DNA of 64,000 nucleotides from Paraburkholderia edwinii (GTDB lineage: Bacteria; Pseudomonadota; Gammaproteobacteria; Burkholderiales; Burkholderiaceae): the NCBI RefSeq assembly GCF_019428685.1, contig NZ_CP080096.1:682001-746000 (forward strand). The letters are read 5' to 3'. Under the pieces are notes generated by a model. It was not told the origin of the DNA and did not search any database. It worked only from the letters and a program-made list of their open reading frames with translations. Made by a program: the position numbers and the translations under genes. Positions 1 to 64,000 of this stretch are shown piece after piece (within the stretch, counting starts at the first letter, position 1; each line of letters starts with the position of its first letter).

Positions 1-1
1 G

Positions 2-277
2 CAGAAAAAGTGGTGGCAGCTCGGCGGCTATTCGGCGGCGAAGTCGGTCGTCGATGCACCGGACTTCCCGAAAAGCGCACCGTTCGCGCCGGCCTTCCTG
101 AAGTCGATGTCGATCGTGAAGGATTTCTGGGCGGAGCCGGCCTACGCCGAGTTGTTGCTCGATATGCAAAAGCGCGTGCACGACTATGTCGTCGCCGACA
201 AAGGCACTGCGAAAGAAGCGCTGGATCTGCTGGTCAAGGACTGGAACAAGGTCTTCAAGGCAGAAGGAAAGAACTAG
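2..277 (+). CDS. ABC transporter sugar/polyol-binding protein, C-terminal fragment
   Basis: The last 91 residues of a periplasmic solute-binding protein are present; its start lies before the window. The reading frame begins at base 2 and ends with TAG at 275-277. The fragment contains an aromatic stretch (KKWWQLGGYSAAKS), a helical FLKSMSIVKDFWAEPAYAEL segment and a closing WNKVFKAEGKN helix, which is typical of the C-lobe of family 1 extracellular sugar-binding proteins. It stands 71 bp before the first permease gene and should deliver substrate to that importer. The ligand cannot be told from this piece. The assignment rests on composition and operon position. Confidence 0.75.
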   Translation, partial: QKKWWQLGGYSAAKSVVDAPDFPKSAPFAPAFLKSMSIVKDFWAEPAYAELLLDMQKRVHDYVVADKGTAKEALDLLVKDWNKVFKAEGKN

Positions 278-348
278 TACGCAAAGGACACCGGCGCGCG
301 CAACGTCCGGCCGAACGACGGGACCTATTCCCGTGCAAGGAGTCAGGC

Positions 349-1305
349 ATGTCGGTCAACAAGCCTTTTCCTTCAGAAGGGTTGCAGGCGAAAACGCAGG
401 CGCGCGCCGCAGCGCGCCTGCGCGGACTGTCCGACAGGACCATCGCCTGGCTGTTTATCCTTCCGACCATCGTGCTGCTGCTGGCGATCAACATCTTTCC
501 GTTGATCTGGGCGTTGCGGCTGTCGTTTACGAACTTCAAATCGAATATGCCGAGCGTGCCGGCGCGTTTTGTCGGCATCGGCAACTACACGGACATCCTG
601 ACCGACGAAGACATCTGGTACGCGATGCAGGTCACCGCGCGCTTCGTGTTCTGGTCGGTCGGGCTCGAAGTCCTGCTCGGATTCGGGCTTGCGCTGCTGA
701 TCAACCGGCAGTTTCGCGGCCATAGTTTCTGGACCACGCTGATCCTGCTGCCGATGATGCTGTCGCCCGCCGTGGTCGGCAACTTCTGGACTTTCCTGCT
801 GCAGCCGCAAACGGGCCTCTTCAACGACATCGTGAGCTTTTTCACCGGCATTCCGCCCGGCTCGTTCCAGATGATCGGCGATGTGCCGCTTGCCCCCTGG
901 ACCATCGTGATGGTCGACACATGGATGTGGACGCCCTACGTGATGCTGATCTGCCTCGCCGGCCTGCGCTCGATTCCCGACTACATCTACGAGGCGGCCG
1001 AAGTGGACCGCGCTTCGCCGTGGCGCCAGTTCTGGTCGATCACGCTGCCGATGACGCTGCCGTTCCTGATGCTCGCGATCCTGTTTCGCGGCATCGAGAA
1101 CTTCAAGATGTTCGACATGGTGAATCTGCTGACGTCGGGCGGCCCGGGTTCCGTCACCGAAACCGTGTCGATCACGCTCAAACGCGCGGCGTTCGAGAAG
1201 TGGCAAACCGGTTATTCGTCGGCGCTGGCGATCATTCTGTTCGTGGTCGTGTTCGGCGCCGCGAATATCTATGTGAAGGCACTCAATCGGGTGAAACAGC
1301 GATGA
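349..1305 (+). CDS. Sugar/polyol ABC transporter permease, MalF/UgpA type
   Basis: A 318-residue inner-membrane permease of the binding-protein-dependent MetI-like family. About six hydrophobic helices are visible, starting at about residue 33 (WLFILPTIVLLLAIN). The cytoplasmic EAA coupling loop YIYEAAEVDRASPWRQF lies around residues 218-234. The frame is open upstream to position 10, but ATG 349 is chosen because it follows AAGGAG at 337-342 and gives a normal N-terminus. It overlaps the next permease gene by 4 bp (ATGA), so the two are probably translationally coupled and form the membrane heterodimer. The substrate is inferred only from the kinase genes downstream. Confidence 0.9.
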   Translation: MSVNKPFPSEGLQAKTQARAAARLRGLSDRTIAWLFILPTIVLLLAINIFPLIWALRLSFTNFKSNMPSVPARFVGIGNYTDILTDEDIWYAMQVTARFVFWSVGLEVLLGFGLALLINRQFRGHSFWTTLILLPMMLSPAVVGNFWTFLLQPQTGLFNDIVSFFTGIPPGSFQMIGDVPLAPWTIVMVDTWMWTPYVMLICLAGLRSIPDYIYEAAEVDRASPWRQFWSITLPMTLPFLMLAILFRGIENFKMFDMVNLLTSGGPGSVTETVSITLKRAAFEKWQTGYSSALAIILFVVVFGAANIYVKALNRVKQR

Positions 1306-2255
1306 CCGACCTTGCCCTTCAACAATCTGTCGTGGCCGCTTCGCCGCGCGGCAAGACTTTCGCCGCCGTCGTCGTGATCGCGTATGCGCTGATCGCGGTC
1401 ATGCCGATCGTGTGGATCATCCTGACAAGCTTCAAGACGCAGGAGGACGCGATTGCGTACCCGCCCGTCGTGGTGTTCCAGCCGTCGATGGAAGGCTACG
1501 TGAATCTGTTCACCATCCGTTCCCGGCAGACGCCCGAATTCATCGCGAGTCTGCCGCCCGCGGAAACGTGGTACGACCGCGACGTGCGCAAGCGCAACAT
1601 GGTGATTGCCGGCCCGTCGAAGGTGGTGCCGCGTTTTATCAATTCGCTTGTGATCGGCTTCGGCTCGACGTTTCTCGCTGTATTTCTGGGCACGCTTGCG
1701 GCCTACGCATTCTCGCGCTTCAAGGTGCCGATGGCCGACGACCTGCTGTTTTTCATTCTGTCGACGCGGATGATGCCGCCCATCGCGGTCGCGATTCCCA
1801 TCTATCTGATGTACCGCGCGCTCGGTCTGGCGGACAGCTATCTGGGCATGATCGTGCTGTACACGGCCGTGAACGTTTCGCTCGCCGTATGGTTGCTCAA
1901 GGGCTTCATCGACGAGATCCCGCGCGAATACGAAGAAGCCGCGCTCGTCGACGGCTACACGCGTCTGCAGGCGTTTATCAAAGTGGTTCTGCCGCAGGCG
2001 ATTACCGGCATCGCCGCCACCGCGATTTTCTGTCTGATCTTCGCGTGGAACGAGTACGCGTTTGCCCTGTTGCTGACGAGCGGCGATGCGCAGACGATGC
2101 CGCCGTTCATTCCGTTCATCATCGGCGAAGGCGGTCAGGACTGGCCCGCCGTCGCGGCCGCCACGACCCTGTTCGTGCTGCCGATCCTGTTTTTCACGGT
2201 CGTTCTGCGCAAGCACCTGTTGCGCGGCATCACTTTCGGAGCGGTCCGCAAATGA
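1302..2255 (+). CDS. Sugar/polyol ABC transporter permease, MalG/UgpE type
   Basis: A 317-residue second permease of the importer. It has a hydrophobic helix at about residues 20-40, then a periplasmic segment of roughly 70 residues that includes PPAETWYDRDVRKRNM. The core helices follow, with the EAA loop IPREYEEAALVDGYTRL. The long loop between helices 1 and 2 is larger than in MalG-like proteins and recalls the polyol/glycerol-type ABC systems. The start overlaps the previous stop, and the stop overlaps the next start (ATGA at 2252-2255). It should pair with the upstream permease and with the two ATPases that follow. Confidence 0.9.
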   Translation: MTDLALQQSVVAASPRGKTFAAVVVIAYALIAVMPIVWIILTSFKTQEDAIAYPPVVVFQPSMEGYVNLFTIRSRQTPEFIASLPPAETWYDRDVRKRNMVIAGPSKVVPRFINSLVIGFGSTFLAVFLGTLAAYAFSRFKVPMADDLLFFILSTRMMPPIAVAIPIYLMYRALGLADSYLGMIVLYTAVNVSLAVWLLKGFIDEIPREYEEAALVDGYTRLQAFIKVVLPQAITGIAATAIFCLIFAWNEYAFALLLTSGDAQTMPPFIPFIIGEGGQDWPAVAAATTLFVLPILFFTVVLRKHLLRGITFGAVRK

Positions 2256-2446
2256 AAGTGCAAACCATCCCGCCACGCCGGCGCCTGTTTCGCCGGCGTT
2301 ACTGCGAAGGCGCTTCGACGGTGCTGATCGGCGTCGGCATTGCGATGCTCGTCCAACCGTTCGCGGTCGATCTCTATACGTGGTCGTTTCCCGTCATTCT
2401 GGTGGGCGCGCTGGCTTTCGTCGTGACCAGTCACTTTCCGGACTGA
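2252..2446 (+). CDS. Small two-helix membrane protein of the ABC operon
   Basis: A 64-residue protein with a very basic N-terminus (PPRRRLFRRR) followed by two hydrophobic segments at about residues 22-38 and 43-60. This predicts a small inner-membrane protein with a cytoplasmic N-terminus. The start overlaps the permease stop by 4 bp, and the next ATPase gene begins 3 bp after its stop, so it is embedded in the operon and very likely translated. Glycerol-type ABC operons also carry a small membrane protein of unknown role between permease and other genes. Whether this one is homologous cannot be settled by eye. No function is assigned. Confidence 0.7.
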   Translation: MKVQTIPPRRRLFRRRYCEGASTVLIGVGIAMLVQPFAVDLYTWSFPVILVGALAFVVTSHFPD

Positions 2447-2449
2447 GCC

Positions 2450-3577
2450 ATGTCGACGATCGTTCTTTCGAATCTGCACAAGCGCTTCGGCGATTTTACG
2501 GCCGTGCGCAATACGAACCTGACGGTGAACACGGGACGCTTCGTCGTGCTGCTCGGACCGTCCGGCTGCGGCAAGACGACCACCTTGCGCATGATCGCCG
2601 GGCTCGAACTGCCGACGTCGGGACGCATCCATATCGACGGCGAAGACGTCACGGCGCTGCGCGCGCGGCAGCGCGATATCGCATTCGTGTTCCAGATGTT
2701 CGCGCTCTATCCGCATATGAGCGTGCGCAACAACATCGCTTTTCCGCTGAAAAACGAGGGCGTTTCGCGTCGGGAGATTGCCGCGCGCGTCGAATCGGCC
2801 GCTCGCATGCTGCGCATCGAAACGATGCTCGACCGCAAAACGGGCGGGCTCTCGGGCGGCGACCGCCAACGCGTCGCGTTGGGACGAGCGATCGTTCGGC
2901 ATCCGAAGGCGTTTCTGATGGACGAGCCGCTCGGCACGCTCGATGCCGATTTCCGCGAACTGATGTGCCTTGAGCTGCGCAAACTGCATAACGCGTTGCA
3001 TGCGACGACCGTCTACGTGACACACGATCAAAGCGAAGCGATGGCGATGGCCGATGATGTCGTGGTGATGAATCAGGGCGAAGTGTTGCAGTCGGCGTCG
3101 CCGCACGAGATCTATCACTTTCCGGCCACCGTTTTCGTCGGCAACTTCATCGGTAGCCCGCCGATGAATTTTCTCCCCGTCGACGGCGGCGTCGAAGCGG
3201 GCGCGGAACAGGTGTCGCTGCACGGTGCGCCGGTGCCGGTGCCGCGCATCGAAGCGGCTGCTGCAAAGGCGCTGTTGGGCATCCGGCCCGAGCATGTCCT
3301 GATCGACGAGCGCGGTGCCTTGCGGGGCCGCGTGATTGCCGACGAGTATCTGGGCTCGCATCAGATCCTCGTTGTCGATACGCCGCTTGGTGTGGTGCGC
3401 GTCAGGGTCGGCAAGGACGAAGGACGCGCGGCCGGGTCCCAGGTCGGACTGTCGTTTCGCATCGAACGCACGCTGCTGTACGACGCCGGGAGCGGCAAGC
3501 TGCTGCCGGGCGCGGCGCGCCTGATGGCGGTGAATGGCAACGGTAATGGCAACGGCAAAGGGGGCGCCTATGTCTGA
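2450..3577 (+). CDS. ABC transporter ATP-binding protein, MalK/UgpC type (first of two)
   Basis: A 375-residue ATPase. Walker A is GPSGCGKTT near residue 37, the signature is LSGGDRQRVALGRA near residue 133 (D where Q is usual), Walker B is FLMDEPLGTLD, and the switch histidine lies in YVTHDQSEA. About 130 C-terminal residues form a MalK-like OB/TOBE regulatory domain (LLGIRPEHVLI). The coding end contains a Gly-Asn repeat (NGNGNGNGKGG) and overlaps the next ATPase gene by 8 bp. Two different ATPase subunits in one operon resemble the glycerol importer arrangement GlpS/GlpT and suggest a heterodimeric motor. Confidence 0.93.
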   Translation: MSTIVLSNLHKRFGDFTAVRNTNLTVNTGRFVVLLGPSGCGKTTTLRMIAGLELPTSGRIHIDGEDVTALRARQRDIAFVFQMFALYPHMSVRNNIAFPLKNEGVSRREIAARVESAARMLRIETMLDRKTGGLSGGDRQRVALGRAIVRHPKAFLMDEPLGTLDADFRELMCLELRKLHNALHATTVYVTHDQSEAMAMADDVVVMNQGEVLQSASPHEIYHFPATVFVGNFIGSPPMNFLPVDGGVEAGAEQVSLHGAPVPVPRIEAAAAKALLGIRPEHVLIDERGALRGRVIADEYLGSHQILVVDTPLGVVRVRVGKDEGRAAGSQVGLSFRIERTLLYDAGSGKLLPGAARLMAVNGNGNGNGKGGAYV

Positions 3578-4589
3578 GATCAGCCTGCAGCACGTAACGA
3601 AGCGCTTCGGCGATATCGTGGCGGTGGATCAGGTGTCGATCGACGTGAAGGAGGGCGAGTTCGTCGTGCTGCTCGGGCCGAGCGGCGCAGGCAAGACGAC
3701 TACGCTGCGGCTGATCGCCGGACTCGAACGGCCCGACGAAGGCGCCATTTTCATCGATGGCGAAGCGGCGACCGATATGCACCCCGCCGATCGCGATGTC
3801 GCGTTTATTTTCCAGCAATATTCGCTGTATCCGCATCTGACCGTCGCGGGCAATCTCGCCTTTCCATTGCGTTCGCCGCGGCGGCGCCTGAGCGAGGCGG
3901 AAGTGAGCGCGCGCGTGCAGGAAGTGGCCCAGCTACTGCACATCGAGTCCAAGCTTGGCAACATGGCGACGCGTCTGTCGGGCGGTGAAATGCAGCGCGT
4001 GGCGATCGGGCGCGCGCTGGTGCGCCGGCCGAAAGTGTTTTTGATGGACGAGCCGTTGTCGTCGCTCGACGCGAAGCTGCGCGAGGAACTGCGGATCGAG
4101 CTGAAGCGGCTGCATCGTACGATCGGGGCGACGATCGTCTATGTGACGCACGACCAGGTCGAGGCGACGACGCTTGCCGATCGTATCGGCATACTCGAAC
4201 ACGGCCGCGTGGTGCAGATGGGCACGCCACGCGAAGTGTATGGCAATCCCGCTTCGCTCAGCGCGGCGCAGCGCCTCGGCTCTCCGCCGATCAACGTGCT
4301 GCCGGCCGCGCTGTTCGATTCCAACGCGATTCCGCACGGCACGGCGACGGTCGCGATCCGCCCGGAAGATATCGTTCTCCACGCACCCGATGCGCGCGAT
4401 GGGATCAGCCTGCGCGTGCTCGAATATTCACCGCTTCGGCATCTGCTGATTCTCGATCGAGAAGGAATCCCGATCGTCGCGACGACGATGACCGAACGCA
4501 ATTTCGCGCCGGGACAAACGGTCGGCGCATCGCTGCCGCCGCGCAGCCTGCTCTATTTCCGCTCCGACGGCAGGAGGATTCCGGCATGA
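3570..4589 (+). CDS. ABC transporter ATP-binding protein, MalK/UgpC type (second of two)
   Basis: A 339-residue ATPase and paralogue of the preceding one. Walker A is GPSGAGKTT, the signature is LSGGEMQRVAIGRA, Walker B is VFLMDEPLSSLD, and the H-loop lies in YVTHDQVEA. A shorter C-terminal TOBE-like domain follows (TVAIRPEDIVL). ATG 3570 is preferred over the upstream in-frame start at 3534 because it gives the canonical MSEISLQHVTKRFG start and follows a GGGGGC tract. The stop overlaps the DhaL start (ATGA), which links uptake directly to phosphorylation. Confidence 0.93.
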   Translation: MSEISLQHVTKRFGDIVAVDQVSIDVKEGEFVVLLGPSGAGKTTTLRLIAGLERPDEGAIFIDGEAATDMHPADRDVAFIFQQYSLYPHLTVAGNLAFPLRSPRRRLSEAEVSARVQEVAQLLHIESKLGNMATRLSGGEMQRVAIGRALVRRPKVFLMDEPLSSLDAKLREELRIELKRLHRTIGATIVYVTHDQVEATTLADRIGILEHGRVVQMGTPREVYGNPASLSAAQRLGSPPINVLPAALFDSNAIPHGTATVAIRPEDIVLHAPDARDGISLRVLEYSPLRHLLILDREGIPIVATTMTERNFAPGQTVGASLPPRSLLYFRSDGRRIPA

Positions 4590-5224
4590 ACGGCAAAACC
4601 GTCATGGCGTGCATCGAGGCTGCGCATGCCACATTGAAGGAACACACCGACGAAATCGCAGCGCTCGATCAGCAGATTGGCGACGGCGACCATATCTTCA
4701 ACCTGCTACGCGGCGTCGATGCGCTGCTCGCGATGCGCGCCGATATCGAGGCCAAAGCATTTGCGCCCGCGCTGGATCTTGCCGCGTCGAAATTGCTGTC
4801 GACCGTGGGCGGATCGTCGGGGCCACTGTTTTTCTCGCTCCTGCACGGAATGGCGCAAGCGTCGGGTAACCACGCGGACGCGTTGAGCGTAGACGGCGTT
4901 GCGCGCATCTTTGCCGCGGGCGTGGACGCCGTCGCGCAGCGCGGCAAGGCGGGCATTGGCAGCAAGACAATGATGGATGTGCTGATTCCCGTCGCGTCGC
5001 GTCTGGCGGAACTGGCTGACAGCGAGGAGCCGCCGGAAGCCGTACTCGACGCGTTGCCGCAGGTCGCTGAAGCGAGCATGCTCGCGACGCGCGACATGCT
5101 CGCGACCAAGGGGCGCGCATCGTTTCTCGGCGAACGTTCGCGCGGTCACATCGATCCGGGGGCGCGCTCGTCGCAATTGATGATCGGCGCCGTTTGCGCG
5201 CGGCTCGCACAGGACAGAGCGTGA
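4586..5224 (+). CDS. dhaL: Dihydroxyacetone kinase family, DhaL (nucleotide-binding) subunit
   Basis: 212 residues, close to the usual DhaL length. The Mg-nucleotide motif is visible as DQQIGDGDHIFNLLRG near residues 29-44. The conserved TVGGSSGPLFFSLL segment and the C-terminal ARSSQLMIGAV match the Dak2 fold. The residue after the motif histidine is Ile instead of the usual Gly, which hints at a divergent subgroup. In this family DhaL carries ADP or ATP and phosphorylates the ketose bound to DhaK. No DhaM phosphotransferase subunit lies nearby, so ATP may be used directly. The substrate may be dihydroxyacetone or a C4 ketose such as erythrulose; context does not decide. Confidence 0.87.
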   Translation: MNGKTVMACIEAAHATLKEHTDEIAALDQQIGDGDHIFNLLRGVDALLAMRADIEAKAFAPALDLAASKLLSTVGGSSGPLFFSLLHGMAQASGNHADALSVDGVARIFAAGVDAVAQRGKAGIGSKTMMDVLIPVASRLAELADSEEPPEAVLDALPQVAEASMLATRDMLATKGRASFLGERSRGHIDPGARSSQLMIGAVCARLAQDRA

Positions 5225-5238
5225 AAGGAGCGTAGGCC

Positions 5239-6228
5239 ATGAAGAAATTCATCAACCAGGTCGACGACTTTCTCGCTGAGAGTCTGGCCGGTTTCGCTGC
5301 CGCGCATAGTGATCTTGTCGTCCTCAATCACGAGCCGGTTTTCGTGCGACGCAAGACGCTGAAGCCGGGCAAGGTCGCGCTGATCTCGGGCGGCGGGTCG
5401 GGGCACGAGCCGCTGCATAGCGGCTTCGTCGGCTACGGGATGCTCGATGCCGCATGCCCTGGCCAGGTCTTCACATCGCCCACACCCGATCAGATGATGG
5501 CGGCGGCAAAAGCCGTGGATACGGGGGCGGGCGCGCTGTTTATCGTGAAGAACTATTCGGGCGATGTGATGAATTTCGAAATGGCGTCGGAGATGTCGGA
5601 TTTGCCGAACGCGAGGGTGTTGATCAACGACGACGTCGCCGTCGAAAACTCCAGTTACACGACAGGCCGGCGCGGCGTGGCTGGCGCCGTTATCGTGGAG
5701 AAACTGGTGGGAAGCCTCGCCGAAAGCGGTGCCGATCTCGAACAGTGCAAAGCGTTCGGCGACCGGATCAACAAGCACACCGCGACCATGGGCGTTGCGT
5801 TCTCGAGTTGCACGGTGCCCGCAGCGGGGACACTGACGTTCAAGATCGGCGACGATGAAATCGAAGTCGGCGTCGGCATTCATGGCGAGCCGGGGCGGCG
5901 GCGTGCGCGTTTTGCCGCGGCGGATGCGATAGCAGAAGAACTGCTGCGCGCGATCGTCGCCGATCTGAAGCCGAAGGCCGACGCCGAATTGCTGGTACTG
6001 ATCAACGGCCTGGGCGGCACGCCGCTCGGCGAACTCTATCTGCTGTTCAACTCCACGCGCTTATGGCTGCAGGAACGCGCCTTGAAAATCGCGCGGGTGC
6101 AGGTCGGTTCGCTGACGACTTCGCTGGAAATGGCCGGTGCGTCGATTACCTTGTGTGTGCTGGACGAGGAAATGACACGGCACTGGGATAGCCCGGTGCA
6201 CACGCCGTCGCTGCGGTGGGGTCTGTAG
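5239..6228 (+). CDS. dhaK: Dihydroxyacetone kinase family, DhaK (substrate-binding) subunit
   Basis: 329 residues. The family hallmarks are GGGSGHEPLHSGFVG near residue 50, NYSGDVMNFEMA with the catalytic Asp near residue 110, and VGIHGEPG near residue 215. That last His forms the hemiaminal bond to the carbonyl substrate in characterised DhaK proteins. It begins 14 bp after dhaL with an AAGGAG ribosome site. The order dhaL-dhaK is the reverse of the E. coli dhaKLM order. Likely role: binding the imported or oxidised ketose so that DhaL can phosphorylate it. No clear terminator follows; transcription may end in the region after 6228. Confidence 0.9.
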   Translation: MKKFINQVDDFLAESLAGFAAAHSDLVVLNHEPVFVRRKTLKPGKVALISGGGSGHEPLHSGFVGYGMLDAACPGQVFTSPTPDQMMAAAKAVDTGAGALFIVKNYSGDVMNFEMASEMSDLPNARVLINDDVAVENSSYTTGRRGVAGAVIVEKLVGSLAESGADLEQCKAFGDRINKHTATMGVAFSSCTVPAAGTLTFKIGDDEIEVGVGIHGEPGRRRARFAAADAIAEELLRAIVADLKPKADAELLVLINGLGGTPLGELYLLFNSTRLWLQERALKIARVQVGSLTTSLEMAGASITLCVLDEEMTRHWDSPVHTPSLRWGL

Positions 6229-6676
6229 CGGCGATCGAATCGCGCCGTCCATGCATTTCTCTCGCCGATCCGATCGGCGGACCTCGGTCTCTTCAAATCA
6301 ATCGTCACAACAGCGGGTTCCTCTCGCACGTCGACGGTTTCGATGCCGTAGCGACTGCATCCGGATATCGCGCAGATAAAGCGGCGCGACTCTTCTCGCT
6401 CGGCCGAATTTCTCTTTATTTTTTCGCTGCCCGTGAGCATTTCACGGCGGAAAAATTTTGAAATTCTTCTTGTGCCGGTTTTTTTTGTCGTTCTAAATTC
6501 GCCGAAACGAACGACCTACCTGCTGTTGGTGAGCATCCCACAGTAGGCTGAAGAGAAAACCGGCTCGATACCGCTGTCATCACGATACTTACCGTTAAAC
6601 CCAAGCAGTTCTTTATATGTTCAGCACGATTAGAAATCCGAAATGAAGTGATATCCATATAACCGGATCGAGGAAA
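6229..6676 (+). other. 448-bp intergenic region before the porin
   Basis: No convincing gene is seen; the short open frames here lack ribosome sites and family features. The second half is AT-richer, with an 8-T tract near 6480-6487, and should hold the porin promoter. A degenerate copy of the palindromic element found at the two GntR genes lies at 6528-6542. A porin ribosome site (GAGGAAA) precedes ATG 6677. Confidence 0.6.
6528..6542 (+). promoter_or_regulatory. Degenerate GntR-type operator upstream of the porin
   Basis: GGTGAG-CAT-CCCACA, which differs at two positions from TGTGAG-N3-CTCACA, the palindrome present before both GntR genes of the cluster. It is enclosed by a CCTAC (6515-6519) / GTAGG (6543-6547) inverted pair. 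It probably ties porin expression to the catabolic cluster. This is an inference from sequence similarity alone. Confidence 0.45.
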
Positions 6677-7726
6677 ATGCTTAAGTCCATTAAAGGCTGC
6701 TCAGCGGCTGTTTTCGTGTTCTCTGCCATCGCGGCCAAACCTGCGTGCGCAGAGGTCACGCTGTACGGAATTCTCGACACCTTCGTCGGTTACACCAACG
6801 CAAGCGGCAAGGGCGCGCAGACCGCGGAGCAGAGCGGCGGCATCTACGCAAGCCGTGTCGGGGTAAAAGGCAGCGAAAATCTCGGTGGCGGCTTGCGTGC
6901 GACGTTCGATCTCGAGAACGGCATTCTGACGAACACCGGCGCAGCCTCGGATTCGACGCTGGCGTTCAGCCGCAGTGCGTGGGTAGGCCTCGCGAGCCGC
7001 TATGGCGAGGTGCGCTTCGGGCGGCAAAACTCCCCGCTGCTGATCATGCACAGCAAGTTCGATGCATTCAACGGCGGTACATACGGCTCCTTGCTGCACA
7101 ACGCATCGACGTTCTCGTTCCGGTACGACAACATGATCACGTACTGGTCGCCGAACGTTGCGGGATTCACGTTTTCCGGCGGCGTGAGCCTCGGTGGGCA
7201 AACATCGCCGCACGACGCGTTGAATGCGTATGTGGGCGCGATCGACTACCAGCGCGGTCCGGTTTATCTCGGCGTGAGTCACGCCGAGCAGAACGGCGCG
7301 AACGGCGAAGTGCTCACGAAAACGACTTTCGCCGGCGGCAGTTATCAGTTCGGAAAACTGACGGGTTTCTTCGGCTTTTATCGCGGCAACAACCTCGGCT
7401 CGAATCTCAACACGAATGTCGAGGGCAAGTATCACAGCGTGTACTGGCTATCGGCCGGATACCGGGCTACGCCGGCTTGGAGCGTGACGGCGGGCATCGG
7501 CTATGTGGAGGACAGCACCGCGCAGCATAACAACGCGGGCGAAATCAGTCTCGGGACGGTCTACAACCTGAGCAAACGCACGCTGCTTTATGCAACGATT
7601 GCGCGCCTCGTCAACCGGCATGGTGCGACCTATGCACTGATCGGCAATGGGCCGTTCACACCGAATACGCCGGCTCGCGGTGAGGGCGTAACGGGCGCAC
7701 AAGTGGGCATCGTGCAGTTTTTCTAA
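6677..7726 (+). CDS. Gram-negative porin, OmpC/Burkholderia type
   Basis: 349-residue outer-membrane porin. A signal peptide of about 25 residues ends at ACA before EVTLYGILD, the usual mature start of Burkholderia trimeric porins. Typical strand motifs follow: SRVGVKGSENLGGGL, SRSAWVGLASRYGEVRFGRQ and YWSPNVAGFTFSGGV. The protein ends with FF, the C-terminal aromatic signal for outer-membrane assembly. It stands just before the regulator and transporter genes of the decarboxylase cluster and probably admits that cluster's substrate. It is transcribed alone or with the regulator 204 bp downstream. Confidence 0.92.
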   Translation: MLKSIKGCSAAVFVFSAIAAKPACAEVTLYGILDTFVGYTNASGKGAQTAEQSGGIYASRVGVKGSENLGGGLRATFDLENGILTNTGAASDSTLAFSRSAWVGLASRYGEVRFGRQNSPLLIMHSKFDAFNGGTYGSLLHNASTFSFRYDNMITYWSPNVAGFTFSGGVSLGGQTSPHDALNAYVGAIDYQRGPVYLGVSHAEQNGANGEVLTKTTFAGGSYQFGKLTGFFGFYRGNNLGSNLNTNVEGKYHSVYWLSAGYRATPAWSVTAGIGYVEDSTAQHNNAGEISLGTVYNLSKRTLLYATIARLVNRHGATYALIGNGPFTPNTPARGEGVTGAQVGIVQFF

Positions 7727-7810
7727 CGACGCGAACCACGTGAGAGTAACGATGAAAGGCGGGATAGAAGACGGATCCATGCTTGAGCGAATGCCCCTGT
7801 TTTTTTCATC

Positions 7811-7821
7811 TGAGCAGCTCA
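7811..7821 (+). promoter_or_regulatory. Half-conserved operator before the first GntR gene
   Basis: TGAGCAGCTCA, an 11-bp palindrome identical to the core of the stronger site 87 bp downstream. Two spaced copies would allow cooperative binding or looping by the FadR-type regulator. Inference only. Confidence 0.4.
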
Positions 7822-7897
7822 AAAACACTCAAATTTTTCGCGTGCAATTTTTTTATGGCTGTTCTAAGTTAACTCAACGCCTGCTTAGAAAGACGCT

Positions 7898-7912
7898 TGT
7901 GAGCAGCTCACG
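7898..7912 (+). promoter_or_regulatory. Putative operator of the first GntR gene
   Basis: TGTGAG-CAG-CTCACG, a near-perfect palindrome 18 bp before the GTG start. The same form, TGTGAG-N3-CTCACA, occurs before the second GntR gene at 17690-17704. A further inverted repeat, TTCTAAG (7862-7868) and CTTAGAA (7884-7890), lies just upstream. Autoregulation by the adjacent repressor is the simplest reading. Confidence 0.55.
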
Positions 7913-7930
7913 AATCGAGGGAGAGATGTC

Positions 7931-8677
7931 GTGAAAGAGTCAGCCGTTGCATTACCGGTGCAGTTGATCGATTGCTCGAACGAAGCCAAGCTGCTTAGCG
8001 AGCGCGCGTGCTCAACCATCCGGCATGACATCCTGTCCTGCGTCATTGAACCCGCGGCGACACTGACTGAAGCCTCGCTGATGTCGCGTTACGGCATCGG
8101 CAAGGCGACGTGCCGGGTTGCACTGCAGCGGCTCGCGCAGGAGGGTTTTCTGCGAGCCGTACCGCGGCAAGGCTACGTGGTGCGGCCGATCACGCTGAAA
8201 GACGTCGAGGAAGTATTCGCGCTGCGCCTGCAGCTCGAGCCGCTTTCCGCACGGCTTGCCGCGGGCAGGGCCGACATCGCGCTGCTCAGGGAGCTCGAGC
8301 GCGCGTGCCGCAACGACGACGTCTCGCTTGGCATCAACAACCGCATCGGCATCTTTATGGACGCGAACGCAGCCTTTCATATGGCGGTCGCGGAAGCGTC
8401 GGGCAATAGCCGGCTCGTGAAAACACTCGGTGGCTTGCTCAACGAAATGGCGCGGCTCGTTGCACTTGGCTTCGGCGTGCAGAAAACGAAGCCTGAAATA
8501 CGTCACGACCACTCGAAGATGATCGATGCGCTCGAGAGCGGCAATGGCCGCCGCGCCGAACAGATCGCCTACAGGCACGTCGCGACGTTTCGCGACATGA
8601 CAATGGAGAAAGTGATGGCCAGTCTCAGGGACACCCACGCCGGCTCGCCGATCGTACCGTTGCGAGGCACGCGATGA
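7931..8677 (+). CDS. GntR-family (FadR/FCD subfamily) transcriptional regulator 1
   Basis: 248 residues. An N-terminal winged helix covers about residues 22-90, with recognition-helix text YGIGKATCRVALQRLAQEGF. A C-terminal FCD ligand domain follows, with metal-binding residues expected around FHMAVAEASGNSRL and HDHSKMIDAL. The start is GTG with GAGGGAGAG at 7917-7925; no better ATG exists near the helix. It is strongly similar to the regulator at 17758, sharing for example PITLKDVEEVFALRL. It overlaps the ATPase gene by 4 bp, so regulator and importer are one operon. It probably senses the pathway substrate or its CoA ester. Confidence 0.88.
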   Translation: MKESAVALPVQLIDCSNEAKLLSERACSTIRHDILSCVIEPAATLTEASLMSRYGIGKATCRVALQRLAQEGFLRAVPRQGYVVRPITLKDVEEVFALRLQLEPLSARLAAGRADIALLRELERACRNDDVSLGINNRIGIFMDANAAFHMAVAEASGNSRLVKTLGGLLNEMARLVALGFGVQKTKPEIRHDHSKMIDALESGNGRRAEQIAYRHVATFRDMTMEKVMASLRDTHAGSPIVPLRGTR

Positions 8678-9456
8678 GCGCGTTGCCGATGCGGATCGTA
8701 GCCGCAGCGGAGAGCGAGCCGGTGCGTCATGCGGTCGAGCTTGCGCACGTCACGAAGCGTTTCGGCAAGCTGGCGGTGCTCGACGACATTTCGCTCGCGG
8801 CGCCGACCGGTTCCGTGCTGGCCATCGTCGGTGCGTCCGGGTGCGGCAAGAGCACGCTGCTCAACATCATCGCCGGGCTCGTGAAGGCCGATAGCGGCAA
8901 TGTGCGGATCGACGGCGTGGCGGGCAAGCGCTCCGACGATACGCGCGTGATCAGCTACATGTTTCAGGAGGACCGGCTGCTGCCGTGGCGCACGATCGCC
9001 GCCAATGCGGAGTTCGGCCTCGAGGCGGAATCGCTCAATGCGAATGTGCGCCGCGAGCGCGCGCTCGAAATGCTGCACATGACGGGCCTCGAAGGATTCG
9101 AGAACGCGTATCCGCACGAACTGTCGGGCGGCATGCGCAGCCGCGTCGCGCTGGCGCGCAGCCTCGTCGTCAAGCCATACATCCTGCTGATGGACGAGCC
9201 GTTCTCGAAGCTCGACCCGCAGATGCGCTCGCAAATGCACGCAGAGCTTTTGCGTGTGCGCGAACAGCTGAAGATGACGGTGGTGTTCGTCACGCACGAC
9301 GTCGAGGAAGCGATCGTGCTGGCCGACCGCGTCGTCGTGTTGCGGCCGCGCCCGGGACGCGTGCGCGATGTGCTCACTATCGATCTCGCGCGTCCGCGGA
9401 ATCCGCTTGCGGCCGACGTGGCTGAAACCGTGCGCCATGTGCGCGCCCTTATCTAA
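8674..9456 (+). CDS. ABC transporter ATP-binding protein, SsuB/TauB/NrtD type
   Basis: 260 residues with Walker A GASGCGKST, signature LSGGMRSRVALARS (Gln of the usual motif replaced by Met), Walker B ILLMDEPFSKLD and the switch histidine in FVTHDVEEA. Length and the lack of a C-terminal regulatory domain fit the nitrate/sulfonate/taurine subfamily, which works with NMT1-like binding proteins such as the two encoded downstream at 15976 and 18596. The start is embedded in the regulator stop (ATGA). It should energise the permease at 9467. Confidence 0.9.
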   Translation: MSALPMRIVAAAESEPVRHAVELAHVTKRFGKLAVLDDISLAAPTGSVLAIVGASGCGKSTLLNIIAGLVKADSGNVRIDGVAGKRSDDTRVISYMFQEDRLLPWRTIAANAEFGLEAESLNANVRRERALEMLHMTGLEGFENAYPHELSGGMRSRVALARSLVVKPYILLMDEPFSKLDPQMRSQMHAELLRVREQLKMTVVFVTHDVEEAIVLADRVVVLRPRPGRVRDVLTIDLARPRNPLAADVAETVRHVRALI

Positions 9457-9466
9457 GGACAATACG

Positions 9467-10276
9467 ATGTCGTCGGTTCCCGCAGTTTCTTCCGCTATGC
9501 CGGCTCGATCCGCCCGGATGAGCGGCTTCGTACGCGTCGCGTTGCAGCGGTTGTCGCTCGTCGCCGTGTTGCTGGTTTTATGGTGGCTCGCTGCACAACG
9601 TGTACCGGCGTTCATCTTGCCGGGCATCGGCAAAACCTGGGATGCGCTGCGCGAACTCGTCGCGTCCGGCACGTTTACCGAGGATCTGGGTATTACGTTG
9701 TACCGGGTGGTGGCGGGCTTCGTACTTGCGGCGTTGATCGGCACGCCGCTCGGCATTCTGCTCGGCTCGAACCGGCGGCTCGGTCACTATTTCGAACCGG
9801 TGCTATCGGTGCTTAATACCGTGTCCGCGGCGATCTGGGCGATCTTTGCGCTGATCTGGTTCGGCATCTCCAACGGCACGACGATCTTCGTGGTTTTCAT
9901 GGAAGCGATGCCGCTGATTCTGACCAACGTCTGGCAGGGTTCGCAAAGCGTCAACGCGGAGTACGTCGAACTCGCACGCAGCTTCCAGATGTCGCGGGCG
10001 AAGGTGATGGCGAAAATCTACCTTCCGACCGTGCTGCCCTACTTTTTTTCAGGCGCGCGGCTTGCGTTCGGTTTCGGCTGGCGGGTGTCGCTGGTTGCCG
10101 AAACAATCGGTTCGTCGAACGGCGTCGGCTACCGGCTGCGCCAGGCCGCGGACCTCGTGCAGACCGATCAGGTCTTTGCATGGACACTGACCTTGATCTG
10201 CCTGATGGTCTTGCTCGAATACGGCATTCTGAAGCCGATCGAGAACTACCTGTTCCGCTGGAAAAGACGGGTGTGA
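9467..10276 (+). CDS. ABC transporter permease, SsuC/TauC type
   Basis: 269 residues with about six membrane helices and the EAA loop YVELARSFQMSRAKVMAKIYLP, as in SsuC. The frame is open upstream into the ATPase gene, but ATG 9467, 10 bp after the ATPase stop and preceded by AAGGAC, gives a proper cytoplasmic N-terminus (MSSVPAVSSAMPARSARM). This is the only permease in the cluster, so it must serve both binding proteins or work with one of them at a time. The transported compound is unknown; SsuC relatives carry small organic anions. Confidence 0.9.
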   Translation: MSSVPAVSSAMPARSARMSGFVRVALQRLSLVAVLLVLWWLAAQRVPAFILPGIGKTWDALRELVASGTFTEDLGITLYRVVAGFVLAALIGTPLGILLGSNRRLGHYFEPVLSVLNTVSAAIWAIFALIWFGISNGTTIFVVFMEAMPLILTNVWQGSQSVNAEYVELARSFQMSRAKVMAKIYLPTVLPYFFSGARLAFGFGWRVSLVAETIGSSNGVGYRLRQAADLVQTDQVFAWTLTLICLMVLLEYGILKPIENYLFRWKRRV

Positions 10277-10338
10277 CCCGCTAATACGAATCACCAGAGC
10301 CTTCTGATTGTTTTTAATGAATATATATAGGATTCCAT

Positions 10339-11352
10339 ATGAGTGAAAAGATGAGAGCGTTGATTCTCGACGAGCATGGCGATGTCGACAAGTTGCGGGT
10401 CGGCGAGAAGCCGATGCCGAAGGCGATCGCGCAACACGTCGTGATTCGCGTGCGTGCGTCGTCGTTCAACTATCACGACGTGTTTACCGTGAGAGGCATG
10501 CCCGGCATCAAGGTGCCGTTGCCGGTCGTGATCGGACTCGACATGGCCGGGGAGATCGTCGAAGTCGGCGACGACGTCGAAGGCTGGCAGGTCGGCGCTC
10601 GCGTGCTCGTGAACCCGCTCAACAGGAAGAAAGGCCTGATGGGCGAAATGCTCGACGGCGGCATGGCCGAGTATTGCCTCGTTGCCGCCGATCAGCTAAT
10701 CGCGATGCCCGATGAGGTGAGCTTCGAGCAGGCGGCTTCGTTGCCTGTCGCCTACGGCACCGCGCATCGCATGCTCGTCACGCACAAGACGATCAAGGCC
10801 GGCGACCGCGTCGTGATTCTCGGCGCGAGCGGCGGCGTCGGCACGGGCTGCGTCGTGCTGGCCAAGATGCTCGGCGCCGAAGTCGTAGCTGCGGCGGGCA
10901 GTGCCGACAAGGCCGAACGGCTGAAGGCGCTGGGCGCGGACCACGTGATCAACTACAAGGAAGTCGATTTCTCGAAGTGGGTCGTCGAGAAATACGGCAA
11001 GCCGCAGCGGCGCAACTATGAAGGCGGCGCGGACGTCGTGATCAATTTCACCGGCGGCGACACGTGGGTGCCGTCGCTCAAGTGCATCAAACGCGGCGGT
11101 TCTCTTCTCGTCTGCGGCGCAACGGCCGGGCACGATCCGAAAGAGGATTTGCGCTACATCTGGAGCTTCGAGATCCGTGTGATTGGCTCGAACAGTTTCT
11201 ATGACGACAACCTGTCCGCGTTGATGGAACTGATCCGCACGAAACAGATCTCCGTGCAGATCGACAAGGTGTTGCCGCTGGAACAGGCCGCCGAGGGGTT
11301 GCGCATGATTCGCGATCGCGAAGTGCTCGGCAAGATCGTCGTTACACCTTGA
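10339..11352 (+). CDS. MDR-family zinc-independent alcohol dehydrogenase/quinone reductase-like protein
   Basis: 337 residues. An N-terminal GroES-like domain (ASSFNYHDVFTVRGMPG, VIGLDMAGEIVEVGDDV) precedes a Rossmann domain with VVILGASGGVGTGCVVLAKMLGAEVV near residues 155-180. The structural cysteines that bind zinc in classic alcohol dehydrogenases are absent from the usual segment, so it resembles NAD(P)H-dependent quinone oxidoreductases and enoyl reductases. It begins 62 bp after the permease gene in an AT-rich gap. It may reduce a conjugated double bond in the imported or decarboxylated product. Substrate unknown. Confidence 0.82.
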   Translation: MSEKMRALILDEHGDVDKLRVGEKPMPKAIAQHVVIRVRASSFNYHDVFTVRGMPGIKVPLPVVIGLDMAGEIVEVGDDVEGWQVGARVLVNPLNRKKGLMGEMLDGGMAEYCLVAADQLIAMPDEVSFEQAASLPVAYGTAHRMLVTHKTIKAGDRVVILGASGGVGTGCVVLAKMLGAEVVAAAGSADKAERLKALGADHVINYKEVDFSKWVVEKYGKPQRRNYEGGADVVINFTGGDTWVPSLKCIKRGGSLLVCGATAGHDPKEDLRYIWSFEIRVIGSNSFYDDNLSALMELIRTKQISVQIDKVLPLEQAAEGLRMIRDREVLGKIVVTP

Positions 11353-11366
11353 GCGCGGAGATCAAC

Positions 11367-11807
11367 ATGACAGAAGCAAAACAGCTGAGCGCCGAAGACA
11401 TCCAGGCGCTGCTCACGCGCGGCCCCTATCATCAATGGCTCGGCCTGCGGGTGCTGAGCGTCGGCGAAGGGGAAATCGAAATCGCCGCGAAATGGCGCGA
11501 AGAATGGGTCGTCAACCCGGAACGGCGTTATACGCATGGCGGCATTCTTGCCGCACTCGTCGACCTGACCGCGGACTGGGCGCTCGTTTCGAAAACGGGC
11601 AAGGGCGTGCCGACCATCGATCTGCGTGTCGACTATCACCGTGCGGCGATGCCGGGCGATCTGGTTGCGCGCGGCAAGGTCATCAAGTTCGGCAGTTCGG
11701 TGTCGGTCGCCGAGGCGTCGATTTACGACCAGTCGGGTGTGTTGCTCGCGAGCGGCCGAGGTGTCTACTCGACTGCGCCCGCGCCGACGCCTGCGTCGAA
11801 AACGTGA
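11367..11807 (+). CDS. PaaI-type hotdog-fold thioesterase
   Basis: 146 residues of single hotdog fold. The characteristic active-site region is RRYTHGGILAALVDLTADWAL (His-Gly-Gly before the central helix), followed by TIDLRVDYHRAAMPGDLVARG, typical of the PaaI/4HBT group that hydrolyses acyl-CoA thioesters. ATG 11367 is chosen over an upstream in-frame TTG at 11349 because GGAG sits at 11357-11360, 6 bp before it. In this operon it could release the acid from the CoA ester made by the ligase at 12725, or relieve stalled CoA intermediates. Confidence 0.83.
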   Translation: MTEAKQLSAEDIQALLTRGPYHQWLGLRVLSVGEGEIEIAAKWREEWVVNPERRYTHGGILAALVDLTADWALVSKTGKGVPTIDLRVDYHRAAMPGDLVARGKVIKFGSSVSVAEASIYDQSGVLLASGRGVYSTAPAPTPASKT

Positions 11808-11826
11808 CTTCGACGTGACGCAGCGC

Positions 11827-12738
11827 ATGAACACCGGCCCCTCGACCGCCATTGGTCGGACACTCGATCACGTCGTCGTCAACGCGATGTTCGACATCGA
11901 CGCCGCCGCAGCCTGTTTTGCCGAACTCGGCTTCGCCCTGACGCCGCGCGGTTATCACTCGCTCGGCTCCGTCAACCACTTGATGATGTTCGGCGATCAC
12001 TACCTAGAACTGGTCGGTTTGCCGGCCGGTTCGACGCGGTTGCGGCGCGAAATACTCGAAAGCCGCCTCGGCATCGACGGGCTAGTGTTCAGAACCGATG
12101 ACGCGCGCGCGACCCATGCGCGGCTTATCGCGGCGCGCATCAATGCGACTGAACCTCAATCGTTCTCGCGGCCCGTGACGATCGACGGCGTCGAGCAACT
12201 GGCGAAGTTCGCGACGACGCGGCTCGAACCGGGCGAGCTGTCCGCAGGACGCGTCTACTTTTGTGAGCATCTGACGCCGCAATGGGTGTTTCGCGACGAA
12301 TGGACGAAGCACCCGTACCACGCAAAGCGTCTCGCCGAACTGGTCGTGGTGTGCGCGGATCCGCGTGCGGAAGCGCAACGCTACGCACTGATCGCCGGCG
12401 AGGGCAGCGTGACAGCGGCGGCGGACGGTACAGGCACGCAATTGAGCCTGCAAGGGTTCGGCCTGCGCTTCGTCGACGAAGCCCGATACAGGGCTCTCTA
12501 CGGGCCGCTCGCGTGCCACGCCGCCGACCGCGCGAGCTACTTCGGCGCGCTTGTCATCGAAACCGCCGATCTGCATGCGGTGCGCGAAAAACTGGCATCG
12601 ATGGCGCGCGACGATCCTGCCGCAGTGAAAGTTGCGCACGCAACGACCGGCGACGGCACGCCGGTCGTTCGCGCCCTGCTGCTCCCATTCAACACCTTGA
12701 TCGAATTTATCGGAACTGTCGAACATGCACACTCCTGA
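11827..12738 (+). CDS. VOC-superfamily (glyoxalase-like) protein
   Basis: 303 residues with a vicinal-oxygen-chelate start, LDHVVVNAMFDIDAAAACFAELGFALTPRG, and a later FGDHYLELVGLP that resembles metal-ligand strands. The first and second halves each show a beta-alpha-beta-like repeat, as in Glyoxalase_3-domain proteins. An in-frame GTG at 11815 is an alternative start; neither has a clear ribosome site, and the gene begins 19 bp after the thioesterase. It overlaps the ligase gene by 14 bp. VOC proteins include dioxygenases, isomerases and hydrolases; which reaction applies here is unknown. Confidence 0.75.
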   Translation: MNTGPSTAIGRTLDHVVVNAMFDIDAAAACFAELGFALTPRGYHSLGSVNHLMMFGDHYLELVGLPAGSTRLRREILESRLGIDGLVFRTDDARATHARLIAARINATEPQSFSRPVTIDGVEQLAKFATTRLEPGELSAGRVYFCEHLTPQWVFRDEWTKHPYHAKRLAELVVVCADPRAEAQRYALIAGEGSVTAAADGTGTQLSLQGFGLRFVDEARYRALYGPLACHAADRASYFGALVIETADLHAVREKLASMARDDPAAVKVAHATTGDGTPVVRALLLPFNTLIEFIGTVEHAHS

Positions 12739-14260
12739 GAATCTCGGCGACCTGATCGACGCCGCCCGGGATCCGCACAAGCTTGCGTTGGTCGCGCTCG
12801 GGGATCTGGATGAAACGGAGGACGGCTGGCGCGACACGCGCATCACGTACGGCGAACTCGATGCGCTGGCCAACGGCGTCGCGCGTGCGCTCGAGCGGCG
12901 CGGGTTCGCACGCGGCCAACGCATCGCGATTCTCGCCGCCAATTGCGCGGAGTACGTGGCGGCCTTGCTTGGCATCATGCGCGCCGGGCTCGTCGCGACG
13001 CCCGTCAACTTCAGGTTTCCGCAAGCGCTGTCAACGTTTGTGATGCAAGACAGCGATGCGCAACTGGTGTTTTGCGACGCCGCGCGGCTCGCCGATTGCC
13101 CGGCCGGCTTGCCGGCCGTCGTGTTCGATTCGGACGGCGCCGACGGCTTTGCGTCGTTCGTGGATCCCGGCGCTTACGACGCCGTCGTACCCGAGCCGGG
13201 CACGGCCGCGATGTTTCTCTATACGTCGGGGTCCACCGGCAAGCCCAAAGGCGTGATGCTGTCGCACGACAGCCATCTGTGGGTCGCGCGTACGCGTGCG
13301 GCTGCGCAGCCGCCCGAGGCGCATCGTTTTCTCGTCGCGGCGCCGCTCTATCACATGAACGCGCTGACGCTCGTGCTGATGTCGCTATACGGCCACGGCA
13401 CGGTGGTGCTGTTGCCGCAGTTCAAGGCACGTGCCTACATCAGGGCGATCGAGCGCTATGGCGTCACATGGCTCACGTCGGTCCCGCCGATGATCGCGAT
13501 GATGCTGCGCGAACCGGACCTGCTCGCGCGCACTAATCTCGCGTCGGTGCGGTTTATCCGGATGGGCTCGGCGCCCGTCGGCGAAAGCCTGCTCGAGCAG
13601 ATCGCGGAGGTCTTCCCGAATGCGAAAGTGACGAACGTGTACGGGACGACGGAAGGCGGGCCGATCGTGTTTGGCCCGCATCCGGACGGTCTCGAGCCGC
13701 CTCCGTTATCGGTCGGCTATCCGCATCCCGAAGTGCGGGTGAAGCTGCTCGAGGCGCCTGCGAACGGCGCGGCGACCGGTGTGCTGGCGGTCAAAAGCCC
13801 GGCGGTGATGCTCGGCTATCACAACCGCAAGGACTTGCCGGTGCCGCTGACCGACGACGGCTTCTATGTGACCGGGGACGTGTTTCATCGCGACGAGCAG
13901 GGTTTTTACACGTTCGTCGGCCGTGCTGACGACATGTTCGTGTCGGGTGGCGAAAACATTTTCCCCGGCGAAGTCGAGCGCATGCTCGAAATGCACCCCG
14001 ATATCGCACAGGCCTGTGTCGTGCCGGTGAACGACGACATCAAAGGCACCAAACCGGTTGCATTTGTCGTGCGCCGCGCGGGAGCCGCGCTGACGGAGAA
14101 CGATGTGAAGCAGTACGCGCTTGCGCACGCGCCCGCTTATCAGCATCCGCGGCGGGTCTGGTTTATCGATTCGCTGCCGCTCGCGTCGACCAACAAGATC
14201 GATCGCGCGGGATTGAAACACACCGCACACGCAGAACTGTCCGCAAGCGGAGCCGCCTGA
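12725..14260 (+). CDS. AMP-forming acyl/aryl-CoA ligase
   Basis: 511 residues of the ANL superfamily. The phosphate-binding loop LYTSGSTGKPKGVM lies near residue 165, the adenine motif VYGTTEGGP near 310, the hinge region YVTGDVFHRDEQGFYTFVGR near 385, and the catalytic lysine in LASTNKIDRAGL near 490. It activates a carboxylic acid as its CoA thioester. Position between VOC and UbiD genes suggests an aromatic or heteroaromatic acid, but the substrate pocket cannot be read by eye. The start at 12725 overlaps the VOC gene, consistent with coupling. Confidence 0.9.
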   Translation: MHTPENLGDLIDAARDPHKLALVALGDLDETEDGWRDTRITYGELDALANGVARALERRGFARGQRIAILAANCAEYVAALLGIMRAGLVATPVNFRFPQALSTFVMQDSDAQLVFCDAARLADCPAGLPAVVFDSDGADGFASFVDPGAYDAVVPEPGTAAMFLYTSGSTGKPKGVMLSHDSHLWVARTRAAAQPPEAHRFLVAAPLYHMNALTLVLMSLYGHGTVVLLPQFKARAYIRAIERYGVTWLTSVPPMIAMMLREPDLLARTNLASVRFIRMGSAPVGESLLEQIAEVFPNAKVTNVYGTTEGGPIVFGPHPDGLEPPPLSVGYPHPEVRVKLLEAPANGAATGVLAVKSPAVMLGYHNRKDLPVPLTDDGFYVTGDVFHRDEQGFYTFVGRADDMFVSGGENIFPGEVERMLEMHPDIAQACVVPVNDDIKGTKPVAFVVRRAGAALTENDVKQYALAHAPAYQHPRRVWFIDSLPLASTNKIDRAGLKHTAHAELSASGAA

Positions 14261-14303
14261 TGACCGAACGGAATTCCGCATTCACCCCATCGAGGAGACG
14301 AAC

Positions 14304-15899
14304 ATGAACGAAAATTTTCGCGCGTTTCTGGAGCGGCTCAGGGCCGGCCAGGAACTGATCGACATCCGCCAACCCGTCGACATCCGGCACGTCGGCACGC
14401 TCGTTGACCAGAGCGACAAGGCGCTGCTGTTCCATAACGTGATCGGCTACGGGATGCCGCTGTTATCCGGCATCATCCGCACGCAAAAGCGCGCGATGAT
14501 GGCGATGGGCTGCGATAGCTACTTCGAAATCGAGAAGATGCTGCAGCGTGGCATTCAGAATCCGATTGCGCCGGTTTATGTCGATACGTCCGCGACGAAG
14601 GAGGTCATTCTCAAAGGCGACGACGTCGACCTGTTCCGCCTGCCGATTCCGATGTCGTCGATTTACGACGGCGGCCCGATGATTACCGCGGGCATCGTGA
14701 TTTCGCGCGACCCCGAATACGGCCTGAACAGCGGCATTTATCGCTTCATGGTGAAGGAAAAGGCGCTCACCGGCATCGACATCGTGACGCCGAACAACAT
14801 GCGCATGTTCGCCCAGCGCGCGTACCAGCAGGGCAAGCCTTGCCCGATTTCGATTTCGATCGGCAACCATCCGATGGAGATCATGGGTGCGGGCTATCGC
14901 GCGCCGATCGGCGTCGACGAAATGGCGATCGCGGGCGGCATTCGCGGCACACCGGTTGAACTCGCGCCGTGCGAGACCGTGGATCTGCCCTATATCGCGG
15001 ACTCCGAAGTGGTCATCGAAGCGGAAATCCTGCCCACCGGCTGGACTCAGCCCGAAGGCCGTTTCGGCGAATTCACCGCGCTGATGGGCGGCTTGCACTG
15101 GAACCCGAATGTGCGCATCAAGGCGATTCTGCATCGGCGCGACGCGATGTACTACTCGCTGCATATGCCGTGGGAAAACACATGGCTCGCCGCGCCGACG
15201 CGCTATCAGGCGATTCGCAGCGCATTGCGCACCGCGGGCGTGCAGGTCAAGGACATCAACGTCACGCTCGGCGGCCGCGCCTTCTGGCATGCGGTGATCT
15301 CGATTCGCAAGCAGGCGGGCGAGGGCAAGAACGCGCTGCTCGCGGCGCTATCGGTGATGGACCTCAAGCACGTGGTGGTCGTCGACGACGATATCGACGT
15401 ATTCAACGGCGAGGAGGTCGAATGGGCGATCGCCACGCGCGTCCAGGGCGATCGCGATCTGATCGTCATTCCGGGCGCGCGCGCGAAGCCGCTCGATCCG
15501 AGCTTGCCGGTGATGCCGCCCGGACAGGTGCCGACCGGCGCGAAAGTCGGCATCGACGCGACGATTTCCGAAGGCATTCCGCACGAGCGCTATGAGCGCA
15601 TTTCGTACGCTTACGCGGATACCGCGAAAATCGCCGACTACGTTGCGGGCAAAGCCGACGAGGGCGTTGTGTCCGGGCCGGGCAAAGTCGAAGACGCGGC
15701 GCGCGATGCGCTCGCGTCGATCGGTGAAACGCCGCTCTACTACACCGAGCTGGCGGAGCGTCTTTCCGGCTACGACTTCCAGACGCTGGCGCGCGCGCTG
15801 GGCCTGCTGCACGAGCGCGGGCAGATATGGAAAACCGCGGAAGGCAAGCTGTGCGTCCGCGGATCGCGGTTCGACGCGGTGCCGCCCGCTTCACGGTGA
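14304..15899 (+). CDS. UbiD-family prenylated-FMN decarboxylase
   Basis: 531 residues. UbiD proteins use prenylated FMN to remove or add carboxyl groups on unsaturated or aromatic acids. Visible features are NSGIYRFM (Arg near 147), GWTQPEGRFGEFTALMG with Glu 251 and Glu 256 matching the family's catalytic acidic residues, and the NHP and DDDIDVFN segments. The last 70 residues look like a small winged-helix-like extension (LYYTELAERLSGYDFQTLARALG). The start follows GAGGAGA at 14292-14298. The cofactor would be made by the UbiX at 17027. This is a catabolic type, not the ubiquinone-pathway UbiD, judged by context. Substrate unknown. Confidence 0.92.
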   Translation: MNENFRAFLERLRAGQELIDIRQPVDIRHVGTLVDQSDKALLFHNVIGYGMPLLSGIIRTQKRAMMAMGCDSYFEIEKMLQRGIQNPIAPVYVDTSATKEVILKGDDVDLFRLPIPMSSIYDGGPMITAGIVISRDPEYGLNSGIYRFMVKEKALTGIDIVTPNNMRMFAQRAYQQGKPCPISISIGNHPMEIMGAGYRAPIGVDEMAIAGGIRGTPVELAPCETVDLPYIADSEVVIEAEILPTGWTQPEGRFGEFTALMGGLHWNPNVRIKAILHRRDAMYYSLHMPWENTWLAAPTRYQAIRSALRTAGVQVKDINVTLGGRAFWHAVISIRKQAGEGKNALLAALSVMDLKHVVVVDDDIDVFNGEEVEWAIATRVQGDRDLIVIPGARAKPLDPSLPVMPPGQVPTGAKVGIDATISEGIPHERYERISYAYADTAKIADYVAGKADEGVVSGPGKVEDAARDALASIGETPLYYTELAERLSGYDFQTLARALGLLHERGQIWKTAEGKLCVRGSRFDAVPPASR

Positions 15900-15930
15900 G
15901 GCACGGCAACCGGCCATCCACCTTCAACCG

Positions 15931-15958
15931 GGGCCGTGCCGCCGAGGCGGCACGGCCC
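15931..15958 (+). terminator. Strong hairpin after the UbiD gene
   Basis: GGGCCGTGCCGCC (15931-15943) pairs with GGCGGCACGGCCC (15946-15958), 13 bp with a tiny loop. Only CTT follows, so it is a weak intrinsic terminator or an mRNA-stabilising/attenuating stem that lowers or protects expression of the next gene. Confidence 0.6.
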
Positions 15959-15975
15959 TTCCGGGAAGAGCTGAC

Positions 15976-16992
15976 ATGACGCAATTTCACCAGCGCGCGA
16001 CGCGGCTTCTGTTCACCGTCGCGTTCTGCTTCGCTTCAATTGCTACACAGGCCGCCCAGGCCGCGCCGCTGCGCATCGGCTACTGGACGAGCGGCGTGAG
16101 CCTCGGTCTCGGCGCGGTACTCGAGACTGGCGATTTCCTCAAGAAAGCCGGCATCGACGACGTGCGTTTCGTGCACTTCGCCGAAGTGAACGCGCCGGCA
16201 AGCGGGCTTGCCGCGAACGTAATCGACATCAGTTTCAGTGTGCCTGGCACCAGCGCATTCAGCATCGCGTCGACGGGTGTGCCGATCAGGATCTTCGGCG
16301 CGACGGCGCCGGCGGACGTAACCTTCGTTGCGCCCGCAACGTCTTCGGTCACGTCGCTGTCCGGATTGCGCGGCAAGAAGATTGGCATGTCGCCGGCGGG
16401 CAGTTCGGTCGCGCTGATGACTGCCGCGGTGCTGCGCGCGAACTACGGCTTTACGCCCGCGGATTACGCGCTCGTGCCCGGCAACGAAGCGCGGCTCGCG
16501 CAGTTCCTGATGCAACAGCAGGTGGATGCGGCCGCGCTGCGCTCCGTCACCGTCGCGCAATTGACCGAAGTCAAAACGAAACGGCTCGGCACGCTTGCCG
16601 ACGAATGGCGCAAGCTCACGCACTCGGACGCCATGCCGTACCTCGGCGTCGGCGCCGTGCGTAGCGAACTGATTCAACGCGATCCGCAAACGGTGGCGAA
16701 ATTCATCGTCGCGATTCATAACGCGATTGCGTGGGGCAATGCGCATCCGGATCAGGTCGCCGCGATTCTGCAGAAGGTGGCCAATCTGCCGGCGAGCGAT
16801 GCGCGCATCTATGCCGCGCATTGGGCCGAACTCAATACGATTTCGTTCGAACCCGCCGATATCGACACGCTCAAGCGCGAGCAGCAGATCTTCGCGGCAA
16901 GCGGCGCGATCAAGGGAACGCTGCCGGCCGATGTGTTCGTGAGCGAGCCTTATCAGATGGCGAAGAAGCTCATCGCCGCGCAAAAACCATGA
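15976..16992 (+). CDS. NMT1/SsuA-like ABC solute-binding protein 1
   Basis: 338 residues with a signal peptide ending near AAQAAP, then LRIGYWTSGVSLGLGAVLE, the opening strand and loop of the NMT1/aliphatic-sulfonate binding fold. The frame is open from 15592, but ATG 15976 is preceded by GGGAAGAG and gives the only credible signal peptide. It is a clear paralogue of the protein at 18596, with the same YWTSG motif, FVHFxxVN and GKKIGMSP. It lies after the hairpin, so it may be expressed differently from the enzymes. Ligand probably a carboxylate. Confidence 0.87.
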   Translation: MTQFHQRATRLLFTVAFCFASIATQAAQAAPLRIGYWTSGVSLGLGAVLETGDFLKKAGIDDVRFVHFAEVNAPASGLAANVIDISFSVPGTSAFSIASTGVPIRIFGATAPADVTFVAPATSSVTSLSGLRGKKIGMSPAGSSVALMTAAVLRANYGFTPADYALVPGNEARLAQFLMQQQVDAAALRSVTVAQLTEVKTKRLGTLADEWRKLTHSDAMPYLGVGAVRSELIQRDPQTVAKFIVAIHNAIAWGNAHPDQVAAILQKVANLPASDARIYAAHWAELNTISFEPADIDTLKREQQIFAASGAIKGTLPADVFVSEPYQMAKKLIAAQKP

Positions 16993-17026
16993 GTGCGCTG
17001 TATCGATCGAAGACGCGAGGCGCGTT

Positions 17027-17623
17027 ATGGATATGAACACAGCACCGTTGGGCAGCCGCCGACGCATCGTCGTCGGCATCAGCGGCGCGTCCGGTGCGGT
17101 TTATGGCGTGAGGTTGCTGCAGCTGTTGCGCGAGCTCGATGTCGAGACGCACCTCGTCGTGAGCCGTTCGGCGCAGGTGACGCTGTCGCAGGAGATGGGC
17201 CTGCAGCTAGCCGACGTGAAAGCGCTCGCCAACGTTCATTACCCGAATGCCGATATCGGGGCGGCGATTTCGAGCGGGTCGTTCCGTGTCGACGGGATGA
17301 TCGTTGCGCCTTGCTCGATCAAGACGCTGTCGGAGATCGCGACCGGCTGCACGAGCTCGCTGCTCTCGCGAGCGGCCGACGTGATGGTGAAGGAGCGCAG
17401 GCGGCTCGTGCTGATGGTGCGTGAAACGCCGTTACACGCTGGGCATATCCGCAGTCTCGCGGCGGTGACGGAAGCGGGGGCGATTGTTTATCCGCCGGTT
17501 CCCGCGTTCTATGCGCGGCCAGCATCGATCGAAGAGATGATCGATCACACGCTCGGCCGGGTGCTCGATCTGTTCGACGTCGACGCGCGCACGGTGCGCC
17601 GGTGGCAAGGAGCCATCAGTTGA
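17027..17623 (+). CDS. ubiX: UbiX-family flavin prenyltransferase
   Basis: 198 residues. UbiX/Pad1 proteins join dimethylallyl phosphate to FMN to form prenyl-FMN, the UbiD cofactor. Hallmarks are IVVGISGASGAVYGVRLL near residue 14, IVAPCSIKTLSEIATG near 90, and the VRETPLHAGHIRSLAAVTEAGA segment near 130 that closes the active site. It begins 34 bp after the binding-protein gene. Co-location with UbiD at 14304 strongly supports both calls. It is probably a pathway-dedicated copy, because a housekeeping ubiX is expected elsewhere. Confidence 0.93.
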   Translation: MDMNTAPLGSRRRIVVGISGASGAVYGVRLLQLLRELDVETHLVVSRSAQVTLSQEMGLQLADVKALANVHYPNADIGAAISSGSFRVDGMIVAPCSIKTLSEIATGCTSSLLSRAADVMVKERRRLVLMVRETPLHAGHIRSLAAVTEAGAIVYPPVPAFYARPASIEEMIDHTLGRVLDLFDVDARTVRRWQGAIS

Positions 17624-17645
17624 ATTGAAGGTATTTTGACCGCTG

Positions 17646-17704
17646 TTTACTCGGAAATTTGCGTCTCCTAGAATGGGTTTCAGAAAGGCTGTGAGGTGCT
17701 CACA
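17646..17704 (+). promoter_or_regulatory. Promoter and operator of the second GntR gene
   Basis: A sigma-70-like promoter, TTTACT (17646-17651), 17-bp spacer, TAGAAT (17669-17674), is followed by the perfect palindrome TGTGAG-GTG-CTCACA at 17690-17704, just past the expected start of transcription. The palindrome matches the element before the first GntR gene. Bound repressor there would block elongation, consistent with autoregulation. Confidence 0.6.
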
Positions 17705-17757
17705 AAGCCACGTAAGCCTAACAAACGAAACACCACGGGTAAGGGGAGCGAAGTCCT

Positions 17758-18498
17758 ATGCGAGCAAAGATCGTATCAGCGGGTAAGGCAGCGGGTAAGG
17801 CGGCGGGCGAGAGCATGCTGCTTGGCGAGTCCACATATATCGCCATCAGGCAGGCCATTCTGTCCTGCACGTTGCAGCCGGGCAGCATGCTGACCGAAGC
17901 GGAGCTAATGGATCGATATGGTGTCGGCAAGTCCACCTGCCGTCTTGCGCTTGCGCGCCTCACGCACGACGGCCTCGTGCGTTCGGTGCCGCGCCACGGC
18001 TATGTGGTCGTGCCGATCACGCTGAAGGACGTCGAGGAAGTGTTTGCGCTGCGCCTGATTCTCGAGCCGGAAGCCGCGCGGCTCGCCGCCGGCCACGTCG
18101 ATGCGAAAGCATTGATGCGTATCGACAAGGCGGCGCGCGGTAATACCGCGTCGAAGAATCACGGCAATCAGATCGGCTTCTTTCTCGACGGCAATCGCGC
18201 GTTTCATTTGCATATTGCGTCGGCATCCGGAAACGAGCGTCTGGTGCGCAGCATCTCGGTGCTGTTCGACGAAATGGCGCGCCTCGTCGCACTCGGCTTT
18301 AGCGATGAAGACGACAGCCCGGAGATTTCCGGCGATCACCGGATGCTGGCGGAAGCGCTCGGCGCCGGCGACGGCAAGACCGCGTCGCGCATTGCGCGGC
18401 GGCACGTCGAACGGTTTCGCGACATGACGATGGAGCGCGTATTGCGCAGCATGAAGCAGGATTTCGAGCATGCGCCGCTGATGGCAATCGGAAAGTAA
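17758..18498 (+). CDS. GntR-family (FadR/FCD subfamily) transcriptional regulator 2
   Basis: 246 residues, paralogue of the regulator at 7931. The winged helix includes YGVGKSTCRLALARLTHDGLVRSVPRHGYV. The shared PITLKDVEEVFALRL linker leads into an FCD domain with FHLHIASASGNERLV and DHRMLAEAL. It starts at ATG 17758, 54 bp after its operator. The N-terminus is rich in Ala, Gly and Lys (SAGKAAGKAAGES). The two regulators share a DNA half-site form but differ in the ligand domain, so they may respond to two related effectors. It is followed by the second binding protein and the oxygenase genes. Confidence 0.88.
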   Translation: MRAKIVSAGKAAGKAAGESMLLGESTYIAIRQAILSCTLQPGSMLTEAELMDRYGVGKSTCRLALARLTHDGLVRSVPRHGYVVVPITLKDVEEVFALRLILEPEAARLAAGHVDAKALMRIDKAARGNTASKNHGNQIGFFLDGNRAFHLHIASASGNERLVRSISVLFDEMARLVALGFSDEDDSPEISGDHRMLAEALGAGDGKTASRIARRHVERFRDMTMERVLRSMKQDFEHAPLMAIGK

Positions 18499-18595
18499 GC
18501 GAGGCGGGCAGGACGCGATACCTCGCAGCAGGATTGGGGTCCTCGATTCGAGGTCGTTTCACACAGGCCGCATGGCCGCATCCGCGTTCGACACA

Positions 18596-19591
18596 ATGAA
18601 GATATCTCGCGTTATCTCGCAGCTTCTAATGGTGTGCATCTTCGCGCTCGGCACCATGCGCGGCGCCGTTGCCGCCGAATTGCGCGTCGGCTACTGGACG
18701 AGCGGCATCAGCCTCGGTTTCGGCGCGGTGCTCGAAGCACAGAAGTTCTTCGAGAAGCAGGGCTTGCAGGTGAAGTTCGTGCATTTCCCCGATGTGAACG
18801 GGCCCACCACAGCGCTTGCGTCCAATGCGATCGATCTCGCGTTCGGCACCAGTCTTGCCGGCGCATTCAGCCTCGCGCAACAGGGCGTGCCGGTGCGCAT
18901 CGTCGCGGCGACGCAGCTGGTCGACGCGGAACTCGTGGTGCTTGCCGATTCGCCGATTCGCAACCCTGGCGAGCTGCGCGGCAAGAAAATCGGCATGTCG
19001 CCGCTCGGCAGCGGCACGACGGGCGTCGGCACCGCGGTGCTCGACGGCAACTACGGCCTCAAGCTCGCCGATTACCGCCTCGTAGCCGGCGACGAACCTC
19101 GCCTCGCGCAGTTTCTGCTGCAAAAGAACGTCGACGCCGCGGTGATGCGCCCGACGACGGTCGCTCAGGTGTCCGACAGCGCGACCCGGATTCGCGTGCT
19201 CGGCACGCTCTCGGACCAATGGAAGCAGATGACTCGCTCGTCGTCGCCGCCGTACATCGGCGTGGCCGTGATGCGCGACGAGTGGCTGAAAAGCAATCCG
19301 GCCGACGCGGCCAAGGTGCTAGCTGCGATGCGCGCGGCGGTGCAGTTCGGCGCCGCGAATCCGGATGCGGTCGTGTCGATCCTGAAGAAGGCGGCCAACC
19401 TGAACGACAGCGGCGCACGCTTTTACGGCGAGCACTGGAGCACGATGAACACCGTCGCATTCGGGCCCGACGACGTCGCGACGCTCAAGCGAACCTTCGG
19501 CGTGTTCAAGGCGGCGGGCACCCTGAAGGGTGAATTGCCGGCGGACCTGTTCGACCCGAAACCCTACCTTGACGCGGAGAAAATGAAATGA
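18596..19591 (+). CDS. NMT1/SsuA-like ABC solute-binding protein 2
   Basis: 331 residues with a good signal peptide (ISQLLMVCIFALGTMRGAVAA) followed by ELRVGYWTSGISLGFGAVLEA. An in-frame ATG at 18572 would add eight residues; 18596 gives the better signal sequence. It is paralogous to the protein at 15976 throughout. The stop overlaps the Rieske alpha start (ATGA), so this binding protein is co-translated with the oxygenase, suggesting its ligand is the oxygenase substrate. No second ATPase or permease is present in the cluster. Confidence 0.87.
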   Translation: MKISRVISQLLMVCIFALGTMRGAVAAELRVGYWTSGISLGFGAVLEAQKFFEKQGLQVKFVHFPDVNGPTTALASNAIDLAFGTSLAGAFSLAQQGVPVRIVAATQLVDAELVVLADSPIRNPGELRGKKIGMSPLGSGTTGVGTAVLDGNYGLKLADYRLVAGDEPRLAQFLLQKNVDAAVMRPTTVAQVSDSATRIRVLGTLSDQWKQMTRSSSPPYIGVAVMRDEWLKSNPADAAKVLAAMRAAVQFGAANPDAVVSILKKAANLNDSGARFYGEHWSTMNTVAFGPDDVATLKRTFGVFKAAGTLKGELPADLFDPKPYLDAEKMK

Positions 19592-20844
19592 CGACAAGTC
19601 CCGTCGCGCTTCCGGCGAGCAGGATCGTATGGCCTGCGGAAGGCATCACTCGCGTGCCGCTGCGTGTGTTTTCCGATACGACCACCTATGAACGCGAGCA
19701 GGACGCGGTATTTCGTGGTCCGACATGGAGCTTCCTGTGCCTCGACATCGAGATACCGAACCCCGGCGATTACGTCACCACGAAAGTCGGGCATACGTCG
19801 GTAATCGTCGTGCGGCATCAGGACGGCGGCATCCGCGCCCTCGTGAACAAATGCGTGCATAAGGGCTCCGTGCTGTGCTACGAAGCGCAGGGCAACCGCA
19901 AACGGCCGAACTTCGTGTGTCCGTACCACAACTGGGTCTACAACTTCGAAGGCGAGCTGACGAGCGTGGCCTTCGAAAAGGGCGTGCAAGGCAAGGGCGG
20001 GATGCCCGACGATTTCGACAAGACGCAGTATCGCCTGACCACATTGCGTGTCGCGAGCATCCGCGGCCTCGTGTTCGGTTCGTTTTCGGACGAAGCGCCG
20101 CCGCTCGAAGACTACCTCGGGCCAACGATGGTCGCGCATATCAAGCGCACGCTATACGGCACGCCGAAAATTCTCGGCCGCTACAGCCAGGTGATGCACA
20201 ACAACTGGAAGCTGTATGTCGAGAATAGTCGCGACAACTATCACCCGAGCCTGCTGCACGCATTCTTTTCGACGTTCAAGATCAACCGGCTGTCGGCCGA
20301 AGGCGGCACGCTGCAAGATGAAGACAGCCGTCATCACATCACGTTTACGAAGCGCTTCACCGACGCCGGCGACGCGGCATACGACTCCGGCATCATCCGC
20401 GCAATGCGCGACGACTTCGGGCTGAAAGACCCGTCGCTGATCGATCAGTGGATGGAGTACCCGGACCAGATCACCAATGCGATCCAGAGCATCTTTCCGG
20501 GCTTCGTGCTGCATCAGATCATGAATTCGATCGGCGTGCGTCAGGTAGTGCCGCTCGCAGTCGATCGCTGCGAATTGATCTGGACGGTGCTCGGTTTCGA
20601 GGAGGACACACCGGAACAAACACTGATCCGCCGCAAGCAAAGCAACCTGGTCGGTCCGGCCGGGTTTGTTTCGATGGAGGACGGCACGATCGGCGCGTTC
20701 GTCGAGAAGGGCATTCGCGGCGACCTCGACGATGCGGCGGTGATCGAGATGGGCGGCAAGGGCACCGGACCGATGGCGACCCGCGCGACGGAAACGTCCG
20801 TGCGCGGCTTCTGGAAATTTTATCGGGAATTGATGCATGTCTAG
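19588..20844 (+). CDS. Rieske ring-hydroxylating oxygenase, alpha subunit
   Basis: 418 residues. The Rieske 2Fe-2S ligands are Cys89 and His91 in NKCVHKG and Cys111 and His114 in FVCPYHNW; the 19-residue gap is slightly long. The catalytic iron site is in the ENSRDNYHPSLLH segment, with Asp216 as the electron-bridging residue and His219 and His224 as ligands. The protein resembles the anthranilate/salicylate/terephthalate-type group. It overlaps the beta gene by 8 bp. It should dihydroxylate or hydroxylate an aromatic acid. No ferredoxin or reductase is encoded within the window, so electrons must come from a partner elsewhere. Confidence 0.92.
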   Translation: MTTSPVALPASRIVWPAEGITRVPLRVFSDTTTYEREQDAVFRGPTWSFLCLDIEIPNPGDYVTTKVGHTSVIVVRHQDGGIRALVNKCVHKGSVLCYEAQGNRKRPNFVCPYHNWVYNFEGELTSVAFEKGVQGKGGMPDDFDKTQYRLTTLRVASIRGLVFGSFSDEAPPLEDYLGPTMVAHIKRTLYGTPKILGRYSQVMHNNWKLYVENSRDNYHPSLLHAFFSTFKINRLSAEGGTLQDEDSRHHITFTKRFTDAGDAAYDSGIIRAMRDDFGLKDPSLIDQWMEYPDQITNAIQSIFPGFVLHQIMNSIGVRQVVPLAVDRCELIWTVLGFEEDTPEQTLIRRKQSNLVGPAGFVSMEDGTIGAFVEKGIRGDLDDAAVIEMGGKGTGPMATRATETSVRGFWKFYRELMHV

Positions 20845-21346
20845 CACGACCACGCGTTTTTCCGACATCGAAATCGGCACGCACGCGCAGGCGTGTATCA
20901 GCCGCCTCAATGCGCACTATTGCAGCGCGATCGACAATGGCGATCTCGAACGGTGGCCCACGTTCTTCGCCGACGATTGCACGTATCGCATTCTGACCCG
21001 CGCCGATTTCGACGCAGGCCGCGATTTCGGCATCTGGTTCTGCAACACGCGCGGCATGCTGCTCGACCGTGTCAGTTCGATACAGTCGGTCAACGTGTTC
21101 GAGCCGCACGTGTATCGCCATGTGATCAGCCCGACGGAAATCGTCGGCGTCGACACGGACGGCACGATCCGTTGCGAGACCAGCTATATGGTCGTACGCA
21201 CCGGCTATGAAGGGACGATGATGGTGTTCAGCGCGGGCCGGTACGTCGACGCGGTCAGCATCGAAGGCGACGCTGCGCTGCTGCGCGAACGGACGGTCGT
21301 TACCGACTCGTGCCGCTACGACACGCTCGTCGCGTTGCCTTTGTGA
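20837..21346 (+). CDS. Rieske ring-hydroxylating oxygenase, beta subunit
   Basis: 169 residues, the usual beta-subunit length. It shows the NTF2-like start (LNAHYCSAIDNGDLERWPTFFADDCTYRIL) and the family RVSSIQSVNVFEPHVYRHVISP segment. Beta subunits form the alpha3beta3 oxygenase and mostly play a structural role. The start lies inside the end of the alpha gene and the products are surely co-expressed. The 2-hydroxyacid dehydrogenase gene begins 12 bp after its stop. Confidence 0.9.
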   Translation: MSSTTTRFSDIEIGTHAQACISRLNAHYCSAIDNGDLERWPTFFADDCTYRILTRADFDAGRDFGIWFCNTRGMLLDRVSSIQSVNVFEPHVYRHVISPTEIVGVDTDGTIRCETSYMVVRTGYEGTMMVFSAGRYVDAVSIEGDAALLRERTVVTDSCRYDTLVALPL

Positions 21347-21358
21347 CCGGTCGTGTCT

Positions 21359-22375
21359 ATGACCGATGCGACAAAGCATTTCCGGCTGCACCTCGAAAGC
21401 CAGAGCCGGCAGGCGCCCGCTTTCCATCTGGATCCCGCGGCCTGGCAGCAGGCGTCGCTGCGCCATGCTGAACTGGCGCGGCGCGTCGACATATCGTTCG
21501 GATGGGACGGCGAGCGGTTCGCCACGCCGCTCGACGACGTCGACTTTCTGCTGGCGTCGCGTTTCCCGCACGCGGCGGTCAACGCGGCACCGCGCCTGAA
21601 GTGGATTCATACGACCGGCGCCGGCGTCGACCAGCTGTTGCCGCTCGATCGTCTGCGCGACGACCTGATATTGACGAACAGCAGCGGCATTCATGTCGAC
21701 AAGGCCGGCGAGTTCGTGCAAATGGCGCTGCTGATGTTGAATGCGCAACTGCCCGCGGTATTGCGCGCGCAGCATGAGCACCGCTGGGATGCGCGGCTGA
21801 CCGCGCCGATTCGCGGCAAGACTGCGCTTCTGATTGGCCTCGGCGATCTTGGCCTAACGGCGAGCCGCGGCGCGAAGACGCTCGGTTTGCGTGTGATCGC
21901 GTTCAACCGCAGCGGTCGCGCACCGGTGTCGGCTGCATCGGGAGCGGACATGCCCGATTGGCTGGCGTCGGTGTCGGAGCTCGATAGATGGCTTCCCGAA
22001 GCGGATTTTGTCGTCGTCACGGCTCCATTGACACCGGCAACGCGCGGCCTGCTTTCCGCCGCGCGGCTGGCGGCGATGCGACAGGGCGCGTGCGTCGTGA
22101 ATCTGTCGCGCGCCGCACTCGTCGACTATCCGGCCTTGTTCGAGCGGCTGCGTACGGGCGCCTGCGGCGGTGCGGTGCTCGACGTGTTCGACCCGGAGCC
22201 GCTTCAGGGCGACAGCCCGGTATGGGACGTGCCGGGCCTGATCGTCACGCCGCATATCTCATGCGACGCGCCGGACTATAACCAGCGCGTGCTCGACTTG
22301 TGGTTCGGCAATTTTTCCAGATGGCTGCGCGGCGAACCGCTCGCCAATATCGTCAGCCGCGAACAGGGGTACTGA
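21359..22375 (+). CDS. D-isomer-specific 2-hydroxyacid dehydrogenase family protein
   Basis: 338 residues. The nucleotide-binding motif LLIGLGDLGLTASRGAKTLG is near residue 160. VVNLSRAALVDYPALFERL carries the catalytic Arg. DVFDPEPL and TPHISCDAP carry the acid/base Glu and His region. ATG 21359 is chosen; an in-frame GTG at 21353 is possible. Neither has a strong ribosome site, so coupling to the oxygenase genes is likely. The family reduces 2-keto acids or oxidises D-2-hydroxy acids with NAD(P)H. Here it could instead act on a ring-derived product. It is the last gene before a hairpin. Confidence 0.85.
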   Translation: MTDATKHFRLHLESQSRQAPAFHLDPAAWQQASLRHAELARRVDISFGWDGERFATPLDDVDFLLASRFPHAAVNAAPRLKWIHTTGAGVDQLLPLDRLRDDLILTNSSGIHVDKAGEFVQMALLMLNAQLPAVLRAQHEHRWDARLTAPIRGKTALLIGLGDLGLTASRGAKTLGLRVIAFNRSGRAPVSAASGADMPDWLASVSELDRWLPEADFVVVTAPLTPATRGLLSAARLAAMRQGACVVNLSRAALVDYPALFERLRTGACGGAVLDVFDPEPLQGDSPVWDVPGLIVTPHISCDAPDYNQRVLDLWFGNFSRWLRGEPLANIVSREQGY

Positions 22376-22381
22376 ACCGAT

Positions 22382-22411
22382 CCCACTGCGATGCACTTGC
22401 GTCGCAGTGGG
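22382..22411 (+). terminator. Hairpin ending the oxygenase operon
   Basis: CCCACTGCGA (22382-22391) and TCGCAGTGGG (22402-22411) form a 10-bp stem with a 10-base loop, 7 bp after the dehydrogenase stop. No T-run follows, so termination may be partial or Rho-assisted. Confidence 0.6.
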
Positions 22412-22498
22412 CGGCAGAGCCCGCCCATCCCGCCTCGCCTGCTCGCCCGCACGCGCTCAACCTAAACCCGATCCGCGAAAACCCTGGCTCAAATTCGC

Positions 22499-22531
22499 TT
22501 GATGCTCACTCTCTAACTGGTATGATGACCT
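22499..22531 (+). promoter_or_regulatory. Promoter overlapped by a GntR operator, D-apiose operon
   Basis: TTGATG (22499-22504), 16-bp spacer, TATGAT (22521-22526) forms a good sigma-70 promoter. The -10 box lies inside CTGGTATGATGACCT (22517-22531), a GGT-N6-ACC palindrome. The same 15-mer with two changes occurs on the other strand before the GntR gene at 34010. The overlap implies repression by blocking RNA polymerase. The first gene starts about 90 bp downstream. Confidence 0.65.
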
Positions 22532-22555
22532 CATGACGGCATAAGTTACATGTAG

Positions 22556-23560
<1,005 letters not shown>

Positions 23561-23687
23561 TGTCGATGTAATGCGCGCCGCGCGGACGCTGCATGCGTCC
23601 GCGCCCGGCGAGCGCGCCTGCATCTTCGTTTCCTTCGTTTCCTGCGTTTTCTGCGTTTCTCATCCGGCGTACCGTGAGGTGTCATCC

Positions 23688-24356
23688 ATGAGAAGGTTTC
23701 TGTACGCGGCGCTTCTGGTTGCCGCGGGCGCGGCGGTGTTCGGCTGCAAGCTGGTTAAGAACGACGCGCAGACCGCGAACGGCTCATCGAGCGGATCAGG
23801 CAGCACCTATGCGTCGGCCGGATTCGATCCGAATGCGATGGTCGCATCGATGTGGAGCACGAAGATTCTTCCCGACGTCGAAAAGCGCGCGACCGACTAC
23901 CCGACGCTGCGCGACGCGATCAAGGCGGACCCGGACGCCGCAGGCAAGAAATACGGTTATCGCGGCAAAGATGACGGCGCGCCATGGAATTTCCCGACGC
24001 GTGTGCAAGGCACGATCGTCGACGTCGACACGCAGTCGAGCCAGGGCACGGTTGGCATCGATATCGACGGCAGCGGCAAAGCGGCCGTAATTGTCGATAT
24101 CGGTCCGACGGTACTCGGCACGACGCTGCGCGATACGCTCGATTTCATTTCATTCACGAATTTCCGCAATCAGATCGAATACGCGCAGTTTGGCACTGCG
24201 CTCAACAGCTACGCCGCGACGCACGTGATGAAGCCGTTGCCGCGCGATGCGCTCAAAGGCAAGCAAGTCACGGTGACGGGCGCGTTCTCATACGACTCGT
24301 CGAGCGAGCAACCGGAGATCGTGCCGCTTAGCGTCAAGCTCGGAGATAAATCATGA
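23688..24356 (+). CDS. DUF2291-family lipoprotein of the sugar importer operon
   Basis: 222 residues. The signal sequence MRRFLYAALLVAAGAAVFGC ends in a lipobox-like AVFGC, so Cys20 would be acylated. The mature part has an OB-like strand pattern (VQGTIVDVDTQSSQGTVGIDIDG). DUF2291 proteins are found in ribose/xylose-type ABC operons beside the binding protein; their job is not established. ATG 23688 is chosen because the upstream frame (open from 23571) is low-complexity and lacks the signal peptide at its start. It overlaps the ATPase gene by 4 bp. Confidence 0.8.
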   Translation: MRRFLYAALLVAAGAAVFGCKLVKNDAQTANGSSSGSGSTYASAGFDPNAMVASMWSTKILPDVEKRATDYPTLRDAIKADPDAAGKKYGYRGKDDGAPWNFPTRVQGTIVDVDTQSSQGTVGIDIDGSGKAAVIVDIGPTVLGTTLRDTLDFISFTNFRNQIEYAQFGTALNSYAATHVMKPLPRDALKGKQVTVTGAFSYDSSSEQPEIVPLSVKLGDKS

Positions 24357-25921
24357 GCGAGGCGCCGGTCGAAAACGACGATGTGATCCTGCATGTGGAA
24401 GGCGTGACGAAGGTCTATCCGGGCACGGTCGCGCTGAAGGAAGTGAATTTCGCGGTGCGGCGTGGCGCGGTGAATGTGCTGGTCGGCGAGAACGGCGCCG
24501 GCAAGTCGACGCTGATGAAGATTATCGCGGGCGCGGAAGCGCCCACCACCGGGCGGCTGTTGCTCGATGGCCAGCCGATCGAGCTAACCAGCAGCTCCGA
24601 GGCGCTCCGTCATGGCATCGGCATCGTGTTTCAGGAACTCAATCTGTTCCCGAACCTGACGATTGCCGAGAACGTCTTTATTGCGCATGAAATTACGCGC
24701 GCCGGCATCGATATCGATGCCGATGCACAACGCAGAAAAGTACGCGAACTGTTGAAGCGCCTCGAACTCGACGTGAGCCCCGACACGCTGGTCGAAGATT
24801 TGCGGATCGGTCAGCAGCAGCTTGTCGAAATCGCTAAGGCGCTGGCGCACGACGCACGCATCCTCATTCTCGACGAACCGACCTCGGCATTGAGCGCAGC
24901 CGAAGTGGACGTGCTGTTTCAGGTGATTGCGGATCTCAAGGCGCATGGCGTTGCGATTGTCTATATCTCGCATCGTCTTGAAGAGCTGATTCGGATCGGC
25001 GACTACATTACCGTGCTGCGCGATGGGCGAATCACCGGCAACCAGCCAATGGCGCAAGTCGATGTGCCGTGGATCGTGCGTCAAATGGTCGGCCGCGACA
25101 CGAAAGACTTTTCTCGCCCGATCGGTCACGAGCGCGGCGCCGAAGTGCTGGCGGTACGCGACGTCTCATTGCCGCGCAAGGGCAGCGGCCTGATTGTTGA
25201 CCACGTTTCGCTGTCGCTGCATGCGGGTGAAATCGTCGGTATCTATGGATTGATGGGCGCGGGGCGCTCCGAACTGTTCGAATGCATTCTCGGCTGCCAT
25301 CCGCATGCGACCGGCGATGTCGTGCTCGGCGGCAAGCCGCTGAACGGCCAGCCGATCGCGCGGCGCGTCGCCGAAGGACTTGCGCTGATTCCCGAAGACC
25401 GCAAGGCCGACGCGCTGCTGCCGATTCTGTCGATCGGCGAAAACATGACGATTTCAAGCCTCGCCGAATTCGCGCGCGGTTTTCATCTCAACACGCAGCG
25501 CGAACAGCGTTCGATTACCGGTTACATCCGCGATCTCGCGATCAAGGTGGCCGACTGGCGTCTGCCGGTCAGTTCGCTATCGGGCGGCAACCAGCAAAAG
25601 ACGATCATTGCGCGCGCGCTGATGACGACCCCCAAAGTGCTGCTAATGGACGAACCGAGCCGCGGCATCGACGTCGGCGCGAAGGCCGACATTTTCAAGG
25701 TGATGCGCGACCTCGCGGTAAAAGGGCTCGGCATTCTGTTTGTGACGTCCGACCTCGAAGAAGTGATGGCGCTGTCGGACCGCATTCTCGTGATGTCGAA
25801 CGGGCGCGTCACCGCGGAATTCGAAGCGGACGATGCGACGCAGGATGCGCTCGTGGCGGCTTCGGCAGTGGGACATCGCGTCGGCGGCCATGCGACGGCG
25901 CAGCAGCGCGCCGCCGCGTGA
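24353..25921 (+). CDS. Sugar ABC transporter ATPase, RbsA type (two domains)
   Basis: 522 residues with two nucleotide-binding domains. The first has Walker A GENGAGKST, Walker B ILILDEPTSAL and an unusual signature VEDLRIGQQQLVEIAKAL. The second has a degenerate Walker A (GLMGAGRSE), signature LSGGNQQKTIIARAL and Walker B LLMDEPSRGID. This fits RbsA/XylG/AraG proteins, in which the halves are unequal. It should power the permease at 26023. The start overlaps the lipoprotein stop. Confidence 0.93.
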   Translation: MSEAPVENDDVILHVEGVTKVYPGTVALKEVNFAVRRGAVNVLVGENGAGKSTLMKIIAGAEAPTTGRLLLDGQPIELTSSSEALRHGIGIVFQELNLFPNLTIAENVFIAHEITRAGIDIDADAQRRKVRELLKRLELDVSPDTLVEDLRIGQQQLVEIAKALAHDARILILDEPTSALSAAEVDVLFQVIADLKAHGVAIVYISHRLEELIRIGDYITVLRDGRITGNQPMAQVDVPWIVRQMVGRDTKDFSRPIGHERGAEVLAVRDVSLPRKGSGLIVDHVSLSLHAGEIVGIYGLMGAGRSELFECILGCHPHATGDVVLGGKPLNGQPIARRVAEGLALIPEDRKADALLPILSIGENMTISSLAEFARGFHLNTQREQRSITGYIRDLAIKVADWRLPVSSLSGGNQQKTIIARALMTTPKVLLMDEPSRGIDVGAKADIFKVMRDLAVKGLGILFVTSDLEEVMALSDRILVMSNGRVTAEFEADDATQDALVAASAVGHRVGGHATAQQRAAA

Positions 25922-26022
25922 TGCGGTGGCGACGCTTGCCGCCCCATGTTTTAGCGCGCGTTTCAATGCGAATGTCAGCGCGCGTTTGAGAGAACTGCCA
26001 GTCATTACTCTGGAGAGCATAA

Positions 26023-27090
26023 ATGACGATGGTCATCAAAAGCGAAGCACCGGGCGCGAGTATCGGCGAGGCTCCGCTTCTGCTGCTGCTCAAACTGCGC
26101 ACGTTTATCGCGCTGTTTGCGGTGGCGATCTTCTTTTCGTTCGCGGCGCATAATTTTCTCAGCATCGAAAACCTGCTGATCATGTCGCGGCACGTCGCGC
26201 TCAATGCGTTTCTCGCGATCGGCATGACCTTTGTGATTGTCGCGGGCGGCATCGATCTGTCGGTCGGCTCGATCGTCGGTTTGACGGGCATGGTGGCGGG
26301 CGGTCTGATTCTGCATGGCATTCCGATCGGCAGCGAATACACGCTCTATCTGAGTGTGCCGATGGTGATCGTCGTGGCGCTGCTGACGGGCGTTGCGGTC
26401 GGCGCCATCAACGGTTTGCTGATTACGCGCCTGAACGTCGCGCCGTTTATCGCCACGCTCGGCACGCTGTATATCGCGCGCGGCGCCGCGCTGCTGTCGT
26501 CGGGCGGCGAGACGTTCCCGAATCTGACCGGCAATCCCAACTACGGCACGACCGGCTTTCCAATTCTCGGCAGCGCCACCGTGCTCGGCGTGCCGCTGAC
26601 GATCTGGCTGCTGGTTCTGGTGGGCCTGATTGCCGCGTATATCGCCGGGCGCACGCCGCTCGGCCGGCAAATCTACGCGATCGGCAGCAATGAGCGCGCG
26701 GCGCGCCTGTCCGGCGTGCGCGTGAATCGCGTGCAGATGTTCGTCTATATGTTTTCGGGCCTGTGCGCGGCGATCGTCGGCCTGATTATTTCGTCGGAAC
26801 TCGTCGCATCGCACCCGATGAGCGGCGAGACGTTCGAGCTCAACGCGATCGCCGCCGCGGTGCTCGGCGGCACGTCGATGTCGGGCGGGCGCGGCAAGAT
26901 CGGCGGCACGATTATCGGCGCGTTCGTGATCGGCATTCTGTCCGACGGGCTCGTGATGATGGGCGTCAGCGCGTTCTGGCAAACGGTGATCAAGGGCGTC
27001 GTGATCGTCGCGGCGGTTGTCGTCGATCAGATCCAGCGGCGCGTGCAGCAGCGTTTTGCGTTGCAGAAACAGGCCGCGACGGGAGCGTAA
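26023..27090 (+). CDS. Sugar ABC transporter permease, RbsC type
   Basis: 355 residues with eight to ten hydrophobic helices and the RbsC-family signatures TFVIVAGGIDLSVGSIVGL, GAINGLLITRLNVAPFIATLGT and the cytoplasmic AIGSNERAARLSGVRVNRVQ. The C-terminal MSGGRGKIGGTIIGAFVIGIL is also typical. CTGGAGAG lies about 10 bp before the ATG. It is 101 bp after the ATPase gene and 3 bp before the dehydrogenase gene. Imports the pentose delivered by the binding protein. Confidence 0.93.
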   Translation: MTMVIKSEAPGASIGEAPLLLLLKLRTFIALFAVAIFFSFAAHNFLSIENLLIMSRHVALNAFLAIGMTFVIVAGGIDLSVGSIVGLTGMVAGGLILHGIPIGSEYTLYLSVPMVIVVALLTGVAVGAINGLLITRLNVAPFIATLGTLYIARGAALLSSGGETFPNLTGNPNYGTTGFPILGSATVLGVPLTIWLLVLVGLIAAYIAGRTPLGRQIYAIGSNERAARLSGVRVNRVQMFVYMFSGLCAAIVGLIISSELVASHPMSGETFELNAIAAAVLGGTSMSGGRGKIGGTIIGAFVIGILSDGLVMMGVSAFWQTVIKGVVIVAAVVVDQIQRRVQQRFALQKQAATGA

Positions 27091-27093
27091 GCG

Positions 27094-28209
27094 ATGAGCG
27101 AACCGGTCGACCAGCATTCACGCGGAACCGTTGCGCCTTTGAAAGGCGCGCTGATCGGTTGCGGATTCTTCGCGCGCAATCATCTGCATGCATGGCGCGA
27201 TATTCGCGACGTGCAACTCGTTGCGCTCTGCGATGCGGACGAAGTGCGCCTGCAAGCGGCAGGCCGCGAGTTCGGCATCGAACGGCTCTACACGGATGCC
27301 GCGGCGCTGCTGAAAAACGAGCGTCTCGATTTCGTCGATATCGCGACGACCGTGGCGAGCCATCGGCCACTTGTCGAACTTGCGGCGTCGGCCGGTGTCG
27401 CGGCGATCTGCCAGAAGCCGTTCGCGAAGACGCTCGACGACGCCTACGCGATGGTCGATGCTTGCCGCGAAGCCGGCGTGCCGCTGATGGTGCATGAGAA
27501 TTTCCGCTGGCAGAGTGCGATTCAGGCGGTCGGTAAAGCGTTGCGCAACGGCGAAATCGGCGCGCCGTTCTGGGGCCGCGTGTCGTTTCGCTCGGCATTC
27601 GACGTATTCAGCGGGCAACCGTATCTCGCGACCGGCGAGCGCTTTATTGTCGAAGACCTCGGCATTCATATTCTCGATATCGCGCGGTTTCTGTTCGGCG
27701 ACGTCGTACGCCTTAGCGCGACGACCAGAACCGTGAACCCCGCGATTCGCGGCGAGGATGTGGCGACGATCCTGATGAGCCATGAGGGCGGCGTGACAAG
27801 CGTTGTCGATTGCAGTTATGCGACGCGTTTGCCGCACGAGCATTTTCCGCAAACGATGATTGAAGTGGACGGCTCGAAGGGCACGTTGCGTCTTTTCGCG
27901 GATTATCGGTTACAGGTTCATACCGCGACAGGCACCGATGAACGGCATGTCGCGCCGCCGACGCTTGGATGGGCGAGCTCGCCGTGGGAAGCGATTCAGG
28001 GCAGCGTGCTTGCCATCGAGCAGCACTGGGCCGAGTGTCTTAGGCGCGGCGTGGAACCGGCGACGAGCGGGCGCGACAATCTGCGTACGCTTGCGCTTGT
28101 CGAGGCAACTTATCTGTCCGCGCGTGAAGGGCGCAGTGTCGCGTTGTCCGAACTCGAGCGTTCGCCGGCTCAAATGGAACGCGCGCACGCGCAGTGGGTG
28201 GCGTCATGA
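27094..28209 (+). CDS. apsD: Gfo/Idh/MocA-family dehydrogenase, probable D-apiose dehydrogenase
   Basis: 371 residues. The Rossmann start GALIGCGFFARNHLHAWRDI and the family catalytic motif as CQKPFAKTLDDA (Lys in the KP step) are seen, then the C-terminal beta-sheet domain with EDLGIHILDIARFLFGDV carrying His. In the described D-apiose routes ApsD oxidises the sugar to apionolactone with NAD+. The assignment depends on the neighbours (lactonase-like, ApnO-like, RuBisCO-like and DUF1537 genes), because Gfo/Idh proteins alone are not specific. It overlaps the next gene by 4 bp. Confidence 0.75.
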   Translation: MSEPVDQHSRGTVAPLKGALIGCGFFARNHLHAWRDIRDVQLVALCDADEVRLQAAGREFGIERLYTDAAALLKNERLDFVDIATTVASHRPLVELAASAGVAAICQKPFAKTLDDAYAMVDACREAGVPLMVHENFRWQSAIQAVGKALRNGEIGAPFWGRVSFRSAFDVFSGQPYLATGERFIVEDLGIHILDIARFLFGDVVRLSATTRTVNPAIRGEDVATILMSHEGGVTSVVDCSYATRLPHEHFPQTMIEVDGSKGTLRLFADYRLQVHTATGTDERHVAPPTLGWASSPWEAIQGSVLAIEQHWAECLRRGVEPATSGRDNLRTLALVEATYLSAREGRSVALSELERSPAQMERAHAQWVAS

Positions 28210-30290
28210 AGGCCGCGACCGCGATGCTCTACTACGGCACGGCGCGAAGCGTGCCTGACGCGCGGCAATTGGCGGCGGGACCCTGGAAGGTCTCGTTGAT
28301 AGACGGCGCATTGCACGCTATCCACTATCAAGACATCGAAGTGATTCGCGCCGTTGCCTTTCTCGTGCGCGACAAGGATTGGGGCACGTGCCGCCCCACG
28401 GTCAAAGGCATCGAAATCGACGAGACGCAGGATGGCTTTCGCATTTCCTATCGCGCGCAGTGTGTAAATCCTGATGGCGACACGCTCGGCTATTCACTGT
28501 CGATCGACTGTACGGCACACGGCGCACTCACGTTACGTGCAAGCGCGACCGCGAACACCGCGTTTCTGACCGCGCGTTGCGGCTTTTGCGTGCTTCATCC
28601 GATCGACGGCGTGGCCGGTGCGCCCGCGCGTGTCGAACACAGCGACAGCACCGTCGAACAGGTGTCGTTTCCGACTCTGATCGATCCGTGGCAGCCGTTC
28701 AAGGACATCCGGTCGATCGAACATGATTTAAGCGGGACGCTCGGCTTGCCGATCGCCGTGCGCTGCGCATTCACGGGCGATGTGTTCGAAATGGAGGACC
28801 AGCGCAACTGGTCCGACGCGTCGTTCAAGACGTATTCGCGGCCGCTTGAATGGCCGTGGCCTTATACGCTCGAAGCGGGTGCGACTATCGAGCAGTCGGT
28901 TACGCTGACGGTCGATGCGAAGGCGGTGCGCGTAAGCGAAGCTCAAGAAGCGCACGAGGCGCGTATAGATTCGCCAGCGCCTCAACTGTCGGGCGCGCAG
29001 ACGATCAGGATCGATCTGGATGCGCAAAGCGACAGGAACGACGAAACAATACCCGCACTCGGCGTCGCGATCGCTGCTGACGAAGCCGACATCGCACTCG
29101 CACACCTCGCGCTGCTTGCGGAACTCGCTCCGCAACAACTCACGTTTAGCTTCGATCCGCTCGCCGGCCACGGCACTCGCGAACTCGAACGATTTGCCGC
29201 GCTGCAACGCGGATCCGGCATTCCGGCGGTGCTCGAATACGCGTTGCCCGGCGTCGATACGCCGCGCGCGGAAATCGAAACCTTGGCGGCGCAAATCGAT
29301 GCTGCAAAGCTCGCATTGACAGGCATCGTCGTGAGTCCGTCGGTGCATCGCCAGTCGAATCCTCCGGGCAGCATCAGTCCACCGTGTCCCGCGCTCGACG
29401 AGGTCTATCGTGAGGCGCGCCGCGTGTTCGGATCGCTGCGTCTGGGCGGCGGGATGCTTAGCTACTTCACCGAGCTGAACCGCAAGCGCCCGCCGCTCGA
29501 ACTCGTCGACTGGGTGACGCATGCGACTTGCCCGATCGTGCATGCCGCCGACGATCGCGGCGTGATGCAGACGCTCGAAGCGATACCGCATATCACGCGC
29601 TCCTGCCGTGCGCTGATCGGCGCGCAGCCGTATGCAATCGGCCCGGTATCGATCGGCATGCGGCAAAACCCGTATGGTTCGCGCGTCATGCCGAACCCGC
29701 GCGGCGAGCGGATCGCGATGGCGGAGCGCGATCCGCGACAGCGTGCGTTGTTCGGCGCGGCGTGGCTCGTGGGTTATGCAGCGGCGTTGGCCGGTGCGCG
29801 GCTCGAAACGTTCACGTTAGGCGCGCTGACAGGCGCTCGCGGCCTGGCGGATGTCGTTGGCGCGGCGAACCGGACGAACGTTACTAGCGACAAAAGCGAT
29901 GCAGACGGCGCGATCGGCGCTGACAACCTGCGCCTCTATCCAGCCTTCCATGTGGCATACGCACTGGCGCAAATGGCCGGCGCAACGCGCCTGCATTGCG
30001 CGCATGAATCGCGCGCTATCGCCTGCATGGCAGCCCGCGACGTTCAAGGCCGCGTGCACCTGCTACTCGCAAACCTGACCGACTCCGCCCGCACGGTAAA
30101 GCTCGACACAGGCGTCAAACAAATCAGCGAGTGGCACGTGACTCGCATCGACGAGAACTCCGCGCTCGACATCGAAACCGCGTCGATCGCCACTCAAGCG
30201 ATATCGCTTTCGCAGCCGGTCACGCTGCCGCCGTTCGCGTGCCTCATTGCCGTATCCGAAGCGGCGGAAACATATAAAGCGTCGAAATAA
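28206..30290 (+). CDS. apnL: Large cytoplasmic protein, probable D-apionate lactonase
   Basis: 694 residues with no signal peptide. The first 240 residues look beta-rich. The middle has a TIM-barrel-like pattern (LALTGIVVSPSVHRQSNPPG, SLRLGGGMLSYFTELNRKRPP, TCPIVHAADDRGVMQTLEA). The last 100 residues again form a beta domain typical of glycosidase-like folds. In the D-apionate pathway a large lactonase of this kind opens apionolactone, and the gene lies between the ApsD and ApnO homologues, where a lactonase is required. A glycoside-hydrolase-like role is the alternative. ATG 28206 overlaps the preceding stop. Confidence 0.65.
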   Translation: MKAATAMLYYGTARSVPDARQLAAGPWKVSLIDGALHAIHYQDIEVIRAVAFLVRDKDWGTCRPTVKGIEIDETQDGFRISYRAQCVNPDGDTLGYSLSIDCTAHGALTLRASATANTAFLTARCGFCVLHPIDGVAGAPARVEHSDSTVEQVSFPTLIDPWQPFKDIRSIEHDLSGTLGLPIAVRCAFTGDVFEMEDQRNWSDASFKTYSRPLEWPWPYTLEAGATIEQSVTLTVDAKAVRVSEAQEAHEARIDSPAPQLSGAQTIRIDLDAQSDRNDETIPALGVAIAADEADIALAHLALLAELAPQQLTFSFDPLAGHGTRELERFAALQRGSGIPAVLEYALPGVDTPRAEIETLAAQIDAAKLALTGIVVSPSVHRQSNPPGSISPPCPALDEVYREARRVFGSLRLGGGMLSYFTELNRKRPPLELVDWVTHATCPIVHAADDRGVMQTLEAIPHITRSCRALIGAQPYAIGPVSIGMRQNPYGSRVMPNPRGERIAMAERDPRQRALFGAAWLVGYAAALAGARLETFTLGALTGARGLADVVGAANRTNVTSDKSDADGAIGADNLRLYPAFHVAYALAQMAGATRLHCAHESRAIACMAARDVQGRVHLLLANLTDSARTVKLDTGVKQISEWHVTRIDENSALDIETASIATQAISLSQPVTLPPFACLIAVSEAAETYKASK

Positions 30291-30328
30291 ACCGGCACAC
30301 CACGAACCCCCAGTAAGGAGAGAGCACG

Positions 30329-31159
30329 ATGAAAGAGAAGATCGCCCTGTTTGGCGCCGGCGGAAAGATGGGCTACCGCCTGACGCGCAACCTGCTCAAG
30401 TCGGACTACCGCGTTTCGCATATCGAAGTCAGCGAAGCCGGCCGCAAGCGCTTGAAGGATGAACTGAACGTCGACTGTGTGCCGGTGGATACCGCGCTCG
30501 ACGGTGCACAGGTTGTGATCCTCGCGGTGCCTGACACCCTGATCGGCAAACTGAGCCACGACATTGCGCCGAAGCTCGCGGCAGGCACGATGGTGATGAC
30601 GCTCGATGCAGCGGCGCCGTTCGCCGGCCATTTGCCCGACAGGCCCGACCTCACGTATTTCGTCGCGCACCCGTGCCATCCGCTGATTTTCAGCGACGAG
30701 ACCACGCCTGAAGCACTGCACGATCACTTCGGCGGCCTGCACGCAAAGCAATCGATTACGAGCGCGCTGATGCAAGGCCCCGAATCCGCATTCGATCTCG
30801 GTGAAGACGTCGCGAAGACAATCTACGCGCCGATCCTGCGTTCGTATCGTCTGAGCGTCGATCAGATGGCGATTCTCGAGCCGGGCCTTTCGGAGACGGT
30901 CTGCGCGACGCTGCTCTACGTGATGCGCGAAGCGATGGATGAAACCGTGAAACGCGGTGTGCCCGAGCAAGCGGCGCGAGATTTCCTGCTCGGCCATATG
31001 AACATCCTGAGCGCGGTGATTTTCAACGAAATCCCCGGCGCGTTTTCCGACGCGTGCAATAAGGCGATTCAGTTTGGCAAGCCGCGGCTCATGCGCGACG
31101 ACTGGAAGAACGTGTTCGATCGCGCGGAAATCGCCGAAAGCATTCGCCGCATTACCTGA
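30329..31159 (+). CDS. apnO: Probable D-apionate oxidoisomerase
   Basis: 276 residues. An NAD-binding domain starts with KIALFGAGGKMGYRLTRNLLKSDY. A phosphogluconate-dehydrogenase-like helical C-terminal domain follows (LSETVCATLLYVMREAMDET). FVAHPCHPLIFSDET is a distinctive segment of this family. ApnO is known to oxidise D-apionate and move its hydroxymethyl group to give 3-oxo-isoapionate. The ribosome site AAGGAGAG is strong. The next two genes would phosphorylate and cleave the product. Good agreement of family and context. Confidence 0.8.
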   Translation: MKEKIALFGAGGKMGYRLTRNLLKSDYRVSHIEVSEAGRKRLKDELNVDCVPVDTALDGAQVVILAVPDTLIGKLSHDIAPKLAAGTMVMTLDAAAPFAGHLPDRPDLTYFVAHPCHPLIFSDETTPEALHDHFGGLHAKQSITSALMQGPESAFDLGEDVAKTIYAPILRSYRLSVDQMAILEPGLSETVCATLLYVMREAMDETVKRGVPEQAARDFLLGHMNILSAVIFNEIPGAFSDACNKAIQFGKPRLMRDDWKNVFDRAEIAESIRRIT

Positions 31160-31262
31160 TGCCTGCAGTACGTGGCATTTCGCACCCGCACGTTCGCGAT
31201 TGCGACGTTTCCGATTTCGAAGCTTAAGTCGCTTCCGTAGATACCGAATAGAGGCTTGTACT

Positions 31263-32507
31263 GTGAGCGAACGCATCCACGCTACCTACTGGCTCGAAAC
31301 CGGCGACGATCCGCGCCGCGCCGCCGACGTAATCGCCGGCGAGCAGTCGAGCGGCACTTTCGTCGCGCTGCCGAACGAGACGCCCGAACTGAAGGCGCGT
31401 TCGGGCGCGCGTGTCGAGCGGCTCGAGGTGATCGAAACTGTCGGCGCGCCGAGTCTGCCCGGCGGCATGCGTGCGGACCGCTATACGCGCTGCACGCTCG
31501 AACTGTCGTGGCCGATCGAAAATTTCGGGCCTTCGCTGCCGAACCTGATGTCGACGATCGCGGGCAATCTCTTCGAGTTGCGTCAGGTGTCGGGGCTGCG
31601 GCTTACCGGGCTGATGCTGCCGCCTTCGTTTGCCGCTGCGTATGAGGGGCCGGCGTTCGGTATAGAAGGCACGCGGCGCCTGACCGGCGTGACGCATGGG
31701 CCGCTGATCGGCACGATCATCAAGCCGAGCGTCGGGCTCTCGCCGGAAGAAACGGCGCAGCAGGTGCGAGAGCTCGTGGAAGGCGGCATCGATTTCATCA
31801 AGGATGACGAGCTGCAGGCCGATGGCCCACATTGTCCGTTCGACGAGCGCGTGAAAGCGGTCATGCGCGTCGTCAACGAGCATGCGGATCGTACCGGCAA
31901 GAAGGTCATGGTGGCGTTCAACCTGACGGGCGAGCTCGATCAGATGCGTCGGCGTCACGATCTCGTGCTCGAACACGGCGGCACGTGCGTGATGGTCGTG
32001 CTCAACTCGGTGGGCCTCGTCGGCATGCATGAGTTGCGACGTCACGCGCAGCTGCCGATTCACGCGCATCGCGCCGGATGGGGTTATCTGTCGCGCAGCC
32101 CTGAACTCGGTTGGGACTACGCGCCGTGGCAAATGATCTGGCGCATGGCCGGCGCCGATCATATGCACGTGAATGGGCTGCGCAACAAGTTCAGCGAGCC
32201 CGATGCAAGCGTGATCGCCGCCGCGCGCGCCGTGCTTGCGCCGGTGATGCCGCGAGCCCCGATGCCCGCCATGCCGGTCTTCAGCTCCGGGCAAACGGGT
32301 CTGCAAGCGGCGGACACGTATGCGGCGATCGGTTGTGCCGATCTGATCCACACGGCCGGCGGCGGCATTTTCGGCCATCCGCAGGGCGTCGCGGCAGGCG
32401 TCGAAGCGTTGCGCGAAGCGTGGGTTGCAGCGATCGAAGGCGTGCCGCTCGACCAGCATGCTGCGAGGCACGAGCCGCTGCGTGCCGCCCTCGATTTCTG
32501 GAAATGA
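31263..32507 (+). CDS. RuBisCO-like protein, 3-oxo-isoapionate-4-phosphate cleaving (OiaX or OiaC type)
   Basis: 414 residues of the RuBisCO large-subunit superfamily. TIIKPSVGLSPEE replaces the KPKLGLS loop. EGGIDFIKDDE keeps the Lys-Asp-Asp-Glu metal site, so the carbamylated lysine is probably present. HAHRAGWGYLSR, VFSSGQTGLQA and GGGIFGHPQG mark the phosphate-side loops. GTG 31263 is the start, with GAGG at 31251-31254. In apionate pathways such proteins either decarboxylate 3-oxo-isoapionate-4-phosphate to L-erythrulose phosphate (OiaC) or split it to 3-phosphoglycerate and glycolate (OiaX). I cannot tell which by eye. It is quite different from the true RuBisCO at 56262. Confidence 0.85.
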   Translation: MSERIHATYWLETGDDPRRAADVIAGEQSSGTFVALPNETPELKARSGARVERLEVIETVGAPSLPGGMRADRYTRCTLELSWPIENFGPSLPNLMSTIAGNLFELRQVSGLRLTGLMLPPSFAAAYEGPAFGIEGTRRLTGVTHGPLIGTIIKPSVGLSPEETAQQVRELVEGGIDFIKDDELQADGPHCPFDERVKAVMRVVNEHADRTGKKVMVAFNLTGELDQMRRRHDLVLEHGGTCVMVVLNSVGLVGMHELRRHAQLPIHAHRAGWGYLSRSPELGWDYAPWQMIWRMAGADHMHVNGLRNKFSEPDASVIAAARAVLAPVMPRAPMPAMPVFSSGQTGLQAADTYAAIGCADLIHTAGGGIFGHPQGVAAGVEALREAWVAAIEGVPLDQHAARHEPLRAALDFWK

Positions 32508-32516
32508 GCACGCAAT

Positions 32517-33902
32517 ATGGCCGCTGACGCATCGTCGAATGCAGCGCTCCCCGCCGGCTTGCTGCTTGCCTACTATGGCGACGACTTCACCGGATCGACC
32601 GACGCGATGGAAGCGATGACGGCCGCCGGCGTGCCGACGGTGCTCTGTCTCGACACGCCGACGCCCGCACTGCTCGCGCGTTTTCCCAACGTGCGCTGCG
32701 TCGGCCTCGCGGGTTCGTCGCGCGGGCGCAGTCGCGCCTGGATGCGCGACGTGTTGCCGTCCGCGTTCGCAAGCCTCGCGGCATTAGGCGCGCCGATTCT
32801 GCAATACAAGGTGTGCTCGACATTCGATTCGTCGCCGGAAATCGGATCGATCGGCGCCGCGATCGACATCGGTGTCGATGCGATGCGCGCGCGCTGGTCG
32901 CCGATGGTGATCGGCGCGCCGCGCCTCAAGCGCTATCAGATGTTCGGCAATCTGTTCGCGGCGGTGAATGGTGTCGGTTACCGGCTCGACCGACACCCGA
33001 CTATGGCGCGTCATCCGGTTACGCCGATGGATGAAGCGGATTTGCGCCTGCATCTGGGCAAGCAGACCTCAAGGCGCATCGAGCTTGTCGATATGCTGCA
33101 ACTTCGTGCAAACGAAGGGTCGAAGCGTGTCGCAGCGCTTGAAGGCGACGACAAGCCGGTCGTACTAATCGATGTGCTCGACGACGAAACGCTCGCCACG
33201 GCCGGGCAACTCGTATGGGAGCGGCGCGGCGAGGGCGTATTCAGCGCATCGTCGTCGGGTTTGCAGTACGCGCTTGCCGCGCATTGGCGCGCGCGGGGCT
33301 GGCTGCCCGTCGCGCCTTCTCTGCCTGTAGCGCGACCAGCCGATGTCATCGCTGCAGTGAGCGGCAGCTGTTCGCCGGTTACAGCCACGCAGATCGCGTG
33401 GGCGCGTGCAAATGGATTTCACGTCGAACGGCTCGACCTGCGCCGTGCGCTCGACGCTCAAACAGCAAATGCGGAAATCGAGCGCGTGGTGAGCGTATCC
33501 GCGCAAGCCGTGAGCCGCGGACAGAGCGCGCTCGTTCATAGCGCCGAAGGCCCCGAAGATCCGGCCGTGACCGGCTTCGATGCGATCGCGAAAGAGGCGG
33601 GGCTCACTCGTCACGACGCGGCACGCGATGTCGGCCGCGCACTCGCCGAAGTGATGCGCACGCTGCTCGATCGTGTCGATATCAAGCGCGTTGTAGTCGC
33701 GGGCGGAGATAGCTCGGGCGAAGTCGCAAGCACGCTCGGCATCGATGCATTGAGCGTCGCGGCAGGCCTCGCGCCCGGCGCGCCGTTGTGCCGCGCGTGG
33801 TCGTCGCAGCCGCGGCGCGACGGGCTCGAAATCGTGCTGAAGGGTGGACAGATGGGCGGCGCCGGATTTTTCGGCGACGTGAGGGAAGGCCGCATCGTCT
33901 AA
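32517..33902 (+). CDS. oiaK: DUF1537-family four-carbon acid sugar kinase, probable 3-oxo-isoapionate kinase
   Basis: 461 residues. The N-terminal substrate domain opens with LLAYYGDDFTGSTDAMEAM, the family hallmark with the acidic DDFTG substrate site. YKVCSTFDSSPEIGSIG follows, then GSCSPVTATQIAWA. The C-terminal nucleotide domain has KRVVVAGGDSSGEVASTLGI and LKGGQMGGAGFFGDV. Members phosphorylate threonate, 3-oxo-tetronates or 3-oxo-isoapionate with ATP. Context with ApnO and a RuBisCO-like protein selects the last. It begins 9 bp after that gene and is the last enzyme of the operon. Confidence 0.8.
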   Translation: MAADASSNAALPAGLLLAYYGDDFTGSTDAMEAMTAAGVPTVLCLDTPTPALLARFPNVRCVGLAGSSRGRSRAWMRDVLPSAFASLAALGAPILQYKVCSTFDSSPEIGSIGAAIDIGVDAMRARWSPMVIGAPRLKRYQMFGNLFAAVNGVGYRLDRHPTMARHPVTPMDEADLRLHLGKQTSRRIELVDMLQLRANEGSKRVAALEGDDKPVVLIDVLDDETLATAGQLVWERRGEGVFSASSSGLQYALAAHWRARGWLPVAPSLPVARPADVIAAVSGSCSPVTATQIAWARANGFHVERLDLRRALDAQTANAEIERVVSVSAQAVSRGQSALVHSAEGPEDPAVTGFDAIAKEAGLTRHDAARDVGRALAEVMRTLLDRVDIKRVVVAGGDSSGEVASTLGIDALSVAAGLAPGAPLCRAWSSQPRRDGLEIVLKGGQMGGAGFFGDVREGRIV

Positions 33903-33967
33903 CAAGGCATCGATAGTCGCAACACGCCGACGACAATCGGCCTATCAACGCATGAACGTGTATGGTA

Positions 33968-33982
33968 ATGTCATCACACCAG
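33968..33982 (-). promoter_or_regulatory. Operator before the GntR gene of the D-apiose cluster
   Basis: Read on the minus strand, CTGGTGTGATGACAT matches CTGGTATGATGACCT at 22517-22531 at 13 of 15 positions. It lies 27 bp before the regulator start and should mediate autoregulation. The match across 11.4 kb at both ends of one pathway cluster is the main support. Confidence 0.6.
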
Positions 33983-34009
33983 AGACCAGTTGATTGAAGC
34001 AGGATTGCA

Positions 34010-34714
34010 ATGGGCGAGATCATCCCGCGCCGGAAACTTTACCAGGAAGTCGTGGATCGACTGATGGAGCGCATTCGCTCGGGTGAAATCGGGCCCGGCG
34101 CGCAACTGCCGTCGGAGCGCGAGTTGATGGAGATCTACGGCGTTGGGCGGCCCGCGGTACGCGAGGCATTGCAGACGCTCGAGCGTTCCGGCATCGTCGA
34201 GATTGCGCATGGCGAACGCGCGCGCGTCGTCGTGCCGACTGCGGACCGTCTGCTCGGGCAAGTGGCGAGCGGCGCGATGCATCTGCTGCGCACGCACCCC
34301 GACATGCTCGAGCATGTGAAGCATGCGCGCCTCTTCCTCGAAACGGGCACCGCACGTATGGCCGCCGAGCGCGCGACCGAAGAGGACGTTGCGCGGCTGC
34401 AGGCGAGCATTGCCGAGCATCGCGCGTCGATGGTCGATCTCGAAGAGTTTATCGAGCGCGATATGGCGTTTCACCGCGAGATCGCGAGGATCAGCGGCAA
34501 TCCGATTTTCCCGTCGATCGTCGAAGCGCTGTTTCGCTGGGCCGGCGAATACTATCGGCCGATGGTGCGCGCGCCGGGCGCCGAGGAATTGACGCTGGCG
34601 GAGCATCAACGCATTGTCGACGCGATTGCGAAAAATGATGGTGATGCGGCGGCCGATGCGATGAGTGCGCATTTGACGCGTGCGAACGATCTCTATCGGA
34701 CCTTGGGCACATAG
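34010..34714 (+). CDS. GntR-family (FadR/FCD) regulator of the D-apiose cluster
   Basis: 234 residues. The winged helix includes LPSERELMEIYGVGRPAVREALQTLERSGIVEI, the classical FadR recognition region. The FCD domain follows, with DMAFHREIARISGNPIFPSI and AEHQRIVDAI supplying the expected metal-binding Asp and His residues. It is transcribed in the same direction as the operon, 107 bp after oiaK and with its own operator-bearing gap, so it may be both read through and separately controlled. Probably a repressor released by D-apiose, apionate or a phosphorylated intermediate. Confidence 0.88.
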   Translation: MGEIIPRRKLYQEVVDRLMERIRSGEIGPGAQLPSERELMEIYGVGRPAVREALQTLERSGIVEIAHGERARVVVPTADRLLGQVASGAMHLLRTHPDMLEHVKHARLFLETGTARMAAERATEEDVARLQASIAEHRASMVDLEEFIERDMAFHREIARISGNPIFPSIVEALFRWAGEYYRPMVRAPGAEELTLAEHQRIVDAIAKNDGDAAADAMSAHLTRANDLYRTLGT

Positions 34715-34878
34715 CGTCGCTTCCAGCGACCCGCCCGGGCAGTTAGAGGGCTAGTGTGCTCGTATTCAGATTTGCCCTTGCGTGCCGCCTTATTGGTGGC
34801 TCAATGCTCGCCGGCCGGGGTGAAATGGCGCATTGGCCTTCCAAAGAAACATCATGCGATGCTGAGCCGCACAGCGTC

Positions 34879-35043
34879 TTAAGGACCAAAAAACGGCACA
34901 CAAAAACTGGCGGGCCCCGTGCACCCCGGTTCCCAGTTCGCATTCGGGCGCTGCGCCGGCGCACCCGTACCACACGCGGCAAGCTGCAGTAGCGCGCCGG
35001 CGGCGAGTAGCGCCACGATCGCGCGCAAAAGATGCGTTTTCAT
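34879..35043 (-). CDS. Small secreted lipoprotein, 54 residues
   Basis: Start ATG at 35043 on the minus strand. The precursor opens with a lipoprotein signal sequence, MKTHLLRAIVALLAAGALLQ, followed by LAAC, a standard lipobox, leaving a mature peptide of about 31 residues that ends GCTGPASFCVPFFGP with two further cysteines. A longer in-frame extension to 35118 would put the signal internally and is rejected. It is divergent from the PQQ-associated propeller gene and shares its 261-bp promoter region, which has a palindrome also seen near the TonB receptor. Function unknown; a role at the outer or inner membrane with a PQQ enzyme is possible. Confidence 0.65.
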   Translation of the reverse strand: MKTHLLRAIVALLAAGALLQLAACGTGAPAQRPNANWEPGCTGPASFCVPFFGP

Positions 35044-35145
35044 TGAATAGACCCATGCAAAGGGGCCGCGTCGAGCGGATGGTCGATGGTCATGATTGTC
35101 TCGCTTGTGGCCCGGCATTGAGCCACATCACGCTTTTCGTGCCAA

Positions 35146-35162
35146 TTCGGGAAAAACTCCCG
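35146..35162 (+). promoter_or_regulatory. Palindromic element shared by PQQ-associated promoters, copy 1
   Basis: TTCGGGAAAAACTCCCG contains CGGGA-N5-TCCCG and sits between the divergent lipoprotein and propeller genes. On the opposite strand, 39092-39108 gives TTCGGGAAATCCTCCCG, identical at 15 of 17 positions. Probably a binding site for one regulator, perhaps the LuxR-type protein encoded at 40212. Confidence 0.5.
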
Positions 35163-35304
35163 CCCCATTTCGTTGTCAACACACGATGCAATGCCCAAAC
35201 TGATTGAGGGGCGCGTGGTCGCCTGCATGCTGCTGCGCGTCAATCGGGCCGCGGCATAGCGCCTGCAAGTCCTCGCTCCAAGAACAACCGGTGGAGACAT
35301 TCAA

Positions 35305-36405
35305 ATGCATCGCACAACAAAAAGCGCGCATGCCGCGCTATTCGCAGTGACCGCGTTCGCCGCGGCCACCGCTTACGCCTCCGCGGCGCCAATCGCCTAC
35401 GTGACGAGCGAGACGAACGGTGTCGGCATTATCGATCTCGGCAATATGTCGCTCGAAAAAACCATTTCGCTCGGCAAGGACGGCCCGCGCGGCCTGAGCC
35501 TCACGGCGGACGGCAAGCGTCTGCTTGTGGCGGCCAAGACCGGCGAACTGATCGCGATCGATACGTCGACAGGCAAAGTGGTCGATCGCGTGAAGATCGG
35601 CAAAAACCCTGAGTTCGTCCGCGTGCATCGTGGCTACGCCTACGTCACCTACGAGCCCGGCGAAAGCGGTCCGCCGCCTGAAGCGCTACAAGGGGGCGCA
35701 AAGCCCGCGCAGCAAGGCGAAAAGCAGGCGGGCAAGGGCCACGACGATGACGACGACGCAAATAGCCCGCCGGCCGAAATTGCCATCGTCGACCTGAAGA
35801 CGATGAAGGTGCTGCGCTCCGTGAAAAGCGGCCACGAAACCGAGGGCGTCGAATTCTCGCCGGACGGCCACGAGATGCTCGTCACCAACGAAGGCGACGA
35901 TACGGTGTCGGTCTATCAGACGGGCACGGGCAAGCTGTTGCGCACGCTGAAACTCGACGCCGGCTCGCGTCCGCGCGGCATCAAGGTGTCGCCGGACGGC
36001 AAGCAGTACGTCGTCACGCTCGAAAACACGGGGAAATTCGTCGTACTCGATGCAGCGAGCTTTAAACCGGTGAAGACCGTGGACACCAAGCTCGGCCCCT
36101 ATGGCGTCGCGTTCGATCCGACCGGCAAGCATCTGATCGTGGCGGCGGCGCGCGACAAGACGCTGCAGGTGTTCGACGCGAAGACCTACGCGCATGTCGC
36201 CGACGTGCCGGTCGGTCAGCGTTGCTGGCATTTCAGCTTTACGCCGGACGGCTCGAAACTGCTGCTTGCGTGTGGCCGTTCGAATGCCGTTTATGTGCTC
36301 GATGCGTCGAATTATCAGACGGTCGGCCAGATCGGCAATCTGCCGCTCGCGTGGGGCATCGTCACGTCGCCGCCGAGCTCAGGTTCGATCGAATCGGCAC
36401 GGTAA
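35305..36405 (+). CDS. PQQ-associated YVTN-type beta-propeller protein
   Basis: 366 residues with a signal peptide ending near ASAAP. Six or seven propeller blades follow, marked by YVTSETNGVGIIDL, LLVAAKTGELIAIDT, EIAIVDLKTMKVL, MLVTNEGDDTVSVYQT, YVVTLENTGKFVVLDA and LIVAAARDKTLQVFDA. This matches the periplasmic propeller family that accompanies PQQ-dependent alcohol oxidation; its molecular job is not established. An inserted segment near residues 130-155 (PAQQGEKQAGKGHDDDDDAN) is unusual, charged and Asp-rich. It is transcribed alone and ends before a bidirectional hairpin. Confidence 0.87.
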   Translation: MHRTTKSAHAALFAVTAFAAATAYASAAPIAYVTSETNGVGIIDLGNMSLEKTISLGKDGPRGLSLTADGKRLLVAAKTGELIAIDTSTGKVVDRVKIGKNPEFVRVHRGYAYVTYEPGESGPPPEALQGGAKPAQQGEKQAGKGHDDDDDANSPPAEIAIVDLKTMKVLRSVKSGHETEGVEFSPDGHEMLVTNEGDDTVSVYQTGTGKLLRTLKLDAGSRPRGIKVSPDGKQYVVTLENTGKFVVLDAASFKPVKTVDTKLGPYGVAFDPTGKHLIVAAARDKTLQVFDAKTYAHVADVPVGQRCWHFSFTPDGSKLLLACGRSNAVYVLDASNYQTVGQIGNLPLAWGIVTSPPSSGSIESAR

Positions 36406-36438
36406 CGGGCGAAAGCCCATCAAGCATCGATTGTTTCG

Positions 36439-36466
36439 CGGGCGGCGTAACGCATTACGCCGCCCG
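36439..36466 (+). terminator. Bidirectional terminator between propeller and TonB receptor genes
   Basis: CGGGCGGCGTAA (36439-36450), loop CGCA, TTACGCCGCCCG (36455-36466): a perfect 12-bp stem between convergent genes. It is followed by TTGCATTTTC on the plus strand and by a short mixed tract on the other, so it could serve both directions. Confidence 0.75.
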
Positions 36467-36501
36467 TTGCATTTTCATCAGCAGACCGGTACGGCGCCGC
36501 A

Positions 36502-38961
36502 TCAATCCCACTGATACCGCATCCCGACCCAGAACCCGCGCGGCGCGCCGAGCCCAAGAAACTGCTCGTTCGTGACGTCGTCGGGCGAGAATGTATGGTT
36601 TGGCCCGTTGAAGAAGTTCTGGCCGAGCACCGCGAACGTCGCATAGCGCTTGTTCAGCAGATTCTGGATCGAACCGAATACCTGGAAGTGCTTCGTGACG
36701 TTGTACGTCGTATCGAGGTTGATGAGGAAGTACCCAGCGAGCGTGCCGTTTATATCCTGATTGTCCTCGTCGCCGCGCGCGAAGATATTGCTGCGGTAGA
36801 CGAGGTTCGTGCCGATGTTCCATTGCGGCAGCGCCTGATAGTCGAGCCGCAATTTCACCGTGTTTGCCGGAATACCGGGAATACGGTCGCCTGAGTGCAC
36901 GGTGATATTGCCGTCAGCGTCGGCGCTTGAGTTGCTCGCACTGTTTTCGGTCCACGTCGAGCGGTAGGTCGCGTTCACATAGCTATAGCTCGCCGCAACG
37001 CCGAGCGGCCCCCACTGCGTGCGCCCTGCCAGTTCGAAGCCTTGCCGGCGCGTCTTGCCGACGTTCTGGAAAAAGCCGAGCGTGCTCGACGCGCCGTTGC
37101 TGCTGATGAACTGGATATCGTCGTCGAGCGTCGTGCTGAATGCGGCTGCACTCCATTGTGTATGGCTGCCGATCCGCCCGCGCGCGCCGACCTCGAATGT
37201 CTTCGATATCACGGGTTTCAGCGACGGGTCCGCGATGAAATCGTTCGGCAGCGAGCACGGCGCGGCCGGATCCGCACACGCGAGTTCGATCGACGTCGGC
37301 GTGCGCATCCCTTCGTTATACGTAAAGTACGCGGTGAACGACGAGGTCGGGTTCCAGTTGATGCCGACCGCAGGGTTGAAGCGCGAGAACGTGTGATTGC
37401 CGTCGAGCAGCGGCTGAATGCCGCTTTCGTCGCCGATTTTGGCCCGCGCCCAGTTATAACGGCCCGCAACCGTCATCGACCATTCGTCGGTGAACGAGAA
37501 CGTATCGGTAAAGTAAATGCCGTAGTTTTCGTTGCGCGTTTTCGCGTCGGTCTGCTGCACGAAGGGACCGTCGGCGATCGTCGCGCGCGTGTCGGTGAAG
37601 AACGCGTTCTGCTGCGATTGCGTGAAGTGCGTGTTCGCCAGGTCGGCGGCCGCGCCCACGGTGAACTGGTTGTTCTTGCCGAAGAGCTTTTGCAGGAACG
37701 TCGCCTGGAGGCTCGCGCCGTAGCTGTCGGTCACGATCACCGACTGCGCGTTCGTTGCCGGCGGTTCGTCGTCGTCGTCCGGATCGAAGTCGTCGTTCAC
37801 GTTGCTGCTTGTGTTCACGTTGCGGTAGTGCCGGTAGTACGCATTGCCGGTGATTTCGATGTCGGGCGTGAAATAGTGCGAACCGTTGATGGTCAGATAG
37901 CCGAGCTGGTTTTCGTTCGTGTCCGGAAACGTGTAAGCCTGAGACCAGTTGCTGAGAAACGATCGCGGAATGGTCTGCGAGCCGTTCAATGTGTTGTCGG
38001 CGCCGCCCATCGAAACCGAAATCGTCGTCGACGAATCCATGTAGCGCAGCTTGCCGAACGCTTGGCGCAAGCGGCTTGAGTTGTGATCGGCCCAGCCGTC
38101 GTCGTTCGTGATGTTGGCGGTGAAGTAGTAATCGAGGGGCGAATCGCCGATCACGCCGCCTTGCTGGATCTGCGCGAGCTTGCGGCCCCACGAACCGCCC
38201 TGGATCTCGGCTTCGCCGCCCGGATTCGAGCGGCCGTTTTTCGTCGTGATCGCAATTGCGCCGCCCAGTGTGTTCAAACCGAAGGTCGGGTTCGAGCCCG
38301 GAATGACCTGCACGGTCTCGATGGCGGCCTGCGGAATCAGATCCCAGTTCACGACGTCGCCGAACGGCTCGTTCACACGGACACCATCGAGAAACACCGA
38401 TAGCCCCTGCGGCGTGCCGAGCACCGGCGACGCGGTGAAGCCGCGATAGTTGACGTCGGCCTGCCACGGATTGCCCTGCGCATCGTTGAGGTCGACGCTT
38501 TGCAGGTTGTTCGCGAAGTAGTCGGTCAGCGTATGCGAGTTCTGCTGGACGATCTGGCTGCCGCGGATCGTCTGGACGTTGGCCGGCACGAGTTGAATCG
38601 GCGTGCCGATGCCGACCAGCGGTGTCGTGCCGATGACGAGAATATTCGGGAGTACGGTTTCCTGGTCGGACGACGCCGGAGCGTTTTGCGCCGTCTGCTG
38701 TGGCGTGTTCCCCGCGGCATTGTCCGAAGGAGCCGCCTCTGTTTGCGCGTCGGGCGCTCCCTCTGCTTGCCCCAACATTTGGCCCTGTGTTTGACCTTGC
38801 GCTTGCCCACTAGCCGCCGCGTCGGCCGTGCCCACTGAACTTTCCGTCTGTGCCCACGAAGCCGCCGCCATGGCGGCCAGCACGGCGGCAACGGAAAGCC
38901 GCAGCGCAACTCGGGGTTTTAACGCCTGCACGCACCGCTTTTTGCGTGGCATCGTTCTCAT
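36502..38961 (-). CDS. TonB-dependent outer-membrane receptor
   Basis: 819 residues from ATG 38961, which has GGAG 9 bp upstream; an in-frame ATG at 38976 is also possible. The signal peptide ends at AASWAQ. A 60-residue Gln/Ala-rich linker precedes the TonB box region (ETVLPNILVIG). The plug domain has LNDAQGNPWQADVNYRGF and GLSVFLDGVRVNEPFGDVVNWDLIP. The 22-strand barrel ends in MRYQWD. A surface-loop-like Asp-rich stretch (NDDFDPDDDDEPP) is notable. Beside PQQ and C1 genes it may import a metal chelate, possibly a lanthanophore, but iron siderophores are equally possible. Confidence 0.88.
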   Translation of the reverse strand: MRTMPRKKRCVQALKPRVALRLSVAAVLAAMAAASWAQTESSVGTADAAASGQAQGQTQGQMLGQAEGAPDAQTEAAPSDNAAGNTPQQTAQNAPASSDQETVLPNILVIGTTPLVGIGTPIQLVPANVQTIRGSQIVQQNSHTLTDYFANNLQSVDLNDAQGNPWQADVNYRGFTASPVLGTPQGLSVFLDGVRVNEPFGDVVNWDLIPQAAIETVQVIPGSNPTFGLNTLGGAIAITTKNGRSNPGGEAEIQGGSWGRKLAQIQQGGVIGDSPLDYYFTANITNDDGWADHNSSRLRQAFGKLRYMDSSTTISVSMGGADNTLNGSQTIPRSFLSNWSQAYTFPDTNENQLGYLTINGSHYFTPDIEITGNAYYRHYRNVNTSSNVNDDFDPDDDDEPPATNAQSVIVTDSYGASLQATFLQKLFGKNNQFTVGAAADLANTHFTQSQQNAFFTDTRATIADGPFVQQTDAKTRNENYGIYFTDTFSFTDEWSMTVAGRYNWARAKIGDESGIQPLLDGNHTFSRFNPAVGINWNPTSSFTAYFTYNEGMRTPTSIELACADPAAPCSLPNDFIADPSLKPVISKTFEVGARGRIGSHTQWSAAAFSTTLDDDIQFISSNGASSTLGFFQNVGKTRRQGFELAGRTQWGPLGVAASYSYVNATYRSTWTENSASNSSADADGNITVHSGDRIPGIPANTVKLRLDYQALPQWNIGTNLVYRSNIFARGDEDNQDINGTLAGYFLINLDTTYNVTKHFQVFGSIQNLLNKRYATFAVLGQNFFNGPNHTFSPDDVTNEQFLGLGAPRGFWVGMRYQWD

Positions 38962-39091
38962 CGTCAGCGTCTCCATATGCTTTTTCTTGTATGCAGGCGA
39001 TAGAAACCGGTTGTGCCCGCATCGATATGCATCGGTGCATGCACCGTGCTTCGCATGCTTCAAGCGTCGCACAGGCGTGCGCAAATGCACC

Positions 39092-39130
39092 CGGGAGGAT
39101 TTCCCGAAACTTTCAGGAACCCTTCCTGAA
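39092..39130 (+). promoter_or_regulatory. Divergent promoter region with two palindromes (TonB receptor / histidine kinase)
   Basis: The first palindrome is CGGGA-GGATT-TCCCG at 39092-39106, the second copy of the element at 35146. The second is TTCAGGAA-CCC-TTCCTGAA at 39112-39130, with perfect 8-bp arms, six bp further on. The histidine-kinase gene starts 72 bp downstream and the TonB receptor gene is divergent. The close pair suggests control by the adjacent two-component system or another dimeric activator. Confidence 0.5.
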
Positions 39131-39201
39131 CGTCAGGATTCCGATGCGCGGGCCACCCGTTCGATGAGTAGAATGCGTTTCTGAACCCACCCGACACAGC
39201 G

Positions 39202-40311
39202 ATGCATCCCGTGAAAATGGTTCGCTCAGACGTGTCAAGGTCGTCCTCGTTCCGCTCCGCTACGTGGCGCGATTTCGCCTGCGTGCTCGTGCTGACGCTC
39301 GTTACTGCGGTGCTGTGCTCGATGTTCGACGTCAGCGAGCTCGCCTATCGCTGGACGCGCAGCGCCGAGCGTTTCCAGCTCGACGAATTGCCGGTTACGG
39401 TTTCCGTGCTGGCGGCGGGCCTCACGTGGTTCGCGTGGCGCCGCTACCGCGAATCGCAGCGGGAATTGAAGCATCGGAAGATGCTCGAAGAACAGGCCGA
39501 GCGGCTGCTCGCCGAGAACCGGCGGCTCGGAAGCCAGGCGATCGAGGCGCAGGAAACGGAGCGCCGGCATCTCGCGCGCGAGTTGCACGACGAACTCGGT
39601 CAGTATCTGAACGCGATCACGCTCGATGCGGCGCGCATCCGCGATTTATCCGCGGCGCGTGAGCCGGAAATTCACCATGCGTCGCTAGCGGTGATGCAGA
39701 GCGCGAACTTCGTCTATCGGCAGATCGGCGGGATGATTCGCAGGCTGCGCCCGATCGGCCTCGACGAGCTCGGTTTGCTCAGTGCGCTCGAGCATTGCGT
39801 CGACGGCTGGCGCGAGCGCTTGCCGCATGCGTCGTTCGCGCTGGCGGCCGATGGCGATTTCACGGGCCTCGCTGATGCGTTGAATATCACCCTCTACCGG
39901 CTCGTCCAGGAAGCTTTGACAAACGTGTCGAAGTTCGCGCGCGAATCGCGCGTGGAGATTTACCTGGTCCGCACGCCGGCCGACGGTGAGCGGCACGGCG
40001 AGATCGTCGTGACGATTGCCGACAATGGCCCGGGTATCGATTTGCAGCAGCCGCGCGCGGGGCTGGGGTTGGTCGGCATGCGTGAGCGCGTCGAATCGCT
40101 CGGCGGCGAGTTTCATATCGCGAGCCAACCCGGAGACGGGTTTATGTTGTGTGCGCGTCTACCGATTCAGGCGGGCGCGTCTGAACCGAACGGCGCGCCG
40201 CGTAGCCGCGATCAGAGCGCCGATCCTAATGGCGACCCTAATGGGGCTCCAAGCGCCGACCCAAGCGATGAACCCACCGCGCCGCCCGGCGCCGTCAGGT
40301 CGGAGAACTGA
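39202..40311 (+). CDS. Two-component sensor histidine kinase, NarX/LuxR-system type
   Basis: 369 residues. Two membrane helices at about residues 25-42 and 62-80 flank a short periplasmic loop of about 20 residues. A coiled coil leads to the HisKA_3 phosphorylation site in ERRHLARELHDELGQYL. The ATPase domain shows LVQEALTNVSKFA, DNGPGI and GLGLVGMRERVE. The tail after residue 325 is a low-complexity Asp/Pro/Asn/Ala stretch. The last 100 bp overlap, tail to tail, the response-regulator gene on the other strand. The tiny sensor loop suggests detection within the membrane or through partner proteins. Confidence 0.87.
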   Translation: MHPVKMVRSDVSRSSSFRSATWRDFACVLVLTLVTAVLCSMFDVSELAYRWTRSAERFQLDELPVTVSVLAAGLTWFAWRRYRESQRELKHRKMLEEQAERLLAENRRLGSQAIEAQETERRHLARELHDELGQYLNAITLDAARIRDLSAAREPEIHHASLAVMQSANFVYRQIGGMIRRLRPIGLDELGLLSALEHCVDGWRERLPHASFALAADGDFTGLADALNITLYRLVQEALTNVSKFARESRVEIYLVRTPADGERHGEIVVTIADNGPGIDLQQPRAGLGLVGMRERVESLGGEFHIASQPGDGFMLCARLPIQAGASEPNGAPRSRDQSADPNGDPNGAPSADPSDEPTAPPGAVRSEN

Positions 40312-40943
40312 AGTCCAAGCCGGCTTGCCATCTGCGCGAGCTGCACGCCATTGTTCGCACCGAACTTCTGACGAATCGCCGATTGATGGTTCGCCACGGT
40401 CTTCTGGCTGAGCCCGAGCCGCTCTGCGATCACCGGCAGCGTAAAGCCTTGCACGAGCAGCCGCAGCACCTCGAATTCGCGCGCCGAAAGCTGGCGTCCC
40501 GGCGGCCCTTCGTTGAACATCGTGCGCATCGCGAGCGTTTGCGACACGTCGGTGCTCAGATAACGCACGCGGCGCGCGACCGCGCGCACCGCTTCGACGA
40601 GCACATCCGGTGCGCTCGCCTTAGTCACATAGCCGCTCGCGCCGGCGTCGAGTGCGCGGCGCACAAAGAGGCTTTCTTCGTGCACGCTGAAAATCAGCAC
40701 GCGTGCATCGGGCGTGCGCGCGAGCATGCGGCGCATCGCTTCGATGCCGCTCGCGCCGGGCAGCGCGAGATCCATCACCACCACATCCGGTTGCAGTGCG
40801 CAGAAGCGCTGATACGCCTGGGCCGCATCGCCCGCTTCGCCGGCAACGCGTACGTCGGGGCTCAATTCGAGCAGACGTCGATAGCCTTCACGCACGACGG
40901 CGTGATCGTCGACGAGCAACACGGAGATATCGGTGGTGGTCAT
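40212..40943 (-). CDS. LuxR/NarL-type response regulator
   Basis: 243 residues. The receiver domain has DDHAVVREGY, phospho-acceptor Asp in VVVMDLALPG near residue 57, and switch Lys in YVTKASAPD. The LuxR helix-turn-helix is LSAREFEVLRLLVQGFTLPVIAERLGLSQKTVANH. The C-terminus carries an unusual Gly/Ser/Leu/Ala repeat tail (GSSLGSALGAPLG). It is the last gene of the pqqBCDE operon (its start overlaps the pqqE stop by 4 bp) and forms the pair of the convergent kinase. AgmR/ErbR-type relatives control PQQ-dependent alcohol oxidation, a plausible role here. Confidence 0.87.
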   Translation of the reverse strand: MTTTDISVLLVDDHAVVREGYRRLLELSPDVRVAGEAGDAAQAYQRFCALQPDVVVMDLALPGASGIEAMRRMLARTPDARVLIFSVHEESLFVRRALDAGASGYVTKASAPDVLVEAVRAVARRVRYLSTDVSQTLAMRTMFNEGPPGRQLSAREFEVLRLLVQGFTLPVIAERLGLSQKTVANHQSAIRQKFGANNGVQLAQMASRLGLQFSDLTAPGGAVGSSLGSALGAPLGSPLGSAL

Positions 40944-42187
40944 CTGCGCGCTCCCTGATCGTTGCTTTTATGGGTTGCGGTTGCGGTTGCGGCCGTGGGC
41001 GGCTGCGACGTTGAAGGCTCGCCACTGAGCCGTCGCGAATTCGCGTCATTGCGGAAAACAACCGGCTGCTCATCAGGCGCAAGCGCGGCGCCGCGCTGCG
41101 CCGCCTCGCGCACCACCCGCACGACCGATTCGTGATGCGGGGACTTGTCGCATACAGGGTCCGCATTTGCCGCGTCATGCGTGAGCAGATACGCCTGGCA
41201 GCGGCAGCCGCCGAGGTCGCGCGTTTTCTCTTCGCAACTGCGGCACGGCTCCTTCATCCAGTCGAAGCCGCGAAAGCGGTTGAACGCGTCGCTCTCGTAC
41301 CAGACGTCCGCCATCGACATCTCGCGCACATTCGGGAACGTGAGCCCCGGCAGCGAGCGCGCCGAATGACATGGCAGCGCGGCGCCGTCCGGCGCGACGC
41401 CGAGAAACACCGAACCCCAGCCGTTCATGCAGCGCTTCGGCCGTGTTTCATAGTAGTCAGGCACGACAAAGAAGATCTTGCAGCGGTTGCCGATTTCCTT
41501 GCGGTACCGCTCGACGACCGCTTCCGCTTCCTGCAGTTGCTCAGCCGTCGGCATCAGCTGTGCGCGATTCGTATGCGCCCAGCCGTAATACTGCGTATTC
41601 GCGAGTTCGAGATATTCGGCGCCCATCGCAAGCGCCATATCGATGATCTTGTCGACGTGCGGCAGGTTGTAGCGGTGCAGCACGCAGTTGAGCACCATCG
41701 GAAAGCCATGCGCCTTGATCGAGCGTGCGACGCGGTTTTTCAGGTCGAACGTGCGCGTGCTGCTGAGAAAGTCGTTGAGTTCCTGCGTCGAGTCCTGAAA
41801 CGACAGCTGGATATGGTCGAGGCCGTTTTCCTTCAATACGCCGAGACGCTTGTCGGTCAGACCGACGCCGGACGTGATCAGGTTCGTGTAGTAACCGAGC
41901 TTGCGTGCTTCGGCGACGAGTTCTTCGAGGTCGTCGCGCATCAGCGGCTCGCCGCCCGAAAAACCGAGCTGCGCGGCGCCGAGCGCGCGCGCTTCGCGCA
42001 GCACGCGCAGCCATTCCTCCGTAGTGAGCTCGTTCTGCTGCGCGGTGTAATTCACCGGGTTGTAGCAGAACGCGCAGTGCAGCGGGCAGCGGTACGTCAA
42101 CTCCGCGAGCAGCCACAGCGGCGGCGCAATGCCGGACCGCGCGGTGTGCTCGGGCGCATGCTGCGCCGCAACCGAAAGATCAGTCAT
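40940..42187 (-). CDS. pqqE: PqqA peptide cyclase (radical SAM)
   Basis: 415 residues. The radical-SAM cluster motif is CPLHCAFCYNP near residue 34; the GGEPLMRDDL segment binds SAM. The C-terminal SPASM domain carries cysteines in GAALPCHSA, EPCRSCEEKTRDLGGCRCQ and DPVCDKSP for auxiliary Fe-S clusters. PqqE joins the Glu and Tyr side chains of PqqA, the first step of PQQ synthesis, with PqqD as chaperone. The start overlaps pqqD by 4 bp. The C-terminus is extended by a Thr/Ala-rich tail. Confidence 0.96.
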   Translation of the reverse strand: MTDLSVAAQHAPEHTARSGIAPPLWLLAELTYRCPLHCAFCYNPVNYTAQQNELTTEEWLRVLREARALGAAQLGFSGGEPLMRDDLEELVAEARKLGYYTNLITSGVGLTDKRLGVLKENGLDHIQLSFQDSTQELNDFLSSTRTFDLKNRVARSIKAHGFPMVLNCVLHRYNLPHVDKIIDMALAMGAEYLELANTQYYGWAHTNRAQLMPTAEQLQEAEAVVERYRKEIGNRCKIFFVVPDYYETRPKRCMNGWGSVFLGVAPDGAALPCHSARSLPGLTFPNVREMSMADVWYESDAFNRFRGFDWMKEPCRSCEEKTRDLGGCRCQAYLLTHDAANADPVCDKSPHHESVVRVVREAAQRGAALAPDEQPVVFRNDANSRRLSGEPSTSQPPTAATATATHKSNDQGARR

Positions 42188-42501
42188 GCTGAGTGCTCCA
42201 GCCAGCCGCGCGCGAAGGCATGGGCGATAAACGCCTCCACTTCGGGCGCGATGCCGGTCGCGTTAAAGCTGCGTTCAAGGTCGCCGACGATCGCCGCGAC
42301 GTCGTGTGCGCCGTCGCAGCGCTTGAGAATTTCCGCGGCGCTCTGGTTCAGTTTCACCATACCTTCTGGATAGAGCAATACGTGCGCATCCTGGGCCGGC
42401 TCCCACTGCATGCGAAACAGCTTGTTCAGTTTGGGCCGCGCGGCCGTATCGAGCGGTGCGCCGGAATTCGAAGCGGAGTTTGGATCGTTCGTTTCGCTCA
42501 T
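42184..42501 (-). CDS. pqqD: PqqD peptide chaperone
   Basis: 105 residues; the core [38 protein letters not shown] matches PqqD, which binds the PqqA precursor and presents it to PqqE. ATG 42501 overlaps the pqqC stop; a longer frame to 42540 lies inside pqqC and is rejected. The N-terminus has about 30 low-complexity residues. Placed in the normal pqqC-D-E order. Confidence 0.93.
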
Positions 42502-43247
42502 GTCGGAAAGGCCTTTTCGATTGCGTCCAGCATGGTCCACAGAATGTCGAGCTTGAATTGCAGAATCTCGAGCGCGCGCTCCTGCTGCTCGCGCGTGCGG
42601 AAATAGTCGAGTGTGACGGCGAGCCCATGTTCGACATCACGCTGCGCCAGCGAAATGCGCGAACGGAAGTAATTGAGGCCCGGCGATTCGATCCACGGGT
42701 AATGCGTCGGCCACGTCGACAGACGGTCTTTATGGATCTGCGGCGCGAAAATCTCGGTGAGCGACGAACACACCGCTTCCTGCCACGGCGCGCGGCGCGC
42801 GAAGTTCACGTACGCGTCGACCGCGAAGCGCACGCCCGGCACCACATGTTTGAGCGACCACAATTCATCGCGCGACAGACCGACAGCGTCGCCTAAACGG
42901 GCCCAGGTTTCGATGCCGCCTTCGTCGTCGCCATAGCCGTCATGATCGAGAATGCGCAACACCCAGCGGCGGCGCGTTTCGCGGTCCGGGCAGTTCGACA
43001 GAATCGCCGCGTCCTTGAGCGGAATATTGATCTGGTAGTAGAAGCGGTTCGCCACCCAGCCGCGAATCTGCTCGCGCGAGCAACCGCCGCTATTCATCTT
43101 CACGTTGAACGGATGATGGATGTGATACGCGCGGCCTTTCGCGCGCAACTGTGCTTCGAACTCCTCGCGGCTCCATGCGGCGCCGGCATCGGGTGCCAGT
43201 GATGTTGCGGGTGGTTCGGGTGCGCGTGTCGCGCTCGTACTGTTCAT
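42498..43247 (-). CDS. pqqC: Pyrroloquinoline-quinone synthase
   Basis: 249 residues. PqqC performs the last ring-closing eight-electron oxidation of PQQ synthesis. The family segments [43 protein letters not shown] and the [16 protein letters not shown] region with active-site His and Tyr are present. ATG 43247 follows AAGGAA and is chosen over a long upstream frame reaching 43568 that has no family similarity. It is 71 bp after pqqB and overlaps pqqD. Confidence 0.96.
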
Positions 43248-43318
43248 CGAAGCGTTCCTTTGTGTCGTGTTCGACGGCGCTTGCGCCGTCTCGTCTATCA
43301 AAGTCACCGGTTCAAAAA

Positions 43319-44239
43319 TCAAAGTTCGAACGTCATGCCGTCGCGGGCCACTTCGATGCCGTGCTGCGTCAGCGTGCGGCGCTCGGGTCCGTTGTCGACC
43401 AGAATTGGGTTCGTGTTGTTGATATGGATCAGCACCTTGCGCGCGCCGGGGCGATCGAGCCCGTCGAGCACATCGATCATGCCGCCCGGACCGGATTGCG
43501 CGAGATGACCCATATCGGCCGCGGTTTTCTTCGACAGACCCAGGCGGATCATCTCGTCGTCGGTCCACATCGTGCCGTCCACGAGCAGGAGGTCCGCGCG
43601 GCGCATCGCATCGCGTATGTGCGGTTCGAGCGCGCCGAGACCCGGCGCATAGAACGCGCGCTTACCGGAATCGGTGGCCGTGAGCAGCAGGCCGATGTTG
43701 TCGCCGCGCTCCGGCGCGTTGCGATGCGGCGAGTAGGGCGGCGCTTTGCTCGACAGCGGCAGCGCTTCAATGCGCACGCCGGGCAGAGCGGGAATTTCGA
43801 GCGGCGCGTCGTCGAGCGCGATCGTATGCCGTGTGACGCCGCAGTAGTGCGACAAAATCTGTGTGACCGGAAAGCCAGTCGACAGGTCCTGCCACACGGC
43901 ATCCGTTGCATAGATCGGCAGCCGCGCGCTGTTTTCGCGCAGCATCAGCAGACCCGTGACGTGATCGATCTGCGCATCCATCAGCAGCACCGCGGCGATG
44001 CCGGTATCGCGCGCCTGACGCGCAGGCTGCAGTTCAGGGTTCGCCGCGAGTTGGGCGAGGATGTCGGGCGATGCATTGATCAACAGCCACGACACGCCAT
44101 CGACGCTGACGGCCAGCGACGACTGCGTGCGCGGCTCTGCCGCGATCGTGCCATTGCGTACGCCGCTGCAATTGCCGCAATTGCAATTCCATTGCGGAAA
44201 ACCACCACCCGCCGATGAACCGAGAACCCTGATTTTCAT
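43319..44239 (-). CDS. pqqB: PQQ biosynthesis protein B, metallo-beta-lactamase fold
   Basis: 306 residues beginning [19 protein letters not shown], the characteristic PqqB N-terminus with the CNCNC cysteine cluster. [20 protein letters not shown] replaces the HxHxDH metal motif of ordinary beta-lactamases, as usual in PqqB. PqqB is an iron-dependent hydroxylase acting on the Glu-Tyr intermediate. ATG 44239 follows GGAAAGCGGA. No pqqA lies directly before it; the precursor gene is found instead at 55833-55907. Confidence 0.95.
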
Positions 44240-44291
44240 TCCGCTTTCCGCCGTTCGTTGTGTCTTCAACCAGCTGCAAACGTCATACCTA

Positions 44292-44861
44292 TCAAGGTAG
44301 CATTCTCCGCATCAGTCCGTCTTTGTCGACTAGCTGATGCTTGAGTGCACCCGCGATATGCAACACGATTAGCGCGATCAGAATCCACGCGCTGATCTCA
44401 TGAATCGTGAACCAGAAGTGGCGCAGCCCTTTGTCGTCCCAACCCCACTTCGGCAGCAAAATGCCCCAGAAACGGGTGCCGTATGTGTTGAACGACGAGC
44501 CGAGATAGCCGGTCACCGGCATCACCACCATTGCGACGTATAAAAGACCCTGCGTTGCGCGCGCGGCGGCGCGTTGCCACGCTCGCATCGGCGGCAGCGG
44601 CGGCCTGCCGTAGACCGTACGGACCACGATGCGTAACAGCACAAGCAGGAAAATCGTCAAGCCAAGCGACTTGTGAAAGTTGATCAGCGATGCCTTGAAG
44701 GGCAGACCGCGCGGCAAGCCGACCATATAAAGCCCGATCGCGATCATGGCGATGATGGCAATGCCGATCAGCCAGTGCAGCGCGATGAGCGGCCGCGAGT
44801 AGCGTGGTTCGCTTGCGGCGCGGTCCGTGCGTGTCGCCTCGCTCGTATGCGTTGCGTTCAT
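44292..44861 (-). CDS. Cytochrome b561-type membrane protein
   Basis: 189 residues with four membrane helices. Haem ligand histidines are expected in LIALHWLIGIAI (helix 1), INFHKSLGLTIF (helix 2), WFTIHEISAWIL and IVLHIAGALKHQL (helices 3 and 4). ATG 44861 has GGGAG 6 bp upstream. Bacterial b561 proteins move electrons between quinol or superoxide and periplasmic or membrane partners. It stands 69 bp after fhcC and 52 bp before pqqB, in one apparent transcript, so it might link a PQQ enzyme or cytochrome c to the quinone pool. No direct evidence for its partner. Confidence 0.88.
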   Translation of the reverse strand: MNATHTSEATRTDRAASEPRYSRPLIALHWLIGIAIIAMIAIGLYMVGLPRGLPFKASLINFHKSLGLTIFLLVLLRIVVRTVYGRPPLPPMRAWQRAAARATQGLLYVAMVVMPVTGYLGSSFNTYGTRFWGILLPKWGWDDKGLRHFWFTIHEISAWILIALIVLHIAGALKHQLVDKDGLMRRMLP

Positions 44862-44930
44862 TTTTGCTCCCAGCGGTATAGCTTTGTTCTTGACTACTTG
44901 GGCACACTGCAGGGCGCCTGGGTTCATTCC

Positions 44931-45827
44931 TCAGTGTGCACCCTCGCTGCCCGTGTGTGCGATCAGCAATTCCCCGCGTCCGTCCACGGCGAGGTCGCCC
45001 GACAGGCGGCGCGGCAGCGTGCGCGAATCGAGCGTAAAAAACGGTGCGAGTGCGGCGTTTCCCGATGCGGCGCCTGTTGCCGCAAACGGTTCGCGTAACG
45101 CAGCCAGTGCGCGCACGAACAGCTGCCAGAACACATCGAAGCCGCGGCCGCCTTCGGTGAACGTGGGCGGTACATGCTCGGGCTCGCGTAGCAGCAACAG
45201 CGTGCCGCGCCGCATTCCGTACGCATGGTGAGCACCGATACGTCCTGCTACGCAAATTGTTCCGGCAACTAGACGTGAGGCGGCAAAATCTCCCGCGTCG
45301 CCGCCGACCAGAACAAAGCCGCGCCGCATTCTGTCGCCGAGGCGTGCGCCCGCATGGCCGGCTATGGCGAGCGTGCCGCCTGTCATGCCTTCGATGTCGC
45401 CAGGCAACGCGCCGGCAGCAAAATCGCCGGTGTTGCCGGCCACCGTCAGTTGGCCGCCGCGCATCTCGCAGCCGGTAAACACGCCCGCGTTGCCGCCTAT
45501 CTGCAATGCGCCGCCGGTCATGCGGAAGCCTGCGTAGTCACCTGTGGCGCCTGTCGCACGCAGGCGACCTTCGGCAAGATGCGCGCCGACGCGGTCTAGC
45601 CACGGCGCATCGCCTTCGATAACCAACGCAGGCTGATCGTCTTCAACACTGTCGCTGCGCGACACGTCGAACAGGTCGCCGGCCGCGCATGTCACGTTGC
45701 CTGCGTGCAGCACGGTGCGCGCCACCTCGTCGGACGATTGAGTTGCGAGCGCGACCGGCAATAACGCCGAACCGTCGACGCGAAAACCGGGCGCGGCTTT
45801 CACGCGCAGCGTCGTCGTCGTGCTCAT
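44931..45827 (-). CDS. fhcC: Formyltransferase/hydrolase complex subunit C
   Basis: 298 residues. The centre consists of GXXGXXXG repeats of the glutamate-synthase C-terminal (GXGXG) type: GDYAGFRMTGGALQIGGNAG, EGMTGGTLAIAGHAGA and RRGFVLVGGDAGD. This is the right-handed beta-helix of FhcC/FmdC. ATG 45827 overlaps the fhcD stop; an upstream extension to 46013 is arginine-rich antisense-like sequence and is rejected. In methylotrophs the FhcABCD complex converts formyl-H4MPT to formate via formylmethylofuran. The subunit order fhcB-A-D-C here differs from the order CDAB known in other methylotrophs. Confidence 0.93.
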   Translation of the reverse strand: MSTTTTLRVKAAPGFRVDGSALLPVALATQSSDEVARTVLHAGNVTCAAGDLFDVSRSDSVEDDQPALVIEGDAPWLDRVGAHLAEGRLRATGATGDYAGFRMTGGALQIGGNAGVFTGCEMRGGQLTVAGNTGDFAAGALPGDIEGMTGGTLAIAGHAGARLGDRMRRGFVLVGGDAGDFAASRLVAGTICVAGRIGAHHAYGMRRGTLLLLREPEHVPPTFTEGGRGFDVFWQLFVRALAALREPFAATGAASGNAALAPFFTLDSRTLPRRLSGDLAVDGRGELLIAHTGSEGAH

Positions 45828-46753
45828 GGCTTGCTCCCGATCGACGCCGCGAGCTCGCGCAAATGGAAGTGATACGGCCCGAGCTTGCCGCCGTAATTCC
45901 CCGCTGAAATGCGCAGTACGCCGCCCGCGTTCGAGGCGGCCGCCATCCCCGCCGTCATCGCTGCGCCGACGTCGGCGTCGGTCAGCCCGTCGATCACGAT
46001 TTCGAGCACGCATCCCACTTCGGCCGTGAGCTCGGTGCGCTTCGCCACGCCGATCAGCGTCGGGCAGAACGGATCGTTGGTGGACGCCACCGCGCCCGCA
46101 TATTTCGACCCGATCTTCGAACCCGAACGCACGACGCCGCCCGGAAACGGCGTAATCACATTCGGCAATTGATGCATTGCGGCAACCGCGGCTTCGGCGG
46201 CGGCGAGCGCATGATCGGTATCGCGCGCGAGCAGCAGAAGGTTGCCGCCGCCGACCGCCTTGACCGTTACCGCCGATTCTTCAGCGACGAATTCGCCGTC
46301 CATCACGGGCACGCGCCAGTAGCGCGTGTCGCCGAGCATCTTCGCAATCTGCCAGCCGTCGCCGAAAAAGCGCAGCGCGCCGCCGAGCGGCGCGAGGTCG
46401 GACAGCGGCGCGCGGCTCGTTTGCGGATCGATGCCGCTATAGACGGCAGTGGTCGGGCATGTCAGCACGCATTGGCCGACGCGCCGCATGATTTGCTTCG
46501 CAAGTTCCTTCGACGACACCGCGAACATCAGCACGGCGATACCGGGCCGCCCGTCGGGCGTGTCGGCTGTGTCGATCTCACGCTCGATACCCGCTTCGCA
46601 ACCGCAATCGATTACCGACGTCGCAAAGCCCGACAGCGACTGCGCCGCCGCGCGTGCCCACGCGGGCGTATGCGCGGTGATGACGAGCCGCGTCGCCTTC
46701 ATCGGGAAGGCTTCCGCAAACGTGTCGTCGATCAGGGTGCCGTTGATCTGCAT
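45824..46753 (-). CDS. fhcD: Formylmethanofuran:H4MPT formyltransferase subunit D
   Basis: 309 residues, starting MQINGTLIDDTFAEAFPMKATR, the typical Ftr N-terminus. Further Ftr segments are LTCPTTAVYSGID, RFFGDGWQIAKML, PVMDGEFVAEES and FPGGVVRSGSKIGSKY. It moves the formyl group between H4MPT and the methylofuran cofactor. The frame is open to 46888 inside fhcA, but 46753 gives the known N-terminus. It starts 20 bp after fhcA ends and overlaps fhcC by 4 bp. Confidence 0.95.
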   Translation of the reverse strand: MQINGTLIDDTFAEAFPMKATRLVITAHTPAWARAAAQSLSGFATSVIDCGCEAGIEREIDTADTPDGRPGIAVLMFAVSSKELAKQIMRRVGQCVLTCPTTAVYSGIDPQTSRAPLSDLAPLGGALRFFGDGWQIAKMLGDTRYWRVPVMDGEFVAEESAVTVKAVGGGNLLLLARDTDHALAAAEAAVAAMHQLPNVITPFPGGVVRSGSKIGSKYAGAVASTNDPFCPTLIGVAKRTELTAEVGCVLEIVIDGLTDADVGAAMTAGMAAASNAGGVLRISAGNYGGKLGPYHFHLRELAASIGSKP

Positions 46754-46773
46754 CGTTCGCTCGCTTGTTTTTG

Positions 46774-48537
46774 CTAAGACCGTTTGGCCGGCGATAACGA
46801 CGCCGGTGGCGAGCCCGATGGCGCGGCCGCGCGCGCGGCGCCATGCGTAAAACATTCGACGGGCAGCAGGCGGCCACCGCGGCAGCACGCGCAGATTTCG
46901 TCGTCGCTGATCGTCGCGTTTCTGAAGCCGCCGACGAGGTTCGCTTCGCTGAATTCGCGCACGGTCTGCGCGATGCCGCGATCGAATTCAGGCGAGACAT
47001 AGTGAATGCCGCCGGTCGGCGTCGAAACGAGATTGCCGTCGCGCGCGACGAGTTCGCCGTCCTTGAACACATAGGCGGGCGAGGTGAACATGCGCTCGCG
47101 ATCGGCATCGTCGCGATAGACGGCGATATCGGCGGCAGCGCCGGCGCCGAGCTGCCCGCGGTCGGCAAGGCCGAGCAGCCGTGCCGGACCCGCGCGCGTG
47201 ATGATGGCGATCTCGTACAGCGAGAACTCACGCTTCAATTCCGCAAGCACGCTCGCGACTTTCGCCTCCGGATGCAGTTTCTCGAGCTGCGCATCGCGAA
47301 ACGGCTTGTCCATCAACAGCCGGATGAGGTGCGGATAGCTCGTGAACGGCGCGCCGTTCGGATGGTCGGTGGTCATCGAGACGCGCCACGGGTCGTCGAC
47401 GAGCAGGAAGATCTCCAGCCCGATGATCCATTGCAGCGCATTCACATAGCTTTGCTCGCGGTAACGGAACGGCACGATGCCGCAGCCCGCATCGCATTCG
47501 ATGTCGCCCAGAATCCATTTGCGCGGGTTCGCGAGCGGCGCGTTTTTGAACTGCATCATCGTGTCGCCGGACGCGGTGACGGTCTGGCCGAAAATGATCT
47601 GGCCGACGTCGATCGAGACATTGGGCCGTGCATTCACCGCTTCCGCAATCGCGCGCGCGCCCGACGAAAATTTGCGCGGACCTTCGGTGCCGTAACTGTG
47701 AAACTGGATATGCGTCAGATGAATCGGCAGGCCGTCGGCAGCGTCCATGGTCGCGATCGTGGAGGCGATATTGCCGGGCACGCCGAGATTGCTCGAATGC
47801 ACATGCAGCGGATGCGGGACGCGTAGCTCGGTGAGCGCGCGCGTCAGCGTCCGCAGAATGTCGCGCGGCGTGATGCCGTAATGCGCGTGCGCTTCGTCGA
47901 CGTCGAGCGCGCGCTGGTTGAACTTGAACGCCGAAATGCCGCCCGGGTTCACGACCTTCACGCCGAGCGCGCGGCTCGCATGCATGGTCCAGCCGACATA
48001 GTCGCGCAAGCGTTCGAAGTCCTGATGCGCGGCGAGCATCTGCATAAACAGTTCGTCGTTGCCGAGCATCACGTACGCGCCGTGATCGATGATCGGCGTG
48101 TCGCCCATCTCGAGATGCGCATGGCGCGCGTTCGACGCGATCATGGCCGGCTCGAACGCAGCCGTATAGCCCATTTCCGCGTAACGGTAGCCGGTGGCGA
48201 GCGTGCCCGGCGCGCAGACGCCGCACGACGGCATGCGCAGATAGCGCCCGTTGGCGTCGCGCACCGATTCATAGGCGGCGTCGCGCGGTCGGTCTTCGCG
48301 ATGGTCTTCGGGCAATAGCAGGCGCGAGAGATTCGTTTTGCCGCCGCCGATATGCGAATGCAGGTCGATGCCGCCGGCCATCACGACCATGCCGTGCGCG
48401 TCGTAGTCGTGGTCCACGGCGGCGCCGGCGGGCGCGTCGATGATGCGGCCGTCGCGGAAGTACAGGTCACGGCGCTCGCCGTTCACGCCGTTGGCCGGGT
48501 CGTAGAGGATGCCGCCTGTTAAACGCGTGAGGCTCAT
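46774..48537 (-). CDS. fhcA: Formyltransferase/hydrolase complex subunit A
   Basis: 587 residues of the amidohydrolase fold. His60 and His62 in GIDLHSHIGGGKTNLSR are the first metal ligands. DTPIIDHGAYVMLGNDEL, HVHSSNLGVPGN, THIQFHSYGTEGP and MTTDHPNGAPF supply further His and Asp ligands, and SAFKFNQR lies where the carbamylated lysine region is expected. FhcA hydrolyses formylmethylofuran to formate. The C-terminus is extended by an Ala/Pro/Ser-rich tail after CACCRGGRLLPVEC. The start overlaps fhcB by 4 bp. Confidence 0.95.
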   Translation of the reverse strand: MSLTRLTGGILYDPANGVNGERRDLYFRDGRIIDAPAGAAVDHDYDAHGMVVMAGGIDLHSHIGGGKTNLSRLLLPEDHREDRPRDAAYESVRDANGRYLRMPSCGVCAPGTLATGYRYAEMGYTAAFEPAMIASNARHAHLEMGDTPIIDHGAYVMLGNDELFMQMLAAHQDFERLRDYVGWTMHASRALGVKVVNPGGISAFKFNQRALDVDEAHAHYGITPRDILRTLTRALTELRVPHPLHVHSSNLGVPGNIASTIATMDAADGLPIHLTHIQFHSYGTEGPRKFSSGARAIAEAVNARPNVSIDVGQIIFGQTVTASGDTMMQFKNAPLANPRKWILGDIECDAGCGIVPFRYREQSYVNALQWIIGLEIFLLVDDPWRVSMTTDHPNGAPFTSYPHLIRLLMDKPFRDAQLEKLHPEAKVASVLAELKREFSLYEIAIITRAGPARLLGLADRGQLGAGAAADIAVYRDDADRERMFTSPAYVFKDGELVARDGNLVSTPTGGIHYVSPEFDRGIAQTVREFSEANLVGGFRNATISDDEICACCRGGRLLPVECFTHGAARAAAPSGSPPASLSPAKRS

Positions 48538-50087
48538 GATTGGCCCCTCGCGCTTGCGATGCGCTCGGCGAGATCAGCCGCGATGGCGGCGACAGTGCGT
48601 AGATTTGCGCCTTGCCGCGCTGCGTGCAATGGCGTGACCACAGACGTGTCGAGCCGGAACAGATGGCCGTCGCTATCAATGCCCGGTGTCGCGACCGGAA
48701 TAAACACGGTCGGTGCGCGGCGCGGTGCGATTGACGCTGCCTGCGCGAAGGTGTTCGCCAAAGCCGGTGGTCCGAGTGCGATCGCCGGCACTTGCGGATC
48801 GAGCGCGGCAGGCAGCGGATGCGGTGCGAAGCTCGTGACCCAAAGCAAGACGTCGACTTCGCGCGCGTCGAGCAGGCGTTCGGTTCGATAGCGATAGGGG
48901 TCGTGTTCGAGCGGCGGCGTGCCTTCGGGCCGATCGGGGCGCGATACGCGTGTGCGAAGCGGAAAGCCCGAAAGCCACGTGACCGTCTGATTCGCGGTTA
49001 GCGTGCCGTCCGCGCCGCCGAGCGTCAGTGCGCCTGCACGGCTCGTTCGGTTGATCGCTTTGACGATGCGGTGCAGCGCTTCGATCAGCAATGCGGCGTG
49101 CGGCTGCGGCAGGGCCGCGGGCTCGTAGATAAACGCGGTGTAGCTCGCGGACGCGATGCGTTCGCTTAGGGCGGCGAGTTGTGCCGCAATCTGTGCGATC
49201 GATGAGGTCTTAGCGGCTTGCGAGGCCTGCGACGCTTGCGCTTGAGTTCGCGCTTGGGCTTGCGTTTGCGCAGGGACCATTTCAAAGACACTCGCGTGGC
49301 GGCCTTCCGCGATTGCGGACCATATCGCAAGCAGATCATGCGGTGTGGCGTCGGCAAGGATCGATTCGCAGGTCACTTGCGCGGCGTGGGTCGCCGCTGG
49401 ATCGACGTCGCAGCCGACGAAGCAGATCGTGCGCGGCCTGACGTGACTGCCCGTGTCGGCCAACGCGCGCTCATAAAAACGCGGATGACGTTGCGAAGGC
49501 GAACAACCGAACACGATCAGCAGATCGGCACGCGAGCGCACTTCGGACAAGGTCGTAAAGAACGCGCCGCGGTCTTGCAGTGCGAGCGTCGCCGCGCTCA
49601 ATGCATCGCCGTGCAGCGTGTCGAGCATCGCGCCGCACGCGGCGGCAAGCGTATAGAGCGCGCGCGCGCCCGCTACGTCGGTCGCACATGCGCCGAATAG
49701 CGGCCGCTGTGCGCGCGCAAGGATATCGGCTGTTTGCGCGAGTGCATCCTCAAGTGCGACGGGCTGGCCGTCGATTGACGGCGCGCTGCTGCGATCGGCG
49801 GCGCCGTAGTGCTTGAGCGCGTCGGCAAGACGCGGGCAATCGGTGGCGGGCGCGGCAAGCGTCGCGTCGTCGCTGACGCGGGCTTCGATGTCGTCGCACA
49901 GCAGCGGGCAGAAGGGGCAGGTCCAGTCGCGCGTGACCGATTCGGCAGACGCGGCGGTAGATGCAGACGCAGCCGTAGACGCAGCAGATGCCGCGGATGC
50001 CGGCCGCGCAGCAGGCGCGGCCGACTGACCGGCAGTCGGCGCGGGGGAGGTTGGATCGTGCATGACGCGCGATACAGCAAGCTCCAT
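48534..50087 (-). CDS. fhcB: Formyltransferase/hydrolase complex subunit B
   Basis: 517 residues, related to FmdB/FwdB of molybdopterin-dependent formylmethanofuran dehydrogenases. The N-terminal CPFCPLLCDDIEA cysteine region is followed by LIVFGCSPSQRHPRFYER and RTICFVGCDVD. In bacteria FhcB is reported to have lost the redox role and to serve as scaffold. A 35-residue Ala/Ser low-complexity segment precedes the first domain. ATG 50087 is used; ATG 50063 in frame is an alternative, and neither has a clear ribosome site. It follows a 226-bp gap that could hold a promoter. Confidence 0.92.
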   Translation of the reverse strand: MELAVSRVMHDPTSPAPTAGQSAAPAARPASAASAASTAASASTAASAESVTRDWTCPFCPLLCDDIEARVSDDATLAAPATDCPRLADALKHYGAADRSSAPSIDGQPVALEDALAQTADILARAQRPLFGACATDVAGARALYTLAAACGAMLDTLHGDALSAATLALQDRGAFFTTLSEVRSRADLLIVFGCSPSQRHPRFYERALADTGSHVRPRTICFVGCDVDPAATHAAQVTCESILADATPHDLLAIWSAIAEGRHASVFEMVPAQTQAQARTQAQASQASQAAKTSSIAQIAAQLAALSERIASASYTAFIYEPAALPQPHAALLIEALHRIVKAINRTSRAGALTLGGADGTLTANQTVTWLSGFPLRTRVSRPDRPEGTPPLEHDPYRYRTERLLDAREVDVLLWVTSFAPHPLPAALDPQVPAIALGPPALANTFAQAASIAPRRAPTVFIPVATPGIDSDGHLFRLDTSVVTPLHAARQGANLRTVAAIAADLAERIASARGQS

Positions 50088-50130
50088 GCCGATCGCGTGC
50101 CGCGATGCGTGCGGTAAAGCCCCTGCGAGA

Positions 50131-50178
50131 GGCCAACGACACGGTCAACGGAAAGGTCAACGAGAAGGTCAACGACAA
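50131..50178 (+). repeat. Four tandem 12-bp imperfect repeats before fhcB
   Basis: GGCCAACGACAC, GGTCAACGGAAA, GGTCAACGAGAA and GGTCAACGACAA lie head to tail in the 226-bp gap between the HisA-like gene and fhcB. The conserved core is GGTCAACG (CGTTGACC on the minus strand). They could be a regulator-binding array for the fhc operon or a simple minisatellite. No gene is seen in this gap. Confidence 0.6.
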
Positions 50179-50313
50179 GTCAGCGCACGCAGCACAGTAT
50201 GTGCGTCGCGCTGGAACACAGTGTCACCCGCGCGAGCCGCGCCGCGCCTTCCTTGCGATTGGATTGCGGTCTATGCGCGTACAACCGCTTGGCATGGATA
50301 TTGTGTTTGCGAT

Positions 50314-51093
50314 TCACCTGACAGCGTGCGGCGGCGCCGCGAGCATGCCGTCGTGCAGCGCCGAGCCGACGAGCCACGCCTGTGCGCCGCTTTGCGCGGC
50401 GGCATCGAGATCGCGGCGATCGCGAATGCCGCCCGCACCGATCAGCGTGTGTTCGTGGCCCGCGCGCTCGCGCAGTGCGTTGAACGTGTCGAGGTCGGGG
50501 CCTTCGTAGGCGCCGACGCGATCGAGCGTCATGACGATCACGCGCGAGGGCCATAAGGCGGGCGTGTCGTGCAGTGCGACGGTGGACGTGACGCCCGCTG
50601 GGTGAAGCGGGCGCCCCGCGCGGCGGTCGAGCGACAGGATCGGCTCGTAGCCGGCCCGTTCGGCGTCGCGCAGCGCGTCAGGGGTGCGAAGCGTCTCCGA
50701 GCCGAACACGGGGACGATCGCGCCGGGCGCGCTGCCGCGCGGTGCGCCGATGCGCATGAGGTGGGCGTGCATCGAGGCGTAGTCGGCGAAGCCGGCGTCG
50801 AGCCAGATCCGGACGCGGCCGGCGGTTGAAGCCGTTGCGCCTGGCGGATGGAGATTGAGGCCTTCGCACAGCGCGGCAAGCGTCGACGTATCGGCGCGCT
50901 GCGCGACGATCGCGCCGAGGTCGGCGACGTAGAGCGTGTCGGCGCCGCTCGCGGCGAGCAGGGCACGCGCGACAGCAAGTGGTTCGCTCGTCGCGCAAAG
51001 GGATGACTGGACAGGGCGGTAGTTCGCGCGGTCGCCGCGCACCGCGCGCACCGCGTGTCCGTCGAGCAGATCGAGAACCGGTATTACCCGCAT
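50314..51093 (-). CDS. HisA/HisF-related TIM-barrel protein of the H4MPT/methylofuran cluster
   Basis: 259 residues. It opens with MRVIPVLDLLDGHAVRAVRGDRANYRPVQ, as in HisA, and keeps the C-terminal phosphate loop IGAGGIRDRRDLDAAAQSGAQAWLVGSALHDG. It belongs to the hisA/hisF-related family found in methanogens and in bacteria with H4MPT genes; its exact step is not established. The start codon lies only 13 bp from the divergent TTG start of the ATP-grasp gene, so its promoter must overlap that gene. It is the first gene of a long minus-strand run that continues through fhcBADC and pqqBCDE. Confidence 0.85.
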   Translation of the reverse strand: MRVIPVLDLLDGHAVRAVRGDRANYRPVQSSLCATSEPLAVARALLAASGADTLYVADLGAIVAQRADTSTLAALCEGLNLHPPGATASTAGRVRIWLDAGFADYASMHAHLMRIGAPRGSAPGAIVPVFGSETLRTPDALRDAERAGYEPILSLDRRAGRPLHPAGVTSTVALHDTPALWPSRVIVMTLDRVGAYEGPDLDTFNALRERAGHEHTLIGAGGIRDRRDLDAAAQSGAQAWLVGSALHDGMLAAPPHAVR

Positions 51094-51106
51094 CGGAGAG
51101 TGTCCC

Positions 51107-52207
51107 TTGATCAGGCTGTTTGTCTACGAGTATCTCACCGGCGGCGGCATCGACCCCGAGCTTGCGGGCGAAAGCGGCCTCGCCGATTTGAGCGCGCTGA
51201 TCGTCGAAGGCCGCGCGATGCGCGATGCGATCGTGCACGATGCGCGCGCGCTCGACAACGTCGAAGTGAGTTTCGCGAGTTCGCGCTTCGAGGCGGCCGC
51301 GGCGTCGCGCAGCCCGCTGCCGCATTACTGCGCGGCGCCCGGCGAACCGATGATGGATTTTGTCGCGCGAGCTGCGCGTGCCCACGATTATGCGTGGATT
51401 GTGGCGCCGGAATGCGACGGGTTGATGCTGAAGCTCGCCGAAGCGGTGGGGGCGAGCCGCTGGCTTGGCTGCACCGCGGAGGCCATCAGTATCGCGTCCA
51501 GCAAGCGTGCGACGGCGGCTTTGCTCGCGGCGAACGGGATTGCGTCGACGCCGGCGCTCGACCCGGGCGCGCTCGATGTCGATGCCGCCGCTTCGACGGC
51601 GCCTGCTGGTGCGAGCGGCGCCGCGACCTCATGGGTCGTCAAACCCGATGACGGCGCGGGCGGTCTCGATACCTATCGCTACGACGACCTCGCGGAAGCA
51701 TGCGACGCATACTGCGCACGCGTCGCCAATGGGCATCGGCCGGTCTTGCAGGAATGGGTGGACGGTGAAGCGTTGAGCCTGTCGCTGATCTGCGGCGCGA
51801 ACGGTGCGCGGCTGATCAGCATCAACCGGCAACGGATCGGCGTGGCCGATGCGGCGTCGGCCGGCCATGCGGGGCGCGTCGTTGAGTTCGACGGCGTCGA
51901 TATCGATCAGATCGATCGGCGCAGTCCCGAAGGCCAGGTGCTCGAAACCCTTGCGCACAGAACAGCGGCGTTGGTGCCGGGGCTGCGCGGGTTTGTCGGG
52001 ATCGATGTCGTGTGGCATCCGGGCCGCGGGCCGATCGTTATTGAAGTGAATCCGCGCGTGACGATGGCATACGTCGGCTTGTCCGCGCGGCTCGGACGCA
52101 ATCTCGCGGCCGACGTGTTTGCGGCGCATGGCGTGCGCACGGGTTCTGCGCTGCAATCGCAGCACGGCGCGGCCGCGCCGCTTTTCGTCGGCAGGACCGC
52201 ACCATGA
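51107..52207 (+). CDS. ATP-grasp ligase of the methylofuran/H4MPT cluster (MfnD-like)
   Basis: 366 residues starting from TTG 51107, with GGAGAG at 51095-51100; the N-terminus MIRLFVYEYLTGGGI is typical of the family. The ATP-grasp elements SWVVKPDDGAGGLDT, LQEWVDGEALSLSLI and IVIEVNPRVTMAYVG with metal-binding Glu and Asn are visible. In methanogens the ATP-grasp MfnD joins tyramine to glutamate for the methanofuran tail, and the bacterial protein very likely makes the matching bond in methylofuran. It overlaps the next gene by 4 bp. Confidence 0.82.
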   Translation: MIRLFVYEYLTGGGIDPELAGESGLADLSALIVEGRAMRDAIVHDARALDNVEVSFASSRFEAAAASRSPLPHYCAAPGEPMMDFVARAARAHDYAWIVAPECDGLMLKLAEAVGASRWLGCTAEAISIASSKRATAALLAANGIASTPALDPGALDVDAAASTAPAGASGAATSWVVKPDDGAGGLDTYRYDDLAEACDAYCARVANGHRPVLQEWVDGEALSLSLICGANGARLISINRQRIGVADAASAGHAGRVVEFDGVDIDQIDRRSPEGQVLETLAHRTAALVPGLRGFVGIDVVWHPGRGPIVIEVNPRVTMAYVGLSARLGRNLAADVFAAHGVRTGSALQSQHGAAAPLFVGRTAP

Positions 52208-53442
52208 GCGGCCGGCGCGATGGCGATGGCAATGGCATGGCGGATATGCCGCATGCCGTATTCGGCTGGGATGTCGGCGGCGCGCATGTGAAGGTATCGG
52301 TTGTCGATGCCGCGGGGACGCTTGTCGATGTCGCGCAGTGGGCGTGTCCGCTGTGGCAGGGGCTTGTGCATCTCGAGCGCGTGATCGACGACGTGTTCGC
52401 GCGTTGGCCGGCGTCTCGCGCGCCGCGCTCGCGCCACGCGGTAACGATGACCGGCGAAATGGTCGATCTGTTCTCGGACCGCGAGCATGGCGTGCTGGTG
52501 CTGGTGCAGACGCTTGCCGCGCGTCTGGGTGTAAACACGCGGTTTTTCGCGGGCGAACGCGGCTGGCTGCGGGCCGACGATGCGGTCGAACGGTGGCGTG
52601 CAGTTGCATCGGCGAACTGGCTCGCCACTTCACAGTGGGTCGCTACGCAAGTGCCGAACGCGCTGCTGATCGACATCGGCAGTACGACTACCGATATCGT
52701 ACCGATCGTTGATGCGCGCGTGGCGGCGCGCGGGTCGAACGATGCGACGCGGCTCGTCAGCGGCGAACTCGTTTACCAAGGTGTCGTGCGCACGCCGCTG
52801 TGCGGCATTGCGCATCGTGTTGCGTTTCGCGGCGAGACGACGCGCGTGATGAACGAATGGTTTGCGACGAGCGCCGATATCTACCGCCTGACCGGCGAGC
52901 TATGGCCGCCGCACGACCAGCATGCAAGCGCCGACAACGGCCCGAAAACTGTCGATGCGAGTTGCGCACGACTTGCGCGGATGATCGGCCGCGACGCAGC
53001 CGAGGCGAACGTCGACGAATGGCGTGCGTTTGCGCAGACATGGCGGCTCGAGCAGCTGCGTGCAATCGGCGAAGGTCTCGCGCAAGTGTGCGCGGCGCAT
53101 CCGGCGCTGGCGGATGCGCCGCTGGTCGGCGCAGGATGCGGGCGGTTTCTCGTGGTTGCGCTCGCGTGCGAAACGGCGCGCGCTTATGTGGATTTCAGCG
53201 AGCTTGCGGGTGGCCTGAAGTCTTCGAGCGCGGAAGCCAATGCGGACGCCGACGCCGACGTGGTCGTGGATGCTGAAGTCGAGCTGAGTGCCGACGCGCA
53301 TACGCCGTCGCACGAACCGAACGAATGGATTGCGACCTGCGCGCCAAGCGTCGCAGTTGCGTTATTGATGGCGATGGACGAGACACAGCGCGAGAGCGAT
53401 TCGAAGCACGCAGTTCGCGACGAATCGGCGCGTGCGGCGTAG
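52204..53442 (+). CDS. Hydantoinase/oxoprolinase-like protein of the H4MPT pathway (MfnF-like)
   Basis: 412 residues of the ASKHA ATPase fold. FGWDVGGAHVKVSVVDAAG near residue 20 is the first phosphate loop, and LLIDIGSTTTDIVPIVDARV near residue 155 the second. SGELVYQGVVRTPLCGIAHR follows, then GAGCGRFLVVALA near 300. MfnF in methanogens couples the furan unit to the tyramine-glutamate part. Bacterial homologues are annotated only as H4MPT-linked C1-transfer proteins. The C-terminal 90 residues include an acidic Ala/Asp stretch that is probably species-specific. The start overlaps the ATP-grasp stop. Confidence 0.83.
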   Translation: MSGRRDGDGNGMADMPHAVFGWDVGGAHVKVSVVDAAGTLVDVAQWACPLWQGLVHLERVIDDVFARWPASRAPRSRHAVTMTGEMVDLFSDREHGVLVLVQTLAARLGVNTRFFAGERGWLRADDAVERWRAVASANWLATSQWVATQVPNALLIDIGSTTTDIVPIVDARVAARGSNDATRLVSGELVYQGVVRTPLCGIAHRVAFRGETTRVMNEWFATSADIYRLTGELWPPHDQHASADNGPKTVDASCARLARMIGRDAAEANVDEWRAFAQTWRLEQLRAIGEGLAQVCAAHPALADAPLVGAGCGRFLVVALACETARAYVDFSELAGGLKSSSAEANADADADVVVDAEVELSADAHTPSHEPNEWIATCAPSVAVALLMAMDETQRESDSKHAVRDESARAA

Positions 53443-53550
53443 CGGATATAGGGGACAGTCGAACGACACAAGCGACACATGCCGTAACCATCCGGCCGCG
53501 GACGGCAAGCGCGGATGCCGGTGAAAGTCGGAACAGAGCGAGGGACAGAC

Positions 53551-54141
53551 ATGTGGGTGGTGAAAATCGGGGGCAGCCTGAGTCACGACCCGTCGCTGCG
53601 AGATTGGCTGACGCAGCTTTGGGAAGTCGGCGGAGGGCGCATCGTAATCGTGCCGGGTGGCGGCGATTTCGCGGATCGGGTTCGCGACTATCAGAAAGAG
53701 TGGCGGTTCGGCGATCTGGCGGCACACAACATGTGCCTGCTGGCGATGACGCAGTACGCGCTGCTGATGCAGGGCGTGCTGCCCGAACTCGTGCTCGCGA
53801 CGAACGAGGACATGATTCGCCGCGCGCTGCGCAACGGCAAGGTCGCGGTGTGGATGCCGATCGGCCTGCTCACGGCGACGCCGAATGCGATGTCGAACTG
53901 GGACACGACGTCGGATAGTCTCGCCGCGTGGCTGTCGACCTCATTGAACGCGGAGCGGTTGATGGTGGTGAAGTCGTGCGACGTCGATTCGGGGCGGTCG
54001 CTGGAAGTGCTGGCGTCGGAGGGCGTGCTCGATGCGCGGTTTGTCGATTACGTGAACGACGCGAATTATGTGGTCGAGCTGTTCAACAAAGGCGATGTGA
54101 GTCTGATGCGGGAGCGGTTGTTGAATTCGCCGGCGGCTTAA
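53551..54141 (+). CDS. Amino-acid-kinase-fold protein of the methylofuran pathway (MfnE-like)
   Basis: 196 residues. It starts MWVVKIGGSLSHDPSLRDWL at ATG 53551; an upstream in-frame ATG at 53515 lacks the fold's first strand at its start. IVIVPGGGDFADRVRDYQ is the nucleotide-phosphate loop and VVKSCDVDSG the later binding strand. MfnE phosphorylates the aminomethyl-furan phosphate to a diphosphate in methanofuran synthesis. It follows MfnF by 108 bp and ends at a hairpin shared with the convergent MfnB gene. Confidence 0.82.
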   Translation: MWVVKIGGSLSHDPSLRDWLTQLWEVGGGRIVIVPGGGDFADRVRDYQKEWRFGDLAAHNMCLLAMTQYALLMQGVLPELVLATNEDMIRRALRNGKVAVWMPIGLLTATPNAMSNWDTTSDSLAAWLSTSLNAERLMVVKSCDVDSGRSLEVLASEGVLDARFVDYVNDANYVVELFNKGDVSLMRERLLNSPAA

Positions 54142-54175
54142 GGTTTGATCTAAGGGTTTACCGCCAGCCGGTTAG

Positions 54176-54196
54176 CGGCGAGCGCGAAGCTCGCCG
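54176..54196 (+). terminator. Bidirectional hairpin between MfnE- and MfnB-like genes
   Basis: CGGCGAGC (54176-54183), loop GCGAA, GCTCGCCG (54189-54196), then GGTTTG. It lies in the 74-bp gap between convergent genes. Confidence 0.65.
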
Positions 54197-54215
54197 GGTT
54201 TGTCATCCACGAACA

Positions 54216-54914
54216 TCACGCGTACTGCGCCTGCGGATGCCGATGCAACGCATCGGCCCATTGCGCGACGCGCTGCGGATCGAGCCGTGTCGTGCGTCCA
54301 CTTTCACATAGCGCCGTACGAAAACCCGCCACATCGGGCGCATGCGCGCGAATTTTGTCCAATTGCGCCCAGCCGAGCGAGCCCGCGATTCCGACCATCG
54401 CGCCCTTCGCACGAATCGTATCGATGCACGCGGCGAGCGTCGCCTCGTCGACACAGTCGAATAACGTGCGGCCGTCTTTTACAGCGGTGTCGAACACCAG
54501 CCCGGCAAAGCCGAGGTTCATCGCATGTTCGACCAGCTGCGGATCGATGCCGCCATCGCACAGCAGTACCGGCAAAACCGGCGCCGGGAGCCCTGCAAGA
54601 TGCGTTAGACACGCGCGCGCATGCGGCCCCGCAGTGACGCCGACCTTCACATAGTCGACACCGGCATCGCCGATCTCGATGACGCGCGCCGCCATTTCGT
54701 CGAACGCATCGGCGGGCATATCGCCGATCGTCGCGCTGATCGGCTTGACTGGATAGCGCGCGCGCAATTCGCGCGTGATACGCGCGACTTTGTGCGTCGC
54801 GACGCGGCCAAGCGCGCCGCCATGGGGTTCCTTCAGATCAATCAGTTCGGCGCCTGCCTCCGCGGCATCGAAAGCTTCTTCGGCCGAGCGGACGCTCGCT
54901 AGCAATGCAGTCAT
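54216..54914 (-). CDS. mfnB: (5-formylfuran-3-yl)methyl phosphate synthase family protein (MfnB)
   Basis: 232 residues of the DUF556/MfnB TIM-barrel family. It starts MTALLASVRSAEEAFDAAEA; the active-site Asp26 and Lys28 lie in ELIDLKEPHGGALGRV, with a further lysine in VDYVKVGVTAGP. MfnB condenses two triose phosphates to the furan precursor of methanofuran. Its presence supports local synthesis of the methylofuran cofactor needed by FhcABCD. It is on the minus strand, 116 bp after the DUF447 gene. Confidence 0.9.
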   Translation of the reverse strand: MTALLASVRSAEEAFDAAEAGAELIDLKEPHGGALGRVATHKVARITRELRARYPVKPISATIGDMPADAFDEMAARVIEIGDAGVDYVKVGVTAGPHARACLTHLAGLPAPVLPVLLCDGGIDPQLVEHAMNLGFAGLVFDTAVKDGRTLFDCVDEATLAACIDTIRAKGAMVGIAGSLGWAQLDKIRAHAPDVAGFRTALCESGRTTRLDPQRVAQWADALHRHPQAQYA

Positions 54915-55030
54915 CGAGATCTCCGAAACGTTGCGTGGCGAATATTCCCTGAATCAAACGGAATGCGCTTGTTCGATACATGGCGCAGTGCCGCATTCCT
55001 CGTGCCGCACCGCCGTATCGAACAAGCGCT

Positions 55031-55648
55031 TCAACGTGTTTCGTGCATGGTGTGCGGTGCATCATCGGGCGAACCACCGGTTTTCGACGCGGCGTTCGCG
55101 CGATACCGGTCGATTGCCGCGAGAATCCACGACCACGCGGTTTGCTCATCAGGTCCGGCGGTCTTGTCGATCGCAATCTGCAGATAGGCGATCTCGCGAT
55201 CGACCTTGTCGGCCGGCAGCATAAACAGACGGCTAACAAGAATCGCGCCTTCCACCACGGCCGATTGCGCGCGATTAAAGCCGCCGAACGGCGCGTGCGT
55301 TTCCGTGTGCACGCAGCGCATTTTCAGCGTCGGGCGCTGTGGGTCGTCGAGTGTTTCGGCAAGCGCCAGTTCCGTATGCGCGAGCGATTGCGCAAGCCGT
55401 ACTGACTGCACGTGGCTCACGCTGGCTGTGGGCCAATCGCGTTGCGTGCCGGTCACGCAGCCTGCAAAGACCCTGACGTCAGTCGTGAAATTGATTACCG
55501 CGGATTGGGTGGCGACGATGTTGTCGAGCGTGGTGGATGGCCGGAACGGCGCGAGAATCGCAAGGCCGTTTTCAAAGCGCACGCCCATGGGCGCAATGTG
55601 CGGGGTGCCGTCGCGTGCCGCGGTCGTGATGATCGTTTCGTGAATCAT
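55031..55648 (-). CDS. DUF447-family flavin-reductase-like protein of the H4MPT cluster
   Basis: 205 residues. MIHETIITTAARDGTPHIAPMGVRFENGLAIL is the opening of a split-barrel FMN-binding fold. Residues 40-60 (LDNIVATQSAVINFTTDVRVF) and the CVHTETHAPFGGFNRAQSAVVEGAILVSR region are conserved in DUF447 proteins. These occur in methanogens and in H4MPT-using bacteria; no reaction has been firmly assigned to my knowledge. It is downstream of pqqA on the same strand and may share its transcript. Confidence 0.82.
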   Translation of the reverse strand: MIHETIITTAARDGTPHIAPMGVRFENGLAILAPFRPSTTLDNIVATQSAVINFTTDVRVFAGCVTGTQRDWPTASVSHVQSVRLAQSLAHTELALAETLDDPQRPTLKMRCVHTETHAPFGGFNRAQSAVVEGAILVSRLFMLPADKVDREIAYLQIAIDKTAGPDEQTAWSWILAAIDRYRANAASKTGGSPDDAPHTMHETR

Positions 55649-55729
55649 GGCGAACCAGGCTGGTCGTGCGACGCGCCATACACCGGCGGTCTGCTAGTGG
55701 AAAAACGCTGTAAAAAGCGGGGTGAAACA

Positions 55730-55753
55730 TGAGTACTGCGGTGAGTACTGCGG
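55730..55753 (+). repeat. Tandem 12-bp direct repeat
   Basis: TGAGTACTGCGG occurs twice without spacer (55730-55741 and 55742-55753), between the DUF447 gene and pqqA. Role unknown; possibly just slippage. Confidence 0.6.
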
Positions 55754-55794
55754 CTGCAAGTGCGGCGGTAATACAAATGAACGGAAGCAGAAGT

Positions 55795-55820
55795 GCGGGG
55801 CCGCCCGAAGGAAGCCCCGC
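55795..55820 (-). terminator. Hairpin downstream of pqqA
   Basis: GCGGGGC (55814-55820 read on the minus strand) pairs with GCCCCGC (55795-55801), 12 bp after the pqqA stop. A stem after pqqA is common and lets the precursor be made in excess over downstream genes. No strong T-run follows. Confidence 0.6.
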
Positions 55821-55832
55821 GCGTTCGGCGTT

Positions 55833-55907
55833 TTAGCGGGTCGCGATGTACATCGTAACTTCGAAGCCAAAACGCATGTCCGTGTAGCTTGGGGTTGTCC
55901 ACTGCAT
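55833..55907 (-). CDS. pqqA: PQQ precursor peptide PqqA, detached from pqqBCDE
   Basis: A 24-residue gene read on the minus strand from ATG 55907 to TAA 55833-55835, with a strong GGAGGGA ribosome site. The peptide begins [16 protein letters not shown] and continues VTMYIATR. The FEVTMY core supplies the Glu and Tyr that PqqE cross-links, with the usual three-residue spacing and length of PqqA. It is only recognisable by this signature because it is so short. It lies 11.6 kb upstream of pqqB on the same strand, followed by a hairpin and the DUF447 gene, and divergent from the cbb operon. Confidence 0.92.
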
Positions 55908-57767
<1,860 letters not shown>

Positions 57768-57858
57768 GCCTTAGCTTAAGCCTGGGCTCACCGACCGTTG
57801 CACGCGCAACGAGCGTGCAACGTCCTGATCATTGCGTTCTGCACGAAGGGGTACCGCC

Positions 57859-58305
57859 ATGCGTATCACGCAAGGGACGTTTTCTTTTTTGCCTGATTTG
57901 ACCGACGATGAAATCCGCCTGCAAATCGACTATGCGCTGGCTCAAGGCTGGGCGTGTTCGGTCGAATACACCGACAACCCGCACCCGCGCAACACATACT
58001 GGGAGATGTGGGGGCTGCCGATGTTCGATCTGCGCGATGCGGCGGGTGTCATGCAGGAAGTGACCGCGTGCCGCGACGCTTATCCGCAGCACTACATCAA
58101 GGTCAATGCGTTCGACTCGGTGCGCGGCTTCGAAACGATGCGGCTGTCGTTCATGGTGAACCGGCCCGACGACGAAGCGACTTACTCGCTCGAACGCCAG
58201 GACAACGAGGGACGTGTGCAGCGCTATGCGTTGAGGCGCCGCGCTAGCGATGCATCAGGCGATGCGCGTAAAGACGCGCAGGCCGACGCCGCACGAGGCT
58301 GGTGA
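57859..58305 (+). CDS. cbbS: RuBisCO small subunit
   Basis: 148 residues. It begins [19 protein letters not shown], and shows the [24 protein letters not shown] region and the red-type C-terminal beta-hairpin [19 protein letters not shown] 57859 has GAAGGGG upstream; an in-frame ATG at 57832 adds nine basic residues and is less likely. A charged, Ala-rich C-terminal tail of about 20 residues exceeds the usual length. It lies 91 bp after cbbL. Confidence 0.95.
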
Positions 58306-58363
58306 TTTGCCCCGGCCTCGCACACGGCGCCCCGTACGGAATTCCATCGAAACGGAGACGACC

Positions 58364-59392
58364 ATGACTGCCGATACGCTTGAATTGCCGGCACGCCGCG
58401 AGGCGTTGTCGCAACATTCGCCGCATGCACCCGCCGAATCGCCACCTGACGGACCGCATGTGAACCTGCTCGCGCTGTATCGCGAATCGGGCATCGCGGG
58501 CGTGCTGACCGAACTCGACCGCGATCTTGTCGGCCTTGCTCCGGTGAAGACGCGTATTCGCGAGATCGCGGCACAGTTGCTCGTAGAGCGTGCGCGTGCC
58601 ACGCTCGGCATCGCGACCGGCGCGCCGACGCTGCATATGTGCTTTTCCGGCAACCCCGGCACGGGCAAGACGACGGTTGCGATGCGCATGGCCGACGTGT
58701 TGCACCGGCTTGGCTATATCCGGCGCAATCACCTGGTGTCGGTGACGCGCGACGATCTTGTCGGCCAGTACATCGGCCATACCGCGCCGAAAACGCGTGA
58801 CGTGTTGAAGCGCGCGATGGGCGGCGTGCTGTTTATCGACGAGGCGTATTACCTGTATCGCCCGGAAAACGAGCGCGATTACGGCCAGGAGTCGATTGAG
58901 ATCCTGCTGCAGGCGATGGAAAACCAGCGCGACGATCTGGTGGTGATACTCGCCGGCTACGCCTCGCGGATGGACACGTTTTTCCAGAGTAACCCCGGCT
59001 TTCGCTCGCGGATCGCGCATCACATCACGTTCCCCGATTACGGTCCGGAAGAGCTGCTCGCGATCGCCGAGCGGATGCTCGACACGATGCATTACCGCTT
59101 CGATTGCGACTCGCGCCGCTCGTTCGAGGATTATCTGGATCGCCGCATCAAGCAGCCGAACTTCGCGAACGCGCGCTCGGTGCGCAACGCGATCGATCGC
59201 GCGCGGCTGCGTCAGGCGAACCGTTTGTTTGCAGCGGCGCTCGATGGCGCCCAACCGGCCGATCCGGCAGCGCTCACGCTGATCACCGCGGGCGATATTC
59301 GCGCAAGCCGCGTCTTCGACCGGCTCTCTCCGGGTCCGCAACATGGAACCGCGACTGAAAGCGCGGCGGTTGCCAAACCCACGGCTTCCTGA
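58364..59392 (+). CDS. cbbX: Red-type RuBisCO activase
   Basis: 342 residues, AAA+ protein. Walker A is [16 protein letters not shown] near residue 103. Walker B is [12 protein letters not shown] near 160. The pore-loop region lies around [15 protein letters not shown], with arginine fingers expected near [12 protein letters not shown]. CbbX uses ATP to pull the C-terminus of red-type RuBisCO and free inhibitory sugar phosphates. ATG 58364 follows GGAGAC. The 45-residue Pro/Ala N-terminal extension is longer than usual. Confidence 0.95.
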
Positions 59393-59402
59393 GGAGCGTG
59401 CG

Positions 59403-60521
59403 ATGCGAGACGGACGAACGACACTCTCGAAGTTTCTGATCGACGCGCTCGACAGGCAATGTCCACCGCGGCGCGCGAGCGGTTTATCGGCACTGTTGAT
59501 CGACGTTGCCGCGTCGATCAAGACGATTGCCGCGACGCTCACGCGTGGCGCGCTCGACGGCAACTACGGCTCGGCGCGCTCGGCGAACGTGCATGGCGAA
59601 GAGCAGAAGAAGCTCGACGTGCTGACCAACGATATCTTTCTGCAGCATTGCGAATGGGACGGCTTGCTTGCGGGCATGGTGTCCGAGGAGATCGAGCACG
59701 TGTACCAGATACCGCCGGGCTACCCGCGCGGCGAGTATCTGCTCGCGTTCGATCCGCTCGACGGCTCGTCGAACATCGATATCAACGGTGCGGTGGGCTC
59801 GATTTTTTCGGTGTTGCGCGCGCCACCGCAGGACGAGGCTCATGCAAACGGAAACGCTAAGGCAGCTGATCGCACCGCGTTTTTGCGACCCGGCCACGAG
59901 CAGGTTGCAGCGGGCTATGCGATCTACGGCCCTGCGACGATGCTTGTTCTATCGATCGGCAACGGCACGCATGGCTTCACGCTCGAGCGCGACGTCGGCA
60001 ACTTCGTGCTCACGCATTCGGACATTCGCATTCCAGAAGACACGAACGAGTTCGCTATCAACGCATCGAACGAACGCTTCTGGGAACCGCCAATCCGTCG
60101 CTATGTGCAGGAATGCAAGGACGGCAAGAGCGGCTGCCGTGAGCGCGATTTCAATATGCGTTGGATTGCGGCGATGGTCGCTGAGGTACATCGCATTCTG
60201 ATGCGTGGCGGCGTGTTTATGTATCCGCGCGATTTCCGCTCGCCGCGCACGACGCATGGCCGTTTGCGTCTGCTTTACGAAGCGAACCCGATGAGCTTTC
60301 TGATCGAACAGGCGGGCGGCGCGGCGATCACCGGGCGCGAGCGCATTCTCGACGTGGTGCCTGGCGACCTGCATGAGCGCGTGCCGGTGATACTCGGCTC
60401 GAAGAACGAAGTGACGCGCATCGGCCGCTATCACCGCGAGCACGATCTCGGCACCGACCGGCCGTTTTCGTCGCCGCTTTTCAGGGAACGGTCGCTGTTC
60501 TTGCCGGAAGCGCCGGTATAA
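59403..60521 (+). CDS. cbbF: Class I fructose-1,6-bisphosphatase of the Calvin cycle
   Basis: 372 residues. The metal and substrate site is [22 protein letters not shown] near residues 116-137. EEIEHVYQI supplies acidic ligands, and [34 protein letters not shown] is the fructose-phosphate region. It may also act on sedoheptulose bisphosphate. ATG 59403 is 10 bp after cbbX with GAGGAG. A housekeeping copy is expected elsewhere, so this one is probably autotrophy-specific. Confidence 0.94.
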
Positions 60522-60604
60522 GGCGTGCATTGACGGGGCCCGTGTATCGACGAAGCTTATCGACACCGATTATCGACACCGATTAGCGAAAGGGAGAAGC
60601 GCGT

Positions 60605-61477
60605 ATGTCAGTCAAGCACCCGATCATCGCGGTGACCGGATCGAGCGGCGCCGGCACGACTACCGTCATGAAGAGCTTTCAACATATTTTCAGGCGCGAG
60701 AAGATCAATGCGCAGATTGTGGAGGGTGACGCATTTCATCGCTACGACCGGCTCGGCATGCGCGAAGCGCTGAAGCAGGCCGAGCGCGATGGTGTGCATA
60801 ACTTTAGCCATTTCGGGCCCGATGCGAACATGCTCGCGGAACTTGAGCAGCTGTTTGCGAGCTATGGGAAGTCGGGCTCCGGGAAATTCCGCCGATATGT
60901 GCACGACGAAACGGATGCGGCGAAATTCAAGTTGCCGTCCGGCACGTTTACGCCGTGGGAAGAGATCGAGTCGAACACCGATATGCTGTTCTACGAAGGA
61001 CTGCACGGCGCGGCGGTGACGGACAGTGTGGATGTTGCGCAGCATGCGGATCTGCTGGTGGGCGTGGTGCCGATCATCAATCTCGAGTGGATACAGAAAC
61101 TGCATCGCGATCAGAATATGCGCGGCTATTCGCATGAGGCGATCGTCGATACGATTCTGCGACGCATGCCTGACTATGTGAATTACATATGTCCGCAGTT
61201 TTCACGCACGCATGTAAATTTTCAGCGCGTGCCGACGGTGGATACGTCGAATCCATTTACTGCGCGGGAGATTCCGCAGCCTGATGAAAGCTTTGTGGTG
61301 ATCCGGTTTGCGCGACCTAAAGGGATCGACTTCCCGTATTTGCTCACCATGCTGCATGACTCGTTTATGTCGCGACCGAATGTGATCGTGGTGCCGGGCG
61401 GCAAGATGGGCCTTGCGATGCAGCTGATTTTTACACCGATGATTTTGCAGTTGAGGGATCGGTGTGCGCGGGCTTGA
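60605..61477 (+). CDS. cbbP: Phosphoribulokinase
   Basis: 290 residues, bacterial octameric type. The P-loop is AVTGSSGAGTTTVMKSF. VEGDAFHRYDR holds the catalytic base region and LFYEGLHGA the Walker B. YVNYICPQFSRTHVNFQRVPTVDTSNPF is specific to the family. It makes ribulose bisphosphate from ribulose-5-phosphate and ATP. AAAGGGAG precedes ATG 60605. It is the last gene of the operon and is followed by a strong terminator. Other Calvin enzymes (transketolase, aldolase, GAPDH) are not in the operon as far as the window shows. Confidence 0.96.
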   Translation: MSVKHPIIAVTGSSGAGTTTVMKSFQHIFRREKINAQIVEGDAFHRYDRLGMREALKQAERDGVHNFSHFGPDANMLAELEQLFASYGKSGSGKFRRYVHDETDAAKFKLPSGTFTPWEEIESNTDMLFYEGLHGAAVTDSVDVAQHADLLVGVVPIINLEWIQKLHRDQNMRGYSHEAIVDTILRRMPDYVNYICPQFSRTHVNFQRVPTVDTSNPFTAREIPQPDESFVVIRFARPKGIDFPYLLTMLHDSFMSRPNVIVVPGGKMGLAMQLIFTPMILQLRDRCARA

Positions 61478-61529
61478 GGTGCGCGTGTTCGCTTAGGGAG
61501 TTTGCCTAAGGAAACAAAGGGCGTTGCAA

Positions 61530-61562
61530 AGGCCGCTGTCCAAGAGGGCAGCGGCCTTTTTT
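61530..61562 (+). terminator. Rho-independent terminator of the cbb operon
   Basis: AGGCCGCTG (61530-61538) pairs with CAGCGGCCT (61549-61557), followed by TTTTT to 61562. It also lies just beyond the stop of the convergent small secreted protein gene and has an A-run on its left side, so it can act in both directions. Confidence 0.92.
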
Positions 61563-61573
61563 GTTAACCACCC

Positions 61574-61891
61574 TTATTGCGGAGCGGCCGGCGACTTCAC
61601 ACTGGGGGTTGCCAGCGTGTTATTGCTTGGAGCAGGGGTCACCGCTTCTGCACCATTATTCGCGCTCGGCAGGCCCGAGTTCGGCTTCGGGCTCATCTTG
61701 CCGCTGTCCGAGTTAGTGGAGCCTGGCGTGCCGTAGCTGTTCGTCGCACCGTTCATCTGGTTCGACGGGCTGGCCGTGCTGCCGTTCGACGAGCCGGAGC
61801 CGCCTCCGCCTCCAGCCGATTGGGCATAAGCGCCGCCCGACAGCGCGAGTGCGGCAGTGGCCGCGATCAGTATGCTGGTTGCCTTGATCAT
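61574..61891 (-). CDS. Small secreted Gly/Ser/Asn-rich protein
   Basis: 105 residues with a clear signal peptide (MIKATSILIAATAALALSGG AYAQ cleavage region) and GGAGG ribosome site. The mature part is low-complexity: a GGGGGSGSSNGS stretch, then Asn, Ser, Pro and Ala, without cysteine. Similar short secreted proteins of unknown function are common in Burkholderia. No domain is recognised. It is convergent with the cbb operon and divergent from the DeoR gene. Confidence 0.75.
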   Translation of the reverse strand: MIKATSILIAATAALALSGGAYAQSAGGGGGSGSSNGSTASPSNQMNGATNSYGTPGSTNSDSGKMSPKPNSGLPSANNGAEAVTPAPSNNTLATPSVKSPAAPQ

Positions 61892-62031
61892 GATCCGTCC
61901 TCCTTAATTGGATTGAAATTTCTACGCAAGCGAATACCGCTTGCTTAACGACGAAATCGAGCAACCGCCGTGCCGCGTACTTTCATCTGTACACCTGCCC
62001 TATTTGTTGGTCTAAAACGTTGATCCCAGCG

Positions 62032-62083
62032 ATGCACGATCATGCACGTTTACATTCTTATTCGTGCACAGTAAGATATCCGC
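62032..62083 (+). promoter_or_regulatory. DeoR-gene promoter with repeated CGTGCA boxes
   Basis: TTTACA (62049-62054), 17-bp spacer, TAAGAT (62072-62077), with the ATG at 62084 just where transcription should begin. ATGCACG occurs at 62032-62038 and 62042-62048, one helical turn apart, and CGTGCA in inverse orientation at 62063-62068 inside the spacer. These are probably the regulator's own operators. Confidence 0.6.
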
Positions 62084-62863
62084 ATGAATGACAATGTCCC
62101 CCTCGCACGGCGCGACGAGATTGCGCATCGGCTCGCCCAAGGCCAGTCGGTGGTAGCGGCCACGCTCGCCGTCGAGTTCAACATTTCAGAAGACGCAATT
62201 CGTCGCGATCTCCGCGCCCTCGCTGCCGAGGGGCTGTGCCGCAGGGTCTACGGCGGCGCGTTGCCCATCACGCCTGCGTCCGCTCCCATGACGGCGCGCA
62301 TGATCGAGGACCGCGAACGGAAAATGGCGTTGGCGCGCGCAGCAGTGCCGCTGATCGAGCCAGGCGAACTTGTATTCCTCGACAGCGGCAGCACGAATCT
62401 CGCGCTTGTCGAGGTACTGCCGGAGGAAAGCGAGCTCACCGTCGCCACCAACTCCATCGATATCGCGGCTGCCGTCCTTCACCGCGGCGATCTGCAACTG
62501 ATCATGATTGGAGGCGCGGTCGACGCGACCGTCGGCGGATGCGTCGACGCCTCCGCCGTGCAAAGTGTCGCGCAGATGAATATCGACCGATGCTTTATCG
62601 GTTCATGCGCCATATCGTCTAAAGGCGGTATCAGTGCCTTCAATCTTGCCGATGCCACGTTTAAACGCGCGGTCCTTGCGGCTAGTGCGCACAACGCGGT
62701 ACTCGCGATGACTGGCAAATTCATCGCTCGTGCATCGCATCGCGTCGCCGCAATTGGAGCGATCGAATGCGTTGTCGTCGAACATGACTTGCCGCGTGCA
62801 GAACGTGCGTCTCTATCCAAGGCCGGGACAAAGGTCCTGGTCGCGATGTCAGCCGACCTGTAG
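62084..62863 (+). CDS. DeoR-family transcriptional regulator
   Basis: 259 residues. The N-terminal helix-turn-helix is LARRDEIAHRLAQGQSVVAATLAVEFNISEDAIRRDLRALAAEG split over residues 6-50. The C-terminal DeoRC sugar-phosphate sensor has IEPGELVFLDSGSTNLALVEVL and FIGSCAISSKGGISAFNLADATFKRA. There is no ribosome site, consistent with a leaderless message. It probably represses itself and the MFS gene 30 bp downstream, in response to a phosphorylated sugar. Confidence 0.9.
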   Translation: MNDNVPLARRDEIAHRLAQGQSVVAATLAVEFNISEDAIRRDLRALAAEGLCRRVYGGALPITPASAPMTARMIEDRERKMALARAAVPLIEPGELVFLDSGSTNLALVEVLPEESELTVATNSIDIAAAVLHRGDLQLIMIGGAVDATVGGCVDASAVQSVAQMNIDRCFIGSCAISSKGGISAFNLADATFKRAVLAASAHNAVLAMTGKFIARASHRVAAIGAIECVVVEHDLPRAERASLSKAGTKVLVAMSADL

Positions 62864-62893
62864 GCCCATGACACAGCCCAACGAGATCAGACC

Positions 62894-64000
62894 ATGAGCA
62901 TATCGAGCGAAATGACTTCAGATCAGCCAGCAGCCCGATTTGCCACCCGCCTTGCGTTCCTCGTGGCGGGTTTCGGTGTCTCGTGCTGGGCGCCGCTCGT
63001 GCCATTCGCCAAGGACCGGCTCGGCGCGAATGACGCCCTGCTCGGCATGCTGCTGCTGTGCCTTGGCTTAGGCTCGGTGATTGCCATGGTATTCACAGGC
63101 GTGATCAGCGCGCGATATGGGAGCAAACCGGTTATCGCAGCGGGAGGCATTGGCCTCGCGATCATTCTTCCGTTTCTAACCGTGGTCAGTACGCCGCTTA
63201 CGCTGGCCATCGCGTTGCTTGCATTCGGCGCGTGTCTCGGCTCGCTTGACGTCGCCATGAATGTCCACGCAATCGAAGTTGAACGCATGGAAGCGCGTCA
63301 TTTGATGTCGGGGTTTCACGCGCTATTCAGCGTCGGTGGATTTTTCGGCGCGACGTTGATGACGTTTCTGCTTTCGATGCAGATCGGGACGCTTGCGAGC
63401 ACCGTGTTCTGTGCGGTTCTGATGTTCGCCGCAATGGTCGTTGCGCAACCACGGCTGCTCCACACGGCTCAGGAGAGTGGCGCTCCTTTATTTGTCATGC
63501 CGCATGGGGTGGTGCTGTTGCTGGCCGCGCTCACCGCCATTACGTTTCTGGTTGAAGGCGCGCTGCTCGACTGGAGCGCTTTGCTTATTACCGGCAAAGG
63601 GCTGGTCGATGCCGCACGCGGTGGAGTCGGCTATATGCTGTTCTCGATAGCGATGACCGTGGGCCGTTTCAGTGGTGACGCGATAACGGCCCGCTTTGGC
63701 GATCGCATGGTGGTGTTCTGGGGCGGTGTGCTCGCCACCATTGGTTTCGTTATCTTGCTGACCGCGACGGTTACGGTCGTAGCGATGTCCGGCTTCCTGC
63801 TGATCGGCCTCGGCGCATCGAATGTCGTGCCGGTGTTGTTTCGCAAAGCAGGCACGCAACGCGCGATGCCGTCTGCACTTGCAGTCGCGGCGATTACCAC
63901 CACCGGTTATGCAGGAAATCTACTGGGTCCGGCCGGTGTCGGCTTTGTGGCCAATCATGTTGGATTGCCCGGGGCATTCTGGGGATTGGCTGCGCTGCTG
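62894..64000 (+). CDS. MFS transporter, YbjJ-like, cut by the window end
   Basis: The first 369 residues are present and the frame is still open at base 64000; related proteins are about 400 residues. Eleven or so hydrophobic helices are seen. Helix 2-3 contains TGVISARYGSKPVIAAGG, the MFS loop motif in degenerate form, and MSGFHALFSVGGFFGA and SIAMTVGRFSGDAITARFGDR are typical of the YbjJ group. It starts 30 bp after the DeoR gene and is probably co-transcribed. The substrate is unknown; a sugar or sugar-like compound is suggested by the regulator. Confidence 0.87.
   Translation, partial: MSISSEMTSDQPAARFATRLAFLVAGFGVSCWAPLVPFAKDRLGANDALLGMLLLCLGLGSVIAMVFTGVISARYGSKPVIAAGGIGLAIILPFLTVVSTPLTLAIALLAFGACLGSLDVAMNVHAIEVERMEARHLMSGFHALFSVGGFFGATLMTFLLSMQIGTLASTVFCAVLMFAAMVVAQPRLLHTAQESGAPLFVMPHGVVLLLAALTAITFLVEGALLDWSALLITGKGLVDAARGGVGYMLFSIAMTVGRFSGDAITARFGDRMVVFWGGVLATIGFVILLTATVTVVAMSGFLLIGLGASNVVPVLFRKAGTQRAMPSALAVAAITTTGYAGNLLGPAGVGFVANHVGLPGAFWGLAALL

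Follow-up and report, generated by a model that had tools for sequence, protein, structure and literature searches.

The window analysed here, a stretch of 64,000 nucleotides from Paraburkholderia edwinii, carries genes for a UbiD-type decarboxylase, a CoA ligase and a Rieske oxygenase side by side. This locus raises the question which compound is degraded by the encoded enzymes, and whether they belong to a single pathway. The cluster probably imports and degrades an aromatic dicarboxylic acid, by a route that matched no described pathway in the literature searched.

Gene content and putative operators

Annotation of the open reading frames with Pfam and NCBIfam profiles resulted in 16 linked genes at positions 6677-22375, all on the + strand. 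Every gene named in a preliminary description of this DNA was recovered in its place by this annotation. Two GntR/FCD regulators and the paralogy of two binding proteins had been absent from that description. Intergenic gaps were 73 bp or shorter, apart from 448 bp upstream of the porin gene, 204 bp upstream of the first regulator gene, 134 bp upstream of the second, and 246 bp downstream of the dehydrogenase gene. Because spacing is tight except at these four gaps, the cluster was divided into a porin gene and two operons.

The porin gene (6677-7726) encodes a general porin (Porin_4, Pfam 167 bits). Unless stated otherwise, the following assignments were made by profile annotation. The first operon starts with a GntR/FCD regulator (GntR1, 7931-8677), followed by the ATPase (8674-9456) and the permease (9467-10276) of an ABC importer. 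The permease start was chosen by us, the reading frame opening at 9368. The closest NCBIfam models of the ATPase were SaoA and the sulfate, taurine and betaine importers, all under cut-off. Next are an MDR enoyl/quinone-type reductase (10339-11352), a hotdog thioesterase (11349-11807; TIGR00369, 85 bits, above cut-off), and a two-module VOC protein (Glyoxalase_3, 11827-12738), assigned by Pfam, alignment, model and fold match, in which H15 and E61 did not vary across an alignment of 31 sequences. The operon continues with an acyl/aryl-CoA ligase of the AMP-binding type (12725-14260), the UbiD decarboxylase (14304-15899), NMT1/SsuA-type binding protein 1 (15976-16992, start chosen by us) and a UbiX flavin prenyltransferase (17027-17623). 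The second operon comprises GntR/FCD regulator 2 (GntR2, 17758-18498), NMT1/SsuA-type binding protein 2 (18572-19591), the alpha (19588-20844) and beta (20837-21346) subunits of a Rieske oxygenase, and a D-2-hydroxyacid dehydrogenase family protein (21353-22375). GntR1 and GntR2 are 53% identical. The binding proteins are 46% identical and thus paralogues; the cluster holds a single ATPase/permease pair for the two.

The exact palindrome TGTGAGNNNCTCAC was found at 7898-7911, 19 bases upstream of GntR1, and at 17690-17703, 54 bases upstream of GntR2, each a probable operator. Two imperfect operator-like palindromes, each weak alone, lie upstream of the porin gene at 6433-6445 (one mismatch) and 6529-6541. 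Across the genome of 8.3 Mb, the exact sequence occurs at four separate positions, two of them in the cluster, and a reversed-pattern control at none. With up to one mismatch, five sites were counted in the window; shuffled sequences gave a mean of 1.65, and 3 of 100 shuffles reached five. Each of 10 other Burkholderia-group loci contained at least one exact palindrome, and in other loci exact copies stood directly upstream of the porin gene. Six Burkholderia-group loci (L048-L053) had the exact palindrome upstream of the porin only, with none at GntR1 or GntR2; in L049, one exact copy was located within the VOC gene. In P. edwinii, TGTGAGNNNCTCAC upstream of both operons is probably an operator and a candidate for common control.

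The UbiD decarboxylase and its relatives

UbiD scored 290 bits with TIGR00148 (cut-off 244.85) and UbiX 245.5 bits with TIGR00421 (cut-off 108.9). The E-R-E residues R147, E251 and E256 were invariant in 32 aligned UbiD sequences. By model score, E-R-E residues and the UbiX partner, the protein is classified as a predicted prFMN decarboxylase of the UbiD family. At the C-terminus it is extended by some 85 residues of winged-helix-like pattern, a tail that HmfF of the hmf pathway lacks. R300 is aligned to R304 of HmfF, and F stands at the place of HmfF R331; both arginines are residues that we take to matter in HmfF. The nearest solved relative was 6h6v (261 bits), named as HmfF (PMC8988006). 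The preliminary description had guessed that a dicarboxylic or heteroaromatic acid is decarboxylated, and this relationship to a furan-dicarboxylate enzyme is in keeping with that proposal.

Other UbiD branches were compared by score. The match to 4ip2, representing HudA/PA0254, a pyrrole-2-carboxylate decarboxylase and a dimer close to Fdc1, was weak overall (84.8 bits against 261 for HmfF), and membership in the HudA/Fdc branch was rejected. An assignment to the phthaloyl-CoA decarboxylases was likewise rejected (8oz5, 73 bits against 261). Anaerobic phthalate degradation has UbiD, UbiX and a CoA-forming enzyme in common with the cluster, whereas the cluster has an oxygenase and is without benzoyl-CoA genes.

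Asparagine N292 was present in 120 of 120 close relatives, the window protein included, and is aligned to H296 of HmfF, a histidine described as key to furan specificity. A decarboxylase of the hmf type with the furan-specific His was rejected on this basis. In HudA this position is taken by N318, with its amide directed at the ring nitrogen of an imidazole ligand, so that an Asn at the ring-heteroatom position is common to HudA and the window protein. The putative equivalence of N292 and N318 depends on aligning the window protein pairwise to HmfF with HMMER, and on a paper that numbers the histidine one higher (H297) than the chain does (H296), which limits the argument.

These residues bear on a variant of the hmf pathway for 2,5-furandicarboxylate, in which UbiD would act as HmfF and form 2-furoate, the CoA ligase as HmfD, the thioesterase would stand in for HmfE, and another enzyme would replace the molybdenum-containing furoyl-CoA dehydrogenase. 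The kinship of UbiD with HmfF speaks for this variant, as do the metagenome annotations of many close relatives as '2,5-furandicarboxylate decarboxylase 1'. The combination of decarboxylase, CoA ligase and thioesterase fits the hmf logic as far as it is set out in the consulted part of PMC12064950, and FDCA is described in a literature abstract as a substitute for terephthalate. However, HmfABC was found neither among the 16 genes nor among 20 annotated neighbour families, the furan-specificity histidine is replaced throughout, the tail is foreign to HmfF, and RidA, which accompanies related loci (see below), has no obvious role on a furan. The variant is considered unlikely.

The Rieske oxygenase and its linkage to UbiD

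The best NCBIfam models for the Rieske subunits were AndAc and AndAd of anthranilate 1,2-dioxygenase; identity with that enzyme was rejected (412 bits against a cut-off of 750, and 141.8 against 230). The nearest solved relative of the alpha subunit was terephthalate dioxygenase (451 bits over nearly the full length of alpha). The oxygenase resembles TphA2A3 terephthalate 1,2-dioxygenase (PDB 7q04, 7vju) in its alpha/beta makeup, iron ligands, R309, N224, R390 and I290, so that most dicarboxylate contacts are retained. Among 89 proteins sharing 58% identity or more with the window alpha, all kept the 2-His-1-Asp iron site, R309, N224 and R390. S243, which together with N224 and R390 contacts the second carboxylate in TPADO, was S in 9, T in 60, V in 19 and M in 1 of them. 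N224 and R390 occurred in none of 7 relatives at 38-43% identity and in all of 10 at 45-52%; among the 29 other top matches, outside the UbiD-linked clade, N224 was found in 28 and R390 in 29. In the consulted part of PMC9060491, contact roles in TPADO are given for R309, N224 and R390, and among five characterised members the latter two are reported for TPADO alone. Because the alpha subunit keeps these three residues, a para-type aromatic dicarboxylate is the likely substrate. This dicarboxylate signature in the oxygenase also agrees with the earlier guess. An NAD_binding_1-type reductase was absent from the whole window, and a ferredoxin from the 16 genes.

A comparison of gene neighbourhoods, proposed in the preliminary description, was carried out with 399 Burkholderiales genomes and indicated that the linkage is real. 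UbiD adjoined the Rieske genes in 13 of 13 genomes with a Rieske orthologue, on the same strand and at a distance of 588-3691 bases (three families; Fisher p 6e-18, a statistic that ignores kinship). Eleven of the 13 belong to one genus. Gene order was identical in the Paraburkholderia/Caballeronia/Burkholderia loci L034-L036 and L046-L054, except that L046 had no UbiX match and L053 a different porin (31%). Since order is conserved and the pairing complete, the grouping is non-random. The cluster is also present in P. xenovorans LB400, Caballeronia and Pigmentiphaga. The UbiD core has a wider distribution than the Rieske part, and extends to Polynucleobacter and many uncultured betaproteobacteria. 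Reductase, thioesterase, CoA ligase and UbiD occurred together in 46 of 53 UbiD loci flanked by more than 5 kb at either end. Of these 53 loci, 34 were without the Rieske part, and the dehydrogenase gene was found without Rieske genes in about 30 of 59 loci.

The two operons might represent two neighbouring but separate pathways, one with UbiD and the CoA enzymes (7931-17623) and one with the Rieske oxygenase (17758-22375), each having one regulator and one binding protein to itself. The two regulators and two binding proteins fit this arrangement, as do the UbiD loci without Rieske genes (56 of 80, including some from short contigs, against 24 with them; 12 of 25 UbiD-bearing genomes in the survey) and a Pigmentiphaga locus with the importer and Rieske genes on the strand opposite UbiD. 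Against it stand the complete pairing with UbiD in the 399 genomes, the one ATPase/permease pair for both binding proteins, the common palindromes in the window, and a UbiD-Rieske distance of about 0.6 kb in a third family. Two separate pathways therefore appear improbable. Of the earlier picture, a single linked system was upheld, whereas the oxygenase as its essential part was not. Many lineages have the UbiD-CoA core but no Rieske genes, and the most fitting view of the Rieske cassette is therefore that of an add-on, which would feed a related dicarboxylate into this core.

A RidA gene lay downstream of the dehydrogenase gene in 14 of the 24 Rieske loci and in none of the 56 others (Fisher p 1e-9, again ignoring kinship). 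None was found in the window or in any of the nine Burkholderia-group Rieske loci. Up to 12 ridA copies are reported for P. xenovorans LB400 (PMC12117332). N292, as in pyrrole-2-carboxylate decarboxylase where the furan enzyme has His, and the occurrence of RidA with the Rieske cassette may hint at nitrogen in the substrate. Since RidA is missing from the window and the Burkholderia-group Rieske loci, this part of the case for nitrogen comes from other lineages.

Least probable is a divergent terephthalate pathway, in which the oxygenase would form the terephthalate cis-diol and the dehydrogenase would replace TphB to yield protocatechuate: the similarity to terephthalate dioxygenase and the lack of any other match at E 1e-80 or better in the genome agree with it, but the window alpha falls into a separate clade (support 98/96), no TphB/PdxA-type gene as in a tph operon is among the 16 genes, the reductase is missing from the window, neither TphB nor TphA1 is nearby, the oxygenase genes lying next to UbiD in 13 of 13 sampled genomes, and UbiD, CoA ligase and RidA, to our knowledge, are not used in known terephthalate degradation. 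Also against it, the consulted part of PMC13040137 calls aerobic phthalate gene sets conserved and reports a TphB structure from LB400, a strain with both this cluster and a second Rieske protein, which grouped with seven Rieske proteins of its own genus outside the UbiD-linked clade.

Proposed route and significance

Among the 16 genes, hmfABC, boxABC and the phthalate marker genes were indeed missing, as had been noted before, and so was tphB. No described pathway with this gene combination was found in the open-access literature searched, in line with the earlier impression of an unrecognised combination. One catabolic system for a para-like aromatic dicarboxylate, possibly with a nitrogen-containing or amino-substituted ring, is the reading we favour with moderate confidence. 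What the sequences show of it are the gene content, the conserved linkage, the common palindromes, the prFMN apparatus of UbiD and UbiX, and a Rieske oxygenase that keeps most TPADO carboxylate contacts.

In this scheme, the acid and a relative would enter through the porin and be taken up by the ABC importer with its two binding proteins, and a GntR regulator would bind TGTGAGNNNCTCAC upstream of both operons. The Rieske oxygenase, supplied by a reductase encoded elsewhere, would dihydroxylate the dicarboxylate, and the 2-hydroxyacid dehydrogenase, with RidA in other lineages, would handle a non-aromatic or imine product. UbiD would take off one carboxyl group and the CoA ligase would activate the remaining acid. 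The MDR enzyme may then reduce a conjugated double bond of the activated acid, and the thioesterase may free the reduced acid from CoA. For the VOC protein, an isomerisation, hydrolysis or ring-opening step is conceivable. A more specific version is tentatively put forward: an undescribed aerobic route, spread among betaproteobacteria of soil and freshwater and also a few alphaproteobacteria, by which a new tailed UbiD subfamily and a dicarboxylate-clamping Rieske oxygenase might jointly open a nitrogen-containing aromatic dicarboxylate, e.g. a pyrrole- or pyridine-dicarboxylate, with RidA-type imine hydrolysis and saturation by the CoA, MDR and thioesterase enzymes.

Decarboxylases with prFMN are sought as catalysts that carboxylate reversibly, and oxygenases of the terephthalate type for use on plastic monomers. 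Because both enzyme types are in demand, a linked UbiD-Rieske pair with conserved binding residues would be a useful handle. If the reading is true, the UbiD subfamily would gain a defined operon context, and the cluster of LB400, Caballeronia and Pigmentiphaga would be assigned a route by which one class of ring dicarboxylates is catabolised.

Gene organization and regulatory sites

In the window (C2:682001-746000 of a two-contig genome of 8.3 Mb), the cluster comprised 16 genes, all on the forward strand, spanning positions 6677-22375. Domain searches bore out each gene named in the preliminary description and added two GntR/FCD regulators. The gene gaps suggest one porin gene and two operons. 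The porin gene, also on the forward strand, would form a separate unit before both operons. Operon 1 (7931-17623, forward strand) would carry, in this order, GntR1 (7931-8677), an ABC ATPase, a permease, an MDR reductase, a hotdog thioesterase, a VOC protein, a CoA ligase, UbiD, binding protein 1 and UbiX. Operon 2 (17758-22375, forward strand) would carry GntR2 (17758-18498), binding protein 2, the Rieske alpha and beta subunits and a 2-hydroxyacid dehydrogenase. The upstream DhaL/DhaK dihydroxyacetone kinase genes (4586-6228) and the downstream ribose-type (sugar-type) ABC importer with a DUF2291 lipoprotein (22622-27087) were taken as separate from the cluster.

The palindrome TGTGAGNNNCTCAC was common to the regions before GntR1 and GntR2. 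It was present at four distinct places in the genome of P. edwinii, two of them in the window, and the reversed pattern at none. The other two exact copies, at positions 1028720 and 1521001 of contig C1, could mark further regulon members. Allowing at most one mismatch, five sites of the 13-base form were detected in the window against a shuffle mean of 1.65, with 3 of 100 shuffles reaching five; the weaker sites on the porin side are therefore unconvincing alone. Exact 13-base sites, one to three per locus and 16 in total, were found in ten other Burkholderia-group loci (L034, L035, L046 and L048-L054; L047 lies on the same contig as L035); one of 71 other loci also had any. Fifteen of the 16 immediately preceded the porin, GntR1 or GntR2 gene; the remaining one (L049:7962) fell within the VOC gene. 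Loci L048-L053 had the exact site before the porin only, which gives no support there for common control of both operons by this site.

Distribution of the UbiD and Rieske genes

Among 58 genomes of the same genus, P. edwinii included, UbiD of at least 91% identity was present in four, and the same four carried a Rieske protein of at least 90% identity; proteins 98% identical were present in Paraburkholderia strains. An even draw of 399 Burkholderiales genomes was searched with cut-offs of E<=1e-180 for UbiD and E<=1e-150 for Rieske, resulting in 25 genomes with UbiD and 13 with Rieske. All 13 were also UbiD-positive (Fisher p 6e-18, uncorrected for relatedness), with both genes 588-3691 bases apart on the same contig and strand; 11 of them belong to one genus (g13, family f13) and the other two to families f1 and f46. 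The remaining 12 UbiD genomes were without a Rieske orthologue at the cut-off. A phylum-wide draw of 398 genomes gave UbiD in three and Rieske in one, P. edwinii itself. The P. edwinii genome held six UbiD-family matches (L001-L006), five besides that of the cluster.

Neighbourhoods were compared for the best 80 of 155 UbiD loci from genome contigs, 53 of which extended more than 5 kb to each side. In these 53, the thioesterase was present in 53, the MDR reductase in 51, the CoA ligase and the VOC protein in 46 each, the dehydrogenase in 39, UbiX in 32, a CDO-type cupin in 19, and Rieske alpha in 20 at any identity and 19 at 55% or more. The comparison proposed in the preliminary description thus yielded a recurrent core of MDR reductase, thioesterase, CoA ligase and UbiD, but not Rieske as a constant partner: at 55% identity or more it was found in 24 of the 80 loci, some of the other 56 lying on short contigs. 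The core was also found in Rhodoplanes, Skermanella, Neorhizobium, Phyllobacterium and Polynucleobacter.

In 14 of the 24 Rieske loci, the dehydrogenase gene of the cassette was followed by a RidA gene, on the same strand and 1.5-1.7 kb from Rieske alpha; none of the 56 loci without Rieske, some of them on short contigs, had it. The ten Rieske loci lacking it were nine Burkholderia-group loci (L046-L054) and L097, where the contig ends. Several loci had a second Rid-family gene (family f19) in the interval from UbiD to Rieske.

Around the core of Rieske-less loci (L092, L077, L086, L093 and others), a Cds1-like PLP enzyme, a gamma-glutamyltransferase or an AsnC regulator was observed; these partners hint at the chemistry of amino acids or sulfur. 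In 23 of 84 related loci (e.g. L074:7867-8376 and L066), the vicinity of the MDR reductase also encoded a cysteine-dioxygenase-type cupin (PF05995) containing HxH and SxHxY motifs; the window had none. Six metagenome-bin records (L083, L088, L090, L095, L106 and L121) are titled Bordetella parapertussis, probably wrongly; their UbiD loci resemble those of uncultured betaproteobacteria. The distant UbiD copy of L155 (G163:C327:17082-18674) contains an in-frame TAG stop and may be decaying, or the stop may be a sequencing error.

Residues of the oxygenase and the decarboxylase

The nearest solved relatives of Rieske alpha were terephthalate dioxygenases (TPADO, 451 bits), followed by salicylate 5-hydroxylase (294 bits). 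According to PMC9060491, R309 of TPADO grips one carboxylate and N224, S243 and R390 the other, these three residues being confined to TPADO among five characterised members. The window equivalents of R309, N224, S243 and R390 are R318, N233, T252 and R399, respectively. N224, R309 and R390 were kept in all 89 proteins at least 58% identical to that of the window and in 10 of 10 relatives at 45-52% identity; 29 further top matches had N224 in 28 and R390 in 29. All seven relatives at 38-43% identity kept R309 but not N224 or R390. For a 56-row tree, rows were labelled UbiD-linked according to their identity to the protein of the window, linkage itself being checked just for those in fetched loci; the 31 rows so labelled formed one group (support 98/96). 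From the kept TPADO contacts, a para-type dicarboxylate is the probable substrate, not necessarily terephthalate; this would fit the dicarboxylic part of the earlier guess of a dicarboxylic or heteroaromatic acid.

UbiD scored over the TIGR00148 cut-off, which places it in its family, and R147, E251 and E256 were invariant in 32 aligned sequences. The nearest solved chains were 2,5-furandicarboxylate decarboxylase HmfF (6h6v, 261 bits), AroY (171 bits) and AnInD (161 bits). N292 was aligned opposite HmfF H296 and was kept in all 120 close relatives, the window protein among them, a count that leaves out the 62-66% identical copies of the 399-genome draw. In PMC7976604, the corresponding HmfF residue is described as key for furan specificity, and the amide oxygen of N318 in the pyrrole-2-carboxylate decarboxylase HudA is said to face the ring nitrogen; the HmfF residue is numbered 297 there, the sole histidine at that place in the chain being 296. 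The C-terminus carries an extra stretch of about 85 residues (15645-15896) that HmfF lacks; several of its positions were invariant in the 32 sequences. In the structure model this tail is arranged helix-helix-helix-strand-strand, by our reading a putative winged-helix-like pattern.

Pathway reading

We somewhat favour one pathway that degrades an aromatic para-type dicarboxylate by the steps proposed for it, in an order that we infer. Given a single pathway, the chances of nitrogen in the substrate are about even. The genome had 10 NAD_binding_1 matches, all of them outside the window, so a donor from elsewhere must supply the electrons.

From each of the tph, hmf, box, anthranilate and phthaloyl-CoA systems, the cluster differed in at least one of the defining features tested. 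The parts belong to known families; in agreement with the preliminary description, which had recognised no described pathway, searches of open-access papers, NCBIfam, Pfam and solved structures gave no counterpart of their combination. The locus is probably an aromatic-acid catabolic cluster in a new form.
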